From Blautia hydrogenotrophica DSM 10507 (lineage in GTDB: Bacteria; Bacillota; Clostridia; Lachnospirales; Lachnospiraceae), in the NCBI RefSeq assembly GCF_034356035.1, contig NZ_CP136423.1:1116001-1180000 (forward strand): 64,000 nt of DNA. Reading direction: 5' to 3'. This document shows positions 1-64,000 of the stretch, piece by piece; the first letter of the stretch is position 1; each line of letters starts with the position of its first letter. The position numbers and the translations under genes were made by a program. Below the pieces are notes generated by a model, which worked only from the letters and a program-made list of their open reading frames with translations, did not search any database and had not been told where the DNA came from.

Positions 1-1661
1 ATGAGGTTTTCTATGCGTTTGCTAGAACCTCCATGAGCCCGATTATCTATGAGACACTGGACTATGCCAGTGGCATCACCGACGTGCATGGAAAACTGCT
101 GACACAAGGAAATGGAGCGTGTGCGTTTATCGGGCTGATTGCTCCGATGATTCAGGAAATTGTGGATAAGTATGGACTGGAAAATATGAAATCCGGGGAT
201 GTCTATATCATCAACGATCCCTATATGGGGGGCGGAACTCATCTGTCTGATATCGGGATGGTGATGCCAGTGTTCTATGGGGATGAAGTGATCGCTTTTG
301 TGGGAAACAAGGCCCACTGGTCAGATATTGGCGGGATGGCTGCCGGTTCTTTTACCACGGATTCCACGGAGGTATTTCAGGAAGGCCTGCGTTTCTCCGG
401 GGTGAAGCTCTTGGAAGGCGGAGAAATCTGTCAGCCATTGGTGGACATGATGATGTCAAATGTTCGCTATCCAGAAACTGCTCAGGGAGACATGTGGGGG
501 CAGATCGCTTCACTGAGAACTGGCTTTAAGCGGATTTGTGAGCTCTGTGACAAATATGGCGTGGAAGTGGTTAAGGGCTCTATGGAACGTTTACTGGAAC
601 AGGGTTCTTTGATTTCCTACAAACGCTTGAGAGAACTTCCAAGGGGAACTTGGGAGATGGAAGAATATATGGATGATGATGGCCATGGGAATCCAGTGAA
701 ATTGAAAGTGAAAGTGACGATCAAAGAGGATGAATTCATCGCGGATTTTACGGGAAGTAGTCCTCAGGTCATCAGTCCAATCAATACGGGTTATAGTTCT
801 CTGTGTGCTGGTGTGAGAGTGATCTATATGTCGATTCTGGGGCCGGAGATGGCAGTCAACGACGGAGTCTTTGATCCTATGAGGGTGATTGCACAGGACG
901 GTTCTGTACTGTCTTGTCATGCACCTGCACCCACGTCCTGTTATTTTGAGAGTATGATTTATTCTGTAGATGTGGTTTGGAAAGCGCTAGCACCGGTATT
1001 TCCGGAGGCTCTGGGGGCAGGGCATATGCTCTCCGTGTGTTCGGTAGTGCTGGCGGGGACAAAGCAGGGAAACGGAGAGCCTTTCCTGATTGTGGAACCC
1101 ACCGGAGGCGGTTGGGGTGCCAGCCAGGGAAAAGATGGTGAAGTAGGCCAGTTCTGTGTCGGGGATGGCGAGACTTACAACGTACCCGTGGAGATGGCCG
1201 AGAATCGATACGGAATCATGGTGGATGAGTACAGTCTACATACAGATGGAAAGGGAGCCGGACAGTTCCGCGGCGGCAGCGGTGCGGTCCGCACTTACCG
1301 GGCGATGACGGACGGGCAGCTCTTCACAGCTTCCTTTGGGCGAAATAAGTTTCCAGCCTGGGGTACCGGAGGGGGAAAGGACGGTTCCTACAATTACTTT
1401 GAATTCCACAGAAAAGATGGTTCCGTGGAGGGCCCCATGGGGATTGTTGCCAGAAAGCTGTTGAATACAGGGGATGCTGTGCGTATGGTCACTTGTACCG
1501 GAGGGGGATATGGAGATCCCCTGAAGCGGGAGCCGGAAAAAGTAGCTTGGGATGTGAAAAATGAATATATCAGTCTGAGACAGGCCGAGGAGGAGTATGG
1601 AGTAATCGTAGACCCTGTAACTTTTACGGTGAAGGGGTTAACAGAAAAGAGAGAAAAATGA
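1..1661 (+). CDS. Hydantoinase B/oxoprolinase family protein, 5' end outside the window
   Basis: This is the C-terminal bulk of a HyuB-type subunit, a family that hydrolyses hydantoin- or oxoproline-like rings, usually with a HyuA partner and ATP. The frame is open from base 3 without a start. Residues before the first internal ATG at 33 (EVFYAFARTS) and after it (SPIIYETLDYASGITD) match the conserved N-terminal region of the family, so the true start lies upstream. Family segments NDPYMGGGTHLSDIGMV and the Gly-rich block near GGWGASQGKDGE are present, and the C-terminal GGGYGDPLKR is typical. A hyuA partner is expected upstream and cannot be seen. Substrate is unknown; hydantoin, N-methylhydantoin and 5-oxoproline remain possible. 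Confidence 0.88.
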   Translation, partial: EVFYAFARTSMSPIIYETLDYASGITDVHGKLLTQGNGACAFIGLIAPMIQEIVDKYGLENMKSGDVYIINDPYMGGGTHLSDIGMVMPVFYGDEVIAFVGNKAHWSDIGGMAAGSFTTDSTEVFQEGLRFSGVKLLEGGEICQPLVDMMMSNVRYPETAQGDMWGQIASLRTGFKRICELCDKYGVEVVKGSMERLLEQGSLISYKRLRELPRGTWEMEEYMDDDGHGNPVKLKVKVTIKEDEFIADFTGSSPQVISPINTGYSSLCAGVRVIYMSILGPEMAVNDGVFDPMRVIAQDGSVLSCHAPAPTSCYFESMIYSVDVVWKALAPVFPEALGAGHMLSVCSVVLAGTKQGNGEPFLIVEPTGGGWGASQGKDGEVGQFCVGDGETYNVPVEMAENRYGIMVDEYSLHTDGKGAGQFRGGSGAVRTYRAMTDGQLFTASFGRNKFPAWGTGGGKDGSYNYFEFHRKDGSVEGPMGIVARKLLNTGDAVRMVTCTGGGYGDPLKREPEKVAWDVKNEYISLRQAEEEYGVIVDPVTFTVKGLTEKREK

Positions 1662-1726
1662 ACTTGTTAAATCGGTTGTACTTTTAGCATACCCGTATAG
1701 ATGAGATATATGAGAATAGTAGTACG

Positions 1727-1760
1727 GAAGGAAGACACTTGAAGTAGAGTATCTTCCTTC
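1727..1760 (+). terminator. Hairpin after the hydantoinase gene
   Basis: GAAGGAAGA (1727-1735) pairs with TCTTCCTTC (1752-1760) 66 bases after the hyuB stop. No clear T-tract follows, so this is a possible rather than classical terminator. The rest of the 256-base gap up to the methyltransferase shows no gene. Confidence 0.4.
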
Positions 1761-1917
1761 TATACTGTGCGATAAGCCCGGCAAGCGGTAGTCAGGCATA
1801 CACGAGCAGGTCTTTGCTTTGCTGAGAACTTTCTGTGTAAATGGTGTTTGGTATACTTTACAAATGATAGGCTGATAAGTAGTTAAGAGAATAAAGCAAG
1901 TATAAGGAGAAAAAGGA

Positions 1918-2688
1918 ATGGGAGAATTGGAAACGAAACATCTATCTATGGTAGACATATTGCTTGAAACTCATATTGGGCTGGAACGTCAAGGTCCTGG
2001 AAGTTCTGAAGCAGTTGAACAAGCTCTAGGATTTCTAAAGCCATTAAATCAATTCTCAAAGATTGCAGATTTAGGATGCGGGACAGGAGGACAAACTTTG
2101 CTTTTAGCAAAGTATTTATCTGGTACGATCATTGGTCTGGATATGTTTTCTGATTTTATAGATAAATTGAATGAAAATGCTAGAAAGATGAAGTTAGATA
2201 ATCGAGTAACAGGTATCATAGGTTCTATGGAGAAGCTGCCATTTCAAACAAAGTCTTTGGACTTAATCTGGTCAGAAGGTGCAATTGATAATATAGGTTT
2301 TAAAGAGGGACTTTCTCATTGGCACGGATTTCTTAAAAAGGGAGGCTTTATTGCGGTAACTTGTCCGTCTTGGCTTACAGAGGAAAGGCCGAATGTTGTA
2401 GAACGATTCTGGAATGATGCAGGAAGTCAATTGGAGACTATTAGTGATAATATAAAAATCATGCAAAAATGTGGTTATCAGTTTGTAGCATCTTTTGCTT
2501 TGCCACAAAAATGTTGGACAGAAAACTATTTTATTCCCCGTGAAAAGGCAATTAACAAACTTTTAGAAAAATATGCAGGGAATAAAATCATGATGGAGTA
2601 CGCTGAACAGAATCGATATGAAACAGAACTTTATTCCAAGTATAGTCAGCATTATGGATATGTATTTTATATTGGAAAAGTTATTTAA
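1918..2688 (+). CDS. Class I SAM-dependent methyltransferase
   Basis: A 256-residue cytosolic methyltransferase of the UbiE/Methyltransf_11-25 type. Motif I (ADLGCGTGGQT, about residues 50-60) binds SAM; the acidic residue after the second strand is in GLDMF, and a motif IV-like segment follows at LDLIWSEGAIDNIG. The start follows AAGGAGAAAAAGGA with good spacing. Codon use is more AT-rich than in the flanking hydantoinase gene, as is the next gene. The substrate cannot be told from sequence; small molecules are more likely than RNA given the overall fold. It is followed after 26 bases by a DUF3786 gene, which suggests co-transcription. Confidence 0.85.
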   Translation: MGELETKHLSMVDILLETHIGLERQGPGSSEAVEQALGFLKPLNQFSKIADLGCGTGGQTLLLAKYLSGTIIGLDMFSDFIDKLNENARKMKLDNRVTGIIGSMEKLPFQTKSLDLIWSEGAIDNIGFKEGLSHWHGFLKKGGFIAVTCPSWLTEERPNVVERFWNDAGSQLETISDNIKIMQKCGYQFVASFALPQKCWTENYFIPREKAINKLLEKYAGNKIMMEYAEQNRYETELYSKYSQHYGYVFYIGKVI

Positions 2689-2714
2689 ATTTCAATTTGT
2701 ATAGGAGACAAGAT

Positions 2715-3383
2715 GTGATATCTAAAAGTATGGTGTCAAATTATGAAAAAATGAAAGATAGTATGGCAGGTAAATTTTTACAGTATGATCAGGAAGAAAT
2801 CATTCAAAAGTTTTTGCTGGAGCATGACAGTAAATATATCTATATTCAGTTTGTGGGAAGAAGATATCGTATAAATCGCTTAACAGGAGCAATCAGCTGG
2901 TCCAAAGATCATTTTCAAACAGAAGAAAAAGCTGGGTATAATGAGGCTATGACAATATATGATGTTCTTTGCTACTCAAAAAAGAACTGCCATCTTGCAA
3001 ATGAATGGGTAAATATAAATAGTTTAACCACTGTTCAAGGCGGCACATTAAAAAAAGAAAATGATTTTTTTCAAAGTCTTGGAAAACATGATAATTGGAA
3101 AACCAAAGTTCTGGCACAAGCGTGTGAGGCTCTCCATGGAAAAGACTTAAAAAAGAGTGATGTGGCCTATGAATTTGATTTATTTCCTTTTCTATCATTG
3201 ATTCTGAGATATTGGGAAGCCGATGAAGATTTCCCTGCTACTATGCAAATTTGGACAGACAAAAATATCCTTGATTATATGCATTATGAAACGTTAATGT
3301 TTGCGGTTACACATATTATTGAGCGTATTAAAGATGAATATGAATTGATATATCAGAATTTCAATTTCACAGAATTGAGATAA
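2715..3383 (+). CDS. DUF3786-family protein
   Basis: A protein of about 222 residues resembling DUF3786, a Clostridia family of unknown function that I recall near corrinoid and Fe-S proteins. The similarity lies in the pattern: a strand like YIQFVGRRYRINRLTG near the N-terminus, a central GEWI/NEWVNINSLTTVQGG-like segment, and a C-terminal FPFLSLILRYWEADEDFPATMQIWTDKNILDYMHYETL. I chose GTG at 2715 because AGGAGA (2703-2708) is six bases upstream; an in-frame TTG at 2697 has no such site. No catalytic motif is evident. It probably shares a transcript with the preceding methyltransferase. Family assignment is from memory and moderately sure. Confidence 0.68.
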   Translation: MISKSMVSNYEKMKDSMAGKFLQYDQEEIIQKFLLEHDSKYIYIQFVGRRYRINRLTGAISWSKDHFQTEEKAGYNEAMTIYDVLCYSKKNCHLANEWVNINSLTTVQGGTLKKENDFFQSLGKHDNWKTKVLAQACEALHGKDLKKSDVAYEFDLFPFLSLILRYWEADEDFPATMQIWTDKNILDYMHYETLMFAVTHIIERIKDEYELIYQNFNFTELR

Positions 3384-3389
3384 GCTGTA

Positions 3390-3474
3390 CTGACATAGAT
3401 GCGCACGCCGCAATAAGGTGATTTACCCGCATAGCGGTGTTGCGGCGGCGCATAAGGTGGGGGATACCCTCAAG
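3390..3474. repeat. Intergenic repeat family F, copy 1
   Basis: GC-rich dyad-containing segment with GATGCGCACGCCGCA, then ACCCGCATAGCGGTGTTGC, ending ACCCTCAAG. Related segments occur near 4224, 6679, 28760 and 33415, sharing the pattern GCGCGCAAAGTGG...CCTCAAG. The end of this copy supplies the stop codon of the minus-strand GntR gene (bases 3470-3472). No reliable terminal repeats or target duplication were found. Confidence 0.5.
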
Positions 3475-4126
3475 AAAAATGTCTCAGAGATTCTTCTGTG
3501 AGATGTTTGTCGTAATGCTGATGCAGCAATTTTTGTACAAGGAAGACATCGTTTTTGCGTACAGCATCTAAAATGTGTTGATGTTCCTGGAGATTCAACT
3601 GCCGGTTTTCCAGTTTTGCGTGATGATTCATTGTGACAGATAGGTATAGCAGGCTGGATAGACGGTCGAAAATTTCCAGAAGTTTATGGTTTTCACAGGC
3701 CAGAAGAAATCCTTTGTCAAAATTGATGGAAGCTGTGATAAAGCCATTGATGTCTCCTTCCTCGAAAACTGCTTGTTGTATATTCAGTTGGTTCTCCAGA
3801 ATATTACAGAGATAGGAATTCTTTTTATCTTCCAGGCAGAGCTGGTAAGCGCCTAGTAGTTGCACCAGAATTGTTCGGTTGAGATCGCGGTAACTCTCCT
3901 GGGTAAAACCGATGACTCGAACTTTGTTGTTTAGACTGGCGACGACTAGTCCCTCTGCCTCTAACAGTGAAAGTGCTTCCCGCAGTGGAGTGTTGCTGGT
4001 TCCTAGCTCTTTAGAGAGCTGTACTAGATTCAGAGGGGTGTCCATAGGATATTCTAAGTTGAGAATCCTGTCTTTTATGATTTGGTAAATTTGTTCTTTC
4101 ATACTTTGTTTTCTAATTTGAGCCAT
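3470..4126 (-). CDS. GntR family (FadR/FCD subfamily) transcriptional regulator
   Basis: A 218-residue repressor-type regulator. The N-terminal winged helix (MKEQIYQIIKDRILNLEYPM..LNLVQLSKELGTSNTPLREALSLLEAEGLV, about residues 9-62) is typical of GntR. The helical C-terminal part (residues 70-210) fits an FCD ligand domain, with NRTILVQLLGAY and His-containing HHAKL and LLHQHYDKH segments that could bind metal and ligand. The start is preceded on its strand by AGAGGAAC. It is convergent to the hydantoinase/methyltransferase genes, and FCD regulators often control organic-acid or hydantoin catabolism, so control of the hyu locus is a reasonable guess only. Its stop codon lies inside an intergenic repeat. 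Confidence 0.9.
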   Translation of the reverse strand: MAQIRKQSMKEQIYQIIKDRILNLEYPMDTPLNLVQLSKELGTSNTPLREALSLLEAEGLVVASLNNKVRVIGFTQESYRDLNRTILVQLLGAYQLCLEDKKNSYLCNILENQLNIQQAVFEEGDINGFITASINFDKGFLLACENHKLLEIFDRLSSLLYLSVTMNHHAKLENRQLNLQEHQHILDAVRKNDVFLVQKLLHQHYDKHLTEESLRHFS

Positions 4127-4223
4127 AGTGTTCCTCTTTATTGTTGATTCTATAGTTAGACGATGGGTTACATGTATTTTTTACATTATTAGGGAGGGCT
4201 CATCTATGTTGAAAAATAGAAGG

Positions 4224-4333
4224 CTTTTCCTATAATACAAACACTCCACTAAAGACGTGCACGCCACAATAAAATATCTCGCTGCACAGTAGTACTGCGA
4301 TAGCGTGCAAAATGAGCTGGGTACCTCAAGACT
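4224..4333. repeat. Intergenic repeat family F, copy 2
   Basis: Begins CTTTTCCTATAATACAAAC, continues GACGTGCACGCCACA, and ends TACCTCAAGACT. The left part matches CTTTCCTATGACATAAACG at 28795 and the right part matches the ends of copies 1 and 3. It occupies much of the 346-base gap between the GntR gene and the next promoter. Confidence 0.45.
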
Positions 4334-4414
4334 GTGTGGATAGTGAGCTGAAAGAAGATTGCTCACTTTATTCTATTATAAGTGAAATTTAGTAAATTGT
4401 AAAAATAAATTTTT

Positions 4415-4443
4415 TTGACAAACTTATAAAAATCTCTTATAAT
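4415..4443 (+). promoter_or_regulatory. Sigma-A promoter of the 4473 gene
   Basis: TTGACA at 4415-4420 and TATAAT at 4438-4443 with a 17-base spacer, a consensus match, about 30 bases upstream of the start. Confidence 0.85.
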
Positions 4444-4472
4444 AAAGAAAATGGATGAAAAGAGGAAGGATT

Positions 4473-4700
4473 ATGAGAGAGTACGAAGTGATCTGGGAGA
4501 TATTTAATAAGTGTCCGAATAATCAAATGCGAGATGTTTTTGTGGATGAGATTGTTATAGATGACCCGGAAAAATTTATTCAGGATAAGTTCAAAGGAAA
4601 AGAGGTATCCTATGAGAAGACTGTGCTAGAGGATGGTACGATTATTTTTGATATTGTTACCTCTCAAATTAAACAGAGATATTCCTTTACAGAGATATAA
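4473..4700 (+). CDS. Small conserved protein of unknown function
   Basis: A 75-residue acidic protein starting MREYEVIWEIFNKCPNN. I chose ATG 4473 because AGGAAGGA lies just upstream; an in-frame ATG at 4455 has a weaker site. It has a consensus promoter of its own. No membrane segment or signal peptide is visible; there is one Cys (residue 11), and the C-terminus is SQIKQRYSFTEI. I recall similar short proteins in Lachnospiraceae but cannot name a family. The metal-sensor gene begins 79 bases downstream, so the two may be transcribed together. Confidence 0.7.
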   Translation: MREYEVIWEIFNKCPNNQMRDVFVDEIVIDDPEKFIQDKFKGKEVSYEKTVLEDGTIIFDIVTSQIKQRYSFTEI

Positions 4701-4779
4701 GAGATTGTTATAATAGAAGAAGTGCGAAAAAAATTTTTGCTGGAGGACAGTTAACAGGCAGGACACGAAGGAGGTAACT

Positions 4780-5142
4780 ATGGGCACAGAAGAAAAAGAG
4801 GGGATTCACACTCACGTACTCCCGGATGGTGCGGTGATTTCACATGCGCATTCGCACGAACACGGTCATGGACATACCCATAGTCATGCGCATACAAAGG
4901 CGGTCTTAAATCGTCTGTCCAGAGCAATAGGCCACATGGAATCTATCAAACGGATGGTGGAGAGCGGTAGAGACTGTAGTGAAGTCTTGATTCAGCTCTC
5001 AGCGGTGAAAGCTGCCATTAACAATACAGGCAAAATTATCCTTCAGGATCACATTGAGCATTGTATTGTAGATGCTGTGGAACATGGAGACCAGGAGGCA
5101 CTAAAAGAACTGGAAAAGGCAATTGACCGTTTTATAAAATAA
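4780..5142 (+). CDS. CsoR/RcnR-family metal-sensing repressor with a His-rich N-terminus
   Basis: A 120-residue protein. The C-terminal 85 residues form the all-helical CsoR/RcnR/FrmR domain: LNRLSRAIGHMESIKRMVESGRDCSEVLIQLSAVKAAINN...DHIEHC. The Cys in GRDCSE with the His and Cys in DHIEHC gives the Cys-His-Cys pattern of copper sensors of this family. The first 40 residues hold about a dozen His (SHAHSHEHGHGHTHSHAH), which would bind Ni, Co, Cu or Zn and is unusual for the family. It has a strong GGAGG site and is followed after 18 bases by an Mrp-type ATPase, so metal or Fe-S cofactor homeostasis is the likely theme. The metal is not determined. Confidence 0.86.
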   Translation: MGTEEKEGIHTHVLPDGAVISHAHSHEHGHGHTHSHAHTKAVLNRLSRAIGHMESIKRMVESGRDCSEVLIQLSAVKAAINNTGKIILQDHIEHCIVDAVEHGDQEALKELEKAIDRFIK

Positions 5143-5160
5143 AGGAACAGGAGAGATATT

Positions 5161-5991
5161 ATGGCAAAGGAATGCAACAGTACATCATGTACAAAGGAAG
5201 ACTGTGCCGGATGTTCACAGGCAAAAAAGCCTCAGAGCTTTCAGGTTGCAGCCAATGAATTTTCACAAGTAAAGAAAGTCATCGGAGTCATCAGCGGAAA
5301 AGGAGGCGTGGGAAAATCTTTTGTGACGGCGTCTCTGGCGAATATGATGGCTGCGAAGGGGTATCAAGTGGGCATTATGGATGCGGACATTACAGGTCCT
5401 TCGATTCCCAAAATGTATGGAATCAAGGGTACTGCGAAGGCGAGTGATGACGGAATTTATCCTATGATGGCACAAAATGGAATTAAGGTAATGTCTATTA
5501 ATTTATTGCTTCCGACAGAAGAGACCCCGGTAATCTGGAGAGGTCCTGTGCTTGCAAATACAGTGAAGCAGTTTTGGACAGATGTAATTTGGGGAGATTT
5601 GGATTATCTCTTTGTGGATATGCCGCCGGGGACGGGGGATGTGCCGCTGACAGCGTTCCAGTCTCTGCCTATTGACGGTGTTGTGATCGTATCCTCCCCT
5701 CAAGATCTCGTGCGAATGATTGTCAAAAAGGCATATAATATGGCAGATATGATGCATGTTCCGGTTCTGGGGTTGGTGGAGAACTACAGCTACGTGAAGT
5801 GTCCGGACTGTGGGAAAGAGATTAAAATCTTTGGAGAGAGCCATATCGAGGAGATTGCTCAGGAGATTCAAGTGCCAATTTTAGGGAAGATGCCGATTGA
5901 CATGGAACTGGCGAGAAAAGCGGACTGTGGAGCTTTCCATGAGATTCAGAATCTATATATTGAAAAAGCATATGAAGTAATGCCTAAATAA
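5161..5991 (+). CDS. Mrp/NBP35-type P-loop ATPase, Fe-S cluster carrier
   Basis: A 276-residue Mrp/ApbC-family protein. The deviant Walker A SGKGGVGKS is at about residues 45-53, followed by MDADITGPS and DMPPGTGD, all characteristic. CPDCGKE (about residue 218) is the CxxC that holds a bridging cluster between two subunits. The N-terminus carries four further Cys (CNSTSC, CAGC) as in NBP35-like forms. Members load [4Fe-4S] clusters onto apo-proteins in the cytosol. It lies directly behind the metal sensor. A role in maturing the Fe-S-rich CO dehydrogenase encoded 3.4 kb downstream is possible but unproven; it is not CooC. Confidence 0.92.
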   Translation: MAKECNSTSCTKEDCAGCSQAKKPQSFQVAANEFSQVKKVIGVISGKGGVGKSFVTASLANMMAAKGYQVGIMDADITGPSIPKMYGIKGTAKASDDGIYPMMAQNGIKVMSINLLLPTEETPVIWRGPVLANTVKQFWTDVIWGDLDYLFVDMPPGTGDVPLTAFQSLPIDGVVIVSSPQDLVRMIVKKAYNMADMMHVPVLGLVENYSYVKCPDCGKEIKIFGESHIEEIAQEIQVPILGKMPIDMELARKADCGAFHEIQNLYIEKAYEVMPK

Positions 5992-6000
5992 GGGCGACAG

Positions 6001-6055
6001 AAATTCAGCCACATGTAAGAGAATCTTTGATTCTTCCAGACATGTGGCTGAATTT
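6001..6055. terminator. Long perfect hairpin after the Mrp gene
   Basis: AAATTCAGCCACATGT (6001-6016) pairs perfectly with ACATGTGGCTGAATTT (6040-6055), with a further AGAATC/GATTCT pairing inside. It lies 10 bases after the stop. The TTCAGCC/GGCTGAA ends resemble the terminal repeats of the mobile elements in this window, though GTAAC ends and target duplications are missing. Confidence 0.75.
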
Positions 6056-6256
6056 TCATAAAAAAAGTGTTTGGTCTGTCAAAAAAGATATATTATATTT
6101 TGTATGCAGAATACAGAACAAATATTCTTGTGTAAAATTTACAATGATGAACTACTACTTTTTTCTTGTGTTATGTAAATTTAATTCAAAAAAATGAAGG
6201 CGAACGAGAGTATTTTAGTTGAGTGTACGAAATATGTAAACAATTTTTGAATCCCC

Positions 6257-6284
6257 TTGACAAATTGGAAAATCTGGGTAAAAT
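6257..6284 (+). promoter_or_regulatory. Promoter of the HPr-like gene
   Basis: TTGACA at 6257-6262 and TAAAAT at 6279-6284, spacer 16. The leader to the start at 6364 is about 70 bases. The stretch 6056-6256 is AT-rich and shows no gene. Confidence 0.75.
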
Positions 6285-6363
6285 AGCGGTAAACAAATTA
6301 ATTAACAAGCGCACAGCGATGTGTTAGCTCCAATGAAAATTGGTAATTAAGGAGGAATCTGTT

Positions 6364-6588
6364 ATGATGGAGCGTCAGATTAAATTATCAAGAGAAGATG
6401 TGCTAGATTTTGTAAATGCAGCAAGTAAATGTGACTGTGATATTGACATCTCTTACAACAGGGTAATCATCGATGCAAAGTCAATTCTCGGTATATTGAG
6501 TATGGATTTGAATCGTGTGCTCACAGTAAAATGTCATGGAGAAGATGGACAGTTTATGCAGAGCATCCAAAAATATGCAGTTGCATAA
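6364..6588 (+). CDS. HPr-fold protein lacking the phosphorylatable histidine
   Basis: A 74-residue protein that follows the HPr pattern: the segment DFVNAASKCDCDIDISYNRVIIDAKSILGILSMDL aligns with HPr residues of about 20-55, including the AKSIxGIxS motif that carries regulatory Ser46. The active-site GLHARP loop of HPr is replaced by SREDVLDF, so there is no His15 and it cannot take part in PTS phosphotransfer. The start follows GGAGG (6351-6355). It is a single-gene unit with its own promoter and a strong terminator. By analogy with Crh a regulatory role is conceivable, but that is inference. Confidence 0.78.
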   Translation: MMERQIKLSREDVLDFVNAASKCDCDIDISYNRVIIDAKSILGILSMDLNRVLTVKCHGEDGQFMQSIQKYAVA

Positions 6589-6621
6589 TTGAGTAGAGTA
6601 AAGATCATCATACAAGAAAAG

Positions 6622-6662
6622 TTCCCCCTGTCGGAAGTCAATTTTGGCAGGGGGAGCTTTTT
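6622..6662 (+). terminator. Intrinsic terminator of the HPr-like gene
   Basis: CCCCCTG pairs with CAGGGGG around the loop TCGGAAGTCAATTTTGG, followed by AGCTTTTTG. Confidence 0.9.
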
Positions 6663-6678
6663 GTTATGTACGAGGAAT

Positions 6679-6736
6679 TTCACCGCATAGCGGTGTTGCT
6701 GCGGCACGCAAAGTGGAACTGTGCCTTTCAAGACTA
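6679..6736. repeat. Intergenic repeat family F, copy 3
   Basis: TTTCACCGCATAGCGGTGTT, then GCGGCACGCAAAGTGGAACT and GCCTTTCAAGACT. The CCGCATAGCGGTGTTGC core is shared exactly with copy 1, and the CGCAAAGTGGNACTG end with copy 5. Confidence 0.5.
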
Positions 6737-6876
6737 AGGAGACAGAGAGTTTAACTTTTACAATTTATTTACCTGATTACTGTGAATGGAGTGAAGAAGT
6801 AACTTAAAAGTGATATAATAGGTGAAAAAGCTGCGATGGAAGAGAAATTACTGCGGTCAGACCGGGAGGAGATAGG

Positions 6877-9234
6877 ATGGAGAGACCTTGTATTCGGATT
6901 TCTGTGAGAAATCTGGTAGAGTTTATTTTAAGGAGCGGAGATCTGGACAACCGCAGGAGCAAAATGGCGGACAAGGAAGCCATGCTGATGGGAGGAAAAA
7001 TTCACCGAAAGATACAAAAGAAGATGGAGAGCGCTTACCAGGCGGAAGTATCTTTGAGACATGAAACGATCTACGAGGAATTTTCGATTCAGGTGGAGGG
7101 AAGGGCTGACGGCATATCAAGAGCGCAGGACGTGGTGTTGGTGGATGAGATCAAAGGAGTTTACCGGGACCTTGCGCGTCTGGAAAGTCCTGTGGAAGTG
7201 CACGAGGCGCAGGCGAAATGCTATGCGTATTTTTATGCCTATGACCATCAGCAGAAGGCCATGCAGGTACAACTTACCTACTGTAATATGGAGACAGAAG
7301 ATATCAAGAGGTTTTGTAAAACTTATACTTTTGAGGAATTGGAGCTTTGGTATCAAAAGCTGGTGGATGAGTATTATCGGTGGGTGCGCTTTCAATTTCA
7401 GTGGAGGAAGCGCAGGGATCAATCCATGGAGGGAGTGGAATTTCCCTTTGAGTATCGGCGTGGTCAGAAGGAAATCGTGGCGGGGGTGTACCATGTCATT
7501 CAGAAGAAAAAGCAGCTGTTTCTCCAAGCTCCCACAGGAGTGGGAAAGACGATGTCCACGGTTTATCCGTCAGTCCGGGCTGTCGGTGCGGGGCTGGCTG
7601 AGAAAATTTTCTATTTGACGGCGAAGACAATCACACGTACCGTGGCACAGGAAGCCTTTTTGCTGCTGCAGGAAAAGGGGGTAGAGTTTAAGGTTGCGAC
7701 GATTACTGCCAAGGAAAAACTCTGCCTGTGCGATGAGATGGAATGCAATCCTCAGGAATGTCCCTATGCTCGGGGGCATTTTGACCGGATTAATGAGGCT
7801 GTCTATGAATTATGGACCACGAAAAATCACTACACCAGGGACATTTTACAGGAACACGCGAGAAAATGGCAGGTATGTCCTTTTGAAATGTGCTTAGACT
7901 TATCCGTCTGGACAGACGGAGTGATCTGTGACTATAACTATGTGTTTGACCCTAATGTATATCTGAAACGTTTTTTTGCCGAGGGCACAAAGGGAGATTA
8001 TATTTTTCTGATTGATGAAGCTCATAACCTGGTGGACAGAGGTAGACAGATGTACAGTGCTGCTCTATATAAGGAAGAAGTTCTAAAAATACGAAAAAGC
8101 TTAAAGCCTTATGGCGGAAAAGTGATTCGTGAACTGAATCGTCTGAATCAGTTTTTGCTGGAGCTAAAAAGAGAATGTGAAAGCTATGAGGTTTTGGAGA
8201 GTATAGGAAATTTACCTGTATTATTGATGAAGGTGATGGGAGAACTAGAAAGCTTTTTGGAGGAGCCTCCGCAGCCAGAGGTGGGAAAAGAAGCTCTGGA
8301 ATTCTATTTCACAGTTCGGGATTTCCTAAATATCTGTGATCTGCTGGATGAAAATTATAAGATTTATGTCCAAAACCTGGAAGATGGAGGGTTTCAGTTG
8401 AGGCTGTTCTGTGTCAATCCAGCTAAAAATCTGGAAAATTGTCTGGAAAAAGGAAGCTGTGCAGTGTTTTTCTCAGCGACCTTGTTGCCTCTGCGTTATT
8501 ATCGCCGTGTGTTTAGTACCCATGAGGATGACTATGCGATCTGCGCAGCGTCCCCATTTTCGCAGGAGAGAAGATGTCTTCTGGTGGGGGCAGATGTGAG
8601 CAGCAAGTATACGAGAAGAGGGTATGGAGAGTATCGGAGGATTGCGGAATATATCGCAAGGGCTGTGAATACTCACCCAGGAAATTATATGGTGTTTTTT
8701 CCCTCACATCGCCTTTTGAGGGATGTGTATGAGATTTATGAGCAGGAATTTTCCATGCCCCATGTGCACAGTTTATGTCAGTCTTCGGTGATGAGCGAGC
8801 AAGAGAGAGAGAGTTTTCTTTCTGAGTTTCAAAGCGGGCGGGGAACCCTGGTTGGCTTTTGTGTCATGGGTGGAATTTTTTCAGAGGGAATTGATCTTTT
8901 GGGAGATAGACTGATTGGCGCATTGATTGTGGGAACGGGAATTCCACAGGTGGGAACAGAAAATGAGATTTTGAAGGCGTTTTACGATGAGCGGGGAGAA
9001 AATGGTTTTGACTATGCTTATCGTTATCCAGGCATGAATAAAGTGCTTCAGGCAGCAGGAAGAGTCATACGGACACAGAAGGATAGGGGAATTATTTTGC
9101 TGTTGGATGAGAGATTTTGCCAGAGGGAAAATCTGAGTCTATTTCCTGAGGAGTGGAGTAATTATCAAGTTAGTAAGATCACCAGCGTGGAAAAACAATT
9201 GAAAAAATTTTGGGCAGGGGAGGCAAGTGAGTGA
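6877..9234 (+). CDS. RecB-like nuclease fused to a DinG/XPD-type Fe-S helicase
   Basis: A 785-residue fusion. Residues 1-180 look like a PD-(D/E)XK (RecB/Cas4-like) nuclease: GGKIHRKIQ, then GRADGI with the catalytic Asp, VDEIKG supplying the ExK pair, and HEAQAKCYAYFYA as the QxxxY motif. From about 195 a superfamily 2 Rad3/XPD helicase follows: Walker A APTGVGKT, a four-Cys Fe-S region (CLCDEMECNPQECP to CPFEMC), and Walker B LIDEAHN (DEAH). Helicase motifs V and VI are in GIFSEGIDL and QAAGRVIRT. Such enzymes unwind 5'-tailed DNA and probably act in repair. No CRISPR genes are nearby. The start follows GGAGGAGATAGG. Confidence 0.88.
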   Translation: MERPCIRISVRNLVEFILRSGDLDNRRSKMADKEAMLMGGKIHRKIQKKMESAYQAEVSLRHETIYEEFSIQVEGRADGISRAQDVVLVDEIKGVYRDLARLESPVEVHEAQAKCYAYFYAYDHQQKAMQVQLTYCNMETEDIKRFCKTYTFEELELWYQKLVDEYYRWVRFQFQWRKRRDQSMEGVEFPFEYRRGQKEIVAGVYHVIQKKKQLFLQAPTGVGKTMSTVYPSVRAVGAGLAEKIFYLTAKTITRTVAQEAFLLLQEKGVEFKVATITAKEKLCLCDEMECNPQECPYARGHFDRINEAVYELWTTKNHYTRDILQEHARKWQVCPFEMCLDLSVWTDGVICDYNYVFDPNVYLKRFFAEGTKGDYIFLIDEAHNLVDRGRQMYSAALYKEEVLKIRKSLKPYGGKVIRELNRLNQFLLELKRECESYEVLESIGNLPVLLMKVMGELESFLEEPPQPEVGKEALEFYFTVRDFLNICDLLDENYKIYVQNLEDGGFQLRLFCVNPAKNLENCLEKGSCAVFFSATLLPLRYYRRVFSTHEDDYAICAASPFSQERRCLLVGADVSSKYTRRGYGEYRRIAEYIARAVNTHPGNYMVFFPSHRLLRDVYEIYEQEFSMPHVHSLCQSSVMSEQERESFLSEFQSGRGTLVGFCVMGGIFSEGIDLLGDRLIGALIVGTGIPQVGTENEILKAFYDERGENGFDYAYRYPGMNKVLQAAGRVIRTQKDRGIILLLDERFCQRENLSLFPEEWSNYQVSKITSVEKQLKKFWAGEASE

Positions 9235-9280
9235 ACAGGAATGATTAGACAGGGAAAATGGGAGATTCTGTAAGTTATTC

Positions 9281-9309
9281 TTGACTAAAATGGTATAAAT
9301 TGATATAAT
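9281..9309 (+). promoter_or_regulatory. Promoter of the CO dehydrogenase operon
   Basis: TTGACT at 9281-9286 and TATAAT at 9304-9309, spacer 17. The leader to cooS is about 110 bases. No CooA- or Rex-like palindrome was recognised with confidence. Confidence 0.8.
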
Positions 9310-9424
9310 TTTATCAGACCGTGGCAGTATGGGGATTCTGCCGACGGCAAGCTGCCTGGAACGGAAGATCAGGAGCTTGAGTATCAGGAAAGTACATCAA
9401 ACGTTTAAAGGAGGATTTCTAAAA

Positions 9425-11308
9425 ATGAATCAGTGTTACGGATGTTCAACATGTAAGAGCGCAGACAAGCCGTTAGAGGGATACATAGCATCTCTTCCGA
9501 TGGAGACTTCCCATCATAGAGTGGAAAGCCAGAGCACGAAATGCGGATTTGGACTTCAGGGGGTCTGTTGCCGACTGTGTTCTAATGGTCCTTGCCGAAT
9601 TACGCCGAAGGCTCCGAGAGGAATCTGCGGTGCTACAGCGGACGTGATTGTCACCAGAAATTTCCTGCGCGCAGTGGCGGCAGGTTCAGGCTGTTATATT
9701 CACATTGTGGAAAATACTGCGCTGAATGTTCTAAAGACTGCTCAGGCAAAAGGTGAGATCAAAGGAGAAAAGGCTCTAGAGCATTTAGCTGAGAAACTGG
9801 GTGTCACCGGCAAAGATAAATACGAAAAAGCTGAAAAAGTTGCGAAAGCGGTTTTGGAGGACTTATATAAACCAGAATATGAAAAGATGGCATTGGTGGA
9901 AAAGTTGGCTTACGCTCCGCGTTTCCAGAGATGGCAGGAGTTGGGAATTCTCCCAGGAGGAGCAAAGGGAGAGGTCTTCCATGGCGTTGTGAAATGTTCC
10001 ACGAATCTGAATTCTGACCCAGTAGACATGTTGACTGATTGCCTGAAGCTGGGAATTTCCACGGGACTTTACGGCTTGACTCTTACGAACCTGTTGAACG
10101 ATGTGCTGCTGGGAGAGCCTGAACTTCGCATGGCTCCGGTGGGCCTGCGTGTGGTGGACCCGGACTACATCAACATTATGATTACCGGGCATCAGCACAC
10201 AATTTTTGTGGATTTGCAGGAAAAACTGAGAAGCCCGGAGGCTGTTGCAAAGGCACAGGCGGCCGGCGCGAAAGGCTTTAAGCTGGTGGGCTGTACCTGT
10301 GTGGGACAGGATCTACAGCTTCGCGGAGCTCACTATGCGGATATCTTTGAAGGGCATGCAGGAAACAACTATACCAGCGAGGCAGTTTTGGCCACCGGAG
10401 GCATCGACGCGGTGCTGTCTGAGTTTAACTGTACTCTGCCTGGCATTGAGCCGATCTGCGAGGAATTGATGATTAAGCAGATCTGTCTAGACGATGTAGC
10501 GAAGAAGGCAAATGCCGAGATGAAGCCGTTTGTATTTGAGAAGAGAGAAGAGCAGAGTCAGGAGATCATTGACGAGATCATTGAGGCATATAAAGCCAGA
10601 AGAGGCAAGGTGCAGATGAATCTGTTCCCGGAGCATGGAAATGACGACACGCTGACTGGAGTCAGTGAAGGTTCTCTGAAAGAGTTCTTGGGTGGGAACT
10701 GGAAGCCATTGATTGATCTGATCGTGGCTGGTGAGATCAAGGGAATTGCCGGTGTGGTAGGATGCTCGAATCTGACCGCAGGCGGACATGATGTGCTCTC
10801 TGTGGAGCTGACGAAGGAGCTGATTGCAAAGGATATCTTGGTGCTGACCGCAGGCTGTTCTTCAGGAGGAATTGAGAACTGTGGGCTGATGGAACCGGAA
10901 GCTGCGAAACTGGCCGGACCGAAGCTGCGTGCAGTCTGTGAGAAACTGAACATTCCGCCGGTACTGAATTTTGGTCCCTGTCTGGCAATCGGACGTCTGG
11001 AGATTGTGGCTACGGAGTTGGCAGAGGCGATTGGCGTGGATATGCCGCAGTTGCCATTGGTGTTGTCCGCAGCTCAGTGGCTGGAAGAGCAGGCATTGGC
11101 AGACGGATGCTTTGGCCTTGCGCTGGGACTGCCACTGCACCTGGGACTGCCGCCGTTTGTGACAGGTAGCAAGCTGGTGACGAAGGTACTGACAGAAGAT
11201 ATGAAGCAGCTCACAGGCGGACAGGTGATTATCAATGGAGATGCCAAGGAATCCGCGGATATCCTGGAGAAGATCATCTTAGAAAAACGTCAGGGACTGA
11301 ATATATAA
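9425..11308 (+). CDS. cooS: Anaerobic carbon-monoxide dehydrogenase catalytic subunit
   Basis: A 627-residue Ni-Fe-S CO dehydrogenase (CooS), which interconverts CO and CO2 and passes electrons to a ferredoxin. The Cys-rich N-terminus (CYGCSTC, CGFGLQGVCCRLCSNGPC, GICGA) binds the D and B clusters. Cluster C ligands are visible as GHQHT (His) and the Cys in GCTCVGQD, TAGCSSGG and FGPCLA; a further NPE-like Ni-site region and GLPLHLGLPP near the C-terminus fit the family. I chose ATG 9425, 10 bases after AAAGGAGG, over an in-frame ATG at 9329. It heads an operon with a CooF-like ferredoxin and a flavoprotein. No acetyl-CoA synthase genes are in the window, so this is a monofunctional type. Confidence 0.96.
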   Translation: MNQCYGCSTCKSADKPLEGYIASLPMETSHHRVESQSTKCGFGLQGVCCRLCSNGPCRITPKAPRGICGATADVIVTRNFLRAVAAGSGCYIHIVENTALNVLKTAQAKGEIKGEKALEHLAEKLGVTGKDKYEKAEKVAKAVLEDLYKPEYEKMALVEKLAYAPRFQRWQELGILPGGAKGEVFHGVVKCSTNLNSDPVDMLTDCLKLGISTGLYGLTLTNLLNDVLLGEPELRMAPVGLRVVDPDYINIMITGHQHTIFVDLQEKLRSPEAVAKAQAAGAKGFKLVGCTCVGQDLQLRGAHYADIFEGHAGNNYTSEAVLATGGIDAVLSEFNCTLPGIEPICEELMIKQICLDDVAKKANAEMKPFVFEKREEQSQEIIDEIIEAYKARRGKVQMNLFPEHGNDDTLTGVSEGSLKEFLGGNWKPLIDLIVAGEIKGIAGVVGCSNLTAGGHDVLSVELTKELIAKDILVLTAGCSSGGIENCGLMEPEAAKLAGPKLRAVCEKLNIPPVLNFGPCLAIGRLEIVATELAEAIGVDMPQLPLVLSAAQWLEEQALADGCFGLALGLPLHLGLPPFVTGSKLVTKVLTEDMKQLTGGQVIINGDAKESADILEKIILEKRQGLNI

Positions 11309-11318
11309 GGAGGCGTCT

Positions 11319-11771
11319 ATGAAGAGGATTATCATTGACGCCGAGAAATGCGATGGGTGTAAAAGCTGTAGCTTAGCCTGTATGCAGGCCCATCGCAAGG
11401 ATGAGGGCGATATCTATACGCTGGATTTAGGGGATATCAAGAATGAGTCCAGGAATTATATTTATAAGCAGAAAAATGGAGGCTATACACCGATCTTCTG
11501 CCGGCACTGCGACGAGCCGGAATGTGTGCTTTCCTGCATGAGCGGAGCACTCTTTAAGGATCCGCAGGATGGACATGTATACTATGACTCGGAAAAATGT
11601 GGTTCCTGTTTCATGTGTGTGATGAACTGTCCGTATGGAGTTTTAAAGCCGGATGAGGCCACCAGGAGTGTTGTAATCAAATGTGATTTCTGCAAAGACC
11701 AGGGCGGTGAGCCAAGCTGCGTAAAGGCCTGTCCCAAAGAGGCAATCTGGGTAGAGGAGGTGCAGCCATGA
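11319..11771 (+). CDS. cooF: CooF-like 4Fe-4S ferredoxin
   Basis: A 150-residue ferredoxin-like protein of the CooF/HycB/DMSO-reductase B type. Cys motifs are CDGCKSCSLAC near residue 12, CRHCDEPECVLSC near 65, CGSCFMCVMNCP near 93 and CDFCKDQGGEPSCVKACP near 123, enough for four [4Fe-4S] clusters. It should take electrons from CooS and hand them to the next protein. It starts 10 bases after cooS with AAGGAGG and overlaps the oxidoreductase start by four bases (ATGA), which implies translational coupling. The symbol rests on position next to cooS and on fold; related hydrogenase or formate dehydrogenase subunits look alike. Confidence 0.9.
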   Translation: MKRIIIDAEKCDGCKSCSLACMQAHRKDEGDIYTLDLGDIKNESRNYIYKQKNGGYTPIFCRHCDEPECVLSCMSGALFKDPQDGHVYYDSEKCGSCFMCVMNCPYGVLKPDEATRSVVIKCDFCKDQGGEPSCVKACPKEAIWVEEVQP

Positions 11772-12994
11772 AGCATGTGATTGTGGGAATTGGCGCTGCC
11801 GGCATGACAGCGGCGAGAACTTTAAGAGAACTAAGACCGGAGGATGAGATCGTGATGCTCTCTGTGGATGAGAAGCCTCATTCCCGGTGTATGCTGCACA
11901 AATATCTCAGCCATGAGAGGGATGCTGAAAGTCTTAATTTTGTTCCCAAGGACTTTTTTGAGAAAAACCGGATATGGCAGATTCCAGGTTATCGGATGAA
12001 CGGGCTGGACACCGGAAAGAAAAAGGTCTATTATGGAGATGGAATGGCGTGTGATTATGATAAACTGTTGATTGCCACAGGTGCAGAGAGCTTTATTCCT
12101 CCAGTGGGAGCTCTGCGCACAGCGCCAAATGTTTTTGGGCTTCGTCATTTGCAGGATGCACAGGGCATTGATGAGTGTGCAAAGAAGGCCCAGAACGTGG
12201 TGATTATTGGTTCCGGGCTGGTTGGCTTAGATGCAGCTAGTGGTCTGTTAGAACAAGGAAAACGGGTTATCATCGTGGAGATGGCTGAGAGAATCCTGCC
12301 GATTCAGTTGGACGAAAAAGGTGCCTGCGAGTATCAGAGACGCTTCGAAGCGGCGGGATGTCAGTTCCGTTTGGGACGAAAAGGCGTGGATACGGTGTGC
12401 AATGACAGCGGTGAGGTGGTCCAGGTGGTGCTGGACGACGGAGAAAAGCTGGATTGCGATTTGGTGATTGTAGCGGCAGGAGTCCGCAGTGCCGTGGCGG
12501 GGTTAGAGGACAGCGGTCTGGACATAGACCGTGGAATTAAGGTCAATGGTTATATGCAGACCAGTGCTCCGGAGGTCTATGCGGCCGGAGATGTCACTGG
12601 TTTGTCCGGAATATGGCCCAATGCGATGAAGCAGGGTAAGATCGCTGCTCAGAATATGGCTCTTGGAAATCAGTATATGTATGTGGACCGCTTTGCGGCG
12701 AAGAATACGATTAATTTTTTTGGTTTGGTGTCCCTGTGTGTAGGAGCACTGAATCCAGAAGAAGGAGATCTTGTAGTTCTAAGGGAAAGTCACGAAAATT
12801 ACGAGAGAGCGATTATTCGGAATCACCGCCTTGTAGGCTTTTTAGCTCAGGGAGATATCTCCCATGCAGGAATTTACCAATATTTGATTAAGAACGAAGT
12901 TGATATCCAAGAGTTTGAAGCTCAGATCTTTGATGTGAACTTTGGGAATTTTTTTGGAATCAAGGAAAACGGAGAATACATTTGGAGTGTATAA
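11768..12994 (+). CDS. FAD/NAD(P)-dependent oxidoreductase of the CO dehydrogenase operon
   Basis: A 408-residue flavoprotein with two Rossmann motifs: GIGAAGMTAA (FAD, residues 7-16) and IIGSGLVGLDAASGL (NAD(P), about 145-159), and the FAD-closing VYAAGDVTG near 275. It belongs to the NirB/rubredoxin-reductase-like group commonly found beside CooS-CooF in Clostridia, where it is thought to pass electrons from CO oxidation through CooF to NAD(P). The SRCMLHKYL stretch near residue 39 is the FAD-binding R/K region. The overlap with cooF supports a functional unit. Acceptor preference, NAD or NADP, cannot be told from the sequence. Confidence 0.9.
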   Translation: MKHVIVGIGAAGMTAARTLRELRPEDEIVMLSVDEKPHSRCMLHKYLSHERDAESLNFVPKDFFEKNRIWQIPGYRMNGLDTGKKKVYYGDGMACDYDKLLIATGAESFIPPVGALRTAPNVFGLRHLQDAQGIDECAKKAQNVVIIGSGLVGLDAASGLLEQGKRVIIVEMAERILPIQLDEKGACEYQRRFEAAGCQFRLGRKGVDTVCNDSGEVVQVVLDDGEKLDCDLVIVAAGVRSAVAGLEDSGLDIDRGIKVNGYMQTSAPEVYAAGDVTGLSGIWPNAMKQGKIAAQNMALGNQYMYVDRFAAKNTINFFGLVSLCVGALNPEEGDLVVLRESHENYERAIIRNHRLVGFLAQGDISHAGIYQYLIKNEVDIQEFEAQIFDVNFGNFFGIKENGEYIWSV

Positions 12995-14081
12995 AGGCTG
13001 GCTTAAGATTGGCCTTTTAGCGGCGGGCCTGTGCCTTACGACCGAGGTACAGGCGGCCGGCTTTCTATCGAAGACCGAGCAGGCGGTGCAGATGCTGTCT
13101 GACAGTCTGACAGGTGAAAAGAACCGGCAAAGCCCTCTATACGAAGTTCTGGGAGAAGGAAGATACCGGATTGGCAGGCAGACTTATGAGCTTGATCAAA
13201 ATGGAAAGCTTCTGGAAATAAAAGAGTACTCAGAAAAAGAGAAGTCAGAGGATAAAGACGGCGCCAAAAAAGGTACAGAAGAAAACGAGAGTGGGCGAAC
13301 GGTAGTCCGCAAAAAGAGACAATTAAAGACACAGAAAGAAACGACGGGCCTTGGTGTACTGAAGACAGTACTGGAAGGCTCTATTTTCAGTTATTCGGGG
13401 AAATGGGAAATCTATGTCAAAGATCTAAAAAATGACACAGAGCTGGAAATAGGTGATTCTCCCGCTTCCTCTGCGAGCCTGATTAAGACTTTTGTGATGG
13501 CCGCGGTCTATGACCAGATTGAGGCTGGAAATTTAAAGGAGAGCAGGGAGCTGAACCATCTGCTGGAACTGATGATTACGGTCAGCGACAATGAAGCTTA
13601 CAATGAGTTGATGCGCCGTCTAGGCGGCGGGGACTTTATCACAGGATGCCAGAGGGTGAATCAGTATCTGGAGCGGGAGGGGTACGAAAATACAGAGGTG
13701 CATCATACTTTGCACCCTTCCTCTTCGGCCAGCCTAGGTGACGGCGGGAGCAATCTGACCAGTGTGAAGGACTGCGGAAAACTTTTGGAGCGCATTTATT
13801 ATGGGGACTGTGTCAGCGAGACAGCGTCGGTGAAGATGCTGAAATGGCTGTGCAGGCAGCAGACGGACTGGAAAATTCCCGCAGGGATACCTAAGGGAAT
13901 CCAGATAGCGAACAAGACGGGAGAGACAGACACCTGCCAGCATGATATCGCAATCGTCTATGCCCCTTCTACCACCTATCTTCTATGTGTGATGAGCTGT
14001 GAACTTTTGTCTGAGAATGAAGGGATCAGCAGAATTCAGCAGCTGTCTGCTCAGGTCTATGAATATTTTCTGGAAGATTAA
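12987..14081 (+). CDS. Exported class A beta-lactamase-like serine hydrolase
   Basis: About 364 residues. From GTG 12987 the protein begins with a short basic region and hydrophobic core (WLKIGLLAAGLCLTTEVQA), a clean signal peptide, so I prefer it to an in-frame TTG at 12942; it overlaps the oxidoreductase stop by 8 bases. The C-terminal half has the class A active-site set: SLIK (SxxK), SDN, and KTG. A charged linker rich in Lys and Glu separates the signal from this domain. Such proteins are either beta-lactamases or cell-wall-related relatives; the missing canonical Omega-loop ExxLN is not clear to me, so drug hydrolysis should not be assumed. It appears to be the last gene of the CO dehydrogenase transcript. 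Confidence 0.8.
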   Translation: MYKGWLKIGLLAAGLCLTTEVQAAGFLSKTEQAVQMLSDSLTGEKNRQSPLYEVLGEGRYRIGRQTYELDQNGKLLEIKEYSEKEKSEDKDGAKKGTEENESGRTVVRKKRQLKTQKETTGLGVLKTVLEGSIFSYSGKWEIYVKDLKNDTELEIGDSPASSASLIKTFVMAAVYDQIEAGNLKESRELNHLLELMITVSDNEAYNELMRRLGGGDFITGCQRVNQYLEREGYENTEVHHTLHPSSSASLGDGGSNLTSVKDCGKLLERIYYGDCVSETASVKMLKWLCRQQTDWKIPAGIPKGIQIANKTGETDTCQHDIAIVYAPSTTYLLCVMSCELLSENEGISRIQQLSAQVYEYFLED

Positions 14082-14090
14082 ACGGTGCAA

Positions 14091-14957
14091 TCAGGAATGA
14101 AAATATTCCAGAAATTTTTGTGCCGCGGGCGCGAGCAGCTCCTGACGTGTCAGCAGAAGCTGGCGCGGAGGGAGCTTTTCTTGTAGGCTTAAACAGAAAA
14201 GATCTCTCATTTCCGTGAGCATATAATCTGGTACAAAGGCGATGCCAAGGCCGATACGGGCTAAATCTATCAGAAGGTCATTGCTGCTTAGCTCCACCTC
14301 TGGAATCAGCTTTAACCGGCGGTTGGAAAAAAGGCTGTAGAGATACTCACTGGTGGTACTTCGGCTCAGCATCAAAATTGGATAGTCCATCAGTTCTTGA
14401 AAAGTTAACGCGCGTTCCTGTAGCGGAAAGGCAGAGGGATTTGCCACAAATACATCCTGGAATTGAAAGATGGGAAAGGCAGGGTAGGCAGGAGACAGAT
14501 GGGAGTTCGGGGAATTTGTCACAATGAAATCTACCTGTCCGTCTCGGAGCAATTGCGCACAGCCGATGGAAGTCTGGTTGGTGACACGGATGCGCACGTC
14601 GGGATGTTCTTTGTGAAACCTCTGGAGGTAGGGAATCAGAAAATACCTGCAAATGGTATCACTGGCTCCGATGCGCAGCTGGCCTTGCAGGGTGGTATTT
14701 TCACTCAGGAGAGTTTCTCCTTTTTGAATCAGATGAATCGCCGGTTCGATATGAGACAACAGCATTTCGCCCTCGGCAGTCAGTAAGACCCGCTTGGTGT
14801 TTCGGATGAACAGAGTGCGGCCCAGTTTTTTTTCTAGAGTCTTGATGGATTGACTGACAGCAGATTGGGAAATGTATAGTTGTTTGGAGGCTTCTGAAAA
14901 ACTCAAAGAAGAAGCCACATAATAAAAAACCTTATAAAGTTCTAGACTGATGTCCAT
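14091..14957 (-). CDS. LysR family transcriptional regulator
   Basis: A 288-residue LysR-type regulator. The N-terminal helix-turn-helix (LYKVFYYVASSLSFSEASKQLYISQSAVSQSIKTLEKKLG) is at residues 7-45, followed by the usual linker helix and a periplasmic-binding-like effector domain (LRIGASDTICRYFLIPYLQRF, then FIVTNSP and LARIGLGIAFVPDYM). ATG at 14957 follows GGAG by six bases; a second ATG at 14969 overlaps that site. It is convergent with the beta-lactamase-like gene with only 9 bases between stops, and divergent from purL. AT-rich dyads such as TAATATTAGATATATTAA upstream could be its own operator. The target genes are unknown. Confidence 0.92.
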   Translation of the reverse strand: MDISLELYKVFYYVASSLSFSEASKQLYISQSAVSQSIKTLEKKLGRTLFIRNTKRVLLTAEGEMLLSHIEPAIHLIQKGETLLSENTTLQGQLRIGASDTICRYFLIPYLQRFHKEHPDVRIRVTNQTSIGCAQLLRDGQVDFIVTNSPNSHLSPAYPAFPIFQFQDVFVANPSAFPLQERALTFQELMDYPILMLSRSTTSEYLYSLFSNRRLKLIPEVELSSNDLLIDLARIGLGIAFVPDYMLTEMRDLFCLSLQEKLPPRQLLLTRQELLAPAAQKFLEYFHS

Positions 14958-15085
14958 AATTTTCTCCATTATTAGTGGTTCTAATAAATAATATTAGATA
15001 TATTAATTTTACTAATGATATTACCTATGATACTATGGAATTATCTAGTTGACAAGTATATTGTATAGCGGAAGGTTACAAAAAA

Positions 15086-15258
15086 GTAATTATTCAGCCA
15101 TAATAGCTCGGATTAGCTGCTGCGCAGCTTATATCGCCGCATATGCGGCGAAATCCTCGCTTATGGCTAAGCGCCATATGCCTGATAAGAGCAAAATTCT
15201 TCTGTGAGCAAGCTTGCTCCGGTTTTTGTTCTTAGCAGTCGCATGGCGGAATAGTTGC
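15086..15258 (+). mobile_element. Non-autonomous terminal-repeat element, type B (copy B1)
   Basis: Left end GTAATTATTCAGCC and right end GGCGGAATAGTTGC are imperfect inverted repeats. The element is flanked on both sides by TACAAAAAA (15077-15085 and 15259-15267), a target duplication. The interior is rich in dyads, such as AGCTGC/GCAGCT, GCCGCATATGCGGC, CGCTTA/TAAGCG and GAGCAAGCTTGCTC. It has no ORF. A second copy in the same orientation is at 40774-40947. It ends 26 bases upstream of the purL start. GTAA-type ends and 8-9 bp duplications suggest movement by an IS66-type transposase. Confidence 0.85.
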
Positions 15259-15284
15259 TACAAAAAAGAAAGCGAGGATACCTA

Positions 15285-18200
15285 ATGAGTAACGTAAGAC
15301 GTGTCTACGTGGAAAAAAAGCCTGCTTTTGCAGTGCAGGCCAGGGAGCTGAAGCATGAGATCAGTAGCTATTTGGGGATTCAGACGGTTACAAATGTGAG
15401 AGTGCTGATTCGCTATGATGTGGAGAATATCTCAGACGAAAGTTTTGAGAAAGCCTGCCAAACTGTGTTTGCAGAGCCGCCTGTAGATGAGCTTTACAGA
15501 GAGGATTTTGAGGCAAAGCAGGGAGCGAGAATTTTTTCTGTGGAATATTTGCCAGGACAGTTTGACCAGAGAGCAGACTCAGCAGTACAGTGCGTACAGT
15601 TTTTAAGAGAGGATGAGGAGCCGATCATTCGCTCTGCGACCACCTATGTGATCGAGGGAGAGATCAGTGAGGATGAGTATGAGGCGATTAAAAACCACTG
15701 TATCAACCCGGTAGATTCCAGAGAGACCAGCTTGGATAAGCCGCAGACTTTGGTGACAGAGTTTGAGGACCCCCAAGATGTGAAAATTTTCCATGGATTT
15801 AAGGATATGGAAGAAGCAGATCTAAAAGAGCTTTATGACTCTTTGGGATTGGCGATGACTTTTAAGGATTTCCAGCACATTCAGAACTATTTTTGCAATG
15901 AGGAAAAGAGGGACCCATCTGTGACAGAGATTCGGGTGTTGGATACTTACTGGTCTGATCATTGCCGTCATACGACTTTTTCCACCGAGCTGAAAGAGGT
16001 GACTTTTGGCGAGGGAGACTATCGTGAGCCGTTGGTGAAGACATACGAGGATTATCTGAATACTCATAGAGAGATGTACCAGGGTAGAGACGATAAATTT
16101 GTGTGTCTAATGGATTTGGCTCTGATGGCGATGCGTAAATTAAAAGCGGAAGGCAAGTTGGAAGACCAGGAGGAATCCGAAGAGATCAATGCGTGCAGTA
16201 TTGTAGTTCCGGTGGACGTGGACGGAGTAGAAGAAGAGTGGCTCATTAATTTTAAAAATGAGACCCACAACCATCCTACGGAGATCGAACCCTTTGGAGG
16301 GGCCGCTACTTGTCTGGGAGGAGCAATCCGTGACCCGCTTTCAGGACGTACCTATGTGTACCAGGCTATGCGTGTGACAGGGGCAGCAGATCCGACGGTA
16401 TCTGTAAAGGAGACCATGAAGGGAAAACTGCCTCAGAAGAAACTGGTAAGAGGTGCGGCCCATGGTTACAGCTCTTATGGAAATCAGATCGGCCTGGCTA
16501 CCGGTTATGTGAAGGAGATTTATCATCCGGATTATGTGGCGAAGAGGATGGAGATCGGCGCTGTTATGGGAGCGGCTCCCAGACGTGCAGTCATCCGGGA
16601 GACTTCTGATCCGGGAGATATCATTATTCTGCTGGGAGGACGTACTGGACGAGATGGAATCGGCGGTGCCACTGGTTCTTCTAAGGTGCACACGGAAGCT
16701 TCGATCGAGGTATGTGGCGCTGAGGTGCAGAAGGGAAATGCTCCGACTGAGCGCAAGATTCAGAGGATGTTCCGTCGAGAAGAAGTCAGCAGACTGATTA
16801 AAAAATGCAATGATTTTGGCGCAGGTGGCGTGTCTGTGGCTATCGGTGAATTGGCGCCGGGCCTGAAGGTAAATCTGGATAAGGTTCCAAAGAAATATGC
16901 GGGGCTGGACGGAACAGAGATCGCGATCTCAGAGTCCCAGGAGAGAATGGCTGTGGTTGTGGACCCCAAAGATGTGAAGGAATTTTTAAAATATGCGAAT
17001 GAGGAGAATCTGGAAGCCATTGAGGTGGCAGTGGTTACAAAGGAACCGCGTTTGGTGTTGGAATGGAGAGAGAAAGAGATTGTCAATATTTCCCGTGCTT
17101 TTTTGGATACCAACGGCGCACACCAGGAGACTACGGTTGCTGTGGATATCCCAAACCAAGAGGGTAGTTTGTTTGTGAGAAAAGAAATCGGGGATGAGAA
17201 AGAGAAATGGCTGGAAACTCTGGCCGACTTGAACACCTGTTCCCAAAAAGGGCTGGTGGAAATGTTCGACGGTTCCATCGGTGCAGGGTCTGTCTTTATG
17301 CCATACGGCGGACAGTATCAGGCCACAGAGACCCAGACCATGGTAGCAAAAGTGCCAGTGCTGAAAGGAAATACCAACACAGTGACTATGATGAGTTATG
17401 GATTCGACCCATATCTGTCTAGTTGGAGTCCGTATCACGGCGCGGCCTATGCGGTGACAGAATCCGTAGCCAGAATCGTGGCGTCCGGCGGTGATTATAA
17501 GAAGATTCGCTTTACCTTCCAGGAGTATTTCCGCAGAATGACGGAGGAGCCGTCCCGCTGGAGCCAGCCGTTTGCTGCGTTGTTGGGAGCTTATGCGGCG
17601 CAGATGGGCTTTGGGCTGCCTTCTATTGGCGGAAAGGACAGTATGTCAGGTACCTTTAATGACATTGATGTTCCGCCTACTCTGGTTTCTTTTGCCGTGG
17701 ATGTGGCAAAATTGCAGGATGTGATTACACCTGAGCTGAAAAAGGCTGGAAATAAACTGGTTTGGCTTCATGTGCCGAGAGCGGAGTATGAGCTACCGGA
17801 TTATAAGGCTTTGATGGAACAGTATGAGAAACTGCATCAGGATATTCAAGCGGGCCGTGTGGTATCCGCCTATGCGGTAGACCGCCAAGGAATCGCTGCG
17901 GCAGTCAGCAAGATGGCCTTTGGAAACCGAAAAGGTGTGAAGATTGAGCACAATGTGGATAAGAGAGATCTGTTTGTGCCAGGCTTTGGGGATATCATCT
18001 GTGAGGTGGCTGACGGCAAAGTGGGCGAGCTGGCAATCACTTATACGGTGATCGGAGAGGTTCTGGAAGAGCAGGAATTTACTCACGGTGATGTGAGAAT
18101 CTCTTTGGACGAGGCATTGGTTTCCTGGAAGGGCACCCTGGAGAAAGTGTTTGCTACTCATTCCGGTGCGCAGCCGCAGCAGGAACGTGAGGCTGTGAAA

Positions 18201-19082
18201 GCCGCTGCTGACGGAAATGGAGAAGTAAAGGACGGACTGTATCACGCAAAGAAGGTCTATGTGTGCAAAAATAAAGTTGCAAAACCGAGGGTCTTCATAC
18301 CAGTATTTCCAGGGACGAACTGCGAGTATGACAGCACCAGGGCTTTTGAACGGGCAGGCGCCGAGGTAGATGTAAAAGTGTTTAAGAACCTCACGGCTGA
18401 GGACATTCGGGATTCCGTGGAGATTTTTGAGAAAGCCATCGGACAGGCACAGATGATTATGTTCCCGGGCGGATTTTCAGCGGGAGACGAGCCGGATGGT
18501 TCCGCGAAATTCTTTGCGACGGCTTTCCAGAACGCAAAGATGAAGGAAGCTGTTATGAGACTGCTCAATGAGAGGGACGGCTTGGCGTTGGGAATCTGCA
18601 ACGGTTTCCAGGCTCTGATTAAGCTTGGACTTGTACCCTGCGGTGAGATTGTTGGACAGACGGAAAATTCTCCGACTCTGACCTTTAATACTATTGGACG
18701 CCACATTTCTAAAATGGTGTACACAAAAGTGGTTTCCAACAAATCGCCATGGCTAGCACAGGCTGAGCTGGGCAAGGTGTACTGTAATCCGGCGTCCCAC
18801 GGAGAAGGGCGTTTTGTGGCCAGTGATGAGTGGCTTCAAAAACTTTTCGCTAACGGCCAGGTGGCTACTCAGTATGTGACTCCGGAAGGAGAACTGAGAG
18901 TGAATGACGAGGAGTGGAATGTCAATGGTTCATACTGTGCGATTGAAGGTATCACAAGCCCGGACGGAAGGGTGCTGGGCAAGATGGCGCACAGCGAGCG
19001 CAGGGACCGTGGAGTCGCGATGAATATCTACGGAGAGCAGGACATTCGTATTTTTGAGTCGGGTGTGCAGTATTTTAAATAA
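15285..19082 (+). CDS. purL: Phosphoribosylformylglycinamidine synthase, single-chain
   Basis: A 1265-residue enzyme of step 4 of purine synthesis: FGAR + glutamine + ATP to FGAM. The order is an N-terminal PurS-like part, two AIRS-type halves with the FGAM synthase signature region (TYWSDHCRHTTFSTEL near 215, and NFKNETHNHPTEIEPFGGAATCLGG near 325), and a C-terminal glutamine amidotransferase with nucleophile Cys in GICNGFQ and HGEGRF. The long form is found in many Lachnospiraceae. The start is ATG 15285 after AGCGAGG; an upstream in-frame TTG would read out of a mobile element. It stands apart from purE-M-N-D at 52.8 kb. Its leader is largely the B1 element. Confidence 0.96.
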   Translation: MSNVRRVYVEKKPAFAVQARELKHEISSYLGIQTVTNVRVLIRYDVENISDESFEKACQTVFAEPPVDELYREDFEAKQGARIFSVEYLPGQFDQRADSAVQCVQFLREDEEPIIRSATTYVIEGEISEDEYEAIKNHCINPVDSRETSLDKPQTLVTEFEDPQDVKIFHGFKDMEEADLKELYDSLGLAMTFKDFQHIQNYFCNEEKRDPSVTEIRVLDTYWSDHCRHTTFSTELKEVTFGEGDYREPLVKTYEDYLNTHREMYQGRDDKFVCLMDLALMAMRKLKAEGKLEDQEESEEINACSIVVPVDVDGVEEEWLINFKNETHNHPTEIEPFGGAATCLGGAIRDPLSGRTYVYQAMRVTGAADPTVSVKETMKGKLPQKKLVRGAAHGYSSYGNQIGLATGYVKEIYHPDYVAKRMEIGAVMGAAPRRAVIRETSDPGDIIILLGGRTGRDGIGGATGSSKVHTEASIEVCGAEVQKGNAPTERKIQRMFRREEVSRLIKKCNDFGAGGVSVAIGELAPGLKVNLDKVPKKYAGLDGTEIAISESQERMAVVVDPKDVKEFLKYANEENLEAIEVAVVTKEPRLVLEWREKEIVNISRAFLDTNGAHQETTVAVDIPNQEGSLFVRKEIGDEKEKWLETLADLNTCSQKGLVEMFDGSIGAGSVFMPYGGQYQATETQTMVAKVPVLKGNTNTVTMMSYGFDPYLSSWSPYHGAAYAVTESVARIVASGGDYKKIRFTFQEYFRRMTEEPSRWSQPFAALLGAYAAQMGFGLPSIGGKDSMSGTFNDIDVPPTLVSFAVDVAKLQDVITPELKKAGNKLVWLHVPRAEYELPDYKALMEQYEKLHQDIQAGRVVSAYAVDRQGIAAAVSKMAFGNRKGVKIEHNVDKRDLFVPGFGDIICEVADGKVGELAITYTVIGEVLEEQEFTHGDVRISLDEALVSWKGTLEKVFATHSGAQPQQEREAVKAAADGNGEVKDGLYHAKKVYVCKNKVAKPRVFIPVFPGTNCEYDSTRAFERAGAEVDVKVFKNLTAEDIRDSVEIFEKAIGQAQMIMFPGGFSAGDEPDGSAKFFATAFQNAKMKEAVMRLLNERDGLALGICNGFQALIKLGLVPCGEIVGQTENSPTLTFNTIGRHISKMVYTKVVSNKSPWLAQAELGKVYCNPASHGEGRFVASDEWLQKLFANGQVATQYVTPEGELRVNDEEWNVNGSYCAIEGITSPDGRVLGKMAHSERRDRGVAMNIYGEQDIRIFESGVQYFK

Positions 19083-19286
19083 TAGACATATTAAGAGAAA
19101 ACTGTCTAAAGTGTCAGAAAACGTTGGTTATTTTGTACGGTTTCGATAGGTTGCTACCAATTTTGAGAATATAGTAGTATATTAAATTTAAACCTAGGTG
19201 AACTTAAAAATGTCTTGTCAGTTCTCTCATATCCGCAGTTCTTGCGATGTCTGTTCAGATGGAAACTGTATATAAGGCATAACAGA

Positions 19287-19324
19287 AAAGAGCTTTCACA
19301 TGCAAAAAGTGAAAGCTCTTTTTT
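19287..19324 (+). terminator. Intrinsic terminator downstream of purL
   Basis: AAAGAGCTTTCAC pairs with GTGAAAGCTCTTT around ATGCAAAAA, followed by TTTTTG. It lies about 200 bases after the purL stop; the sequence between holds no gene. Confidence 0.85.
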
Positions 19325-19379
19325 GTGTGCATCGCGAAGTGTGTTACTGCTCACAAACCGCAAGCGAGTGAACAGTAAC
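19325..19379. repeat. Right end of a type E terminal-repeat element (copy E2, partial)
   Basis: GTGTGCATCGCGAAGTGTG, then TTACTGCTCACAAACCGCAAG, ending GAGTGAACAGTAAC. It closely matches 25927-25981, the right third of the complete element E1, and 41106-41160. No matching left end was found, so this copy is a fragment attached directly to the purL terminator. Confidence 0.65.
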
Positions 19380-19489
19380 TGGACGGAAGAATTAGAGGGT
19401 GATTTTCAGACAATTTCCTTTCTTTTTTATTCTTTAGAAGGCATAATATCATTGTTATAATTATCTGTTTTAAAACTTGATATGTAGAA

Positions 19490-19603
19490 ATGATTATGGC
19501 ATTACTTCAGGAAAAATCATATACGATTGACGATATTTACGCATTGTCAGATGGAACGAGAGCTGAATTGATTGACGGGGATTTAAAGATTAAAATCGAA
19601 TAG
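19490..19603 (+). pseudogene. Truncated Uma2-family endonuclease remnant
   Basis: A 37-codon reading frame translating to MIMALLQEKSYTIDDIYALS then DGTRAELIDGDLKIKIE. This is the well-conserved N-terminus of Uma2 (DUF820) PD-(D/E)XK-fold proteins, which are normally about 190 residues with YTxxDIYxLPxGxRAELIDGxxY. The frame stops where the family continues with a Met/Pro-rich strand, so the nuclease core is lost. It lies in a gene-poor patch between purL and the tRNAs, next to repeat fragments, consistent with decay of accessory DNA. The family assignment rests on this short segment. Confidence 0.68.
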
Positions 19604-19627
19604 CTGTTGCGCGTTATCAAAGGAGTG

Positions 19628-19652
19628 AAAGAGTCCTGGCAAGGGCTCTTTT
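19628..19652. terminator. Possible hairpin terminator downstream of the tRNA pair
   Basis: AAAGAGTCC pairs with GGGCTCTTTT around TGGCAA. It lies 160 bases beyond the tRNA-Met 3' end on the minus strand and could end that transcript; on the plus strand TTTTGCTTT follows. Confidence 0.35.
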
Positions 19653-19814
19653 GCTTTGCAAAAAATGAAAGTAATTTCGAGGGTTTTACAGCTGAGGTGG
19701 TGACATAGGTGCGGAGCCCATAGGTAATCACTAGAGTGATTACATTTCGTTTTCGTGAAAAAATAAAAATCCTGAAACCCCAGTAAAATCAAGGATTTCA
19801 GGACCTAAACGAAG

Positions 19815-19888
19815 TAGCGAGAGGGGGAGTCGAACCCTCGACACTACGGGTATGAACCGTATGCTCTAGCCAACTGAGCTATCTCGCC
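19815..19888 (-). tRNA. tRNA-Met (anticodon CAT)
   Basis: Read on the minus strand: acceptor GGCGAGA/TCTCGCT, D arm AGCTCAGTTGG, anticodon loop TTCATAC with CAT, T arm GAGGGTTCGACTCCCCC, and discriminator A. 74 bases, with no encoded CCA. The sequence type fits an elongator Met tRNA; a lysidine-modified Ile tRNA with CAT is less likely. Confidence 0.9.
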
Positions 19889-19903
19889 ATATTCTTAAGT
19901 ATA

Positions 19904-19976
19904 TGGGACCTATAGGGCTCGAACCTATGACCCTCTGCTTGTAAGGCAGATGCTCTCCCAGCTGAGCTAAGATCCC
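19904..19976 (-). tRNA. tRNA-Val (anticodon TAC)
   Basis: Acceptor GGGATCT/AGGTCCC, D arm TAGCTCAGCTGGGAGAGCA, anticodon loop CTTACAA giving TAC, T arm ATAGGTTCGAGCCCTAT, discriminator A. 73 bases, 15 bases upstream of tRNA-Met on the same strand, so probably one transcript. Confidence 0.92.
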
Positions 19977-20088
19977 ATATTTCTGTCTCAGGTACTACAT
20001 TTTTTGTTTGTTTCCCGTCGACTGCTCTGCTATTATATACTGAAAAGGAAGACTTTGTCAACACCTTTTTTATATTTTTTTTGAAAAA

Positions 20089-20252
20089 GTAACAGTTCAG
20101 TCAGCACCATTCGTAAAACCGCACTGCATGCTACTCGTGGTTGCCGCCACCGTTTTACTTATGGAAAGGTGCTCAACTCAAACAGATACTCGTTCGTAAA
20201 AACATACAAGTATGTTTTATGCTTCTCGTACACTGTATGGCTGAATTGTTAC
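20089..20252 (+). mobile_element. Non-autonomous terminal-repeat element, type A (copy A1)
   Basis: 164 bases with ends GTAACAGTTCAGTCA and TGGCTGAATTGTTAC. GAAAAA directly abuts both ends, a possible 6-bp target duplication. It aligns without gaps, at roughly four in five positions, with the reverse complement of 41745-41908 (A2), which has the same length. Both copies keep an internal hairpin of the type AAAACATA...TATGTTTT. No ORF. It lies between the tRNA genes and the egsA promoter. Confidence 0.85.
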
Positions 20253-20307
20253 GAAAAATTGCAAAAGTTTGTATCTGCACTCATGAAACGCTGCCAGCCC
20301 GTTTTTC

Positions 20308-20335
20308 TTGATTTTTCAATGGATTCATGTATAAT
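20308..20335 (+). promoter_or_regulatory. Promoter of the egsA-ispF-cysS operon
   Basis: TTGATT at 20308-20313 and TATAAT at 20330-20335, spacer 16, about 57 bases before the egsA start. Confidence 0.7.
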
Positions 20336-20391
20336 AAATACTGAGACATTTTTTCTATTTAGATCATTGAGTATCAGGAGGAGATAAGTAT

Positions 20392-21660
20392 ATGCGAGTC
20401 GATACGGACGATTTTGCCCGACCGTGTAGCTGCGGTAGAGAACATCACATAGAAGTAAAGGAAATCATTATAGAGGCGGGAGCAGTTGAAAAGCTGGAAG
20501 TTATGTTGGATGATGGTATGCTGCGAGAGTACATTTCACCGGTAATCATCTGTGATACCAACACGTTTGCAGCCACTGAAGAGATTATGGAAAACATCTA
20601 TGACCGCTGTGAGGTGATTATTCTGGATGCGGAGGGACTGCAGGCAGATCAGAGAGCCGTGGAGGTAGCCTTCCAGAATATGGATGATGAGATGGATTTG
20701 ATTCTGGCGGTTGGAACTGGAACTATCCATGACATCAGCAGATATATTGCTCATGAATATGGAATTCCTTTTATTTCAGTACCCACTGCAGCAAGTATGG
20801 ACGGATTCGTCAGCTCCGTGGCGACGATGACTTGGAATGGATTAAAAAAGACAATTCCGTCTGTGGCACCGCTGTGTGTCATAGCGGACACAGATATATT
20901 TTCAAAGGCCCCAAAAAGGTTAAATGCGTCTGGAGCGGCGAATATTCTGGGAAAGTACATCAGTTTGGCCGATTGGAGAATCGCAAATCTGGTGGCGGGT
21001 GAATATTTGTGTGAGAGAGCGTATGAGATGGAAGAGCAGGCGCTTCGTCTTGTGAAGTCCTGTATTAGGGGGATTCCCAGTGAGGATGAAGACGACTGCG
21101 AGAATTTGATGAAAGCGTTGATTATTTCAGGGCTGGCAATGCAGATTGTCGGCAGTTCAAGACCAGCGTCTGGTGCGGAACATCATATGTCCCATCTTTG
21201 GAAGATGGAAGTGATCAATGGTCATTTGGATGCGTATCATGGAGAGAAAGTTGGTGTGGGTCTACTGCTGTGCATTGATAAGTATAACCAGATAGCAAGG
21301 GCCATTCGCAGGGGGGCTTGTCATATTGTAAAATATGAAGGAATAGAGAACGTTTTGTTAAAACGGATTTTTCAGGAGAGCGGTAAACTAGAAGGGATTC
21401 TAGAAGAAAATACGCCGGATCCGCTGATTGCTGTTGTTCCGGAACATCTGGAAAAATGTCTCCCTATGATTGCGTCGATTATAGAGGAACTGCCGGATAA
21501 GGATGAATTGCGCAGACTGATGGAAAAAGGCGGCTGTATGACCACGGTGGAAGAACTGGGATTGTCGAGAAAAATTATACGCAAGACGATGCAGATTTCT
21601 CCTTATATGAGAAATCGTTTGACGCTGATGCGTTTTTTGAAGATGATGGAGATTGACTAG
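20392..21660 (+). CDS. egsA: sn-Glycerol-1-phosphate dehydrogenase
   Basis: A 422-residue member of the AraM/EgsA family (Fe-ADH_2 fold), which reduces dihydroxyacetone phosphate to sn-glycerol-1-phosphate with NAD(P)H. The nucleotide-binding [13 protein letters not shown] is near residue 105, followed by [18 protein letters not shown]. Metal ligands are expected in the [12 protein letters not shown] and [11 protein letters not shown] segments, whose His residues fit the family. The N-terminus has CSCGREHH, possibly an extra metal site. AGGAGGAGAT precedes ATG 20392. It heads a run of closely spaced genes up to sigH. Its physiological product in Gram-positives (an archaeal-type stereoisomer) is used in unusual lipids; that role here is not shown. 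Confidence 0.88.
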
Positions 21661-21712
21661 CGGATTTGGTGGCAGGAAAGCAAAAGTGAATATCAGAGAG
21701 AGGAAGAGGTAT

Positions 21713-22192
21713 ATGCGTGTAGGAATAGGGTACGATGTGCATAAGTTTGTTGCGGGCAGAAAGTTGATTCTTGGAGGAGTGGATATTCCGTATCAATTAG
21801 GGCTTTTGGGACACTCAGACGCGGATGTGCTAGTTCACGCTGTGATGGATGCACTACTGGGAGCAGCAGCTCTAGGGGACATCGGACAACATTTCCCTGA
21901 CACGGATCCACAATATGAAGGGATATCCAGCATAGAGCTTCTCAAAAAAGTGAAGGAGCTTTTGGAGAGTCATGGTTATGTGGTAGGAAACATAGACGCG
22001 ATTATTGTGGCTCAGCAGCCTAAGATGGCTTTGCATATTCCTAAGATGAGAGAGAACATCGCGAATGCTCTGGGGATTTTGATAGATCGTGTGAGTGTAA
22101 AAGCTACCACAGAGGAAAAGCTGGGGTTTACGGGCACACTGGAGGGAATTTCCTCTCATGCGATCTGTCTTTTAGAGAATTCCAGCCTATGA
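21713..22192 (+). CDS. ispF: 2-C-methyl-D-erythritol 2,4-cyclodiphosphate synthase
   Basis: A 159-residue trimeric enzyme of the MEP isoprenoid pathway, converting CDP-ME 2-phosphate to MEcPP. Start [12 protein letters not shown] includes the Zn ligands Asp and His (DVH), and [26 protein letters not shown] contains the third His and substrate-binding residues. The C-terminal [12 protein letters not shown] motif is intact. I chose ATG 21713 after GAGAGGAAGAGG; the frame is open further upstream into egsA but that part is not family sequence. It follows egsA after 52 bases. Length is normal. Confidence 0.96.
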
Positions 22193-22256
22193 TATCAATA
22201 TAGATATATAAGAGATGCTTGCCAAGATAATATCGTACAGGAAAGGAATCGAGAAG

Positions 22257-23669
22257 ATGAAAATCTATAACACATTGTCCAAGAGAAAGGAAGAATTTAT
22301 TCCTCTGGAAGAGGGAAGGGTTAAGATGTATGTCTGCGGGCCCACTGTTTATAATTTAATTCACATTGGAAATGCCCGTCCAATGATCGTGTTTGATACC
22401 GCACGTCGTTATATGGAATATAAAGGTTATAAAGTGAATTTCGTGTCTAATTTTACGGATGTGGATGACAAAATAATCGCGAAAGCAAATGAGGAAGGTG
22501 TGACGGCCGATGAAATTTCAAAGAGGTATATTGAAGAGTGTAAAAAGGACATGGAAGGCATGAACGTAAGACCGGCTACCACTCATCCTCTGGCGACAGA
22601 AGAAATTGAAGGTATGGTAGAGATGATACAGACGCTGATTGACAAAGGATTTGCCTATCCTGTGGCGGATGGTACCGTTTATTTTCGAGTTAAAAAGTTT
22701 AAAGAATACGGAAAACTCTCTCATAAGAATTTGGATGATCTCCAGTCTGGTTTTCGTGCTCTTCAGGTGTCTGGCGAGGAGCAGAAAGAAGATCCTCTGG
22801 ATTTTGTTCTGTGGAAGCCTAGAAAAGAGGGAGAGCCGGCATGGCCGTCTCCTTGGTGTGAGGGTCGTCCAGGGTGGCATATCGAGTGTTCAGTTATGTC
22901 CAAAAAGTACCTGGGAGAAGAGATTGATATCCATGCGGGTGGAGAGGATCTGATTTTCCCGCACCATGAGAATGAGATTGCTCAGAGCGAGTGCTGCAAT
23001 GGAAAAGTCTTTGCGAGATACTGGATGCACAATGGCTTTTTAAACATTGATAATAAAAAGATGTCCAAATCTCTCGGTAATTTCTTTACAGTCAGAGAGA
23101 TCGCAGAACAGTATGATCTTCAGGTTCTGAGATTTTTCATGCTGAATGCTCACTACAGAAGTCCTCTGAATTTTAGTCGTGATTTGATGGAGGCATCTAA
23201 GAACTCTCTAGAAAGAATTCTAAACGGAGCAGAGAGATTAAGATTTTTGGCTGACGGTGCGAAGAAAATTGAGATAAGCCCTCAGGAGCAGGAAAGTTTG
23301 AATGAAGCGAAGAAAATTTATGTCAGCAAGTTCGAGGAAGCCATGGACGACGATTTTAATACGGCGGATGCCTTGGCGGCAGTGTTTGAGTTGGTAAAAT
23401 TTGCAAACACTCAGATTAATGAGGAGAGTTCCAAGGGATATGTGGTGGAAGTCTACGCTATCCTGAAGCAGCTGTGCGATGTACTTGGATTGATTATCGA
23501 GAAAGAAAAAGAGGTTTTGGACGAGGATATCGAGAGGCTGATTGCAGAACGCCAGGCTGCCAGAAAGATGAAGAACTTTGCGAAGGCCGACGAAATCAGA
23601 GATCAGTTGACAAATATGGGGATTATCCTGGAGGACACCAGAGAAGGAGTGAAATGGAAGAGGGCTTAA
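22257..23669 (+). CDS. cysS: Cysteinyl-tRNA synthetase
   Basis: A 470-residue class I synthetase that charges tRNA-Cys. CGPTVYNLIHIGNARPMIVFD contains a Zn-binding Cys and the HIGN (HIGH) signature; WHIECSVMS and HHENEIAQSE provide the other Zn ligands; KMSKSLGN is the KMSKS loop. Helical C-terminal domain and the terminal DQLTNMGIILEDTREGVKWKR are typical. Start ATG 22257 after GAAAGGAATCGAG. The ispF-cysS-mrnC-rlmB order is conserved in Firmicutes. There is no room for a T-box leader in the 64-base gap. Confidence 0.97.
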   Translation: MKIYNTLSKRKEEFIPLEEGRVKMYVCGPTVYNLIHIGNARPMIVFDTARRYMEYKGYKVNFVSNFTDVDDKIIAKANEEGVTADEISKRYIEECKKDMEGMNVRPATTHPLATEEIEGMVEMIQTLIDKGFAYPVADGTVYFRVKKFKEYGKLSHKNLDDLQSGFRALQVSGEEQKEDPLDFVLWKPRKEGEPAWPSPWCEGRPGWHIECSVMSKKYLGEEIDIHAGGEDLIFPHHENEIAQSECCNGKVFARYWMHNGFLNIDNKKMSKSLGNFFTVREIAEQYDLQVLRFFMLNAHYRSPLNFSRDLMEASKNSLERILNGAERLRFLADGAKKIEISPQEQESLNEAKKIYVSKFEEAMDDDFNTADALAAVFELVKFANTQINEESSKGYVVEVYAILKQLCDVLGLIIEKEKEVLDEDIERLIAERQAARKMKNFAKADEIRDQLTNMGIILEDTREGVKWKRA

Positions 23670-24082
23670 AGTATTTGACAGACCTCTTTGCTCTGCCAAA
23701 GCAGGACCTGCGTACCTATTCTCCGTTGACGCTGGCTTATATCGGTGATGGCGCCTATGAAATCATAGTGCGGACTTTGTTGGTGAAGCAGGGAAATTGT
23801 CCGGTGAATCGTTTGCACAAAAAAGCAAGCCAACTGGTGAAAGCAGGGACGCAGTCGGCGATTATCCAAAAACTGGAGCCGATGTTGACGGAAGAAGAAT
23901 ATCGAATCTATAAGCGTGGACGGAATGCTCATTCCCCTACGATGGCGAAACATGCTTCTATGACAGATTACCGCAGAGCGACAGGGTTTGAGGCGTTGAT
24001 TGGATACCTGTATCTGAAAGAAGAATGGAAGCGAATGTTGCAGTTGATCCGGGAAGGAATCTCGGATCAGCTGAAGAATTAG
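23654..24082 (+). CDS. mrnC: Mini-ribonuclease III
   Basis: A 142-residue RNase III-like endonuclease without a dsRNA-binding domain, which matures 23S rRNA. SPLTLAYIGDGAYEIIVRTLL has the catalytic Asp region, KASQLVKAGTQS the family segment, and TGFEALIGYLYL the second acidic pair. ATG 23654 follows AAGGAG and lies inside the end of cysS (16-base overlap), so translation is probably coupled. Length and position between cysS and rlmB are as usual. Confidence 0.94.
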   Translation: MEEGLKYLTDLFALPKQDLRTYSPLTLAYIGDGAYEIIVRTLLVKQGNCPVNRLHKKASQLVKAGTQSAIIQKLEPMLTEEEYRIYKRGRNAHSPTMAKHASMTDYRRATGFEALIGYLYLKEEWKRMLQLIREGISDQLKN

Positions 24083-24094
24083 ACGGAGAAAATT

Positions 24095-24829
24095 ATGAGT
24101 GAACAGATAGAAGGAAGAAATGCGGTGCTGGAAGCGTTTCGTTCCGGCAAATGTGTGGATAAGTTGTTTGTGCTAGATGGTTGTCATGACGGCCCGGTCA
24201 ATTCCATAATGAGAGAGGCGCGTAAGAAGGATACACTCGTTCAGTATGTTTCTAAAGAAAGATTAAATCAGCTATCACAGACGGGCACGCATCAGGGAGT
24301 AATCGCGGTGGTGGCAGCTTACGAATATTCCACGGTGGAGGACATTCTTCAAAAAGCAAAAGATAAGGGAGAAGATCCTTTTATTTTACTGCTGGATGGC
24401 ATAGAAGATCCCCACAATTTAGGCGCGATTATACGTACTGCAAATCTAGCAGGGGCCCATGGAGTGATTATACCGAGAAGGCGAGCGGTAGGTTTGACTG
24501 CAACGGTGGCTAGAACCTCGGCAGGTGCACTGAATTATACACCGGTAGCAAAGGTTGCCAATTTGACAAAGACCATGGAAGTTTTAAAAAAGGAAGGTAT
24601 GTGGTTTGTCTGTGCCGATATGGACGGTCAAAAGATGTACCAGCTGAATTTGAGAGGACCGATAGGAGTAGTGATCGGAAACGAGGGAGAGGGAGTCAGC
24701 CGATTGGTGAAAGAAAAATGTGATTTTGTGGCTTCCATTCCAATGAAAGGAGATATAGATTCTCTGAATGCATCCGTGGCAGCAGGAGTGCTTTCCTATG
24801 AAGTCGTCAGACAAAGAATGATGAAATAG
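24095..24829 (+). CDS. rlmB: 23S rRNA (guanosine-2'-O)-methyltransferase of the TrmH/SpoU family
   Basis: A 244-residue SPOUT-fold methyltransferase. An N-terminal substrate-binding region starts EGRNAVLEAFRSG; the knotted catalytic part carries LDGIEDPHNLGAIIRTANLAGAHGVI (motif 1 with Asn and Arg), VIGNEGEGVSRL (motif 2) and IPMKGDIDSLNASVAAGVLSYE (motif 3). The set is complete and the length normal. It starts 12 bases after mrnC. The exact nucleotide modified (Gm2251 in E. coli) is carried over from the family. Confidence 0.93.
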   Translation: MSEQIEGRNAVLEAFRSGKCVDKLFVLDGCHDGPVNSIMREARKKDTLVQYVSKERLNQLSQTGTHQGVIAVVAAYEYSTVEDILQKAKDKGEDPFILLLDGIEDPHNLGAIIRTANLAGAHGVIIPRRRAVGLTATVARTSAGALNYTPVAKVANLTKTMEVLKKEGMWFVCADMDGQKMYQLNLRGPIGVVIGNEGEGVSRLVKEKCDFVASIPMKGDIDSLNASVAAGVLSYEVVRQRMMK

Positions 24830-24840
24830 GAGACACAGGT

Positions 24841-25449
24841 ATGGACGGCTATGCTGAATTTTCTGATGAGGAATTGATTGAGAAACTGAGAGACGGACAG
24901 GAGGATGTCGCGGATTATCTGATGGAGAAATATAAAGAGCTGGTTCGTCAGAAAGCCAGAGCGATGTATCTGATTGGAGGAGAGACAGATGATCTAATTC
25001 AAGAGGGAATGATAGGGCTTTTTAAAGCTGTCAGAGATTATCAGCCGGATAAGGCAGCGTCTTTTCAGACTTTTGCCAGGCTTTGTATTGATCGGCAGCT
25101 TTATAAGGCGATATCCGGCTCAAACCGTCAAAAACATCAACCGTTGAATACTTATGTATCATTGAGTCAGGAGACAGAAGGTGAACGACAGTTGAGATCT
25201 CTATGGGAACAGAACCCGGAAGCCATCGTGATCGCGAGGGAAAATGTGGAAGATCTGGAGAAAAGGATTGAGGAGTGTCTGAGCTCATTCGAGAATCAAG
25301 TATTGGAGTGCTATCTGCGGGGAAAAGACTATGAGCAGATTGCCGCTGAACTGGGACGGCCCAAGAAATCAATAGATAATGCTTTGCACAGAATACGAGG
25401 AAAAGTAAAAATATGTATGGGCACGACAAACAATAAAAAAGAGTATTGA
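24841..25449 (+). CDS. sigH: RNA polymerase sigma-H factor, sporulation onset
   Basis: A 202-residue sigma-70 family factor of the SigH/Spo0H type. Region 2 has DDLIQEGMIGLFKAVRDYQPDKAASFQTFARLCIDRQLYKAI (core and -10 binding), region 4 has LSSFENQVLECYLRGKDYEQIAAELGRPKKSIDNALHRIRGKVK (-35 binding). SigH drives the early stationary phase and sporulation genes in Bacilli and Clostridia. Its place after rlmB is the conserved Firmicutes position. It begins 11 bases after rlmB, and a terminator overlaps its stop codon, so it ends the operon. Confidence 0.94.
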   Translation: MDGYAEFSDEELIEKLRDGQEDVADYLMEKYKELVRQKARAMYLIGGETDDLIQEGMIGLFKAVRDYQPDKAASFQTFARLCIDRQLYKAISGSNRQKHQPLNTYVSLSQETEGERQLRSLWEQNPEAIVIARENVEDLEKRIEECLSSFENQVLECYLRGKDYEQIAAELGRPKKSIDNALHRIRGKVKICMGTTNNKKEY

Positions 25450-25481
25450 TGCTAATCTAAGATTGCGTCAATACTCTTTTG
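25441..25481 (+). terminator. Intrinsic terminator of the egsA-sigH operon
   Basis: GAGTATTGA (25441-25449, including the sigH stop) pairs with TCAATACTC (25468-25476), followed by TTTTG. Confidence 0.88.
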
Positions 25482-25500
25482 AACTTCATAATATAAAATA

Positions 25501-25526
25501 GAGCAAATTCCCTGAGAAAATCTGCT
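25501..25526 (-). terminator. Possible terminator after the second tRNA-Thr
   Basis: On the minus strand GAGCA pairs with TGCTC across AGATTTTCTCAGGGAATT, followed by TATTTTAT. It lies just beyond the tRNA at 25540. Confidence 0.4.
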
Positions 25527-25539
25527 CCATTTCGTTGAA

Positions 25540-25612
25540 AGCTGCCTAGCGGATTTGAACCGCCGACCTCCGCCTTACCAAGGCGACGCTCTACCAGCTG
25601 AGCCAAGGCAGC
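25540..25612 (-). tRNA. tRNA-Thr (anticodon GGT), copy 2
   Basis: Minus strand: acceptor GCTGCCT/AGGCAGC, D arm TTGGCTCAGCTGGTAGAGC, anticodon loop TTGGTAA giving GGT, T arm TCGGCGGTTCAAATCCGCT. It differs from the upstream copy at 25677 by a base in the D region. Confidence 0.92.
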
Positions 25613-25640
25613 AAGAATATTTGATACAAATGAGATATGA

Positions 25641-25672
25641 GAAAAAATTGGTACTCTCTGTTAGAGAGTACC
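25641..25672 (-). terminator. Terminator between the two tRNA-Thr genes
   Basis: On the minus strand GGTACTCTCT pairs with AGAGAGTACC around AAC, followed by AATTTTTTC. It implies that the two tRNA genes are at least partly separate transcripts. Confidence 0.8.
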
Positions 25673-25676
25673 ACAG

Positions 25677-25749
25677 AGCTGCCTAGCGGATTTGAACCGC
25701 CGACCTCCGCCTTACCAAGGCGACGCTCTACCAACTGAGCCAAGGCAGC
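25677..25749 (-). tRNA. tRNA-Thr (anticodon GGT), copy 1
   Basis: Same cloverleaf as the gene at 25540, with GGT anticodon and GCTGCCT/AGGCAGC acceptor; the D loop reads CAGTTGGTAG instead of CAGCTGGTAG. Near-identical tandem copies point to a recent duplication. Confidence 0.92.
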
Positions 25750-25829
25750 ATGAATGTCTCACCGGAAAGAATTCTATCAAAGAAGGGGAAAATTGTCAAC
25801 TGTTTTTTGCAAAAAATGAAAAAAAGGAG

Positions 25830-25981
25830 GTTACAGTTCAGGCTCCAATATCCCGCGAGGTGTTTTTGACATTTTGTACAAAAATCACGAGACATACTCG
25901 CGCCAAACTGCTGTTTACAGCAATTTGTGTGCATCTCGAAGCGTGTTACTGATCACAAACCGCAGGTGAGTGAACAATAAC
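25830..25981 (+). mobile_element. Non-autonomous terminal-repeat element, type E (complete copy E1)
   Basis: 152 bases with left end GTTACAGTTCAGG and right end GTGAACAATAAC, imperfect inverted repeats, flanked on both sides by the perfect 8-bp repeat AAAAGGAG (25822-25829 and 25982-25989). The right third matches the fragment at 19325 and the element at 41072; the stretch TCCCGCGAGG is also shared with the element at 62323. No ORF. The remaining sequence up to glnS shows no gene. Confidence 0.85.
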
Positions 25982-26211
25982 AAAAGGAGAGCCAGTATCC
26001 GGAGATACTGGCATATGAAAAAGAAAAGTTTAATGAAAAGGTTTATTTTTTATAGTTTTATATTACGATAGGAATGTGAGTATTTTGTGTTGAATTTTTA
26101 AAAGAATTGTGAACATTTTTTGGATTTTTCATGTTATAGGAAAGACAGTCTTTTATTAGACGGGTATTTATGATATGATTACAAATTAAGAAAAGGTCGA
26201 GGAGGCAAGAT

Positions 26212-27876
26212 ATGGAGAACGAAACAGTATCCAAAAATTTTATTGAACAGATTATAGACAAAGATCTGGAAGAGGGGGTCTACGACACCGTACACACTCG
26301 CTTTCCGCCGGAACCCAATGGTTATCTGCACATTGGACATGCGAAATCCATTCTCTTGAATTACGGTCTGGCTCAGAAGTATCACGGGAAGTTTAATATG
26401 CGTTTTGATGACACAAATCCCACCAAGGAGAAAGTGGAATTTGTGGAATCTATAAAGGAAGACATAGAATGGCTGGGGGCAGACTGGGAGGACCGCCTCT
26501 ATTTTGCATCTGATTATTTTGAACAGATGTATGAGGGGGCTGTTAAATTAATCGAAAAAGGAAAAGCCTATGTGGACGATTTGAGCGCTGAGCAAATTCG
26601 TGAGTATAGGGGAACCTTGAAAGAACCAGGTAAAGAGAGTCCATACAGAAACCGCAGCGTGGAGGAAAATTTGAGTCTGTTTCAAGCTATGAAAGAAGGC
26701 AGATATGCAGATGGAGAAAAAGTGCTCAGGGCGAAAATTGATATGGCTTCTCCGAATATGAATATGAGGGATCCGGTGATCTATCGTGTTGCCCATATGG
26801 AGCATCACAACACAGGAGACAAGTGGTGCATCTATCCAATGTATGATTTTGCACATCCTATTGAAGATGCCATCGAAGGTATCACCCATTCTATTTGTAC
26901 CTTAGAGTTTGAAGATCACCGCCCGCTCTACGATTGGGTTGTGCATGAGCTGGAATATCCTCAGCCGCCGAAACAGATCGAATTTGCGAAGCTTTATCTG
27001 ACAAATGTTGTTACAGGCAAACGGTATATCAAGAAGCTTGTGGAAGAAGGAATTGTGGATGGTTGGGACGACCCTCGTCTGGTATCCATTGCGGCCCTGC
27101 GAAGAAGAGGCTTCACACCGGAATCTATAAAAATGTTTGTAGATTTGTGTGGGGTGTCAAAGGCGAACAGCTCTGTGGACTATGCAATGCTGGAATATTG
27201 TATCCGGGAAGATCTGAAAATGAAACGGTCACGTATGATGGCGGTTTTGGACCCAATTAAATTGGTGATTGATAACTATCCGGAAGATCAGATAGAGTAT
27301 CTGGATGTGGAGAACAATCTGGAAAATGAGTCGCTGGGACACAGAAAAGTAGCGTTTGGCAGAGAGCTGTATATAGAGAGGGAGGATTTCATGGAAAATC
27401 CGCCAAAGAAATATTTCAGACTTTTCCCAGGAAACGAAGTACGCTTAATGCATGCTTATTTTGTGAAATGCGAAAGTTTTGTCAAGGATGAGGATGGAAA
27501 CGTTACGGAGGTTCACTGCACTTACGACCCTGAGACAAAATGCGGAACTGGATTTACGGGACGAAAGGTCAAGGGCACGATTCACTGGGTATCGGCTAAA
27601 GAGGCTAAAGAGGCCAAAGTGCGCTTGTATGAAAATATTATCGATGAGGAAAAAGGAGTGTACAATGAGGATGGCTCTTTGAATCTCAATCCAAATTCGC
27701 TGAAGGAGGTTACAGCGTATGTGGAGCCAGAGCTAATGAAGGCAAAAGCTTATGAAAGTTTTCAGTTCGTGAGAAATGGATATTTCTGTGCGGATGCGAA
27801 AGATTCCAAGGAAGGAGAGCCGGTATTTAACAGGATTGTCTCGTTGAAGAGTTCTTTCCGTCTTCCGAAGGCATAA
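26212..27876 (+). CDS. glnS: Glutaminyl-tRNA synthetase
   Basis: A 554-residue class I synthetase. [18 protein letters not shown] carries the HIGH signature, [10 protein letters not shown] and the AMP-binding [23 protein letters not shown] are typical of GlnRS, and [13 protein letters not shown] is the KMSKS-like loop (VLSKR variant). The C-terminal beta-barrels recognise the anticodon. Its presence implies direct charging of tRNA-Gln rather than only the GatCAB route. Start ATG 26212 follows GAGGAGGCAAG. It is a single-gene unit with a strong terminator. Confidence 0.95.
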
Positions 27877-27927
27877 TTGAATTTTAAAGAAGTGCTATAA
27901 GTTTAGGACAGTGTGTTCTTGAAAGAA

Positions 27928-27973
27928 TCCCTTCTGAGTGATTGCGTGAGACAATTGCTCCAGAAGGGGTTTT
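27928..27973 (+). terminator. Intrinsic terminator of glnS
   Basis: CCCTTCTG (27929-27936) pairs with CAGAAGGG (27961-27968), followed by GTTTTG. The loop contains a further AGTGATTGCGTGAGACAATT partial dyad. Confidence 0.85.
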
Positions 27974-28077
27974 GAGTTATCGGAAAGCGCCTACCCACAT
28001 TATTGATGGAAAATGTGAAAAATTGCCGCAAGGCTTTCAGCGGATTGGAAAGAAAAAAGTTATTAAGCTGAATTTTG

Positions 28078-28106
28078 TTGAATTGAAGAGAAAAGAAAGA
28101 TATAAT
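28078..28106 (+). promoter_or_regulatory. Promoter of the ferredoxin leader
   Basis: TTGAAT at 28078-28083 and TATAAT at 28101-28106, spacer 17. A start near 28113 gives a leader of about 170 bases. Confidence 0.75.
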
Positions 28107-28112
28107 AGAGGT

Positions 28113-28281
28113 ACTATTTACATAGAAAAAATATGTCTATAGTAGCATAGATATTGGATGTCTGGGTGCTGCTTTCCTGATGTGGAGGATGAGGAAAAAG
28201 CACACAGCCTAGGGGACCGATGTCTGTGCAGGCAGAAAAACTGCGAGGGTTAAAAAATTAAGGATAACAGGAGGATTCAAA
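28113..28281 (+). ncRNA. Long structured leader or small RNA upstream of the ferredoxin gene
   Basis: The presumed transcript begins with a hairpin, TACTAT-TT-ACATA paired with TATGT-CT-ATAGTA, then a second pairing TGCTTTCCT with AGGAAAAAGCA around GATGTGGAGGATG, then GGATGTCTG and CGATGTCTG repeats and GCAGGCAGAAAAACTGC. I do not recognise a riboswitch class; it lacks the conserved cores of TPP, cobalamin, FMN, SAM and glycine types. A 6S-like RNA or a leader controlling the ferredoxin are both possible. Confidence 0.4.
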
Positions 28282-28674
28282 ATGAAAAAACTTGTGGTTG
28301 CGAAAAAAGATGCGTGTATGGCGTGTAAGGAGTGCGAGATTGCGTGTTCAGAGGCTTTTTATAAAGAGTTTGATGACACAAAATCCTGCATTCAGATCGG
28401 TGTGAAAAAGGATGGAGAGACACCAAAGCCTATGGTATGTGTACAGTGCGGAAAATGTGCAGAGGCATGTCCAGAAGGTGCGATTACACAGAATGCCAAG
28501 GGAGTTTATATGATTAACAAAAAGAAATGTGTTGGCTGCGGAAAATGTGTGGAAGCCTGTCCGTTCGGATTGGTGGTTAAGGCTGATGATAAAGAGTACG
28601 CAAGTAAATGTATTGCATGTGGAATTTGTGTAAAAGCCTGTCCGATGGAAGTACTGGAGATCAAAGAGGCATAG
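28282..28674 (+). CDS. Multi-cluster 4Fe-4S ferredoxin
   Basis: A 130-residue protein with CMACKECEIAC near the N-terminus, CVQCGKCAEACP near residue 57, CVGCGKCVEACP near 86 and CIACGICVKACP near 113. The sixteen Cys can hold four [4Fe-4S] clusters, as in CooF/HycB-type electron-transfer subunits. It starts after CAGGAGGATTC and is monocistronic, with a strong terminator behind it. No redox partner is adjacent. It could serve the CO dehydrogenase system 17 kb away or hydrogenase and formate dehydrogenase elsewhere; that is speculation. Confidence 0.9.
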   Translation: MKKLVVAKKDACMACKECEIACSEAFYKEFDDTKSCIQIGVKKDGETPKPMVCVQCGKCAEACPEGAITQNAKGVYMINKKKCVGCGKCVEACPFGLVVKADDKEYASKCIACGICVKACPMEVLEIKEA

Positions 28675-28721
28675 ATAAAAAAACATGGATTTTGAACGTT
28701 TTTCAAAGGTTGTACAATGAT

Positions 28722-28756
28722 AGCGGGGCAGTTTTTTAGACTGCCTCGCTGTTTTA
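28722..28756 (+). terminator. Intrinsic terminator of the ferredoxin gene
   Basis: AGCGGGGCAGT (28722-28732) pairs with ACTGCCTCGCT (28740-28750), followed by GTTTTA. Confidence 0.88.
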
Positions 28757-28759
28757 TAG

Positions 28760-28909
28760 AAAAAACTTTGCTATGCTAAAACGCGAAAGTTCTTTCCTAT
28801 GACATAAACGCTCCGCGTGGATCGCACTACGGCGAAATGGAAGATAGTGCTTTGCGCCTTGCCGCAGGCGGAGAATCCTGCAAGCAGGATTCTTTTCTAG
28901 AACTTCAAG
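28760..28909. repeat. Intergenic repeat family F, copy 4
   Basis: Contains ACGCGAAAGTTCTTTCCTAT and GACATAAACGCTCCGCGTGG, shared with copy 5 (33415) and partly with 4224 and 56400; then CGGCGAAATGG and a perfect GAATCCTGCAAGCAGGATTC dyad; ends CTTCAAGA. It fills the space between the ferredoxin terminator and the minus-strand gene. Confidence 0.5.
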
Positions 28910-28910
28910 A

Positions 28911-29339
28911 TCAGGGGAGAGTATCTGTCTTATTTTCCTTTTCGGAAGGAGAGTCCGTTTCTTTGTTCAGCATTTCTTCAGCTTGCGCGAACTCTTTATC
29001 GATTTCTTCCATATAAGGGTCTTCTTCGAACTGCACTTCCTTTACTTTTTCAGCAGTATCCTTTGCGATTTCTTTTACTTTTTGAGCGGTATCTTTTGCG
29101 ATCTCCTTCATTTCACCGGCGGCTTCAGCCGCAATTTTGATGTATTGTTTTGGAGCGGAATCTTTTTCTTCTGTCTCAGGAACCTCTTCCCAAAGATCCT
29201 CTTCCTCTTCAAATAGGTCTTCAAAATCTGACGCGAAATCGCGGCCTTTTTCTTCTTTGGATTTTTGCGCGTAATAGACAGCAGCGCCAGCGGCGGCGCC
29301 GACAACAGCCAGACTCAAAATTTTACCAAGCTTTGACAT
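28911..29339 (-). CDS. Membrane-anchored coiled-coil protein of unknown function
   Basis: A 142-residue protein. The N-terminus (LGKILSLAVVGAAAGAAVYYAQKSKEEKG) is a single membrane or signal-anchor segment rich in Ala and Gly, as in YtxH-like proteins. It is followed by a very acidic stretch (DFEDLFEEEEDLWEEVPETEEKD) and two tandem heptad-like repeats, KEIAKDTAQKV and KEIAKDTAEKV, predicted to form amphipathic helix. The start is preceded by AAAGGAGACTG on its strand. No enzyme motif. A stress or envelope role as for YtxH is only a guess. Confidence 0.75.
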   Translation of the reverse strand: MSKLGKILSLAVVGAAAGAAVYYAQKSKEEKGRDFASDFEDLFEEEEDLWEEVPETEEKDSAPKQYIKIAAEAAGEMKEIAKDTAQKVKEIAKDTAEKVKEVQFEEDPYMEEIDKEFAQAEEMLNKETDSPSEKENKTDTLP

Positions 29340-29476
29340 GGTAACAGTCTCCTTTCTGATAAAAAATGTCAGTCATTTGTTTAGACATACTATATCTAAC
29401 ATTGTAATACTTTTGTATGAAAAAGAAAAGGGGGATTTTTGGAGAAGAACAACTGCTATAAACTGTAACAAATGTC

Positions 29477-29505
29477 TTGCAGGGAGAGGGCATAGCGGCT
29501 ATAAT
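29477..29505 (+). promoter_or_regulatory. Promoter of the maf-HAD gene cluster
   Basis: TTGCAG at 29477-29482 and TATAAT at 29500-29505, spacer 17, about 75 bases before the maf start. Confidence 0.7.
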
Positions 29506-29580
29506 AATACGTGCGAAAAAGCATGAATCCTGTAGACTTATAGATTATGGAACAAATACAATTTAAAAGTGGAGAGTGCC

Positions 29581-30171
29581 ATGAGACAGATTATTTTAGC
29601 TTCTTCTTCTCCGAGAAGGCGGGAATTACTAGAGAAAGCGGGAGTGCATTTTCAAGTGATGCCGAGCCAAGAGGAAGAACATATAGAGAAGAAAGAACCG
29701 GCTCAGATCGTAGAGAATTTATCCTGGCAAAAAGCGGCCAGTGTGGCGTCGAAGACAGGCCAGGACGTGATCGTGATCGGCTCAGATACTTTGGTGGCCT
29801 ATGAGGGCAGAGTCCTGGGAAAGCCCAGGGATGAAGAAGAGGCAGTGGAGACATTGAAGCTGCTTCAGGGCAATACTCATCAGGTGTATACGGGAGTCAC
29901 GGTGATTGTTCGTGACAAGGAAGAGGAAATCACAAAGACTTTTTCCAGGAGAACGGATGTAACCTTTTATCCGGTAGATGAGAAGGAAATTCGTGCCTAT
30001 GTAGCTACGGGAGATCCCATGGACAAGGCTGGAAGCTATGACATACGCGGAGATTTTTCCGTCTATATCAAAGAAATCTATGGAGACTACAACAATGTGG
30101 TCGGCCTGCCAGTGAGTATGTTGTTTTGGGAGATGAAGCAGTTAGGGATAGATTTGCGGGGCGAGAAGTGA
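29581..30171 (+). CDS. maf: Maf-family nucleoside triphosphate pyrophosphatase
   Basis: A 196-residue house-cleaning enzyme that hydrolyses dTTP, UTP and modified relatives to monophosphates. IILASSSPRRRELLEKAG (SxxR motif), GSDTLVAYEGRVLGKP (catalytic Asp with Lys), and GDPMDKAGSYDIRG (the second Lys/Asp set) are all present. Start ATG 29581 after GGAGAG; an upstream in-frame ATG at 29569 has no ribosome site. Its stop overlaps the next start by one base (TGATG), so translation is coupled. Confidence 0.95.
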   Translation: MRQIILASSSPRRRELLEKAGVHFQVMPSQEEEHIEKKEPAQIVENLSWQKAASVASKTGQDVIVIGSDTLVAYEGRVLGKPRDEEEAVETLKLLQGNTHQVYTGVTVIVRDKEEEITKTFSRRTDVTFYPVDEKEIRAYVATGDPMDKAGSYDIRGDFSVYIKEIYGDYNNVVGLPVSMLFWEMKQLGIDLRGEK

Positions 30172-30821
30172 TGTTTAAAGCATACATTTTTGATTTAGAT
30201 GGTACTTTAGCAGACACCGTGGAGTCCATTGCCTATGTGGCGAATACTGTGCTGGGAGAATTTGGCTACCGGCCTCTGCCGACGGAGAAATTTTACAATT
30301 ACTGTGGCGAGGGTGGCAGAAAGTTGATGGAGCGTTGTCTAAGGGACTGCAAGGACGATCAGCTGGCGCATTTGGACGAGGGGGAGCGCAGATATACCGA
30401 GGTGTTTGCCCAAAATCCTTTGTACCGTGTAGTTCCTTATGAGGGGATGATAGAGACTTTGGATGCGCTGAAGCGAAGGGACATCCGTCTGGCGGTCTGC
30501 ACGAATAAACCGCATCAAGCGGCAGTGGAGACGGTGGAAGGGATTTTCGGCCGAGGCTATTTTGACGGTATTCAAGGGCAGTGCGATTCTGTGCGCAGAA
30601 AACCGGCTCCAGACGGCCCACTGGCTATGGCGAGACTTTTTGGAGTGTCTCCTGAGGAATGCGTCTATGTGGGGGACACTTGGACAGATATGCAGACTGG
30701 AAAGGCAGCTGGAATGTATACTGTGGGAGTACTGTGGGGGTTTCGAACCCGGAAGGAATTGGAAGAAAATCATGCAGACAGGATTATCTCCCATCCGAAA
30801 GAACTGCTGAATATTTTGTGA
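30171..30821 (+). CDS. HAD-superfamily phosphatase, phosphoglycolate phosphatase-like
   Basis: A 216-residue HAD subfamily IA hydrolase. Motif I DLDGTLADT supplies the nucleophile Asp, a four-helix cap follows (residues 20-85), motif II is in AVCTNKP, the Lys of motif III is in RRKPAPDG, and motif IV is YVGDTWTD. Gph and PpaX are the closest descriptions; the substrate cannot be told. It follows maf with a one-base stop-start overlap and precedes a second HAD gene after 11 bases. Confidence 0.9.
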   Translation: MFKAYIFDLDGTLADTVESIAYVANTVLGEFGYRPLPTEKFYNYCGEGGRKLMERCLRDCKDDQLAHLDEGERRYTEVFAQNPLYRVVPYEGMIETLDALKRRDIRLAVCTNKPHQAAVETVEGIFGRGYFDGIQGQCDSVRRKPAPDGPLAMARLFGVSPEECVYVGDTWTDMQTGKAAGMYTVGVLWGFRTRKELEENHADRIISHPKELLNIL

Positions 30822-30832
30822 AGGAGTTTGAG

Positions 30833-31633
30833 ATGATTAAGTTGGTGGCCAGTGATTTGGATGGAACTTTGCTCAGAAATGGTGCTCAGCGGTTTCAGCC
30901 AGAATTATTTGATTTGATTCACAGATTGAAGGAGTTGGGTGTATTTTTTGTGGCAGCCAGCGGAAGACAATTTCCGATTATGCAGCGGATGTTTGCTCCT
31001 GTGAAAGAGGAAATCGGCTATGTATGTGAAAATGGAGCTTTGACCTATACCGATGGCGAGTTCCTATACAAAGACACACTGTCGGACACATTGGCAAAGG
31101 AAATCATTCAGGAAATATGGGAGAAAGAGGGGGCCGAGATGACGATGTCAGGGGTGCGCACGTACTATGTACGTCCGAAGACGGAGGAATTTCGCAGCTT
31201 AATCCGTGATTTTTTGAAGATTACCTACAAAGAGGTGGAAGATTTTGATCAGATTCCGGAAGCTTTGATGAAGGTGGCTGTCTATGAAAGAAATGGGATA
31301 AACAACAGCTATCAGTATTGGAGAGAGCGCTTTTCGGATCGCTGCATTGTGGTTACTTCGGGGTTTGACTGGATGGATTTTGTGCCATTTGGGACAAATA
31401 AGGCAAAAGGAATCCAGTTGCTTCAAAAAAGATGGAATATAAAACCAGAGGAATGTATGGCTTTTGGTGATGAATATAATGATATAGAAATGCTCCAGGC
31501 GGTGGAACACAGCTATGCAATGGACACTGCGCGGGAAGGGGTAAAAAAAGTAAGCCGTTATATTACCTCCAATGTAGAGGAAGAATTGAAAAAACTAATT
31601 CAGGAAATTGAAAAGGAGAAAGAAAATGTATGA
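30833..31633 (+). CDS. Cof-type HAD phosphatase
   Basis: A 267-residue HAD subfamily IIB (Cof-like) hydrolase. Motif I is ASDLDGTLLRNG, motif II VAASGRQF, the large C2 cap lies between residues 85 and 190, and motif III/IV is FGTNKAKGI and FGDEYNDIEML. Members dephosphorylate sugar phosphates, FMN or pyridoxal phosphate. ATG 30833 follows GAAGGAG; the frame is open upstream inside the previous gene but without family similarity. It overlaps the next small gene by 8 bases. Confidence 0.92.
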   Translation: MIKLVASDLDGTLLRNGAQRFQPELFDLIHRLKELGVFFVAASGRQFPIMQRMFAPVKEEIGYVCENGALTYTDGEFLYKDTLSDTLAKEIIQEIWEKEGAEMTMSGVRTYYVRPKTEEFRSLIRDFLKITYKEVEDFDQIPEALMKVAVYERNGINNSYQYWRERFSDRCIVVTSGFDWMDFVPFGTNKAKGIQLLQKRWNIKPEECMAFGDEYNDIEMLQAVEHSYAMDTAREGVKKVSRYITSNVEEELKKLIQEIEKEKENV

Positions 31634-31889
31634 GTATACGGAAGAATGTCTGGAGACATTTTTGAGAAATCAAGGACAGTTATTTGATGAGCCAGTTGCC
31701 GAGACTTTAGAAGGTGCGGAAGCATTTTTGGAGGAGTGTATGGCCGTGGTTGTGAATTCTTTGGACGAAGTACGGCAATACTTGGAAGAGAGCGGCGCAG
31801 ATGTAGAGGGGATGTCTGATCAGGATTTGGAAGAGGCCAGTGAAGTATTTCCGCTGCCAGATGGCAGTTATTTGGTCGTGGAAGGCTGA
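31626..31889 (+). CDS. Small acidic protein of unknown function
   Basis: An 87-residue, strongly acidic protein (MYEYTEECLETFLRNQGQLF...), with two Cys, no membrane segment and no Lys-rich region. The C-terminus FPLPDGSYLVVEG looks like a short beta hairpin. It starts inside the end of the Cof-type phosphatase gene with AAAAGGAGAAAG as ribosome site, so it belongs to the maf operon. I know of no characterised family. It ends 52 bases before the aldehyde dehydrogenase. Confidence 0.72.
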   Translation: MYEYTEECLETFLRNQGQLFDEPVAETLEGAEAFLEECMAVVVNSLDEVRQYLEESGADVEGMSDQDLEEASEVFPLPDGSYLVVEG

Positions 31890-31941
31890 GGCAGCGCTTA
31901 GGAAATTGAGATATAAGAAAGGGCGACAGTGGCGGTAAGAA

Positions 31942-33312
31942 ATGAAGATAGGCCAAGTTGTAGAAGAGCAGAGAGAATTTTTTAGGACAGGGAAAACTCT
32001 GTCCTATACGTTTAGGGATGAACAACTGCAAAGATTGTATGCGGCTGTCTCGACTAGGGAAAAAAAGATTTTGGAGGCTTTGCATAAAGACCTTCACAAA
32101 TCAGACCAGGAAGCGTATATGACAGAGATCGGTCTGGTGCTGGCAGAGATTACGCATATGAGAAAAAATTTGAAAAATTGGATGAAGGTAAGGATAGAAG
32201 AGGCACCAGTTTCCCAGTTTCCTGGAAAGACTTATCAAATTAAAGAACCCTATGGAGTGGTGTTGGTGATGGCGCCCTGGAATTATCCCTTTTTGTTGGC
32301 GATGCAGCCATTGGTCGGAGCGATTGCGGCTGGAAACTGCTGTGTGGTGAAGCCAGCGGCAGCCTCAGAGGCAACTTCCACTGTAATTGGAGAATTGCTG
32401 AGTGAAACTTTTGCGCGGCAGTATGTGGCCGTAGTCAGTGGTGGTGAAGAAAACAGAGAAGAGCTTTTGAATCAGAAATTCGATTATATCTTTTTTACTG
32501 GGGGAATGAAAGCAGGGCGGCAGGTTATGAAACGGGCAGCCGAGAATTTGACACCTGTGACCTTAGAACTGGGAGGGAAAAGTCCCTGCATCATTGAAGA
32601 GTCCGCAGATTTGTCTCTGGCGGCAAAGAGAATTGTGTTTGGAAAGTTTGTCAATAGCGGGCAGACTTGTGTGGCACCGGATTATCTATTGGTACAAAAA
32701 ACCGTGAAGAGAGAATTTTTGAGACAAGTGCGAAAATGGATTAAAAAGACCTGGGGAGAAAAACCGTTGGAGCACCCTGATTATCCCAAAATGATTGATG
32801 AGAAACAGTATGAGCGTGTAATGGGACTATTGTTAGGAGAGAGTATTTTAGTGGGCGGATACGGAAGAAAAAAGACGCTTCAGATCGCTCCCACACTGTT
32901 AGATGGAGTGACCTGGGCTTCGCCGATTATGCAGGATGAAATTTTTGGGCCCATTCTTCCGGTTCTGGAATTTTCTTCTATGGAGGAAGTGATTCACACT
33001 CTGCAGGAAAAGGATAAGCCACTGGCTCTGTATCTTTTTACAAAAAATGACAAAGCAAAGCGCAAAATTTTAAAAAGACTGTCTTATGGAGGCGGGTGTA
33101 TTAATGATACTTTGGTGCATCTGTCTGTACCGAAACTGCCTTTTGGAGGTGTCGGTGGAAGTGGAATTGGAAATTATCATGGTCGGGCCAGTTTTGAGAC
33201 TTTTACACACACGAAGGGTATTTTGGAAAAAGAAAATTGGCTGGACATACCAGTTCGTTACCTTCCGTCCAAATATTGGAAAGAATGGGTTATGCGAAAA
33301 ATTTTAAAATGA
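31942..33312 (+). CDS. NAD(P)-dependent aldehyde dehydrogenase, class 3-like
   Basis: A 456-residue ALDH that oxidises aldehydes to acids. APWNYPFLLAMQPLVGAIAAGNCCVVKPA is the cofactor-binding region, FTGGMKAGRQVM the Rossmann loop, LELGGKSPCII holds the general-base Glu, and NSGQTCVAPDYLL the catalytic Cys. The short form without the extra N-terminal region resembles class 3 fatty-aldehyde enzymes and B. subtilis YwdH. It is the last gene of the maf cluster, followed by a terminator. The natural aldehyde is not known. Confidence 0.93.
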   Translation: MKIGQVVEEQREFFRTGKTLSYTFRDEQLQRLYAAVSTREKKILEALHKDLHKSDQEAYMTEIGLVLAEITHMRKNLKNWMKVRIEEAPVSQFPGKTYQIKEPYGVVLVMAPWNYPFLLAMQPLVGAIAAGNCCVVKPAAASEATSTVIGELLSETFARQYVAVVSGGEENREELLNQKFDYIFFTGGMKAGRQVMKRAAENLTPVTLELGGKSPCIIEESADLSLAAKRIVFGKFVNSGQTCVAPDYLLVQKTVKREFLRQVRKWIKKTWGEKPLEHPDYPKMIDEKQYERVMGLLLGESILVGGYGRKKTLQIAPTLLDGVTWASPIMQDEIFGPILPVLEFSSMEEVIHTLQEKDKPLALYLFTKNDKAKRKILKRLSYGGGCINDTLVHLSVPKLPFGGVGGSGIGNYHGRASFETFTHTKGILEKENWLDIPVRYLPSKYWKEWVMRKILK

Positions 33313-33320
33313 GAAAAATA

Positions 33321-33390
33321 CCCTGGCGTATGGTATGTGGTTTGGGGATGCATTGACATCCGAAAGTCTGCATGAAAAGCCAGGGTTTTT
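33321..33390 (+). terminator. Terminator of the aldehyde dehydrogenase gene
   Basis: CCCTGGC (33321-33327) pairs with GCCAGGG (33379-33385), with inner pairing possible in the 51-base loop (GGATGCATTGACATCC), and TTTTT follows at once. Confidence 0.75.
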
Positions 33391-33414
33391 CCATGACAGG
33401 ATACTTTTATGTAA

Positions 33415-33534
33415 TAGGAAAGACCTTGTTACGCTGATGCGTGAAAGTTCTTTCTTATTGCATAAACGGTTCACTGTGGATGCCGCCGCAGGCGGCTGTG
33501 CTCGGCGCGCAAAGTGGGACTGCACCCCTCAGGA
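33415..33534. repeat. Intergenic repeat family F, copy 5
   Basis: GCGTGAAAGTTCTTTCTTAT then TGCATAAACGGTTCACTGTGG, GCCGCCGCAGGCGGC, GGCGCGCAAAGTGGGACTGC and CCCCTCAGG. It matches copy 4 on the left and copies 1 and 3 on the right, and so links the two halves of the family. It sits between the aldehyde dehydrogenase terminator and the surface-protein promoter. Confidence 0.55.
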
Positions 33535-33710
33535 GTGAGGGGATAGAGGAGTTTGAAGTGGGCTTGCCCACTTTGTTCTTGCACAAAGTTGTATTGACTG
33601 ATACGAAAATAGATCGAAATTTACAGGAGAGAGGGAGCCAGGGATAATGAAGATTACAGAAGACAAAAATGAGAGTGGTAAAATTAGCATGACCTTTATA
33701 GATTGTTTAC

Positions 33711-33739
33711 TTGTTTCTAGGGAAAAAGTATAGTAAAAT
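33711..33739 (+). promoter_or_regulatory. Candidate promoter of the surface-protein gene
   Basis: TTGTTT at 33711-33716 and TAAAAT at 33734-33739, spacer 17; a TATAGT overlaps at 33729. About 70 bases before the start. Confidence 0.5.
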
Positions 33740-33810
33740 AAAGGTAATATTAGAGGGGATTTAGCCTTTTGAGGGGCATTCGTTAAAGTGTCAGAAAGGA
33801 GAGGAAGATT

Positions 33811-36711
33811 ATGAAGAGATGGATGGCAATGTGTCTGGCGATTATCATGGTACTCACGATGCTGCCGGGAACGGTCTTTGCAGCAGTAGAGTCGGATTCC
33901 GGAAAGTTAGAGGGTACTCTGACGATCAAAGGAACCCTAAAAGAAGGGGAAAAATTATCAGCGGATTTGACAAAGGTCAAACCGACAGGTTTTACAACGG
34001 ACCAGGTCAAATATGAGTGGTTTCGAGTGGGAGCAGACGGAAAGAATATGTCTGTAGGAACAGAGACAACGTACACGTTAAAGACAGAAGATGTGGGCTG
34101 TAGTCTTCAGCTTACTCTGACAGGCAAAGAAGGAGCCACGGTGACTGGTACTATTAGTTCCAGCAAAGTGGGGCCTGTGGCGGCGAAGGAAGGTTCCGCT
34201 CCTACTGCTGCTACAACGCCAACAGTTTCAGTGGTACCGGAGACGCCGACACCGTCTTCCGTACAAGAGAACAACAGTATAGAGAATGACTCAGGAGTTT
34301 CTGCTGTTCCGACGCAAGGGCCTGTAGTGACGCAGAGCTCAACTCCCGCACCGGTTCAGCAGCCGTCTGTGGCACCGGTAAACGAGCCTTCCGAGATACC
34401 TACACAAACACCGGTACCAGATACTAATCATGGCTCGACGGGTGGTTCAGAAAACAGTCTGCCGACGATAAATGATCCGATCATTGTCCAGGACAACAAC
34501 GGGATAAAAGCAGAGATCACTACGGAGGCTTTGCCGGCGGGAAAGGTAGGAGAGCCATATCATGCGAACATTGAGGCCAGCGGGAATGTGGTTGGCTGGG
34601 AACTAGAGAATAGAGTGTTGCCGAAAGGAATTGTATGGGATGAGAACACGGGGACTTTCACAGGGACACCGGAGGTAGCAGGAACTACGCCGGGAATCAT
34701 GGTGAAAGCTACTTTTGAAGACGGAAGTACAGATTCAAAGACCTTTGAAATAAAGATCGAAGAGACTGATAAGACACAAGATCAGCCAGGTCCTGATACT
34801 GGTGATCAGGATGGCACGGATACCCCTTCCGGGCCGTCCGAGGATGATACGCAGACCGTAGAACTCAGCACAGATCCTGAGACCGTGGATTTTGGGACTC
34901 TGTACACAGGATATGAAGATGCGAAGCTTAGTTTTTCTCTTATTAACAGTGGAACCAAGAAAGCGGAGAAACTGACATACACGCTGAGTGGAGATATGAA
35001 GGATGTCCTTGTGGTGGAGGAAATTTCCAGCGTGGAGAGCGGTGGGAATGTACCGGTTACAGTGACTTTGAAATCCGGTCTGGCGGAGAAAGAAAAAGCA
35101 TACAGTTCTACGTTGACAATTAAGGATGAAGACACGGGAACCGAGGTGGAAGTTAAGATTTCCGCGAAAGTAGAAAAGCGTATTTATAAACTGAAAATTT
35201 CCAACAAGGAACTCAATTTTGGAAGCTATACGGTAGGCTATACGAATATCTCCAGCCAGGAGATTAAACTCTCGAATACAGGAAACGCCGATTTGACAGT
35301 GAAAATCCCAAGCGGTGAAAGTTTCGATGTGGATGGAGATGTGGAGGCGGTTCTGAAAGAGGGCGACAGCGCCACTTATCAGATCAAACCAAAATCTGGC
35401 CTGGGAGCGGGAGAATACAGTGAGGAGCTGACGTTTACGACAGATGAAGGGGCGAAAGCTTCTGTGACGGCAAAGGTGACGGTGAAAGAAAAAGAGAATT
35501 ATTCCTTCGATGTATATTGGAGCCAGGACAATGGAGAGTTTAAAGGGGACTTTGGGTATGCACCTCTGGGATATAATGATGAAAATGGTTTTGCTCCCCA
35601 TTCACGCAACCTGGTGATTCGGAATACTGGAAATAAAGAACTGAATTTTAAACAGCCGGTGTCTAATTCAGGGGATAAATCCGTCTATGATATCACCAAA
35701 CTGGATGAAGCCACAATGACGAACGTACAGCCGGGTGAGGAGATTAAAGTTGCGGTAAGGCCAAAGTCGGGACTGACAGCGGATGTCTACGATGAGGACA
35801 TTGTGATTGACGCGACCAACGACAAGAAAGATCCAGTAGTAAAACATGTGACATTCACTGTTGTGAAAAGTGGGATTAGCATTTATCAGGGAGTCAGTGC
35901 GAATCAAGGAACAATCAAAGCTAAAAATGGTGTGGAGAAGAGCCAGAGTGGCTTGGGAATCCCAGGAACTGTGAAGATTAAAACCACTTCCGGAAGCAGG
36001 GATGCCACGGTAAAATGGAATATAAAGGACTGTGATTACAATCCTGATTTGAAAGAAGAGCAAAGCTTCACAGTATGGGGTGAAGTCGTGCTTCCGTCGG
36101 ATGTAATCAATCCGGCCTTTGTGTCGAGAGTCACATCTATTGGAGTGCGCGTGCTGGCCTATGATGCGAAAAAAGCTAATAAGTCAGAAAATAAGATCTA
36201 CGGTATTGCTCAGGGAGATGTGTTCCAGGCAGGAAAGACCATTAGTTTCAGTGCCGAGGGCAGTGGAATGAACAGAAAAGAAAGCCCTGAAAAAGGAGAT
36301 GTGCGCTATGAGCCGACTTACTGGAAGGTGACGGATACCAACGCAAAGTGGTCTGCGGAAGACGGCTGGAACAAGGCGCCATACTCAGCATCTTTTGTGA
36401 TTGGAAATTCTGGTTCCTATAAATTGAAAGTAACCTTTACAAAAGAGACCTATGACGGAGAAAAATGGGTTGGCAATGAGAAGGACAGTGATGGAACGGA
36501 TGTGAAGTCGGTATCTTTCCGAGTGAAGGGAAATGCGAATACGACTTCAGACAAGAAAAATACAGTCACAAAAGTAAAGAATGCGGTAAAAACAGGAGAC
36601 GAAACGAATATTGTACCAATGATTCTTTTGGCCGTTGCGGGAGTTCTGGTGATCGGAGGAGCCGGTATCGTGCTGAGAAACCGTCACAAAAAAGATCAGA
36701 GAGGGAAATAA
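33811..36711 (+). CDS. Large exported cell-surface protein with Ig-like and ASPM/SPD-2/Hydin-like repeats
   Basis: A 966-residue protein. The signal peptide is MKRWMAMCLAIIMVLTMLPG with cleavage after TVFAA. Residues 30-125 are an Ig-like domain (LEGTLTIKGTLKEGEKLS...). Residues 130-225 are a Thr/Pro/Ser-rich linker. A putative He_PIG-type Ig domain follows (LPAGKVGEPYHANI...GTFTGTPEVAGTTPG). From about 350 come three repeats of roughly 100 residues with D/NFGxxxxGY and KSGLxxxxY landmarks, like ASPM-SPD-2-Hydin domains. The C-terminus has NAVKTGDE, a hydrophobic helix and a basic tail, a likely sortase-type anchor with a KTGD motif in place of LPXTG. Probably an adhesin or scaffold; no enzyme domain is seen. 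Confidence 0.85.
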   Translation: MKRWMAMCLAIIMVLTMLPGTVFAAVESDSGKLEGTLTIKGTLKEGEKLSADLTKVKPTGFTTDQVKYEWFRVGADGKNMSVGTETTYTLKTEDVGCSLQLTLTGKEGATVTGTISSSKVGPVAAKEGSAPTAATTPTVSVVPETPTPSSVQENNSIENDSGVSAVPTQGPVVTQSSTPAPVQQPSVAPVNEPSEIPTQTPVPDTNHGSTGGSENSLPTINDPIIVQDNNGIKAEITTEALPAGKVGEPYHANIEASGNVVGWELENRVLPKGIVWDENTGTFTGTPEVAGTTPGIMVKATFEDGSTDSKTFEIKIEETDKTQDQPGPDTGDQDGTDTPSGPSEDDTQTVELSTDPETVDFGTLYTGYEDAKLSFSLINSGTKKAEKLTYTLSGDMKDVLVVEEISSVESGGNVPVTVTLKSGLAEKEKAYSSTLTIKDEDTGTEVEVKISAKVEKRIYKLKISNKELNFGSYTVGYTNISSQEIKLSNTGNADLTVKIPSGESFDVDGDVEAVLKEGDSATYQIKPKSGLGAGEYSEELTFTTDEGAKASVTAKVTVKEKENYSFDVYWSQDNGEFKGDFGYAPLGYNDENGFAPHSRNLVIRNTGNKELNFKQPVSNSGDKSVYDITKLDEATMTNVQPGEEIKVAVRPKSGLTADVYDEDIVIDATNDKKDPVVKHVTFTVVKSGISIYQGVSANQGTIKAKNGVEKSQSGLGIPGTVKIKTTSGSRDATVKWNIKDCDYNPDLKEEQSFTVWGEVVLPSDVINPAFVSRVTSIGVRVLAYDAKKANKSENKIYGIAQGDVFQAGKTISFSAEGSGMNRKESPEKGDVRYEPTYWKVTDTNAKWSAEDGWNKAPYSASFVIGNSGSYKLKVTFTKETYDGEKWVGNEKDSDGTDVKSVSFRVKGNANTTSDKKNTVTKVKNAVKTGDETNIVPMILLAVAGVLVIGGAGIVLRNRHKKDQRGK

Positions 36712-36756
36712 TTGAACTAATTGAGACGGATGGTCAGTGATGACTGGATAAAATAG

Positions 36757-36790
36757 GAACAGAGTATGAAGTTTCATACTCTGTTCTTTG
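36757..36790. terminator. Bidirectional terminator between the surface protein and ytaF-like genes
   Basis: GAACAGAGTATGAA (36757-36770) pairs with TTCATACTCTGTTC (36773-36786), followed by TTTG on the plus strand. The converging gene ends at 36808. Confidence 0.85.
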
Positions 36791-36807
36791 CATTTGAAGA
36801 AGATTAC

Positions 36808-37431
36808 TTATCTCTTTAGGACTGCGAGGATAATAAAAAGGAGTCCACCTATCCAGGAGAGATCTCTTGGACATCGGCGGCTGATTTTTCGTCCCAGTGT
36901 AAGTCCCAAGTAAGTAAAAATTTCACCCATCAGAAAAGACATCGTGATGGTAAGAGGAATCGATATCTTTAAAAATGCGGCCATTGTACCTGCAATCAGA
37001 CTGTCTATAGACATTGCTAGGGAAAAAAAGATAACTTCTTTCCAGGCCAGCGATTGGTCTTGATCTTTATCTGCTTCCATGGGATCACCATAAATGTGAA
37101 TGATAAATCTTAGATGTGAAAATGTAAAGTGAATATTTTTGTGGAGGCTTTTATGGCGCCGGATATATTGGCGGATACTGGAATCTAAGAGTTTGAGGCA
37201 TCCGAGAGTAAGCAGACTGAAAAAACAGATTTCTTTTGTAAAGGTCTCAGGAATCCAACTGTCTAAAATGCTTCCAAAGAGCAGAGAGAGGCCGAGACAG
37301 AGGCTACAGATACCGTTGATAACGGCTATTTTGTTCCATGAAAGGCGAATTTGATTGGTGCCATAGGCTGCACTGGCCACAAAGGTATCCAAGCAAAGTG
37401 CGGATACCAGAAGAAAAATGTTGAGAATCAT
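36808..37431 (-). CDS. ytaF: YtaF/MntP-like integral membrane protein
   Basis: A 207-residue protein with about six membrane segments in two halves: N-terminal ILNIFLLVSALCLDTFVASAAYG, then KIAVINGICSLCLGLSLLFG and FFSLLTLGCLKLL, a charged loop of about 45 residues, and the second half FFSLAMSIDSLIAGTMAAF, ITMSFLMGEIFTYLGLTLG and GGLLFIILAVL. Each half has an Asp in the DTFVAS/DSLIAG motif of the MntP (manganese efflux) superfamily. The form with a long central loop is the sporulation protein YtaF of B. subtilis. Transport of Mn2+ is known for MntP only; the cation here is unknown. Confidence 0.8.
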   Translation of the reverse strand: MILNIFLLVSALCLDTFVASAAYGTNQIRLSWNKIAVINGICSLCLGLSLLFGSILDSWIPETFTKEICFFSLLTLGCLKLLDSSIRQYIRRHKSLHKNIHFTFSHLRFIIHIYGDPMEADKDQDQSLAWKEVIFFSLAMSIDSLIAGTMAAFLKISIPLTITMSFLMGEIFTYLGLTLGRKISRRCPRDLSWIGGLLFIILAVLKR

Positions 37432-37447
37432 AGTAACAGGCCTTTTG

Positions 37448-37533
37448 GTAACTATCTATAGATCAGATACTGAGCATTGAGCTGATGTTGGATTGTACAG
37501 CTTACTGCATGGTCGAGATAGTTACTTTTTTTC
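37448..37533 (+). promoter_or_regulatory. Hairpin with T-tract in the leader of the exchanger gene
   Basis: GTAACTATCT (37448-37457) pairs perfectly with AGATAGTTAC (37516-37525), followed by eight T. On the plus strand this has the form of an attenuator or terminator upstream of the cation-exchanger gene. The GTAACTAT end resembles the mobile-element termini in this window, but no target duplication is visible, so I do not call it an element. Confidence 0.45.
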
Positions 37534-37636
37534 TATTGTATTCAAAAGAGAAGAGTTTTGAGAAGATTAGAGATATATTTTCTACTGAGTATACATATAT
37601 TTGCAGAGAGAACTTTATATGGAGCACAGGAAAATC

Positions 37637-38590
37637 ATGGCAGTAGCGTATTACATTTTTATGTTTGTGCTGGGATTTGTACTGTTGATATGTGGAAGTA
37701 GCTTATTTGTAGACAGCGCGGTTTCTCTTGCAAATAAACTGCATTTACCGGAAGTACTGATTGGAGCAACGATCGTAAGTATCGGTACGACTCTGCCGGA
37801 ATCTTTGTTTTCTACAATGGCTTCTGTACATGGCTTACCGGACATGGCACTGGGAAATGCATTGGGTTCGATACTCTGTAATACGGGATTTATTGCCGGA
37901 TTTATGCTAATGTTAAGACCGATTCATCTGGAAAAGAAGGCGCTGGGAAATATCATGTCTGGGGCCTTTTTTTTAGGGGCGGCTTTTGTAGTATATTTGA
38001 CTGGCGGGATGACAGTGGGAGGGCTTTCACGTGTTTCCGGTATCATTTTGTTGTTGATGTGTCTATTGTATATAGGAAGTACAGTGAGAAATGCAGTGAT
38101 ACAAGAGGAACAGGAACGGACGGCACAATCAGAAGAGAGGCAGTCCTTTGGGGCTAGCGATGTTCTTCGCATTGTCCTAGAGGCAGTTGTGCTATACATA
38201 GGGGCCAGTTTCCTAGTGGAATTTGGTCCTAAATTAGCACGTTCTTTTGGAGTACCGGAGGTGATTATCTCTTTAACTTTTGTTGCTTTGGGAACTTCCC
38301 TTCCTGAATTCGTGACTTCTCTGGTGGCTCTGAAGAAAAAACATTCTGCCCTCTCGTTGGGAAATATCATTGGGGCGGATATTTTAAACTTTGTACTTGT
38401 GGGTGGGCTGTCGGCTGTGATTTGCCCGATTCCCTATTTAGACAGTGTTATGGGAATGGAACTGCCTTTTATATTTTTTCTGCTTTTTGTATTATGCTTT
38501 CCATCCATTGTCCGACAAAAAGCAGGAAGAATTCAGGGCTGTTTGCTGTTGGGAGGGTATGTGATTTACTTGATTTTAACGATATCTTAA
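37637..38590 (+). CDS. Calcium/sodium antiporter of the CaCA superfamily
   Basis: About 317 residues, all membrane. Two alpha-repeats carry the ion-binding sequence: GATIVSIGTTLPESLFSTMAS in the first half and SLTFVALGTSLPEFVTSLVAL in the second, both with the G(T/S)xLPE core whose Glu binds cations. Ten or so hydrophobic helices are separated by a central loop with EEQERTAQSEERQ. It resembles YrbG-type K+-independent exchangers. ATG 37637 has AGGA close upstream; ATG 37619 is an alternative. It is divergent from the ytaF-like gene. Cation specificity is inferred from the family. Confidence 0.88.
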   Translation: MAVAYYIFMFVLGFVLLICGSSLFVDSAVSLANKLHLPEVLIGATIVSIGTTLPESLFSTMASVHGLPDMALGNALGSILCNTGFIAGFMLMLRPIHLEKKALGNIMSGAFFLGAAFVVYLTGGMTVGGLSRVSGIILLLMCLLYIGSTVRNAVIQEEQERTAQSEERQSFGASDVLRIVLEAVVLYIGASFLVEFGPKLARSFGVPEVIISLTFVALGTSLPEFVTSLVALKKKHSALSLGNIIGADILNFVLVGGLSAVICPIPYLDSVMGMELPFIFFLLFVLCFPSIVRQKAGRIQGCLLLGGYVIYLILTIS

Positions 38591-38594
38591 AAAA

Positions 38595-38635
38595 GGGGTA
38601 TCCCAAAAACCATTTTCTGATTTTTGAGATACCCC
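38595..38635. terminator. Bidirectional terminator between the exchanger and htpG
   Basis: GGGGTATC (38595-38602) pairs with GATACCCC (38628-38635), extended by CAAAAA/TTTTTG, between two converging genes. Confidence 0.85.
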
Positions 38636-38659
38636 TCTATGATAAATAGATTTGTGAAA

Positions 38660-40735
38660 TTAAGCATTTATGTCTGTGAGCATCATCATGATTTCATTGC
38701 TGCGGTTGACAAAGCGAGTCATTTCTTCAGGAGATAACTGCTTGTGGCTCAGCATGGCCAGATCGTAGAGTTGTTCACAGATAATCGGAACTTTTTGGGA
38801 ATCCTGGTGTTCTACTACAAACTGTACCAGAGGATGGTTCGCATTGAGTACGAGAGTCTCGTCACCGCCAAACATGTTCGGGTCCATCCCATACATATTG
38901 TACATTTTCATCATTTCCTGCATACGGCGGCTGTCCTCGGACAGGGTCATCATTGCAGACAAGTTCTCATTTTTTAGTTTTTCTACTTTTACTTCCAGCT
39001 TTTCTTTGTTCAGGTTTTTGCGGAAAAGCTCGGTCAAGGATTTTGCCAATTCTTCGTCGGTCTCGGCATCCTCCTTTAGACTGTCTGTCACGTCGGCATC
39101 AATTCTCTGGAAACGGATTTCCTGGTTGAGCTGCTCCAGATGGGAGATAAAAGCAGTATCAATGTTGTGGCGAAGAATTACTGCATCCATCCCCTGTTCT
39201 TTGAACAGATTGATGTACTGGCTTTGCTGCACAGGGTCTGTGACGTAGTAGAGAATCGTTTTCTTTGGTTCTTTCTCAGAATCCTCCTCTTTATTTTCTT
39301 TATCCTGCTCTTCGGTTGTTGTCTCTTCAGTGATGGATTCATCGGTCTCTTTCTTATTTTTCTCGATGCAGTCTTTTAAGGTCAGATATTGGTCATCTAG
39401 ATTCTTAAAGAGAATATAGTCCATCATCTTTTCAGAAAACTTTTGATCTTTGATACAGCCGAATTTGATGAAAGGACTGATGTCATCCCAGTATTTTTCA
39501 TAGGATTCCCGGTCTGTTTTGCACATTCCTGTCAATTTGTCAGCTACTTTTTTCGTGATATACTCCGAGATTTTCTGGACAAAGCCATCGTTTTGAAGCG
39601 CGCTTCTGGATACATTCAGAGGAAGATCTGGACAATCAATCACACCTTTTAAAAGCATCAGGAATTCAGGGATAACTTCCTTGATGTTGTCTGCGATAAA
39701 GACCTGATTATTGTATAGTTTGATCGTTCCCTCGATGGAATCGTACTCGGTGTTAATTTTAGGAAAATAGAGAATTCCCTTCAGATTAAACGGATAATCC
39801 ATGTTTAAGTGAATCCAGAACAAAGGTTCTTTGTAGTCTAAGAAGACTTTGCGGTAAAAGCTGCGATAATCTTCATCGTCGCATTCATTGGGATGTTTGG
39901 TCCACAGTGGATGAGTGTCGCTTAGAGAGACTGGACGCTTATTTATTTTGACCTTATCCTTGGCAGGAGATACTTCTACAATCTCTTTCTCGCCATTTTC
40001 ATTTTCTTTTTCTTCTGTCTTTGCCTCTTCGTGAATACGCTCTACGATCACATCGTCGTCCCTTAAATCAGACTCTTCTATGGTCTCATACTCCTGTTCA
40101 GCGTTGGCCTTGGACAGATAGATGTTCACAGGCATGAAAGAACAGTATTTTTCCAGTACTTCTCGCATGCGATACTCGTTGGAGAATTCTAAGCTGTCCT
40201 CATTCAAAAAGAGCGTGATTTCAGTACCGACGGTGTTCTTATTTCCGTCCTGAATATCATACTCAGTACCGCCGTCGCAAGTCCAATGGACAGCGGTGGA
40301 GCCTTCCTTGTAAGAAAGCGTGTCGATGTGGACTTCATCAGCTACCATAAATGCGGAATAAAAACCAAGACCAAAATGGCCAATCATTTGATCGTCAGTA
40401 GTTTTGTCTTTGTATTTTTCTAGGAATTCTGTAGCTCCTGAGAAGGCAATCTGGGTAATATATTCCTCAACTTCATCGGCGGTCATGCCGAGTCCAGTGT
40501 CTATGAATTTCAGTGTCTTTTCTTCGGGATTGACAATTACATTGATCTGTGCTTTGTAGTCGTCGGGGAAACTGTATTCTCCCATAACTTCCAGTTTTTT
40601 TAGCTTTGTGATGGCGTCACAGCCGTTTGATACCATTTCACGTACGAAAATATCATGATCGGAATATAGCCATTTTTTTATAATGGGGAAGATATTTTCA
40701 CTATTGATTGATAAACTACCATGCTTTGCAGCCAT
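38660..40735 (-). CDS. htpG: Molecular chaperone HtpG (Hsp90)
   Basis: A 691-residue dimeric, ATP-dependent cytosolic chaperone. The GHKL ATPase domain has VREMVSNGCDAITKLKKL (with Asn and Asp replacing the usual ELISNASDA), FIDTGLGMTADEV, and GHFGLGFYSAFMVAD. The middle domain carries ILYFPKI and GVIDCPDLPLNVSRSALQ with the catalytic Arg. An acidic insert of about 35 residues (ESITEETTTEEQDKENKEEDSEKEP) lies between middle and C-terminal parts. ATG 40735 follows GGAGAG on the minus strand; a GTG three codons upstream is less likely. A CIRCE operator and promoter lie about 260-330 bases upstream, and a mobile element sits in the leader. Confidence 0.95.
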   Translation of the reverse strand: MAAKHGSLSINSENIFPIIKKWLYSDHDIFVREMVSNGCDAITKLKKLEVMGEYSFPDDYKAQINVIVNPEEKTLKFIDTGLGMTADEVEEYITQIAFSGATEFLEKYKDKTTDDQMIGHFGLGFYSAFMVADEVHIDTLSYKEGSTAVHWTCDGGTEYDIQDGNKNTVGTEITLFLNEDSLEFSNEYRMREVLEKYCSFMPVNIYLSKANAEQEYETIEESDLRDDDVIVERIHEEAKTEEKENENGEKEIVEVSPAKDKVKINKRPVSLSDTHPLWTKHPNECDDEDYRSFYRKVFLDYKEPLFWIHLNMDYPFNLKGILYFPKINTEYDSIEGTIKLYNNQVFIADNIKEVIPEFLMLLKGVIDCPDLPLNVSRSALQNDGFVQKISEYITKKVADKLTGMCKTDRESYEKYWDDISPFIKFGCIKDQKFSEKMMDYILFKNLDDQYLTLKDCIEKNKKETDESITEETTTEEQDKENKEEDSEKEPKKTILYYVTDPVQQSQYINLFKEQGMDAVILRHNIDTAFISHLEQLNQEIRFQRIDADVTDSLKEDAETDEELAKSLTELFRKNLNKEKLEVKVEKLKNENLSAMMTLSEDSRRMQEMMKMYNMYGMDPNMFGGDETLVLNANHPLVQFVVEHQDSQKVPIICEQLYDLAMLSHKQLSPEEMTRFVNRSNEIMMMLTDINA

Positions 40736-40773
40736 TTTATTCACTCTCCTTTGATTTTCAATTTAAAATGTTC

Positions 40774-40947
40774 GTAACTATTCAGCTATAATAGCTTGGA
40801 TTAGCTGCTACGCAGTTTATATCGCGACACATGCGGCTAAATCTTCACTTATGGCTAAGTGTCATATGCCTGATAAGAGCAAAATTCCTCTGTAAGCAAG
40901 CTTACTCCGGATTTTTGTTCTTATCAGTTGCATGGCTGAATAGTTAC
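40774..40947 (+). mobile_element. Non-autonomous terminal-repeat element, type B (copy B2), in the htpG leader
   Basis: 174 bases, ends GTAACTATTCAGCT and ATGGCTGAATAGTTAC, flanked by AAATGTTC (40766-40773) and AAATATTC (40948-40955), a 7/8 target duplication. It matches B1 (15086-15258) along its whole length in the same orientation. The stem CGCTTA/TAAGCG of B1 is CACTTA/TAAGTG here, a paired change. It lies between the htpG promoter and start codon, so it is transcribed as part of the htpG leader. Confidence 0.88.
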
Positions 40948-41004
40948 AAATATTCTGTCTTTGTCGATAGCAGCATTTGACAATTTTGCTGCCTTATAAA
41001 AAAT

Positions 41005-41033
41005 ATAGTAATACGGGGGGAGTGAAAAGTCAA
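41005..41033 (-). promoter_or_regulatory. Promoter of htpG
   Basis: On the minus strand TTGACT (41033-41028) and TACTAT (41010-41005), spacer 17. The -35 box lies 7 bases downstream of the CIRCE operator. The leader to ATG is about 260 bases, of which 174 are the B2 element. Confidence 0.8.
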
Positions 41034-41040
41034 GGGAAAA

Positions 41041-41067
41041 TTAGCACTCATATAAAATGAGTGCTAA
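41041..41067. promoter_or_regulatory. CIRCE operator (HrcA binding site)
   Basis: TTAGCACTC (41041-41049), nine bases, GAGTGCTAA (41059-41067): an exact CIRCE palindrome. HrcA represses class I heat-shock genes through it. Here it stands upstream of the htpG promoter. In B. subtilis htpG is not under CIRCE control. Confidence 0.95.
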
Positions 41068-41071
41068 TAAT

Positions 41072-41160
41072 AATTCGGCTTCAGTTTCTAATGTTTCGCG
41101 AGGGTTTGTACATCGCGAATTGTGTTACTGCTCACGAATTGCAAGTGAGTGGGCAGTAAT
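41072..41160 (+). mobile_element. Degenerate type E terminal-repeat element next to CIRCE (copy E3)
   Basis: The interior TTCAGTTTCTAATGTTTCGC then GAGGG aligns with the left part of E1, and GTGTTACTGCTCAC then GCAAGTGAGTGGGCAGTAAT with its right part. The middle of E1 is missing. CTAATAAT (41064-41071) and CTAATCAT (41161-41168) flank it, a 7/8 duplication; the first copy overlaps the CIRCE half-site. The left terminus is poorly conserved. Confidence 0.6.
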
Positions 41161-41217
41161 CTAATCATCGGCTCTGTAATCCTTTTTTGTTGTGCTAGAA
41201 CTTAGAAGCACAGCAGT

Positions 41218-41721
41218 TTAAAGTTGTTCGTAAGAGATATTGTGCTTTTTAAAATAATGGATAAGCATTTTATCCCAGATCGTATCAAAAGTCTTATCCA
41301 TGGTAAAAATACGGTAAGAGGTTCCAGTGGTGGCAGTTAACTGAGAGCCGTTGAACAGGAAATTCAGATAAAGTCCAGATATGTCTTCTGGGGCAAGGGA
41401 GATGCCGCTGTCTGAGAGCATACGATTGGTATTTTCTCGGGAGAGCTGGAATACAATTTTAAAGTGAAGAGGTGTGTGCTTTCCGCGAATGATAGACAGA
41501 CAGAATGGTTTGACCTCACGCCAAAGTGAGTGAGTACGTTTTGTCTTATCTAGGATCTCCAAAGCAGAAGAGTCTAAGAAATCACGGTGTAAACTCCCAT
41601 CTATTAGGAAGGTATTGTAGGTAGTGATAGACACCTCCACCACCCAAAAAGGGTCGAAGAGATCACTCTTTAGTAGCCGATTCATAAAGTCTTTTAAATC
41701 TGTAATCTGTAAAGCAATCAT
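41218..41721 (-). CDS. DUF5721-family protein
   Basis: A 167-residue protein starting MIALQITDLKDFMNRLLKSD, a family of unknown function I recall as DUF5721, common in Lachnospiraceae. Typical stretches are VEVSITTYNTFLIDG, SLWREVKPFCLSIIRGKHTPLHFKIVFQLS and the C-terminal FDTIWDKMLIHYF. No membrane segment or catalytic signature. ATG 41721 follows AAAAGGAGAA. The frame continues upstream into the neighbouring A2 mobile element, but that part is not coding. Whether it shares a transcript with htpG is unclear because a promoter and CIRCE lie between them. Confidence 0.78.
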   Translation of the reverse strand: MIALQITDLKDFMNRLLKSDLFDPFWVVEVSITTYNTFLIDGSLHRDFLDSSALEILDKTKRTHSLWREVKPFCLSIIRGKHTPLHFKIVFQLSRENTNRMLSDSGISLAPEDISGLYLNFLFNGSQLTATTGTSYRIFTMDKTFDTIWDKMLIHYFKKHNISYEQL

Positions 41722-41744
41722 GCAGATTCTCCTTTTAAAGTGAA

Positions 41745-41908
41745 GTAACAGTTCAGTCATACAGTGTACGGAAAACATAAAACATATGTGTATGTTTTTG
41801 CAAGCGGATATCTGTATAAGGCGAGCGCCTTTCAATGAGTAAAACAATGGCGTTAGCCACGATAAGCACGCAGTGCGGATTTACGAATGACGCTGGTTGA
41901 ACTGTTAC
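41745..41908 (-). mobile_element. Non-autonomous terminal-repeat element, type A (copy A2)
   Basis: 164 bases, ends GTAACAGTTCAGTCA and CTGGTTGAACTGTTAC, flanked by a perfect 8-bp direct repeat AAAGTGAA (41737-41744 and 41909-41916). It is the reverse-complement counterpart of A1 (20089-20252), equal in length. No ORF. It lies 23 bases upstream of the DUF5721 start on that gene's strand. Confidence 0.92.
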
Positions 41909-42061
41909 AAAGTGAATGTGAAAAAAGGCTTTTCTTCTTTATTATAGAACAGAATACAAAAAAAGAATAGAGTTTTTACCAAAAACTCTTTTCAAAGCAG
42001 GAAGGTTATGGTAGTATATATGTGGTATTAAAAACTACATATTATGGGAATGAGGACGATT

Positions 42062-42904
42062 ATGAGCAGTTATAAGATAATAATAGATAGTTGTGGGGAA
42101 TTGTTAGACGATTGGAAGGGAGATTCCAGATATGAATCGGTTCCCTTGATTCTCACAGTGGGTGGGGAAGATATTGTGGATGATGAAACTTTTGAGCAGA
42201 AATCTTTTTTGGCAAAAGTTGCAGCCTGTCCAGAATGTCCAAAGTCCTCTTGCCCTTCGCCAGAAAAATATATGCAGGCATTCGAGTGTGAGGCGGAACA
42301 TGTCTATGCGGTCACACTCTCAGCAGAGCTCAGTGGTTCTTACAATAGTGCTCTGTTGGGGAGAAAATTGTCTTTGGAAGAATATCCGGAGAAGAAGATC
42401 TATGTATTTAATTCCCGTTCAGCTTCTGTGGGGGAGACTTTAATTGCATTGAAGATTACGGAGTGCGAGGAGTCCGGAATGTCTTTTGAGGAGACAGTAG
42501 CAGAGGTTGAGAGCTATATTGATTCCCAGAATACCTTTTTTGTCCTAGAAAACCTAGAGACACTCCGCAAAAACGGAAGACTCAGCAAAGTAAAAGCTTT
42601 AGTTGCTTCTGCTTTAAAAATCAAACCTGTCATGGGGGCGACGAAAGAGGGAACAATTTGTCAGCTAGACCAGGCAAGAGGAATCAATAAAGCTTTGGTT
42701 AAAATGGTTGACTATGTGGTGGAGAAGACAAAGGATAGTGGAAATAAAATACTGGCAATTTCTCATTGCAACTGTCCAAAAAGGGCGGAGATTTTAAAGG
42801 AAGCGATCTTAGAGAGAATGGAACTGAGGGATATCTTAGTGTTGAATACCGCAGGGGTCAGTAGTATGTACGCCAATGACGGTGGAGTGATTGTGGTAGT
42901 TTGA
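42062..42904 (+). CDS. DegV family fatty-acid-binding protein
   Basis: A 280-residue DegV protein (FakB-like), which holds a fatty acid for phosphorylation by FakA. YKIIIDSCGELLDDW is the N-terminal strand, then VTLSAELSGSYNSALLG (Ser-containing fatty-acid head-group loop), FNSRSASVGETLIALKI, and LENLETLRKNGRLSKVKALVASALKIKPVM (conserved Arg region). ATG 42062 follows GAGG; ATG 42044 is an alternative six codons upstream. A Cys-rich insertion, CPECPKSSCPSPE, near residue 60 is typical of the family. No fakA-like gene is nearby. Ligand is inferred from family knowledge. Confidence 0.88.
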   Translation: MSSYKIIIDSCGELLDDWKGDSRYESVPLILTVGGEDIVDDETFEQKSFLAKVAACPECPKSSCPSPEKYMQAFECEAEHVYAVTLSAELSGSYNSALLGRKLSLEEYPEKKIYVFNSRSASVGETLIALKITECEESGMSFEETVAEVESYIDSQNTFFVLENLETLRKNGRLSKVKALVASALKIKPVMGATKEGTICQLDQARGINKALVKMVDYVVEKTKDSGNKILAISHCNCPKRAEILKEAILERMELRDILVLNTAGVSSMYANDGGVIVVV

Positions 42905-42982
42905 TTTCGCTTGTGACTTTTCTTTTTGGGAAGAATATGATAAACTAATGCTGAAAACTTTGCGGAACAAAGGAGATGTGGC

Positions 42983-43306
42983 ATGAGTCAAAAGAAAGTT
43001 GATGCATATAAACAAAAGAAAGCGAACCGTGACAAAATTATAAAGAAAGAAAAGAGGATTCTTTTTCTGGAGAAAGCAGCAGGAGTGATGATTTGTCTGG
43101 CTGTGGTGGTATGGTTGGGATATTCTGTGTATGGGAAGGTAACTCAGCAGGAGGAGACTAAGACTACAGAGACAGTGATGGATGCCAGTGCGGTGGACGA
43201 GTATACCAATGAACTGGCAGAAGAAATCACAGATCCACAGAACACACCGGAAGCAGAAAATGAGATAGATGAGGCTGCGTCAGACGGTACCGTTCAAGAA
43301 AAGTGA
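42983..43306 (+). CDS. Single-pass membrane protein of unknown function
   Basis: A 107-residue protein with a basic N-terminus (SQKKVDAYKQKKANRDKIIKKEKR), one membrane helix (AAGVMICLAVVVWLGYSVYG, about residues 32-51) and an acidic, Thr/Glu-rich tail outside. By the positive-inside rule the N-terminus is cytosolic. It begins after AAAGGAG, 78 bases behind the DegV gene, and is followed by a strong terminator. No family recognised. Confidence 0.72.
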   Translation: MSQKKVDAYKQKKANRDKIIKKEKRILFLEKAAGVMICLAVVVWLGYSVYGKVTQQEETKTTETVMDASAVDEYTNELAEEITDPQNTPEAENEIDEAASDGTVQEK

Positions 43307-43342
43307 GGTAAGTATCCGTAAAAGTACGTTTGACAACGTAAA

Positions 43343-43379
43343 AAAACCCCCAGACAGAAATTCTCTGTCTGGGGGTTTT
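43343..43379. terminator. Strong intrinsic terminator between converging genes
   Basis: AAAACCCCCAGACAGA (43343-43358) pairs perfectly with TCTGTCTGGGGGTTTT (43364-43379). It can serve both the gene at 42983 and the cold-shock gene. Confidence 0.93.
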
Positions 43380-43447
43380 CGTCACTCAGAATATCTACAA
43401 TAATCTCTCTGTGACTGAGGACCCTGCCGGGCATATTTTGTTAGGTT

Positions 43448-43648
43448 TTATAATTTGGTGACATTTGCTGCTTGCATGCCACGTGCCCCTTCTGTCAGAT
43501 CATAGGATACAGACTGTCCTTCTTCTAAAGACTTGAATCCTTCTCCGTTGATTGCAGAGAAATGTACAAATACATCTGCACCGTCTTCTCCAGTAATGAA
43601 ACCATAACCTTTTTCGGCATTGAACCATTTCACAGTTCCTTTGTTCAT
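43448..43648 (-). CDS. Cold-shock protein, CspA family
   Basis: A 66-residue single-strand nucleic-acid-binding protein. Start [18 protein letters not shown] contains RNP1 (KGYGFI), and DVFVHFSAI is RNP2; the rest is a complete five-strand OB fold. It works as an RNA chaperone in the cytosol. GGAGGTAAC precedes the start. Its upstream leader contains a terminal-repeat element (43678-43799), in the region where cold-shock genes often have a regulatory 5' UTR. Confidence 0.95.
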
Positions 43649-43677
43649 AATGTTACCTCCATAAAAAAATAAAAATT

Positions 43678-43799
43678 GTAACTGTTCAGCTTACATCGCT
43701 GCAATGATTTGACAAAGAAGCCACAAAATCTGATAATCACAGGTGCCAACTGCAGTAAAACTCCGTGTGACTCCGAAAAATGTAGAACTGAATTGTTAC
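43678..43799. mobile_element. Terminal-repeat element, type C, upstream of the cold-shock gene
   Basis: 122 bases with ends GTAACTGTTCAGCTTA and TAGAACTGAATTGTTAC, imperfect inverted repeats of the same type as A1 and A2. The interior differs from types A, B and E. No target duplication is detectable (TAAAAATT against AGGTTAAA), so insertion may be old. It starts 30 bases upstream of the csp start. The remaining 290 bases up to pyrC hold no convincing gene. Confidence 0.7.
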
Positions 43800-44087
43800 A
43801 GGTTAAAGAAGTTACTGGTGAAATAAAAAATCACCAGTTTCTAGGAAATATATTGTTGTAATATACTTTCTAAAAACTCGTGATAGTCTTTACATCCAAT
43901 ATCTTCTATACTGAATCTAATTATAGAGGTATTTTGTCCAAAAGTCAAGGTAAAAAACTCTTTATTAAAAAGAATTTTTCGTGTATAGTATTGATTATAG
44001 GACTTATCATAAATATTAAGACCATATTAGTGTACAGATATAAAGTGAGTCATGCTACACAGTATATAGAAAGGATGGGTACAAAGG

Positions 44088-45371
44088 ATGATCTTAATTC
44101 AGAATGGAAGGATTTTAGATCCAGCGACGGGTACGGACATGGTGGGAGACTTGCTGATAGAAGATGGAAAGATTTCGAAAGTTGGCAAGGAAATAGAGGA
44201 ACAGTCGGCTCGCGTTGTAGATGCGAAGGGGTGTTATGTTATGCCTGGGTTAATTGACCTTCACGTGCATCTTAGAGATCCGGGGCAGGAGTACAAGGAG
44301 GATATTCGCTCCGGTTCCAGTGCGGCGGCCAGAGGAGGTTTTACGACGATTGTTGCAATGCCAAATACGAAACCAGTGATAGACCGGGCGGACCGAGTGG
44401 ATTATGTGAGAAATAAATCAGAACAAATTGCGCCGATACACGTTCTTCAGGCAGGGGCGATCACCAAAGGCCAGGAGGGTGAGGAACTGGCAGATATTGA
44501 AGGGATGATTGCGGCAGGTGCTCCGGCTTTGTCGGAGGATGGCAAATCCGTGATGAATGCGCAATTGTATAAGCAGGCGATGTTGATTGCGGCTAAACAT
44601 GACATTCCGGTGTTGGCACATTGCGAAGATAAAAGCCTCACAAATGGGGGGTGTATGAATGAAGATGAACGTTCTGAAGAATTGGGACTTCCAGGAATCT
44701 GCAATGCCTCTGAGGATGTGATTGCTGCCAGAGATATCATTCTTGCCAATGATACAGGAGTGAAGCTGCATCTTTGCCACTGTTCCACGAAGGCTACTGT
44801 GGTGATGATGAAAAAGGCAAAGGAAGAGGGATTTCGGGTGACAGCAGAGGTGTGTCCTCACCATTTCACTCTCAGCTCCGAAGATATTCCTGGAGATGAT
44901 CCGAATTATAAAATGGCGCCTCCTCTTCGAAGGAGAGAAGATGTGGAGGCCTTAAGACAGGGTCTAAAAGAAGATATCATGGATGTGATCAGCACAGACC
45001 ACGCGCCTCACAGCCAGGCAGACAAGACTGGTTCCATGCGCACAGCAGCCTTTGGGATTGTAGGGCTAGAGACGAGTGTAGCTCTTACGATCACAGAACT
45101 TGTAAAGACTGGAATTTTGACGCCGATGCAGATGGCAGAGAAAATGAGTTATAACCCTGCGAAAGTGCTTGGAATTGACCGGGGAACTCTCAGAGAAGGA
45201 GCGGCAGCCGATGTGGTTGTCATTGACCCGGATGCTCAGTACACGATCAATAAAAACAAATTTGCTTCCAAAGGCAGAAATACTCCTTTTCATGGAAGGA
45301 AAGTCTATGGAGAGGTACAGATGACAATCTGTGACGGAGAGATTGTGTACGAAAAAAGACAGAACATCTGA
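44088..45371 (+). CDS. pyrC: Dihydroorotase
   Basis: A 427-residue type I dihydroorotase, step 3 of pyrimidine synthesis. GLIDLHVHLRDPG has the first two metal His ligands, VLAHCEDKSL, KLHLCHCST and VISTDHAPHS provide the other His and Asp ligands, and EVCPHHFTL the substrate region. Length and order are standard. ATG 44088 is preceded by AGAAAGGATGGG. It heads the pyrC-F-K-D run; no PyrR-type attenuator was recognised upstream. pyrB, pyrI and carAB are not in the window. Confidence 0.95.
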   Translation: MILIQNGRILDPATGTDMVGDLLIEDGKISKVGKEIEEQSARVVDAKGCYVMPGLIDLHVHLRDPGQEYKEDIRSGSSAAARGGFTTIVAMPNTKPVIDRADRVDYVRNKSEQIAPIHVLQAGAITKGQEGEELADIEGMIAAGAPALSEDGKSVMNAQLYKQAMLIAAKHDIPVLAHCEDKSLTNGGCMNEDERSEELGLPGICNASEDVIAARDIILANDTGVKLHLCHCSTKATVVMMKKAKEEGFRVTAEVCPHHFTLSSEDIPGDDPNYKMAPPLRRREDVEALRQGLKEDIMDVISTDHAPHSQADKTGSMRTAAFGIVGLETSVALTITELVKTGILTPMQMAEKMSYNPAKVLGIDRGTLREGAAADVVVIDPDAQYTINKNKFASKGRNTPFHGRKVYGEVQMTICDGEIVYEKRQNI

Positions 45372-45420
45372 GTGTGGTGAAAAATACAAAGGAACATAAA
45401 GAACCGGAGGAGAGAAATTT

Positions 45421-46347
45421 ATGATTAACAAACTGATTGATAAGATTCAAAAGACTCATGCGCCGATTGTGGTGGGGTTAGATCCCATGATGGACTATAT
45501 TCCAAAACAGATTCAAGAGAAAGCGTTTCAGGAGTATGGAGAGACTTTAGAAGGAGCAGCGGAGGCTATTTGGCAATATAATAAAGGAATCGTGGATGCG
45601 ACCTACGATTTGATTCCTGCTGTGAAACCACAGATTGCCATGTATGAACAGTTTGGAATTGAAGGCTTAAAAGTATATAAGAAAACGCTGGATTACTGTC
45701 AGGAGAAAGGCTTGGTGGTGATTGGGGACATTAAAAGGGGTGATATCGGTTCCACCTCTGCCGCCTACGCAGTGGGTCATCTGGGAAAAGTAAAAGTAGG
45801 GAGCAGAAGCTATGCGGGATTTAATGAGGACTTTGCCACAGTAAATCCTTATCTGGGCTCTGACGGGGTAAAGCCATTTATTGAAGTCTGCAAGGAGGAG
45901 AAAAAAGGGCTGTTTATTCTGGTCAAGACTTCTAATCCTTCCAGTGGGGAGTTTCAGGACCAGCTAGTAAATGGCCGGCCGCTCTATGAATTAGTGGGTG
46001 AAAAAGTAGCTCAGTGGGGCGAAGAGTATATGGGTGAACAGTATAGTTATATCGGAGCAGTGGTGGGAGCCACCTATCCGGAGATGGGAAAAGTTCTCAG
46101 AAAATTGATGCCAAAGACTTTTATCTTGGTGCCAGGATATGGCGCTCAAGGAGGAAAAGGTGCAGATTTGGTGCATTTCTTTAATGAAGATGGGCTTGGA
46201 GCGATCGTGAATTCTTCCAGAGGAATCATTGCAGCTTATAAGCAGGAAAAATATGCATCGTTCGGTGAGGAAAATTATGCAGATGCTTCTCGCCAGGCTG
46301 CACTCGATATGATCGCTGACATTAATGGGGCGTTGCAAAATCGCTAA
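45421..46347 (+). CDS. pyrF: Orotidine 5'-phosphate decarboxylase, long (type 2) form
   Basis: A 308-residue decarboxylase forming UMP, the last pyrimidine step. VVGLDPMMDY is the first active-site strand, VIGDIKRGDIGSTSAAYA contains the catalytic DxKxxD, and VPGYGAQGG plus IVNSSRGIIAAY bind phosphate. The longer form (about 300 residues) is common in Clostridia. It starts after GGAGGAGAG, 49 bases behind pyrC, and pyrK follows after 22 bases. Confidence 0.95.
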   Translation: MINKLIDKIQKTHAPIVVGLDPMMDYIPKQIQEKAFQEYGETLEGAAEAIWQYNKGIVDATYDLIPAVKPQIAMYEQFGIEGLKVYKKTLDYCQEKGLVVIGDIKRGDIGSTSAAYAVGHLGKVKVGSRSYAGFNEDFATVNPYLGSDGVKPFIEVCKEEKKGLFILVKTSNPSSGEFQDQLVNGRPLYELVGEKVAQWGEEYMGEQYSYIGAVVGATYPEMGKVLRKLMPKTFILVPGYGAQGGKGADLVHFFNEDGLGAIVNSSRGIIAAYKQEKYASFGEENYADASRQAALDMIADINGALQNR

Positions 46348-46369
46348 AAGCCGGCCAGGAGAGAAAAAT

Positions 46370-47146
46370 ATGAGTACAAAGAAGATGGAGACTTGCAAAA
46401 TTGTGAGTCAGGAAAAGATTGGAAATGGTATTTACAGCATGTGGCTTCAGACAGAGGAGATTGCAGGCCTGGCATCTGCAGGCCAGTTTGTGTCTGTGTA
46501 CAGCAGGGACGGCAGTAGGTTGCTGCCGCGTCCGATCAGTATCTGTGAGATTGATAAGGAGAGAGGATGCTTGCGCTTGGTTTACCGGGTGGCAGGTAAG
46601 GGAACTTTGGAGTTTTCGCGTCTCCATGCTGGGATTTCTCTGAAGGTGATGGGGCCGTTGGGGAATGGCTTTCCGCTGGAAGAAGCGAGAGGAAGGCGCG
46701 TGCTTTTGATTGGAGGAGGAATTGGGATTCCTCCAATGCTGGAGACTGCAAAGCAGCTAGAGGCAGAAAAGATACTTGTGATGGGGTACAAAGACGAACT
46801 GTTTTTGGAAGAAGACCTGCGCGGACAGGGAAAGCTATATGTGGCGACTGAGGACGGGAGTGCAGGAACTAGAGGAAACGTGTTGGACGCTATCCGGGAG
46901 CACGAGTTGAAGGCGGAGATTATTTTTGCCTGTGGGCCATCTCCGATGCTGAAGGCGCTCAAAGAGTATGCTGCCCAGGAGAAAATTGTCTGTTGGATAT
47001 CTATGGAGGAGAGGATGGCCTGTGGAATTGGGGCCTGTCTGGGGTGCGTCTGCCAATCTAAAGATATTGACAGTCATTCTCATGTGCACAATAAACGAGT
47101 GTGCAAAGATGGACCAGTATTTTTGAGTACGGAGGTGGAACTGTGA
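46370..47146 (+). CDS. pyrK: Dihydroorotate dehydrogenase electron-transfer subunit
   Basis: A 258-residue FAD and [2Fe-2S] subunit of the heterotetrameric type 1B dihydroorotate dehydrogenase. RPISICEID binds FAD, VLLIGGGIGIPPM the NAD region, and the C-terminal CGIGACLGCVCQSK with a later Cys (KRVCKDG) ligates the cluster. It passes electrons from PyrD to NAD+. ATG 46370 follows CCAGGAGAG. Its stop overlaps the pyrD GTG start by four bases, as in other Firmicutes. Confidence 0.95.
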   Translation: MSTKKMETCKIVSQEKIGNGIYSMWLQTEEIAGLASAGQFVSVYSRDGSRLLPRPISICEIDKERGCLRLVYRVAGKGTLEFSRLHAGISLKVMGPLGNGFPLEEARGRRVLLIGGGIGIPPMLETAKQLEAEKILVMGYKDELFLEEDLRGQGKLYVATEDGSAGTRGNVLDAIREHELKAEIIFACGPSPMLKALKEYAAQEKIVCWISMEERMACGIGACLGCVCQSKDIDSHSHVHNKRVCKDGPVFLSTEVEL

Positions 47147-48048
47147 CAGATACAAGGATTAGGATAGCCGGTGTGGAACTGAAAAATCCAGTTATGACAG
47201 CTTCCGGTACCTTTGGCTCCGGGGAAGAGTACAGTGAGTTCGTGGATTTGAATCAGTTGGGAGCTGTGGTTACGAAGGGAGTAGCTGACGTGCCGTGGCC
47301 GGGAAATCCCACTCCGAGAATCGCGGAAGTCTATGGCGGAATGCTCAATGCCATTGGATTGCAAAACCCAGGAATAGAAGTATTTTGCGAGAGGGATATT
47401 CCATTTTTAAGAAAATATGATACTAAAATTGTGGTCAATGTCTGTGGACATGCGCCGGAAGAGTACCTTAGAGTAGTGGAAAGACTGGCGGAAGAAAAGA
47501 TTGACCTGATGGAGATCAATATTTCCTGTCCGAATGTAAATGCTAATTTTCTGGCATTTGGCCAGGAGCCGGCCTGTGTGGAACAGTTGACGGCACAGAT
47601 CAAAAAAATTGCCCGTCAGCCGATCATCATGAAGCTTACGCCCAATGTGACAGATATCACAGAAGTGGCTAGGGCGGCAGAGGCCGGCGGCGCGGATGCA
47701 GTGTCTTTGATTAACACACTGACTGGAATGAAAATTGATGTTCAGCGCAGAACGTTTGCTCTGGCGAACAAGACTGGCGGGATGTCGGGGCCTGCGGTGA
47801 AACCGGTGGCAGTGAGGATGGTTTATCAGGTGGCGCAGGCAGTCGAAATTCCGATTATTGGAATGGGAGGAATCGTTACAGCTGAGGACGCTTTGGAATT
47901 TATATTGGCTGGAGCGAGTGCAGTATCTGTAGGAACTGCTAATTTCTTTCGGCCTGAGGCGACTTTGGAAGTGGTTCGGGGCATTGAAGAGTACATGGAA
48001 AAAAATGGAGTGAAACATATTCAGGAACTGATCGGAGCGGTCAGGTAG
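47143..48048 (+). CDS. pyrD: Dihydroorotate dehydrogenase (NAD+), catalytic subunit
   Basis: A 301-residue FMN enzyme of class 1B oxidising dihydroorotate to orotate. NPVMTASGTFGSG binds FMN, EINISCPNVN has the catalytic Cys in the loop and conserved Asn, IMKLTPNVTDI carries the FMN Lys, and GMGGIVTAEDALEFILAGASAVSVGTA the phosphate site. It begins at GTG 47143, in GTGA overlap with pyrK and with CGGAGG upstream. The PyrK-PyrD pair forms the NAD-linked enzyme, fitting an anaerobe. Confidence 0.95.
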   Translation: MTDTRIRIAGVELKNPVMTASGTFGSGEEYSEFVDLNQLGAVVTKGVADVPWPGNPTPRIAEVYGGMLNAIGLQNPGIEVFCERDIPFLRKYDTKIVVNVCGHAPEEYLRVVERLAEEKIDLMEINISCPNVNANFLAFGQEPACVEQLTAQIKKIARQPIIMKLTPNVTDITEVARAAEAGGADAVSLINTLTGMKIDVQRRTFALANKTGGMSGPAVKPVAVRMVYQVAQAVEIPIIGMGGIVTAEDALEFILAGASAVSVGTANFFRPEATLEVVRGIEEYMEKNGVKHIQELIGAVR

Positions 48049-48070
48049 AGAACGGGTTCTGTAGAGAGGC

Positions 48071-48115
48071 AAAGGTGCTCTCCTTGCAATAGTTTATTGC
48101 ATAGGGAGCGCCTTT
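48071..48115 (+). terminator. Terminator after pyrD
   Basis: AAAGGTGCTCTCC (48071-48083) pairs with GGGAGCGCCTTT (48104-48115), with inner TTGCAATA/TATTGCAT pairing. Followed by GATTATAT rather than a full T-run. It separates pyrD from pyrE; the following 200 bases hold no gene. Confidence 0.7.
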
Positions 48116-48327
48116 GATTATATAGATTTCTAGAATAAGAGGCTAGAGGAAAGTATCCGTGTGGATTCCTCAATTGAAAATCTATGAAACTTATGGTAAA
48201 ATTGTAAAAAATTTAGTGATATTTCTGGAGCATTCGGCGGGCAGCAAAGATATGTTTCGCTGGAAATGGCTGTGGAAAGAGAATAAGGGCGTAAATTAGT
48301 CCATAAATTATGGAGGTCTTAAGAGAT

Positions 48328-49002
48328 ATGGAACAGTATAAGCAGGAATTTATTGAATTTATGATCGATTGTAATGTTTTGAAGTTTGGAGATTTTGTGA
48401 CGAAAAGCGGCAGAAAAACTCCTTTTTTTGTGAACACCGGTTTTTATCGGACGGGTGCTCAGCTTCGCAAATTAGGAGAATACTATGCAAGAGCGATTAA
48501 GGGAAAATTTGGCCTGGATTTTGATGTTTTGTTTGGACCAGCTTACAAAGGGATTCCACTGAGCGTGGCGGCTTCCATGGCAATCAGCGAACACTATGGA
48601 AAGGATATCCGTTATTGTAGCAACCGCAAAGAAGTAAAGGACCACGGAGATAAGGGGATTTTGCTGGGAAGTCCCATTGAAGACGGAGATAGAGTGGTAA
48701 TTATTGAGGATGTGACGACTGCGGGCACTTCTATTCAGGAGACTTTGCCTATTATCAAGGCGCAGGGGCAAGTGACTCCGGTTGGACTGGTCGTGTCTGT
48801 AGACCGCATGGAACGAGGACAGGGAACTAAGAGTGCTCTGGCAGAGATTGAAGAGAAGTATGGGCTGAAGACGACGGCCATTGTCACCATGGCTGAGGTG
48901 GTAGAACATCTTTACAACAGAGAATACAAAGGAAAAATTATCATTGATGATGTATTAAAGGCAGCCATTGACGCATATTACGAGCAGTACGGCGTAAAAT
49001 AG
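48328..49002 (+). CDS. pyrE: Orotate phosphoribosyltransferase
   Basis: A 224-residue enzyme joining orotate and PRPP to OMP. FGDFVTKSGRKTPFFVNTG is the N-terminal substrate region, VLFGPAYKGIPLSVA and YCSNRKEVKDHGDKG the mobile loop with catalytic Lys, and VVIIEDVTTAGTSIQE the PRPP-binding motif. ATG 48328 is 11 bases after GGAGG; an ATG at 48310 overlaps that site. It follows the pyrC-D cluster but has its own 280-base upstream region, so it may be regulated separately. Confidence 0.95.
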   Translation: MEQYKQEFIEFMIDCNVLKFGDFVTKSGRKTPFFVNTGFYRTGAQLRKLGEYYARAIKGKFGLDFDVLFGPAYKGIPLSVAASMAISEHYGKDIRYCSNRKEVKDHGDKGILLGSPIEDGDRVVIIEDVTTAGTSIQETLPIIKAQGQVTPVGLVVSVDRMERGQGTKSALAEIEEKYGLKTTAIVTMAEVVEHLYNREYKGKIIIDDVLKAAIDAYYEQYGVK

Positions 49003-49020
49003 TCAAAGGAGGATTTTACC

Positions 49021-49173
49021 ATGAATGAAAAAATTTATAAGACTATGTCTCATGCGGGCATCAGCAGTTTGGCTCTTGGAATTGTGACGCTGACTGTGGG
49101 GCTGGTATCTGGTATTTTAATGATTATTAATGGTGCGAAGCTAATGAAAAGAAAATTTGAGATAACGATATAG
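49021..49173 (+). CDS. Small membrane protein, 50 residues
   Basis: Begins MNEKIYKTMSHAGISSLALG and continues with a hydrophobic helix (IVTLTVGLVSGILMIINGA) and a basic end KLMKRKFEITI. CAAAGGAGGATTTTACC gives a near-perfect ribosome site, and it begins 18 bases after pyrE, which argues that it is translated. Probably cytoplasmic-membrane with the C-terminus inside. No family recognised. Confidence 0.7.
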   Translation: MNEKIYKTMSHAGISSLALGIVTLTVGLVSGILMIINGAKLMKRKFEITI

Positions 49174-49295
49174 ATAAGCTGCGCGCTTCCGTAAAGCTGG
49201 GGTGAAGACTTTCGGGAGTGCGTGTTTTAAAGTGAGTGCTGGGGTGGCGATGGAAGACATTCTTTTGGGGGAAATCCAAGGGCGAAGGAGTGCTT

Positions 49296-49769
49296 GTGAA
49301 AAAAATAACTAAAATCTGGGTACGGAGGGTGGGAGTGGCGCTCTTCGTGATATATGTGCTTTTGCTGGTATACTTTCTCTTTTTTTCAGAGGAATATGGG
49401 AGAGTGGCAGCAGCAGAGCGAGAATATCAGTATAATTTAATTCCCTTTGTGGAGATTCGAAGATTTTGGATTTATCGGGAACAGCTTGGGGCTTTTGCGG
49501 TATTTACGAATTTGTTCGGCAATATCATAGGTTTCATTCCATTCGGGGTACTGGTGCCGGTCATTTTTCAGGAATTTCGGGACGGAGGACTAATTGTACT
49601 ATCAGGATTTGGATTGAGTTTACTGGTGGAGACCATTCAGTTGGTGACAAAGGTAGGCTCTTTCGACGTCGATGATATGATGCTGAACACATTGGGAGCA
49701 TTTTTGGGTTACGTAATTTTTAAGATATGCGATAAGATGAGGAGAAAATATTATGGCAAAGAGGTATAG
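49296..49769 (+). CDS. VanZ-family membrane protein
   Basis: A 157-residue protein with four or five membrane helices. The VanZ pattern is visible: YQYNLIPFVEIRRF, then FTNLFGNIIGFIPFGVLVPVIF, LSGFGLSLLVETIQLV and the acidic DVDDMMLNTLGAFLGYVIF. VanZ confers low-level teicoplanin resistance in enterococci, but most VanZ-like proteins in Clostridia have no known role. GTG 49296 follows GAAGGAG by five bases. It overlaps the next gene by 17 bases. No other van genes are near. Confidence 0.87.
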   Translation: MKKITKIWVRRVGVALFVIYVLLLVYFLFFSEEYGRVAAAEREYQYNLIPFVEIRRFWIYREQLGAFAVFTNLFGNIIGFIPFGVLVPVIFQEFRDGGLIVLSGFGLSLLVETIQLVTKVGSFDVDDMMLNTLGAFLGYVIFKICDKMRRKYYGKEV

Positions 49770-50079
49770 ATATGCGTTTGCGCAGAGGAAGCCCGCAAAA
49801 AAAGGCATTTTTGCTGCTGCTTTGGCAGGGGTGTCTGTGGGGCTGTTTTTGCTTGCCGTTTTGATCTCGTTTTTTTGTGAAGGAGAGACGGTCTTAGCAG
49901 TAGGCGCTTTGATTGGAGGAATCAGTATTTTTGCCATTTTTCTGTCTGGATATGGGTTTATTCAGGGATTGCAGAGTTTCTCGGAGGAGAACAGGAGTCA
50001 TACAGTCAGCATGGTGAGTGCAATTGCCAACGGAATCATCACTGTGGGCTGGCTGGCTCTATTTTTGATTGGAGTGTGA
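49753..50079 (+). CDS. Small three-helix membrane protein (DUF6142-like)
   Basis: A 108-residue protein with a basic N-terminus (KRYRYAFAQRKPAKK) and three hydrophobic helices (GIFAAALAGVSVGLFLLAVL, AVGALIGGISIFAIFLSGYGF, and VSAIANGIITVGWLALFLIG). It resembles the DUF6142 proteins I recall from Lachnospiraceae, though this name is uncertain. It starts inside the VanZ-like gene and is followed by an HD-domain gene after four bases, so the three are co-transcribed. Confidence 0.72.
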   Translation: MAKRYRYAFAQRKPAKKGIFAAALAGVSVGLFLLAVLISFFCEGETVLAVGALIGGISIFAIFLSGYGFIQGLQSFSEENRSHTVSMVSAIANGIITVGWLALFLIGV

Positions 50080-50083
50080 GAAA

Positions 50084-50671
50084 ATGAATCGCTTTGAACA
50101 GCAGATGAAATTCATTTTGGAGATTGACAAAGTGAAGAATGTATTTCGGCAGACTTATCTGGCGGATGGAAACCGAAAAGAAAATGACGCAGAACATTCT
50201 TGGCATATGGCTATTATGGCATTTCTGCTAAAAGAGTATGCCCAGGAAGAGGTTGACATCATGAGAGTGGTTTTGATGGTCTTGATTCATGATTTGGTGG
50301 AGATCGACGCCGGGGATACTTATGCATATGACCTGGATGGGCTTCAGACGAAACGTGAGCGGGAAGTGAAAGCGGCGGAGCGTATATTTGGACTGTTGCC
50401 GAAGGACCAGGAGGAACAATTTCGGGAGCTCTGGGATGAATTTGAAGCCTATGAGTCGGCGGAAGCAAAATATGCCCATATGTTGGACAATTTTCAGCCG
50501 CTGATGCTAAATGACGCGTTAGATGGGAAGAGTTGGAAAGAACATAAGGTAAAGAAAAGCCAGATTTACAGCAGAAATGCCAAAACGATGGAGGGCTCCG
50601 AAAAGATTTGGGAATATATGAAGGATTTAGTGCAGAAAAATATAGATAGAGGAAATATACAAGATGAATGA
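50084..50671 (+). CDS. HD-domain phosphohydrolase (YfbR-like)
   Basis: A 195-residue HD-superfamily protein. The metal-binding residues are in NDAEHSWHMAIMA (first His), LIHDLVEIDAGD (HD pair), and the final Asp in MLDNFQPLML. The arrangement resembles 5'-deoxynucleotidase YfbR and related nucleotide hydrolases. ATG 50084 follows GGAGTGTGAG. The substrate is probably a nucleotide monophosphate by family analogy, which would fit the nucleotide genes around it, but this is unproven. Confidence 0.86.
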   Translation: MNRFEQQMKFILEIDKVKNVFRQTYLADGNRKENDAEHSWHMAIMAFLLKEYAQEEVDIMRVVLMVLIHDLVEIDAGDTYAYDLDGLQTKREREVKAAERIFGLLPKDQEEQFRELWDEFEAYESAEAKYAHMLDNFQPLMLNDALDGKSWKEHKVKKSQIYSRNAKTMEGSEKIWEYMKDLVQKNIDRGNIQDE

Positions 50672-50686
50672 AGAGGTGATTACAGA

Positions 50687-52723
50687 TTGGAAGAAATGTT
50701 AAGAGAGCGTTTTCAGTTATCCCGTGATCGAATTGAGGAAGTTCGGACAGAGGAGAGAATTCAAGAGCCGTATCGAGATTATTTCCAAAAAAGTGCAGAG
50801 TTTTTAAAGATGGCTGCGGAACAATTGGAAATAAAAACGCAGGAGCATTCTCTAGAAGAATGGAAGAAGATTAATGGGAGACTCTATGAAGAGCTGTTTC
50901 CGGAACATTATGGACAATCTTACGCAAATCCAGCTTTTGCGGTGGAGAAGCTAGGAACTTATGGGCAGGTTTTAAGTTCTGTGTACGCGGAATTGCGGGG
51001 AGCTATCGTGTATGCCTATGAGGAAAAAATCTGGGATTTGACTGTTTGCCAGGAATTGTTTCTTGAGATTTATACGGCTTTTTGTGACACAGAGTTACCG
51101 AAGCCTGAGGCGGTACGGCAGATCTGGTATTGGTATGTGAGTGATTATTGCCAGGAGTTTTTAGAAGAGCGGATTTTGGAAAATGTTGATCCTTCCAGAG
51201 ATTTTGCCGTCCGTGTGATCATGGACAGTGATTTAGAGGATTTGAGATATCTGTACCGGTACGGGGAGTATATCACAGAAAATGAACTGGGTGTGGCCCG
51301 TTTTTTGAATACGTTTTCCCAGGAAGAAATTGATAAGATGGCTCGTACCTATACAGAGGGGTATCGGATGGCGTTTGTGAACACGGGAAAGGATTTATCC
51401 GTGAAGAAGACGGTAAATATTCGTTATCCTCTGGGATTTGAGAGAATGGTACGTTCAGCGGTACAGCAATTTCAGGAGATGGGTTTGAAGCCTACGGTAT
51501 ACCGGTATGCGACTCATTTAATACAGCTTACTGCTCACAGAAATGGATTTTCAGGCGGAAATGCCAATCCGCAGTTTGAGTACGATCACAGGGAAGATGC
51601 AGCGTTGTTTTTAGACCATGATTTCGTACAGAGAAAGCTGCGGGCAATGCAGAACATCTATGAAAACCATCGAGAGCTGGCAGCTGGGCATGCAGGGCCA
51701 GCGGTGATTGAAGTATTTGGAGAGATGCCATTTTCCCCTAAAAATAGTGAAGGCGCTTGCTGTCTCAGCGAGGAACAAAGAAAGTTAAAAGTTTCCATGG
51801 ACAATGAGAGTGCTCAGATCACAAATCGGTATATCAAGGGGGAGGAGCGAAGCTTTACAATCATCGCTTATCCGGTACCGCAGATTGGGGAACAGTTTCA
51901 GGAAATTTTCAAGGAGACGGTAAAGATCAATAATTTGGACTCCAAGCAGTACAGCTGTATACAGCAGACGATCATCGACACGCTGGATTCCTGTGAGTGG
52001 GTGGAGGTCAAGGGAAAGGGAGAGAACGAGACCGATCTTCTCATTCATCTGCACACGTTGCAGGAACCAGAGAGACAGACGAATTTTGAGAACTGTGTGG
52101 CCGACTGCAATATACCTGTTGGGGAGGTCTTCACTTCTCCGGTTCTGGCGGGCACAGGAGGAGTTTTGCATGTCAGTCAGGTTTATCTGAATGGGCTGCT
52201 GTTTAAGGATTTAAAATTAGTGTTTGATTGCGGACAGGTGATCGACTATGACTGCAAGAATTTTGAGTCAGAGGAAGAAAACCGCAGGTACATTGAAGAT
52301 AACATATTGCATCACCACAGAAAAATTCCCATGGGAGAGTTTGCGATCGGCACGAACACGACTGCCTATGCTGTGGCGAAAAAATATGGAATTCACGATA
52401 AACTGCCGATCTTGATTGCGGAAAAGATGGGTCCGCATTTCGCGGTGGGAGATACCTGTTATACCTGGGCGGAAGATATTCCGGTTTATAACCCGGATGG
52501 AAAAGAAATCATTGCCCGGGACAATGAGATCTCAGCTTTGCGAAAAGAGGATTTAAGCATGGCCTATTATAATTGTCACACAGATATCACGATTCCTTAT
52601 GAAGAACTGCAAAGTATTCGGGTGATTGACGAGGATGGAGAAATGGTCTCCATCATAGAGGATGGTCGCTTTGTGCTCCCAGGAACCCAGGAGCTGAACC
52701 GGCCATTAGAAGACATTCGTTGA
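50687..52723 (+). CDS. M29-type aminopeptidase (AmpS/thermophilic family), long form
   Basis: A 678-residue cytosolic metallo-aminopeptidase. The C-terminal 370 residues carry the M29 pattern: VIEVFGEMPFSPKN near 355, AGTGGVLHVSQVYLNG near 505, and IAEKMGPHFAVGDTCY near 600 with the metal His and Gly-Asp. The N-terminal 280 residues are helical and not found in the 400-residue AmpS. Start TTG 50687 is eight bases after AGAGGTGA; an ATG at 50696 is possible. It follows the HD gene directly. Confidence 0.82.
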   Translation: MEEMLRERFQLSRDRIEEVRTEERIQEPYRDYFQKSAEFLKMAAEQLEIKTQEHSLEEWKKINGRLYEELFPEHYGQSYANPAFAVEKLGTYGQVLSSVYAELRGAIVYAYEEKIWDLTVCQELFLEIYTAFCDTELPKPEAVRQIWYWYVSDYCQEFLEERILENVDPSRDFAVRVIMDSDLEDLRYLYRYGEYITENELGVARFLNTFSQEEIDKMARTYTEGYRMAFVNTGKDLSVKKTVNIRYPLGFERMVRSAVQQFQEMGLKPTVYRYATHLIQLTAHRNGFSGGNANPQFEYDHREDAALFLDHDFVQRKLRAMQNIYENHRELAAGHAGPAVIEVFGEMPFSPKNSEGACCLSEEQRKLKVSMDNESAQITNRYIKGEERSFTIIAYPVPQIGEQFQEIFKETVKINNLDSKQYSCIQQTIIDTLDSCEWVEVKGKGENETDLLIHLHTLQEPERQTNFENCVADCNIPVGEVFTSPVLAGTGGVLHVSQVYLNGLLFKDLKLVFDCGQVIDYDCKNFESEEENRRYIEDNILHHHRKIPMGEFAIGTNTTAYAVAKKYGIHDKLPILIAEKMGPHFAVGDTCYTWAEDIPVYNPDGKEIIARDNEISALRKEDLSMAYYNCHTDITIPYEELQSIRVIDEDGEMVSIIEDGRFVLPGTQELNRPLEDIR

Positions 52724-52755
52724 TAGAGGAAAGGCGGGAAAACCTGATTTCTGCG

Positions 52756-52784
52756 TTGACAGGAATGGGGAATCTTAGTAAAAT
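52756..52784 (+). promoter_or_regulatory. Promoter of purE-purM-purN-purD
   Basis: TTGACA at 52756-52761 and TAAAAT at 52779-52784, spacer 17, about 50 bases before purE. No purine riboswitch or PurR box was recognised. Confidence 0.8.
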
Positions 52785-52837
52785 TGTGGGAGACTGATAT
52801 CAATAGAACTATGAATTCACATAAAGGAGAGGAAACC

Positions 52838-53344
52838 ATGGCAAAAGTAGGTATTGTGATGGGCAGCGATTCGGATATGCCCGTAATGAGTAAGGCGGCA
52901 GATATTCTGGAACAATTGGGAATTGAGTTTGAGATGAAAATTATCTCTGCTCACAGAGAACCGGACGTATTTTTTGAGTACGCAAAGACCGCGGAAGAAA
53001 AAGGATTCAAAGTGATTATCGCAGGAGCAGGTATGGCGGCACATCTTCCAGGTATGTGCGCGGCAATCTTTCCGATGCCGGTGATTGGTATTCCTATGCA
53101 CACCACCTCATTGGGAGGCAGAGATTCTTTATACTCCATTGTACAGATGCCATCGGGAATTCCAGTGGCAACAGTGGCTATCAACGGTGGTGCAAATGCG
53201 GGACTTTTGGCGGCAAAAATACTGGCAACTTCTGATCCAGAACTTTTAGATAGACTGAAAGAGTATTCTGCGACCTTGAAAGACCAGGTTGTAGCGAAAG
53301 ATGAGAAACTACAAGAAGTGGGATATAAGAACTATACCAAATAA
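52838..53344 (+). CDS. purE: N5-carboxyaminoimidazole ribonucleotide mutase
   Basis: A 168-residue class I PurE. VGIVMGSDSDMPVM is the N-terminal phosphate site, ISAHREPD carries the catalytic His, and AGAGMAAHLPGMCAAIFPMPVIGIPMHT the mutase core. A class I PurE needs N5-CAIR from PurK; no purK is in the window. ATG 52838 follows AAAGGAGAGG. First gene of the purE-M-N-D operon. Confidence 0.95.
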   Translation: MAKVGIVMGSDSDMPVMSKAADILEQLGIEFEMKIISAHREPDVFFEYAKTAEEKGFKVIIAGAGMAAHLPGMCAAIFPMPVIGIPMHTTSLGGRDSLYSIVQMPSGIPVATVAINGGANAGLLAAKILATSDPELLDRLKEYSATLKDQVVAKDEKLQEVGYKNYTK

Positions 53345-53371
53345 TTGACAGGTGAAAATACGGAGGAAATT

Positions 53372-54397
53372 ATGGATTATAAGAAGGCGGGCGTAGATAT
53401 AGAAGCTGGTTATAAATCAGTGGAGCTTATGAAAGAGCATATTGCTAAGACGATGAGACCGGAGGTTTTGACAAATATCGGAGGATTTTCAGGTGCTTTT
53501 TCCATGGGGAAATTTAAAGATATGGAAAAACCTACTTTGGTGTCTGGTACGGATGGAGTAGGAACGAAACTAAAGCTGGCTTTTCTGATGGACCAGCATG
53601 ATACGGTGGGGATTGACTGTGTGGCGATGTGTGTAAATGATATTGCCTGTGCGGGAGGAGAGCCATTGTTTTTCTTGGACTACATTGCCTGCGGAAAAAA
53701 CTACCCGGAGAAAATCGCCCAGATTGTAAAAGGTGTCGCGACAGGCTGTGAGCAGTCTGATGCGGCTTTGATTGGTGGCGAGACCGCAGAGATGCCCGGT
53801 TTTTATCCGGAAGATGAATATGATTTGGCAGGTTTTGCGGTAGGAATTGTCGATGAGAAAGATCTGATTACAGGAAAAGACCTGAAAGAAGGGGATGTGT
53901 TAATCGGTATGGCTTCTTCCGGTGTTCATAGTAATGGATTTTCTCTGGTCCGCAAAGTTTTTGAGATGACGAAAGAGTCGTTGGATACTTATTACGACGA
54001 ACTGGGGAGCACTCTTGGAGAGGCACTGATCGCACCGACGAAGATCTATGTGAAAGCTCTGAGATGTATTAAGGAGTCTGGTGTCCGTGTCAGAGCGTGT
54101 AGCCATATCACTGGCGGCGGTTTCTATGAAAATGTACCTCGTATGTTAGGAGAAGGGACCAGAGCGGTAATTAAAAAAGACAGTTATCCGATTCCTCCGA
54201 TCTTTAAGCTACTGGCAAAGACAGGCCAGATTGAGGAAAAGATGATGTACAATACTTATAATATGGGACTGGGGATGATTGTGGCTGTGGATGCCAAGGA
54301 TGTGGACAAGACGCTGGAGGCTATTCGAAAAGCCGGTGAACAGCCCTATATTGTAGGAGAAATTGAAGCTGGAGAAAAGGGAGTGACCTTATGTTGA
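53372..54397 (+). CDS. purM: Phosphoribosylformylglycinamidine cyclo-ligase
   Basis: A 341-residue AIR synthetase converting FGAM and ATP to [23 protein letters not shown] is the standard N-terminus, [16 protein letters not shown] the ATP-binding stretch, [22 protein letters not shown], and [11 protein letters not shown] are all diagnostic; GLGMIVAVD closes the C-terminal domain. ATG 53372 after CGGAGG. It overlaps purN by seven bases. Confidence 0.96.
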
Positions 54398-55017
54398 AAC
54401 TTGCAGTTTTAGTTTCAGGCGGAGGGACCAATCTTCAGGCGATCATAGATGCGATTGAAAAAAAAGAGATTACCAATGCTAAGATACAAGCGGTGATCAG
54501 CAATAATCGAAATGCCTATGCCTTGGAAAGGGCTAAGAGATATGGTATTGCTGGCCAATGCATTTCACCGAAGGATTTTCCGAACCGGGAGACTTTTTAT
54601 GAAGAGCTTTTGAAGGCTTTGAAAGAGTGTAAAGCAGACTTAGTGGTTTTGGCAGGATATTTGGTGGCAATTCCACCCTGTGTGGTGGAGGCGTTTCCGA
54701 ACCGTATTATCAATATACACCCGTCTTTGATTCCCTCTTTTTGCGGGGTTGGTTATTATGGGTTGAGAGTACACGAAGGAGCTTTGCAGCGTGGAGTCAA
54801 AGTGACGGGGGCCACGGTTCATTTTGTGGATGCCGGTACGGATACTGGGCCGATTATTCTACAAAAATCGGTGGAAGTTTTGCAGGGGGATACACCAGAG
54901 ACGCTTCAGCGAAGAGTGATGGAGCAGGCAGAATGGGTAATTCTGCCCCAGGCGATTGATCTGATCGCAAATGGAAAAGTGACAGTTCATGACGGAAAAG
55001 CTGTGATTTCCCAGTGA
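54391..55017 (+). CDS. purN: Phosphoribosylglycinamide formyltransferase (10-formyl-THF dependent)
   Basis: A 208-residue enzyme that formylates [20 protein letters not shown] binds phosphate, [14 protein letters not shown] and [13 protein letters not shown] follow, and [17 protein letters not shown] with [13 protein letters not shown] hold the catalytic Asn, His and Asp. Use of 10-formyl-THF fits an acetogen-like one-carbon pool. It starts within the end of purM. Confidence 0.95.
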
Positions 55018-55056
55018 TTATTGGGAAAACGGTGTTCTAGGAGGAGAAAAATACAG

Positions 55057-56328
55057 ATGAAAGTGTTGATTGTAGGAAGCGGCGGAAGAGAACACGCGAT
55101 CGCATACAGTGTAGCAAAGAGTCCGAAGGTGGATAAGATTTACTGTGCTCCGGGAAATGCGGGGATTGGGACGGTTGCGGAGTGTGTGCCCATTGGCCCG
55201 ATGGAGTTTGAGAAACTGGCACAGTTTGCTCAGGAAGAGCAGATGGATTTGACGATTGTGGGAATGGATGACCCTCTGGTGGGCGGAATTGTGGATGTAT
55301 TTGAGGAAAAAGGTCTGCGTGTGTTTGGGCCGAGAAAGAATGCTGCAATTTTGGAAGGCTCAAAGGCATTCTCAAAGGATTTGATGAAAAAGTATCAGAT
55401 TCCCACGGCTGCTTATGAGAATTTTGAGGACCCCCAAAAGGCGTTGGAGTACTTGGAGAAGGCGAAATTCCCCATTGTTCTGAAAGCGGATGGACTGGCT
55501 CTGGGAAAAGGAGTTCTGATCTGCAATAGCTTGGAAGAGGCAAAAGACGGCGTAAAAGAGATCATGTTGGACAAGAAGTTCGGCACTGCCGGCAACACCT
55601 TGGTCGTTGAAGAGTTTATGACTGGTCGGGAAGTCTCAGTATTATCTTATGTGGATGGAACTACGATTAAGACGATGACATCGGCGCAGGACCATAAACG
55701 TGCCAAGGATGGCGATCAGGGATTGAATACTGGCGGAATGGGAACGTTTTCACCCAGCCCGTTTTATACGAAGGAGATTGACGAGTACTGCCAGAAGCAT
55801 ATTTATCAGCCTACTGTGGATGCGATGAGAGCAGAGGGAAGACCGTTTACGGGAATTATCTTTTTTGGTCTGATGTTGACAGAGCAAGGCCCAAAAGTAT
55901 TAGAATACAACGCCCGTTTTGGAGATCCTGAGGCTCAGGTAGTGCTGCCGAGAATGAAAAATGATATCGTAGAAGTCATGGAGGCCTGTATCGACGGCAA
56001 GCTGGATGAGATTGAGTTGCAGTTTGAGGACAATGCAGCAGTCTGCGTCGTATTGGCATCGGAGGGCTATCCGGTGAAATATGAGAAGGGGATTCCGATT
56101 ACTGGCTTTGAAAATTTCCAGGGCAAAGATGGATATTACTGCTTCCACGCGGGAACAAAGCTGGAAGATGGACAGATTGTGACAAATGGAGGTCGTGTTC
56201 TGGGAATCACTGCGAAAGGAGCCAATCTGAAGGAGGCCAGAAAAAACGCTTATGAGGCCACGGAATGGATATCTTTTGCAAATAAATATATGCGACACGA
56301 TATCGGAAAAGCGATTGATGAGGCATAA
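55057..56328 (+). CDS. purD: Phosphoribosylamine-glycine ligase
   Basis: A 423-residue ATP-grasp enzyme making GAR. MKVLIVGSGGREHAIAYSV is the N-domain, PIVLKADGLALGKGV the ATP-grasp B-loop, VVEEFMTGREVSVLSYVDG and EYNARFGDPEAQVVLPRM the metal and active-site signature. ATG 55057 follows TAGGAGGAG; a 39-base gap from purN. Last gene of the operon. Confidence 0.96.
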   Translation: MKVLIVGSGGREHAIAYSVAKSPKVDKIYCAPGNAGIGTVAECVPIGPMEFEKLAQFAQEEQMDLTIVGMDDPLVGGIVDVFEEKGLRVFGPRKNAAILEGSKAFSKDLMKKYQIPTAAYENFEDPQKALEYLEKAKFPIVLKADGLALGKGVLICNSLEEAKDGVKEIMLDKKFGTAGNTLVVEEFMTGREVSVLSYVDGTTIKTMTSAQDHKRAKDGDQGLNTGGMGTFSPSPFYTKEIDEYCQKHIYQPTVDAMRAEGRPFTGIIFFGLMLTEQGPKVLEYNARFGDPEAQVVLPRMKNDIVEVMEACIDGKLDEIELQFEDNAAVCVVLASEGYPVKYEKGIPITGFENFQGKDGYYCFHAGTKLEDGQIVTNGGRVLGITAKGANLKEARKNAYEATEWISFANKYMRHDIGKAIDEA

Positions 56329-56339
56329 AGTTTAGAGCA

Positions 56340-56402
56340 AGGCTGGATAGTGTTTCCACGGAAATGCGCGTTGCGCGATGAAGTGGAAATACTATTCAGC
56401 CT
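56340..56402. repeat. Inverted repeat after purD
   Basis: AGGCTGGATAGTGTTTCCAC (56340-56359) pairs with GTGGAAATACTATTCAGCCT (56383-56402) with few mismatches, around a GCGCGTTGCGCG dyad. It may act as the purD terminator, although no T-run follows. The arms resemble the GGCTGAATAGT ends of the mobile elements but face the opposite way. The following CTTTCCCATAACAGAAACGC resembles the left part of repeat family F. Confidence 0.6.
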
Positions 56403-56434
56403 TTCCCATAACAGAAACGCTCCGTCTCTTTTAC

Positions 56435-56463
56435 TTGACTTTTTAGGGCGATTCGTTTATTAT
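56435..56463 (+). promoter_or_regulatory. Promoter of the thiC transcript
   Basis: TTGACT at 56435-56440 and TATTAT at 56458-56463, spacer 17, about 20 bases upstream of the riboswitch. Confidence 0.75.
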
Positions 56464-56480
56464 GATAATAATAAAACAAA

Positions 56481-56570
56481 CACAGGGGTGCTGATGAGAA
56501 TCGGCTGAGAAAAAGCGAGAAGTTTTTAACCCTAGAACCTGTATCTGGATAATGCCAGCGTAGGGAGTCA
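56481..56570 (+). promoter_or_regulatory. TPP (thi-box) riboswitch
   Basis: CACAGGGGTGC, then GGCTGAGA, AACCCTAGAACCTG, and the core CTGGATAATGCCAGCG followed by TAGGGA. This is the full set of conserved TPP aptamer segments, so thiC is repressed by thiamine pyrophosphate. Confidence 0.97.
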
Positions 56571-56592
56571 TGAAAGGATTTTGTTATCATAC

Positions 56593-56622
56593 CCTCTTGG
56601 ATTATTCCAGGAGGATTTTTTT
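56593..56622 (+). terminator. Riboswitch-controlled terminator upstream of thiC
   Basis: CCTCTTGG (56593-56600) pairs with CCAGGAGG (56607-56614), followed by ATTTTTTTA. Placed 22 bases after the aptamer, it is the likely expression platform. Confidence 0.82.
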
Positions 56623-56725
56623 ATAGGAGGTGTCTCTGGAATCTCCTATATGATCTTTCCTCTGGGATGTCCTGTACGACGAAAGGCACTCAAAGTTACA
56701 GGAACCATGACAAGGAGGAAGAGGT

Positions 56726-58027
56726 ATGTATACGACACAGATGGATGCAGCAAAACGGGGAATTATCACAGAGGAAATGAAGGCAGTCGCGGCAGAAGAA
56801 CAGATTAGTACGGAGGCGCTGCGGGACTTGGTGGCGAAAGGACAGGTGGTGATTCCAGCCAACAAGAATCACAAATGTCTGAAACCCCATGGGATTGGCA
56901 GAGCTTTAAAGACAAAGATCAATGTGAATCTGGGAACTTCCAAAGATTGTCTAGATCTAGATTTGGAGATGTCCAAAGTGATGGAAGCGGTGAAAATGGG
57001 AGCCGAGGCAATTATGGATTTGAGTTCTTTCGGGGATACACAGGTGTTTCGCCGCAAACTGACAGCAGAGTGCCCTGCAGTCCTAGGAACGGTGCCAATC
57101 TATGACGCTGTGGTCTATTACAATAAGGCATTGAAAGCGATTACTTCCCGCCAGTGGATTGACATTGTCAAAATGCACGCAGAGGACGGTGTGGATTTTA
57201 TGACGATACACTGCGGAATCAATAAAGCTACTGCGGAGCGTTTTAAAAAGGCAAAACGTCACACAAATATTGTATCCAGAGGCGGTTCTATCATTTTTGC
57301 TTGGATGGAGCTGACCGGAAATGAAAATCCATTTTATGAATATTACGATGAGATCTTGGACATCTGCCAGCAGTACGATGTCACTTTGAGCCTGGGAGAT
57401 GCATGTCGTCCAGGAAGCATTGCAGACGCAGGGGACATTCCACAGATCGAAGAGCTGGTGACTTTGGGAGAACTGACGATGAGGGCCTGGGAGAAAAATG
57501 TGCAGATCATGATTGAAGGCCCAGGACATATGCCTTTGAATCAGATTCGGGCTAACATGGAGATTGAGCAGACCATCTGTAAGGGAGCTCCTTTTTACGT
57601 GTTGGGACCTCTGGTGACGGATGTAGCGCCAGGCTATGACCATATCACCGCAGCGATCGGCGGAGCGATTGCGGCTACTTACGGTGCTTCATTTTTGTGC
57701 TATGTAACTCCAGCAGAGCATTTGAGACTTCCAAATCTGGAAGATGTGAAAGAAGGAATCATTGCCTCCAAAATCGCCGCCCATGCTGCGGATGTGGCAA
57801 AAGGTCTTCCAGGGGCCAGTGACTGGGACTACGAGATGAGTGAGGCCAGGAGAAATCTGGATTGGGACAGACAGTTCGAATTGGCGATTGATGAGGAAAA
57901 AGCCAGACGTTATCGTGCGGAATCCACTCCTGAGAGAGAGGATACCTGTACCATGTGTGGAAAGATGTGCGCGGTGAGAAATATTAATAAAATACTTCGC
58001 GGGGAAAATGTGGATATTATGGACTAG
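56726..58027 (+). CDS. thiC: Phosphomethylpyrimidine synthase
   Basis: A 433-residue radical SAM-type enzyme that rearranges AIR to HMP-P for thiamine. [16 protein letters not shown] and SRGGSII are core motifs, [10 protein letters not shown] and [17 protein letters not shown] line the active site, and the C-terminal CTMCGKMCA is the CX2CX3C form of the cluster-binding motif seen in anaerobes. It uses AIR made by purM in the operon just upstream. BzaF-type paralogues are similar, but the TPP riboswitch argues for thiC. ATG 56726 follows AAGGAGGAAGAGG. Confidence 0.95.
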
Positions 58028-58067
58028 ACAATAAAAGTATATTGTGGGAGTTGTCGATATTGAAAGG

Positions 58068-58095
58068 AAAGGATTGCTTCAGGCAGTCCTTTTCT
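58068..58095 (+). terminator. Terminator of thiC
   Basis: AAAGGATTGC (58068-58077) pairs with GCAGTCCTTT (58083-58092) around TTCAG, with TTCTGTATT after it. Confidence 0.75.
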
Positions 58096-58239
58096 GTATT
58101 ATAAGGAGGCTTTTGGAAAGAAGTATATTAAGGAGTATCAGTCAGGTGCTTTGTCAGATGGTTTATTGACAAGAACAGAAGAAAGACGGTACAATGTACA
58201 AATCGAGGCTTACCTTCCAATACTGGGAGGTGTTATAGA

Positions 58240-59037
58240 ATGATAGGAGCAGTTAGAAAGGATAAAAAAATGACGAGAGAAAGTATCATTAAAAATTTAC
58301 AGACTGCAGATTGCTTTTACGTACCCTTCTCTGTGAGTACAAGAATGCCTTATGTGATGTGTGATCCGATAGATTTTGACGATCAGATACTTGTCTTTGA
58401 GAGAGAGGAAGATCTAAAAGCGTATGTCAAAGCGCAGGTGGAGCAAAAAAATCTGATGCAGGCCACGAGGGTGGAGAAGTCCATGTACAATAGATTTTAT
58501 GGGAATCTCTATGGAATCGGTGTCAACGCGATCCTGTACAAAAAAGGAGATGAGGAACGAAAAATTGAGCTGAAAGATGTGGCAGTCCAGGCAGATTTTT
58601 CAAAGATTCCTGAGGAGAAGAAGCCGCTTTTGAATCCTACTTTGCAGTTGTCAGGAATATATTTTATGCAGGCGTGGCGTAGAAATCTACCGCCAGAGGA
58701 GAAAGGGGATATCCGATCTTTGGAGGAAGAATTGGTGGCAAACATCATACGGTCTAAGTTTCTTCTGGCTGTGGATATAAAAGGAGAAGGCGAGGAGAGG
58801 AAATTCAATGTTCCTTTTGTCAAGAATAAAGTAGGAGACATCTATCAGCCGTGTTTTTCAGATGTGATGGAGTTTCAGAAGTTTGCCGCAGAAAGAAAAC
58901 TGGGATTCCTAAAAGTAGATTTTCAAAAAATGCCTGGTCTTTTGGCAAAACAGGCAAAAGGGTATGTGCTGAATCCGGCAGGAATCAATTTGATGCTTCA
59001 GCGAGAACAGCTAAACCGGATGGCAAAACTGAAATGA
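58240..59037 (+). CDS. SseB-family protein
   Basis: A 265-residue cytosolic protein resembling SseB (enhanced serine sensitivity) domain proteins: FYVPFSVSTRMPYVMCDPIDF..ILVFEREEDLKAYVK near the N-terminus, and the C-terminal VPFVKNKVGDIYQPCFSDVMEFQKFAAERKLGFLKVDF...YVLNPAGINLML, which is the SseB N-terminal domain pattern. Function of the family is not known. ATG 58240 is nine bases after TGGGAGG; ATG 58270 is an alternative. It is a single gene between the thiC terminator and the gntR promoter. Confidence 0.75.
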   Translation: MIGAVRKDKKMTRESIIKNLQTADCFYVPFSVSTRMPYVMCDPIDFDDQILVFEREEDLKAYVKAQVEQKNLMQATRVEKSMYNRFYGNLYGIGVNAILYKKGDEERKIELKDVAVQADFSKIPEEKKPLLNPTLQLSGIYFMQAWRRNLPPEEKGDIRSLEEELVANIIRSKFLLAVDIKGEGEERKFNVPFVKNKVGDIYQPCFSDVMEFQKFAAERKLGFLKVDFQKMPGLLAKQAKGYVLNPAGINLMLQREQLNRMAKLK

Positions 59038-59107
59038 CCGTGTGTCGTTGTAGACGAAATAGACGGAGAAAATGCACCTAATTTGTCTAAATTAATATCA
59101 AAAAATC

Positions 59108-59136
59108 TTGATTTTCTGGTCTTCTTGTGCTACTAT
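59108..59136 (+). promoter_or_regulatory. Promoter of gntR-clpC-acyP
   Basis: TTGATT at 59108-59113 and TACTAT at 59131-59136, spacer 17. No CtsR heptad repeat (GGTCAAA pairs) or CIRCE lies nearby. Confidence 0.75.
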
Positions 59137-59174
59137 GCATATAACAAAAGTTACGAGAGAGAAGGAATGCGAGA

Positions 59175-59543
59175 ATGCTGATAGAAATAGATTTTAATAG
59201 TGATGAAGCAATCTATATGCAGCTGACCAATCAGATCATCATGGGGATTGCCACATCCAGGCTAAGAGAAGGGGACCCTTTGCCTTCTGTCCGGCAGCTA
59301 GCCGATACCATTGGCATTAATATGCATACGGTGAACAAAGCATATTCTGTGCTGAGGCAAGAGGGGTTTGTGACCATTGACCGTAGAAGAGGCGCAGTGG
59401 TGAACATCGACGTGGATAAGATAAAGGCACTTCAGGAAATGAAAGCGAATTTGACGGTTCTTTTAGCGAGAGGATGCTGTAAGAATATCACAAGGGAGGA
59501 AGTTCATCAGCTGATTGATGAAATTTTTGAAGAGTATTCGTGA
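59175..59543 (+). CDS. GntR family regulator, YtrA subfamily
   Basis: A 122-residue regulator with only the winged helix (AIYMQLTNQIIMGIATSRLREGDPLPSVRQLADTIGINMHTVNKAYSVLRQEGFVTIDRRRGAVV) and a short helical tail with two adjacent Cys (ARGCCKNITREEV), as in YtrA-like proteins that usually control transporters in the same operon. It lies 24 bases before clpC in the place where ctsR would stand in Bacilli. It may therefore regulate clpC, which is inference. The Cys pair might sense redox or metal, a speculation. Confidence 0.88.
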   Translation: MLIEIDFNSDEAIYMQLTNQIIMGIATSRLREGDPLPSVRQLADTIGINMHTVNKAYSVLRQEGFVTIDRRRGAVVNIDVDKIKALQEMKANLTVLLARGCCKNITREEVHQLIDEIFEEYS

Positions 59544-59567
59544 CAATGCTAACTAGAGGAGAGGACA

Positions 59568-62051
59568 ATGCGAAAAAATTTTGAGATTTATACAGAACAA
59601 GCTAAGGCAGCTCTGAAATATTCAACACATGTGGCGAGGGATTTGAACAATAATTATGTTGGCACGGAACACATCTTGATGGCGTTGTGCAAGGTGAAAA
59701 ATTCTACGGCACAGATGATTTTAGAAGAGTTTGGAGTAGAGACAGAAAAGCTTCAGGAGTTAATCAGTAAATTGATTGCACCGCCTTCTAACGTGTGTAC
59801 CGATTTGGAACCAGATTACACCCCCAGATCGAAAAGGCTGATGCAGAATAGTGAAGATGAGGCAAATGCGGTGCAGGCGCAGAAGGTGGGAACAGAGCAT
59901 CTGCTGATCGCAATGCTGAAGGATACGGAATGTGTAGCGACTCGTCTGCTGTATACGATGGGCGTGAATATTCAGAAAATGTTTCTTGCGGTTTTGGCGG
60001 CGACGGGGATGGATAAACAATATACGCAGGAAGAACTTCAGAATGGCAAATTTATGAAACCGAGGGAAAATGCCGCAGTGGCTACTCCGACGCTAGATCA
60101 GTACAGCAGAGACCTCACGGAACAGGCAGCCAGCGGGAAATTGGACCCTGTGGTGGGAAGAGAAGAAGAGATTGCAAGATTAGTACAGATTTTGAGTCGG
60201 CGGACGAAAAACAATCCTTGTCTGGTGGGAGAACCAGGTGTGGGGAAGACGGCCATCGTGGAAGGGTTGGCCCAGAGAATTGTCTGGGGGTTAGTGCCAG
60301 AGTCCATGAAGGACAAACGACTGGTGGTTTTGGATTTGTCCAGTATGGTGGCCGGTACGAAGTACCGAGGTGAATTTGAAGAGCGCATAAAAAATGTGGT
60401 AAAAGAAGTCACAGAGCACAGAGGAATTCTTCTGTTTATTGATGAATTGCACACGATCATTGGGGCTGGAGGAGCAGAAGGGGCACTGGATGCTTCTAAT
60501 ATCTTAAAGCCTTCTTTGTCTAGAGGGGAAATCCAACTGATTGGCGCGACTACGATAGAAGAGTACAGAAAACACATTGAAAAGGACGCTGCGTTGGAAC
60601 GCAGATTCCAGCCGGTGACAGTGGAGGAGCCTTCAGAGACTGAGACTGTGGAGATCTTAAAAGGACTGCGGCCTTATTATGAAAATCACCATGGAGTTGT
60701 GATTGAGGACTCTGCGGTGGAGGCCGCGGTGAAGATGGCGGTACGCTATATCAATGATCGGTTCCTTCCGGATAAGGCGATTGACATCATTGACGAGGCG
60801 TCGTCGAAAGTGCAGCTCGCGGGGTATCAGGCTCCGGAGAGATTGGTTGCGCTGGAAAAAGAAGTGCAGCATCTGACGTTAGAGAAAGAAGCGGCTTTAA
60901 AGCGCGGGGATTTAGAAAAAGCAAAAGAAGTGCAGCAGCTTCAGGAGAGAAAACGTCAGACGATCAGTGAAGAGAAAGAGCGGGCAAACCGTCGTGGAAA
61001 ACGAAAGAAGTTAGTTGTAACGGAGGACTCTGTGGCGGATATTGTCTCAGGCTGGACAAAGATACCAGTAAAAAAACTAGCTGAGAAGGAATCCCGGAGG
61101 TTAGTTAGATTAGAAAAAGAGCTTCACAGACGGGTGATTGGTCAGGAGGAAGCCGTCACAGCAGTGGCACAGGCAGTGAAAAGGGGACGCGTGGGATTGA
61201 AAGACCCCGCTCGTCCAATAGGTTCCTTCCTGTTTTTAGGACCCACAGGAGTGGGAAAAACGGAACTTTCAAAGGCTTTGGCGGAAGCCGTATTTGGCAC
61301 GGAACAGGCGATGATACGAGTGGATATGTCGGAATATATGGAAAAGCATAGCGTGTCTAAATTGATTGGTTCACCGCCAGGATATGTGGGATATGATGAG
61401 GGAGGGCAGCTCTCGGAGAAAGTAAGACGCAACCCGTACAGTGTGATTTTGTTTGACGAGATCGAAAAGGCCCATCCAGATGTCTTTAATATTTTATTGC
61501 AGGTGCTGGATGATGGACACATCACAGATGCCCAGGGTAGAAAAATAGACTTTAAGCAGACGATTATTATCATGACTTCCAATGCGGGAGCTCAGGTAAT
61601 CGTAGAGCCGAAAAAATTAGGCTTTGGGGCACAGGAAGATGAGAAGCAAGACTATGAGAGAATGAAATCTTCCGTGATGGATGAAGTGCGCAGGATGTTT
61701 AAGCCGGAGTTTTTAAACCGCATCGATGAAATCATCGTGTTCCATTCACTAAATAAAGAGCATATTAAGAAAATTGTAAGTATCCTTTTGAAAAACTTGG
61801 AAAAGAGATGCAAAGATACAATGGGAATCACTTTGAAGGTGAGCAATACTGTAAAAGAGCATTTGGCAGAGGCTGGATTTGACAGTAAATATGGCGCAAG
61901 GCCTTTGCGCCGTGCGATTCAGACAAAGATAGAGGATGCTATGGCTAATGAGATTTTGGAGGGCCGGATTCAGCAAGGTGATACGGTACATGTGCGTATG
62001 GTGAAAAAAGAAGTTTGTTTTGTGGTGGAAGAACAGAAGGAAGAAGAATGA
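59568..62051 (+). CDS. clpC: ATP-dependent Clp protease ATPase subunit ClpC
   Basis: An 827-residue Hsp100 unfoldase that feeds ClpP. Two ClpN repeats lie at residues 1-145, the first AAA+ module has GEPGVGKTAIVEGL and LLFIDELHTIIGAGG, the UVR-like middle region is LEKAKEVQQLQERKRQTISEE, and the second AAA+ has GPTGVGKTELSKAL and VILFDEIEKAHPD. It lacks the ctsR-mcsA-mcsB neighbours of Bacilli; arginine-kinase tagging genes are not in the window. Its stop overlaps the acyP start by four bases. Confidence 0.95.
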   Translation: MRKNFEIYTEQAKAALKYSTHVARDLNNNYVGTEHILMALCKVKNSTAQMILEEFGVETEKLQELISKLIAPPSNVCTDLEPDYTPRSKRLMQNSEDEANAVQAQKVGTEHLLIAMLKDTECVATRLLYTMGVNIQKMFLAVLAATGMDKQYTQEELQNGKFMKPRENAAVATPTLDQYSRDLTEQAASGKLDPVVGREEEIARLVQILSRRTKNNPCLVGEPGVGKTAIVEGLAQRIVWGLVPESMKDKRLVVLDLSSMVAGTKYRGEFEERIKNVVKEVTEHRGILLFIDELHTIIGAGGAEGALDASNILKPSLSRGEIQLIGATTIEEYRKHIEKDAALERRFQPVTVEEPSETETVEILKGLRPYYENHHGVVIEDSAVEAAVKMAVRYINDRFLPDKAIDIIDEASSKVQLAGYQAPERLVALEKEVQHLTLEKEAALKRGDLEKAKEVQQLQERKRQTISEEKERANRRGKRKKLVVTEDSVADIVSGWTKIPVKKLAEKESRRLVRLEKELHRRVIGQEEAVTAVAQAVKRGRVGLKDPARPIGSFLFLGPTGVGKTELSKALAEAVFGTEQAMIRVDMSEYMEKHSVSKLIGSPPGYVGYDEGGQLSEKVRRNPYSVILFDEIEKAHPDVFNILLQVLDDGHITDAQGRKIDFKQTIIIMTSNAGAQVIVEPKKLGFGAQEDEKQDYERMKSSVMDEVRRMFKPEFLNRIDEIIVFHSLNKEHIKKIVSILLKNLEKRCKDTMGITLKVSNTVKEHLAEAGFDSKYGARPLRRAIQTKIEDAMANEILEGRIQQGDTVHVRMVKKEVCFVVEEQKEEE

Positions 62052-62326
62052 GACAGAAAATACGCAAGCATCTTATTTTCAAAGGAAGAGTCCAAGGAGT
62101 CGGCTTTCGATTTGTAGCTAGACATTCTGCTGAGGCCATCGGACTTACTGGCTGGGTGAGAAATTGCTGGGACGGCAGTGTTGAGGCAGAGGTTCAAGGG
62201 ACCTCGGAAGAAATAGGGCTGTTTTTGAAAAAGATATATGAGGCACGTTATATCCAGATTGAGGACTTAGAGGCAAAGCAGCTGCCCTTGAAAGAGGAAC
62301 GAGGTTTTCAAGTACTTCACGGGTAA
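62048..62326 (+). CDS. acyP: Acylphosphatase
   Basis: A 92-residue enzyme hydrolysing acyl phosphates. FKGRVQGVGFRFVARHSAEAIGLTGWVRNCWDGSVEAEVQG contains the catalytic Arg (VGFRF) and Asn (WVRN) in the ferredoxin-like fold. ATG 62048 overlaps the clpC stop. The last residues are VLHG and the TAA stop is supplied by the left end of a mobile element inserted at 62323. From the target duplication the original sequence would have read CTTCACGGTTGA, giving the same VLHG with a TGA stop, so the protein is unchanged. Confidence 0.93.
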   Translation: MRQKIRKHLIFKGRVQGVGFRFVARHSAEAIGLTGWVRNCWDGSVEAEVQGTSEEIGLFLKKIYEARYIQIEDLEAKQLPLKEERGFQVLHG

Positions 62327-62465
62327 CAGTTCAGCCTGACACTGTCCCGCGAGGCGTCACGCTGCATTTGCAGTGGGATCCCGAGGACAGCAGGCGCCAG
62401 ACTGAGAGAATCGCAGTCTGTGTGCATACATTTGTGACAGTGAAGCCAAAAGGCTGAACGGTTAT
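62323..62465 (+). mobile_element. Terminal-repeat element, type D, inserted at the acyP stop codon
   Basis: 143 bases, ends GTAACAGTTCAGCCTG and AAAGGCTGAACGGTTAT, flanked by CTTCACGG (62315-62322) and CTTCACAG (62466-62473), a 7/8 duplication. The stretch CTGTCCCGCGAGGCG resembles type E (25858), otherwise the interior is distinct. No ORF. Confidence 0.82.
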
Positions 62466-62562
62466 CTTCACAGTTGAATTATGCAGAGAAACTATGGAAA
62501 AAGAGTAAGTTTTATTATATAATAAACTTAATAAACACCCGCGTTGAATGCGCAGAAAGTTT

Positions 62563-62641
62563 GTAACGGTTCAGCCATGTAAGCTCAGATTCGCAGCTGC
62601 CGTATATGCGCCGGAATTTTCGCTTATAGCTGAATAGTTAT
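62563..62641 (+). mobile_element. Short terminal-repeat element, type B-like (B3)
   Basis: 79 bases, ends GTAACGGTTCAGCCATG and TATAGCTGAATAGTTAT. GCTGCCGTATATGCG and TTTTCGCTTATAGCTG match the left third of B1, so this is an internally deleted copy. Flanks GAAAGTTT and AAAAGGTT agree at 6 of 8 positions. With element D it accounts for over half of the 396-base gap. Confidence 0.7.
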
Positions 62642-62722
62642 AAAAGGTTCTCAAAAAGTCAAATGGACGCTTGAAGAGCCGGTGAAATCACATGAGATAG
62701 AGTCTTAGGGAGGACAATAAAA

Positions 62723-63136
62723 ATGTCAGTAGTGAAGGAATTGATACGAACAGAGGAAAATGGAACCATCAGCTTTGGAAATTATGAGTTGAGTGTGAAA
62801 TCCAAGGTTTCAGATTACGAGCACCGGGGAGATATGTATAAGGTGAAGACATTTTCTGAGATCACCAAGCTGGAGCGAAATGGAATGTTTGTATACGAAT
62901 CGGTTCCGGGAACCACAGTTTTTGACTTGACACAGGAAAATGGAGGCATGCAGTTCGCTGTAGAGAGCAATGAAGATGCACAGATTACAGTGGAGCTGGA
63001 AGCAGATGCGGAATATGAGATTTACCTGGATGGAAAAAGCATTGGAAAGATGAAGACCAATCTGGGAGGAAAGCTTTCTTTCAGCATTGAATTGGAGAAT
63101 GCTCTGCAGGTGGCTGTGAAAATTGTAAAATTATAA
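62723..63136 (+). CDS. Small conserved Lachnospiraceae protein, unknown function
   Basis: A 137-residue, beta-rich acidic protein starting MSVVKELIRTEENGTISFGN. SDYEHRGDMYKVKTFSEITKLERNGMFVYESVPGTTVFDL and the C-terminal GKMKTNLGGKLSFSIEL look like a two-sheet sandwich. I recall database entries for similar proteins named 'endosialidase', but nothing here supports such an activity and its length is far too short. AGGGAGGAC gives the ribosome site. It is followed by a terminator and then radA. Confidence 0.72.
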   Translation: MSVVKELIRTEENGTISFGNYELSVKSKVSDYEHRGDMYKVKTFSEITKLERNGMFVYESVPGTTVFDLTQENGGMQFAVESNEDAQITVELEADAEYEIYLDGKSIGKMKTNLGGKLSFSIELENALQVAVKIVKL

Positions 63137-63148
63137 AAATCATAGAGA

Positions 63149-63178
63149 AAGAGGCTGCCAATAATTGCAGCCTCTTTT
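63149..63178 (+). terminator. Intrinsic terminator before radA
   Basis: AAGAGGCTGC (63149-63158) pairs with GCAGCCTCTT (63167-63176), followed by TTTG. radA starts only 17 bases later, so its promoter may overlap this region or transcription may read through. Confidence 0.88.
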
Positions 63179-63194
63179 GTAGTGGGAGAAAAAG

Positions 63195-64000
63195 ATGGCT
63201 AAAACAAGAAAAACCGTATATTTTTGCCAGAATTGTGGCTATGAATCAGCGAAATGGATGGGACAGTGTCCAGGCTGCAATGAATGGAATACTTTTGTGG
63301 AGGAGACAGTTTCACCGTTGTCGGCGGGAAAGAATGGAAAGAGGAGTCAAGGCTTGGCGAAGCCCAAGGGACTTAGTGAGATAGATTTGTCAGAGGACGA
63401 AAGAAAGAGTAGCGGCATGGGAGAGCTAGACCGCGTTTTGGGAGGCGGAATTGTCCAGGGGTCTTTGGTCTTGGTTGGAGGAGACCCTGGAATAGGAAAA
63501 TCCACTCTGTTGTTACAGATGTGCCGTAATCTGGCGGGAAAGGAGACAGAAGTACTATATATCTCGGGAGAGGAATCTTTAAGACAGATCAAAATGCGTG
63601 CAATGAGGATTGGAACTTTTACAGATTCCCTAAAATTATTGTGTGAAACAAATCTAACCGTAATCCGTGAACTGATCGAGAAGAAAACACCTAAAGTGGC
63701 GATTATAGATTCTATTCAGACAATGTATGATGAGGATATTTCCTCGGCGCCAGGGAGTGTGTCACAGGTCCGAGAGTCCACGAGCGTGTTGATGCAGCTG
63801 GCAAAGGGGCTAGGTGTGACAATCTTTATCGTGGGCCATGTGACAAAAGAAGGAAATGTAGCAGGTCCAAGAGTTCTGGAACACATGGTAGATACTGTGC
63901 TCTATTTTGAAGGAGACCGCCATGCATCTTACCGGATTCTGCGTGCAGTGAAGAATCGTTTTGGTTCTACCAATGAAATTGGAGTGTTCGAGATGAGAAA
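63195..64000 (+). CDS. radA: DNA repair protein RadA, 3' end outside the window
   Basis: The first 268 codons of RadA (Sms), a RecA-like ATPase that drives branch migration in recombination. The N-terminal zinc finger is CQNCGYESAKWMGQCPGC, Walker A is GGDPGIGKSTLLLQ (about residue 95), the sensor region YISGEES, and the RadA-specific KNRFG motif is at the end (VKNRFGSTNE). The C-terminal Lon-like domain would lie beyond base 64000. GGGAGAAAAAG precedes ATG 63195. The open frame has no stop in the window. Confidence 0.95.
   Translation, partial: MAKTRKTVYFCQNCGYESAKWMGQCPGCNEWNTFVEETVSPLSAGKNGKRSQGLAKPKGLSEIDLSEDERKSSGMGELDRVLGGGIVQGSLVLVGGDPGIGKSTLLLQMCRNLAGKETEVLYISGEESLRQIKMRAMRIGTFTDSLKLLCETNLTVIRELIEKKTPKVAIIDSIQTMYDEDISSAPGSVSQVRESTSVLMQLAKGLGVTIFIVGHVTKEGNVAGPRVLEHMVDTVLYFEGDRHASYRILRAVKNRFGSTNEIGVFEMR

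Follow-up and report, generated by a model that had tools for sequence, protein, structure and literature searches.

The ends of IS66-family insertion sequences (IS) begin with GTAA. BOX, ERIC, RUP and NEMIS/Correia repeats are small, fold stably and are dispersed over intergenic regions, and for some of them mobilisation by IS has been proposed, while the interiors of MITEs are usually regarded as neutral filler. According to the accessible part of its description, ISDge4, a member of the ISBst12 group, has the ends GTGACTACTCAGCA and GTAACTGCTCAGCA, an 8-bp direct repeat and one DDE ORF (PMC12898284). MITEPsy1 and MITECca01, in the accessible parts of the corresponding papers, are short and ORF-free, with IS-like inverted ends, target duplications and many copies, and are linked to IS5-like and IS982 elements (PMC3189936, PMC9769881). 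The elements described here come from a window of 64,000 nucleotides, positions 1116001-1180000 of the first of the two contigs of the 3.6-Mb Blautia hydrogenotrophica DSM 10507 genome (hereafter the own genome). They resemble MITEPsy1 and MITECca01, as far as these sources go, in being short, ORF-free and multicopy, with inverted ends and target duplications; unlike them, they have an IS66 element as partner, and two of their types, C and E, contain a conserved covarying core common to several genera. Their partner elements look much like ISDge4 and the ISBst12 group, with similar ends, a PF03050 domain, a single ORF and 8-bp duplications, whereas the window elements themselves have no ORF and only the ends in common with the IS, and one end class, GTTAC, departs from GTAA. 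The likeness to BOX, ERIC, RUP and NEMIS/Correia is one of description, the sequence comparison being that with Rfam, in which the elements remained without a match. No IS66-derived MITEs, and no MITEs in Lachnospiraceae, were named in the titles and abstract beginnings listed by searches of an open-access library. The present analysis adds three points to an earlier note: relatives carry the partner transposon, the own genome is an orphan in this respect, and a widely shared, strongly covarying core goes with several end classes.

An earlier note on this DNA had listed eight short segments without ORF but with shared inverted ends, together with a degenerate ninth, and had proposed that they are IS66-mobilised MITEs of at least four internal types. 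All eight were recovered at unchanged coordinates by the end scan, the pairing of ends and the reading of copies (Table 1). The ninth, at 41072, is also real, and its match to the core model identifies it as a decayed copy of the 25830 type. No convincing gene lies inside the window elements (79-174 bp), which thus lack, as MITEs do, a transposase gene of their own.

Table 1. Elements of the window, with positions counted from its first nucleotide
Feature	Position	Strand	Remarks
Type A MITE	15086-15258	+	173 bp; ends and flanks TACAAAAAA 9/9
Decayed C/E-type copy, absent from first list	19237-19379	+	R1 match 19237-19349, E 3e-4
Type B MITE	20089-20252	-	164 bp; ends; without remaining duplication
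Type E MITE	25830-25981	+	152 bp; flanks AAAAGGAG 8/8; structured core 25848-25951
Type A MITE	40774-40947	+	174 bp; flanks 7/8
Decayed E-type copy	~41072-41160	+	R1 match 41091-41130, E 0.005
Type B MITE	41745-41908	+	164 bp; flanks AAAGTGAA 8/8
Single-copy type	43678-43799	+	122 bp; without remaining duplication
Type C MITE	62323-62465	+	143 bp; flanks 7/8; structured core 62342-62440
Short element	62563-62641	+	79 bp; flanks 6/8

The 41072 copy has lost most of its P1 and P2 hairpins and is flanked by CTAATAAT and CTAATCAT, which agree at 7 of 8 positions (ends and flanks judged by eye). In the decayed copy at 19237, the right end GTTACTGTTCACTC is found on the minus strand at 19366-19379 and the left end is indistinct. 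A long hairpin followed by a T run (19280-19330) occupies the place of P2 in this copy and may act as terminator for the purL-like gene that lies upstream. By eye, the 62563 element resembles type A in shortened form. For the 62323 element, the type C consensus was taken in the reversed direction in the type list.

The common ends extend far beyond the window: GTAACWRTTCAGYC occurs 80 times exactly in the own genome, the reversed control pattern never, and at up to two mismatches the count is 302, versus 113 for the control. Exact GTAACWRTTCAGYC ends are present in 13 of the 41 genomes searched. A clear excess of ends inside the window alone was considered and rejected, since 32 were counted at up to three mismatches for 23.8 expected and 10 of 100 shuffles reached 32. 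An end-pair script run on 60 own-genome stretches and the window gave 61 pairs in all at up to four mismatches; some of these may be chance pairs (L053:991 and L058, for example), and the duplication statistics were thus limited to the 45 pairs with at most two mismatches. The flanking repeats prove to be exactly 8 bp long, with 23 of these 45 elements matching at 7-8 of 8 positions and 11 matching perfectly. Random pairing of flanks yields 0.18 such elements on average and two at most, and shifting the flanks by 1 to 6 bases also leaves no more than two. Mean flank identity is 0.75 at length 8, versus 0.30-0.43 at lengths 5-7 and 9-11. The elements have 14-bp terminal inverted repeats and a target duplication of fixed length, as MITEs do.

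Dispersed copies are accompanied by element-free sites. In a search of the region 40500-43950 against 25 genomes, the flanks were found close together in many relatives; ten stretches per site were chosen for 40774 and 43678 because both flanks matched, and all ten, at each of these two sites, have the orthologous spacer without the element. These relatives belong to other species, hence the sites are not base-precise. Copies are also nested within one another: at L005, the edge of a type A copy is occupied by a type C copy with the 8/8 duplication AAGTGATC, and at L021 a type A copy is interrupted by a type C copy. At L052:301-566, type A-like ends surround an interior with an unrelated hairpin-rich stretch, which is perhaps another nested element.

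The transposons that an IS66 origin implies were found in related Lachnospiraceae, where they share these ends and have perfect 8-bp duplications. Scanning species genomes with alignment A1 yielded 33 IS66-family loci, whose titles are mostly those of Lachnospiraceae or its genera, the others being Clostridiales, Eubacteriales, Bacillota or 'bacterium'. At 15 of the 33 (six genomes), the ends match at 15-16 of 16 positions and the duplication is 8/8; the remaining 18 are truncated at contig ends, degenerate or undecided by the script. Of the 33 loci, L172 is the same place as L091, and L161, missed by the end script, is the same place as L092, whose two flanks differ from each other. The partner elements are about 1.8 kb long, with a single ORF of about 485-490 aa, as in the ISBst12 group, and an IS66 DDE domain (PF03050, E 6e-25 and 3e-18); against the NCBIfam IS66 model NF033517, L092 scores 154.5 bits, below the cut-off of 180. 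Genome G024 has its transposase gene between ends GTAACAGTTCAGCC, with AAATTTTG as the flank on either side. In genome G009, contigs break off at an end of this IS in four places (L093, L094, L095 and L097), an indication that several copies of the partner element are present there.

The PF03050 domain was found in 16 of 41 genomes, and 30 IS66 loci from this search include eight with 8/8 duplications, four of them with GTAAGCG, two with GTAAC (L070, L072) and two with GTTAC ends (L073, L074). Among 12 further stretches, L326, L327 and L330 have GTTACTGTTCAA ends with 8/8 duplications, in genomes with at least 15 and 59 core matches. The GTTAC-ended IS66 elements are a sister class of the partner transposons: types A, B and C begin with GTAA, type E and its IS partners with GTTAC. 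Similarity between MITEs and IS is confined to about 14-28 terminal bases in the five IS copies compared, and the idea that the MITEs are internal deletions of the IS was rejected on this account. The own genome has no IS66 transposase detectable with PF03050 at E up to 0.001, and no match to the L092 transposase protein. The core is more frequent in genomes with a transposase hit (11/17) than in those without one (14/47; P 0.02, 64 genomes in total), yet 14 of the 25 core-bearing genomes, the own genome included, give no such hit.

Types C and E are built on one plan: left end, TATCCCGCGAGGYGT, hairpin P1, CCCGAG, hairpin P2 and right end, with GTGCATCGCGAAGCGTGTTACTG inserted between P2 and the right end in type E only. 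The 40 C/E elements in the fetched loci comprise 22 of subtype E1, ten of subtype E2, whose first half follows the core plan and whose second half is different, and eight of type C; duplications are perfect in 17 and match at 7 or more positions of 8 in 27. By eye, C/E elements contain an internal copy of the end, inverted relative to the right end. The core is combined with the end classes GTAACAGTTCAG (type C), GTTACTGTTCAC (E1 and some E2) and GTAACTATTCAG (other E2). Its presence within an autonomous IS66 element was considered and rejected, as none of 61 loci matched it at E ≤ 1. Since the core stands behind at least three end types and in none of the 61 IS66 loci, core and ends have recombined. 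Of the internal types first distinguished, A and B have interiors that look unrelated to the rest, in line with the proposal of different cargos on one transposition system; C and E collapse into one core plan, for which this proposal is to be complemented by that of one core combined with several ends.

Model R1, derived from 22 E1 cores and comprising 25 pairs, also detects both decayed copies of the window and, at 62342-62440 with E 6e-5, type C. While 23 of 64 Blautia genomes contain a match to the 25830 element, often restricted to its positions 18-123, the R1 core is found in at least 25 of the 64. It is present in at least 21 of 298 genomes of the family, corresponding to at least 20 of 280 genera with the own genus included, and in at least 10 of 294 genomes of an order sample, all 10 in this same family. 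Matches per genome amount to at least 32 in the own genome, 59 in G078, 54 in G065 and 50 in G023. All these values are lower bounds, as the genome scans used stricter filters and scored 61 (Blautia), 13 (family) and 13 (order) candidates per genome. One exact pattern of the core gave no match on viral contigs, and blastn with the 25830 element none among PLSDB plasmids. Rfam gave no match at gathering score over the window elements, and none at E up to 1 over the elements of six loci.

At one locus, L288 (G172:C59), a core copy is flanked by GGTACCTGACACC palindromes, presumably REP-like, instead of IS66-type ends. A second, REP-like carrier of the core, suggested by L288 alone, was provisionally rejected in view of the GTTAC ends at other loci of this genome: among its 12 loci, L305, L306 and L308 have such ends with 8/8 duplications and L307 with a 7/8 duplication. 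Seven others (L309-L315) were left unoriented by the script, so that only L305-L308 bear on this rejection.

The fold of the core was analysed in alignment A4, made of 41 cores with E no higher than 1e-10, of which 40 are distinct; E2 and C loci and five near-copies were excluded. Both sides change in 13 of 25 pairs (8.9 in shuffles) and in 114 cells (35.2 in shuffles), and 96.9% of the cells pair, versus 85.1% in shuffles; none of 500 shuffles reaches the observed value in any of five measures, and structures slid along the alignment pair at 35-50%. A4 is fitted to the model, and the shuffles leave relatedness in place. A MAFFT alignment made before the model points in the same direction, with 0/500 on four measures and 8/500 on the fifth. 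The arms of P1, in 29 distinct stems, have a pairing score of 13.3 with their own partner and 8.4 when swapped (0/2000 permutations). Each of the 41 cores folds better than 60 dinucleotide shuffles of itself (z < -2, median -4.2). Helix P0 hardly varies, with no pair changed on both sides in A4, and is not evident in type C. For type B, covariation support was looked for and not found (12 copies; RNAalifold covariation term -1.06). Type A covariation is mixed: in 12 copies, cells changed on both sides number 21 versus 8.3 and, like the covariation score, are reached by 0/500 shuffles, whereas pairs changed on both sides (5 versus 3.6) are reached by 45/500 and further pair types by 376/500.

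A strand test compared G-U with A-C cells, counted on the R1 strand. Their ratio is 58:14 in the core, or 26:14 (P 0.08) without one conserved G-U pair, and 15:8 (P 0.21) in P1 stems. In end stems it is 12:19 for the 40 C/E elements, 8:6 for nine type B and 0:3 for six type C copies, and core and C/E ends differ with a Fisher P of 0.03 without, and 6e-5 with, the conserved G-U pair. Type A gives 52:40 in its internal helices and 13:3 in its end stems (22 copies), although the latter were expected to be neutral, which weakens the end-stem control. The strand test is weak; it leans towards RNA without being decisive.

Further copies, element-free orthologous spacers, and IS66 elements that agree in their ends and in the 8-bp duplication together bear out the IS66 origin proposed earlier. 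Very probably, the elements are MITEs moved in trans by IS66-family transposases, and selection on its fold, most likely in the form of RNA, maintains the three-helix C/E core. Single-ORF IS66 DDE transposases like those of the ISBst12 group would recognise the common ends, move the MITEs and leave the 8-bp duplications; the matching transposase would have been lost from the own genome or be supplied from outside. Selection would act on the core fold most likely through an RNA transcribed from one strand. A more specific reading, which we put forward tentatively and which falls somewhat short of probable, takes the C/E core for a structured RNA of Lachnospiraceae that has so far gone undescribed, carried as MITE cargo and switched among the three IS66 end classes, with a selected fold and, in some genomes, dozens of copies in leaders and spacers.

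As a rival explanation, plain IS66 MITEs could have their arms kept complementary by template switching at quasi-palindromes, with no selection on the fold. P1 and P2 are indeed small-loop hairpins, the best setting for arm-to-arm correction, whole stems rather than single pairs have been replaced, and type A covariation is, as said, only mixed. However, such a process should erase imperfections, and these are kept: the bulge T in 39/41 cores, the TG/CG internal loop in 41/41 and a G-U at pair 85-116 in 32/40. The high conservation of the unpaired CCCGAG and GCATCGCGAAGCG also speaks against template switching, which we consider unlikely.

Alternatively, the core could be a cis- or trans-acting RNA useful to the host, taken up as cargo and spread partly because hosts favour it. 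Its presence in at least 20 of 280 sampled genera of the family, behind several end types, and the position of the elements in leaders and spacers of basic genes would fit such a role. However, a fixed orientation to genes was looked for and not found. The 57 distinct core loci, none of which lies within a predicted ORF, have flanking gene pairs that are, relative to the element, (+,+) in 24 cases, (-,-) in 15 and divergent in 15, with one gene unseen in three; convergent pairs number 0/54, a count limited by the fact that convergent spacers make up only 487 of the 9,923 spacer bases in the window. As the two window sites compared are empty in the fetched relatives, single insertions are not conserved either, and a host-useful RNA appears distinctly improbable. 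Least credible is a transposase of a non-IS66 family, with IS66 ends alike by chance or through common capture: the own genome has no detected IS66 transposase, which would fit, but 15 of 33 IS66-family loci, in a comparison restricted to IS66 transposases, combine ends identical over 14-16 bases with 8/8 duplications, and the idea hardly merits belief. Under the preferred reading of trans-mobilised MITEs with a selected fold, the lack of a fixed orientation makes a self-serving role the first guess: the fold may favour the spread of the MITE, or its toleration as a structured segment of leaders and spacers.

Many gut Lachnospiraceae thereby gain a source for dispersed intergenic repeats, tied to one transposase family. 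Heavy compensatory change in a MITE interior is unusual and, should the fold act at the RNA level, a single mobile module would have been inserted into the leaders of many genes.

The neighbourhood of the window elements can be described in part from Pfam matches. The 15086 element lies just upstream of a purL-like gene and the 25830 element upstream of a class I tRNA synthetase gene; the acylphosphatase ORF 62015-62326 ends within the 62323 element, its TAA stop being bases 2-4 of the latter. A gene that we take from its sequence to be cold-shock-like adjoins a window element. On one side of the 40774 element lies the start of an hsp90 gene, encoded on the minus strand, and on the other a CIRCE-like repeat; as the element separates this repeat from the start codon, the hsp90 leader would become longer. 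The repeat itself (41041-41067, upstream of the hsp90 gene) is a perfect inverted repeat, TTAGCACTC-9-GAGTGCTAA, presumably the CIRCE (HrcA) operator, and adjoins a -10/-35-like stretch kept in relatives. Elsewhere in the window, a TPP riboswitch is found at 56474-56583 (RF00059, 62.1 bits).
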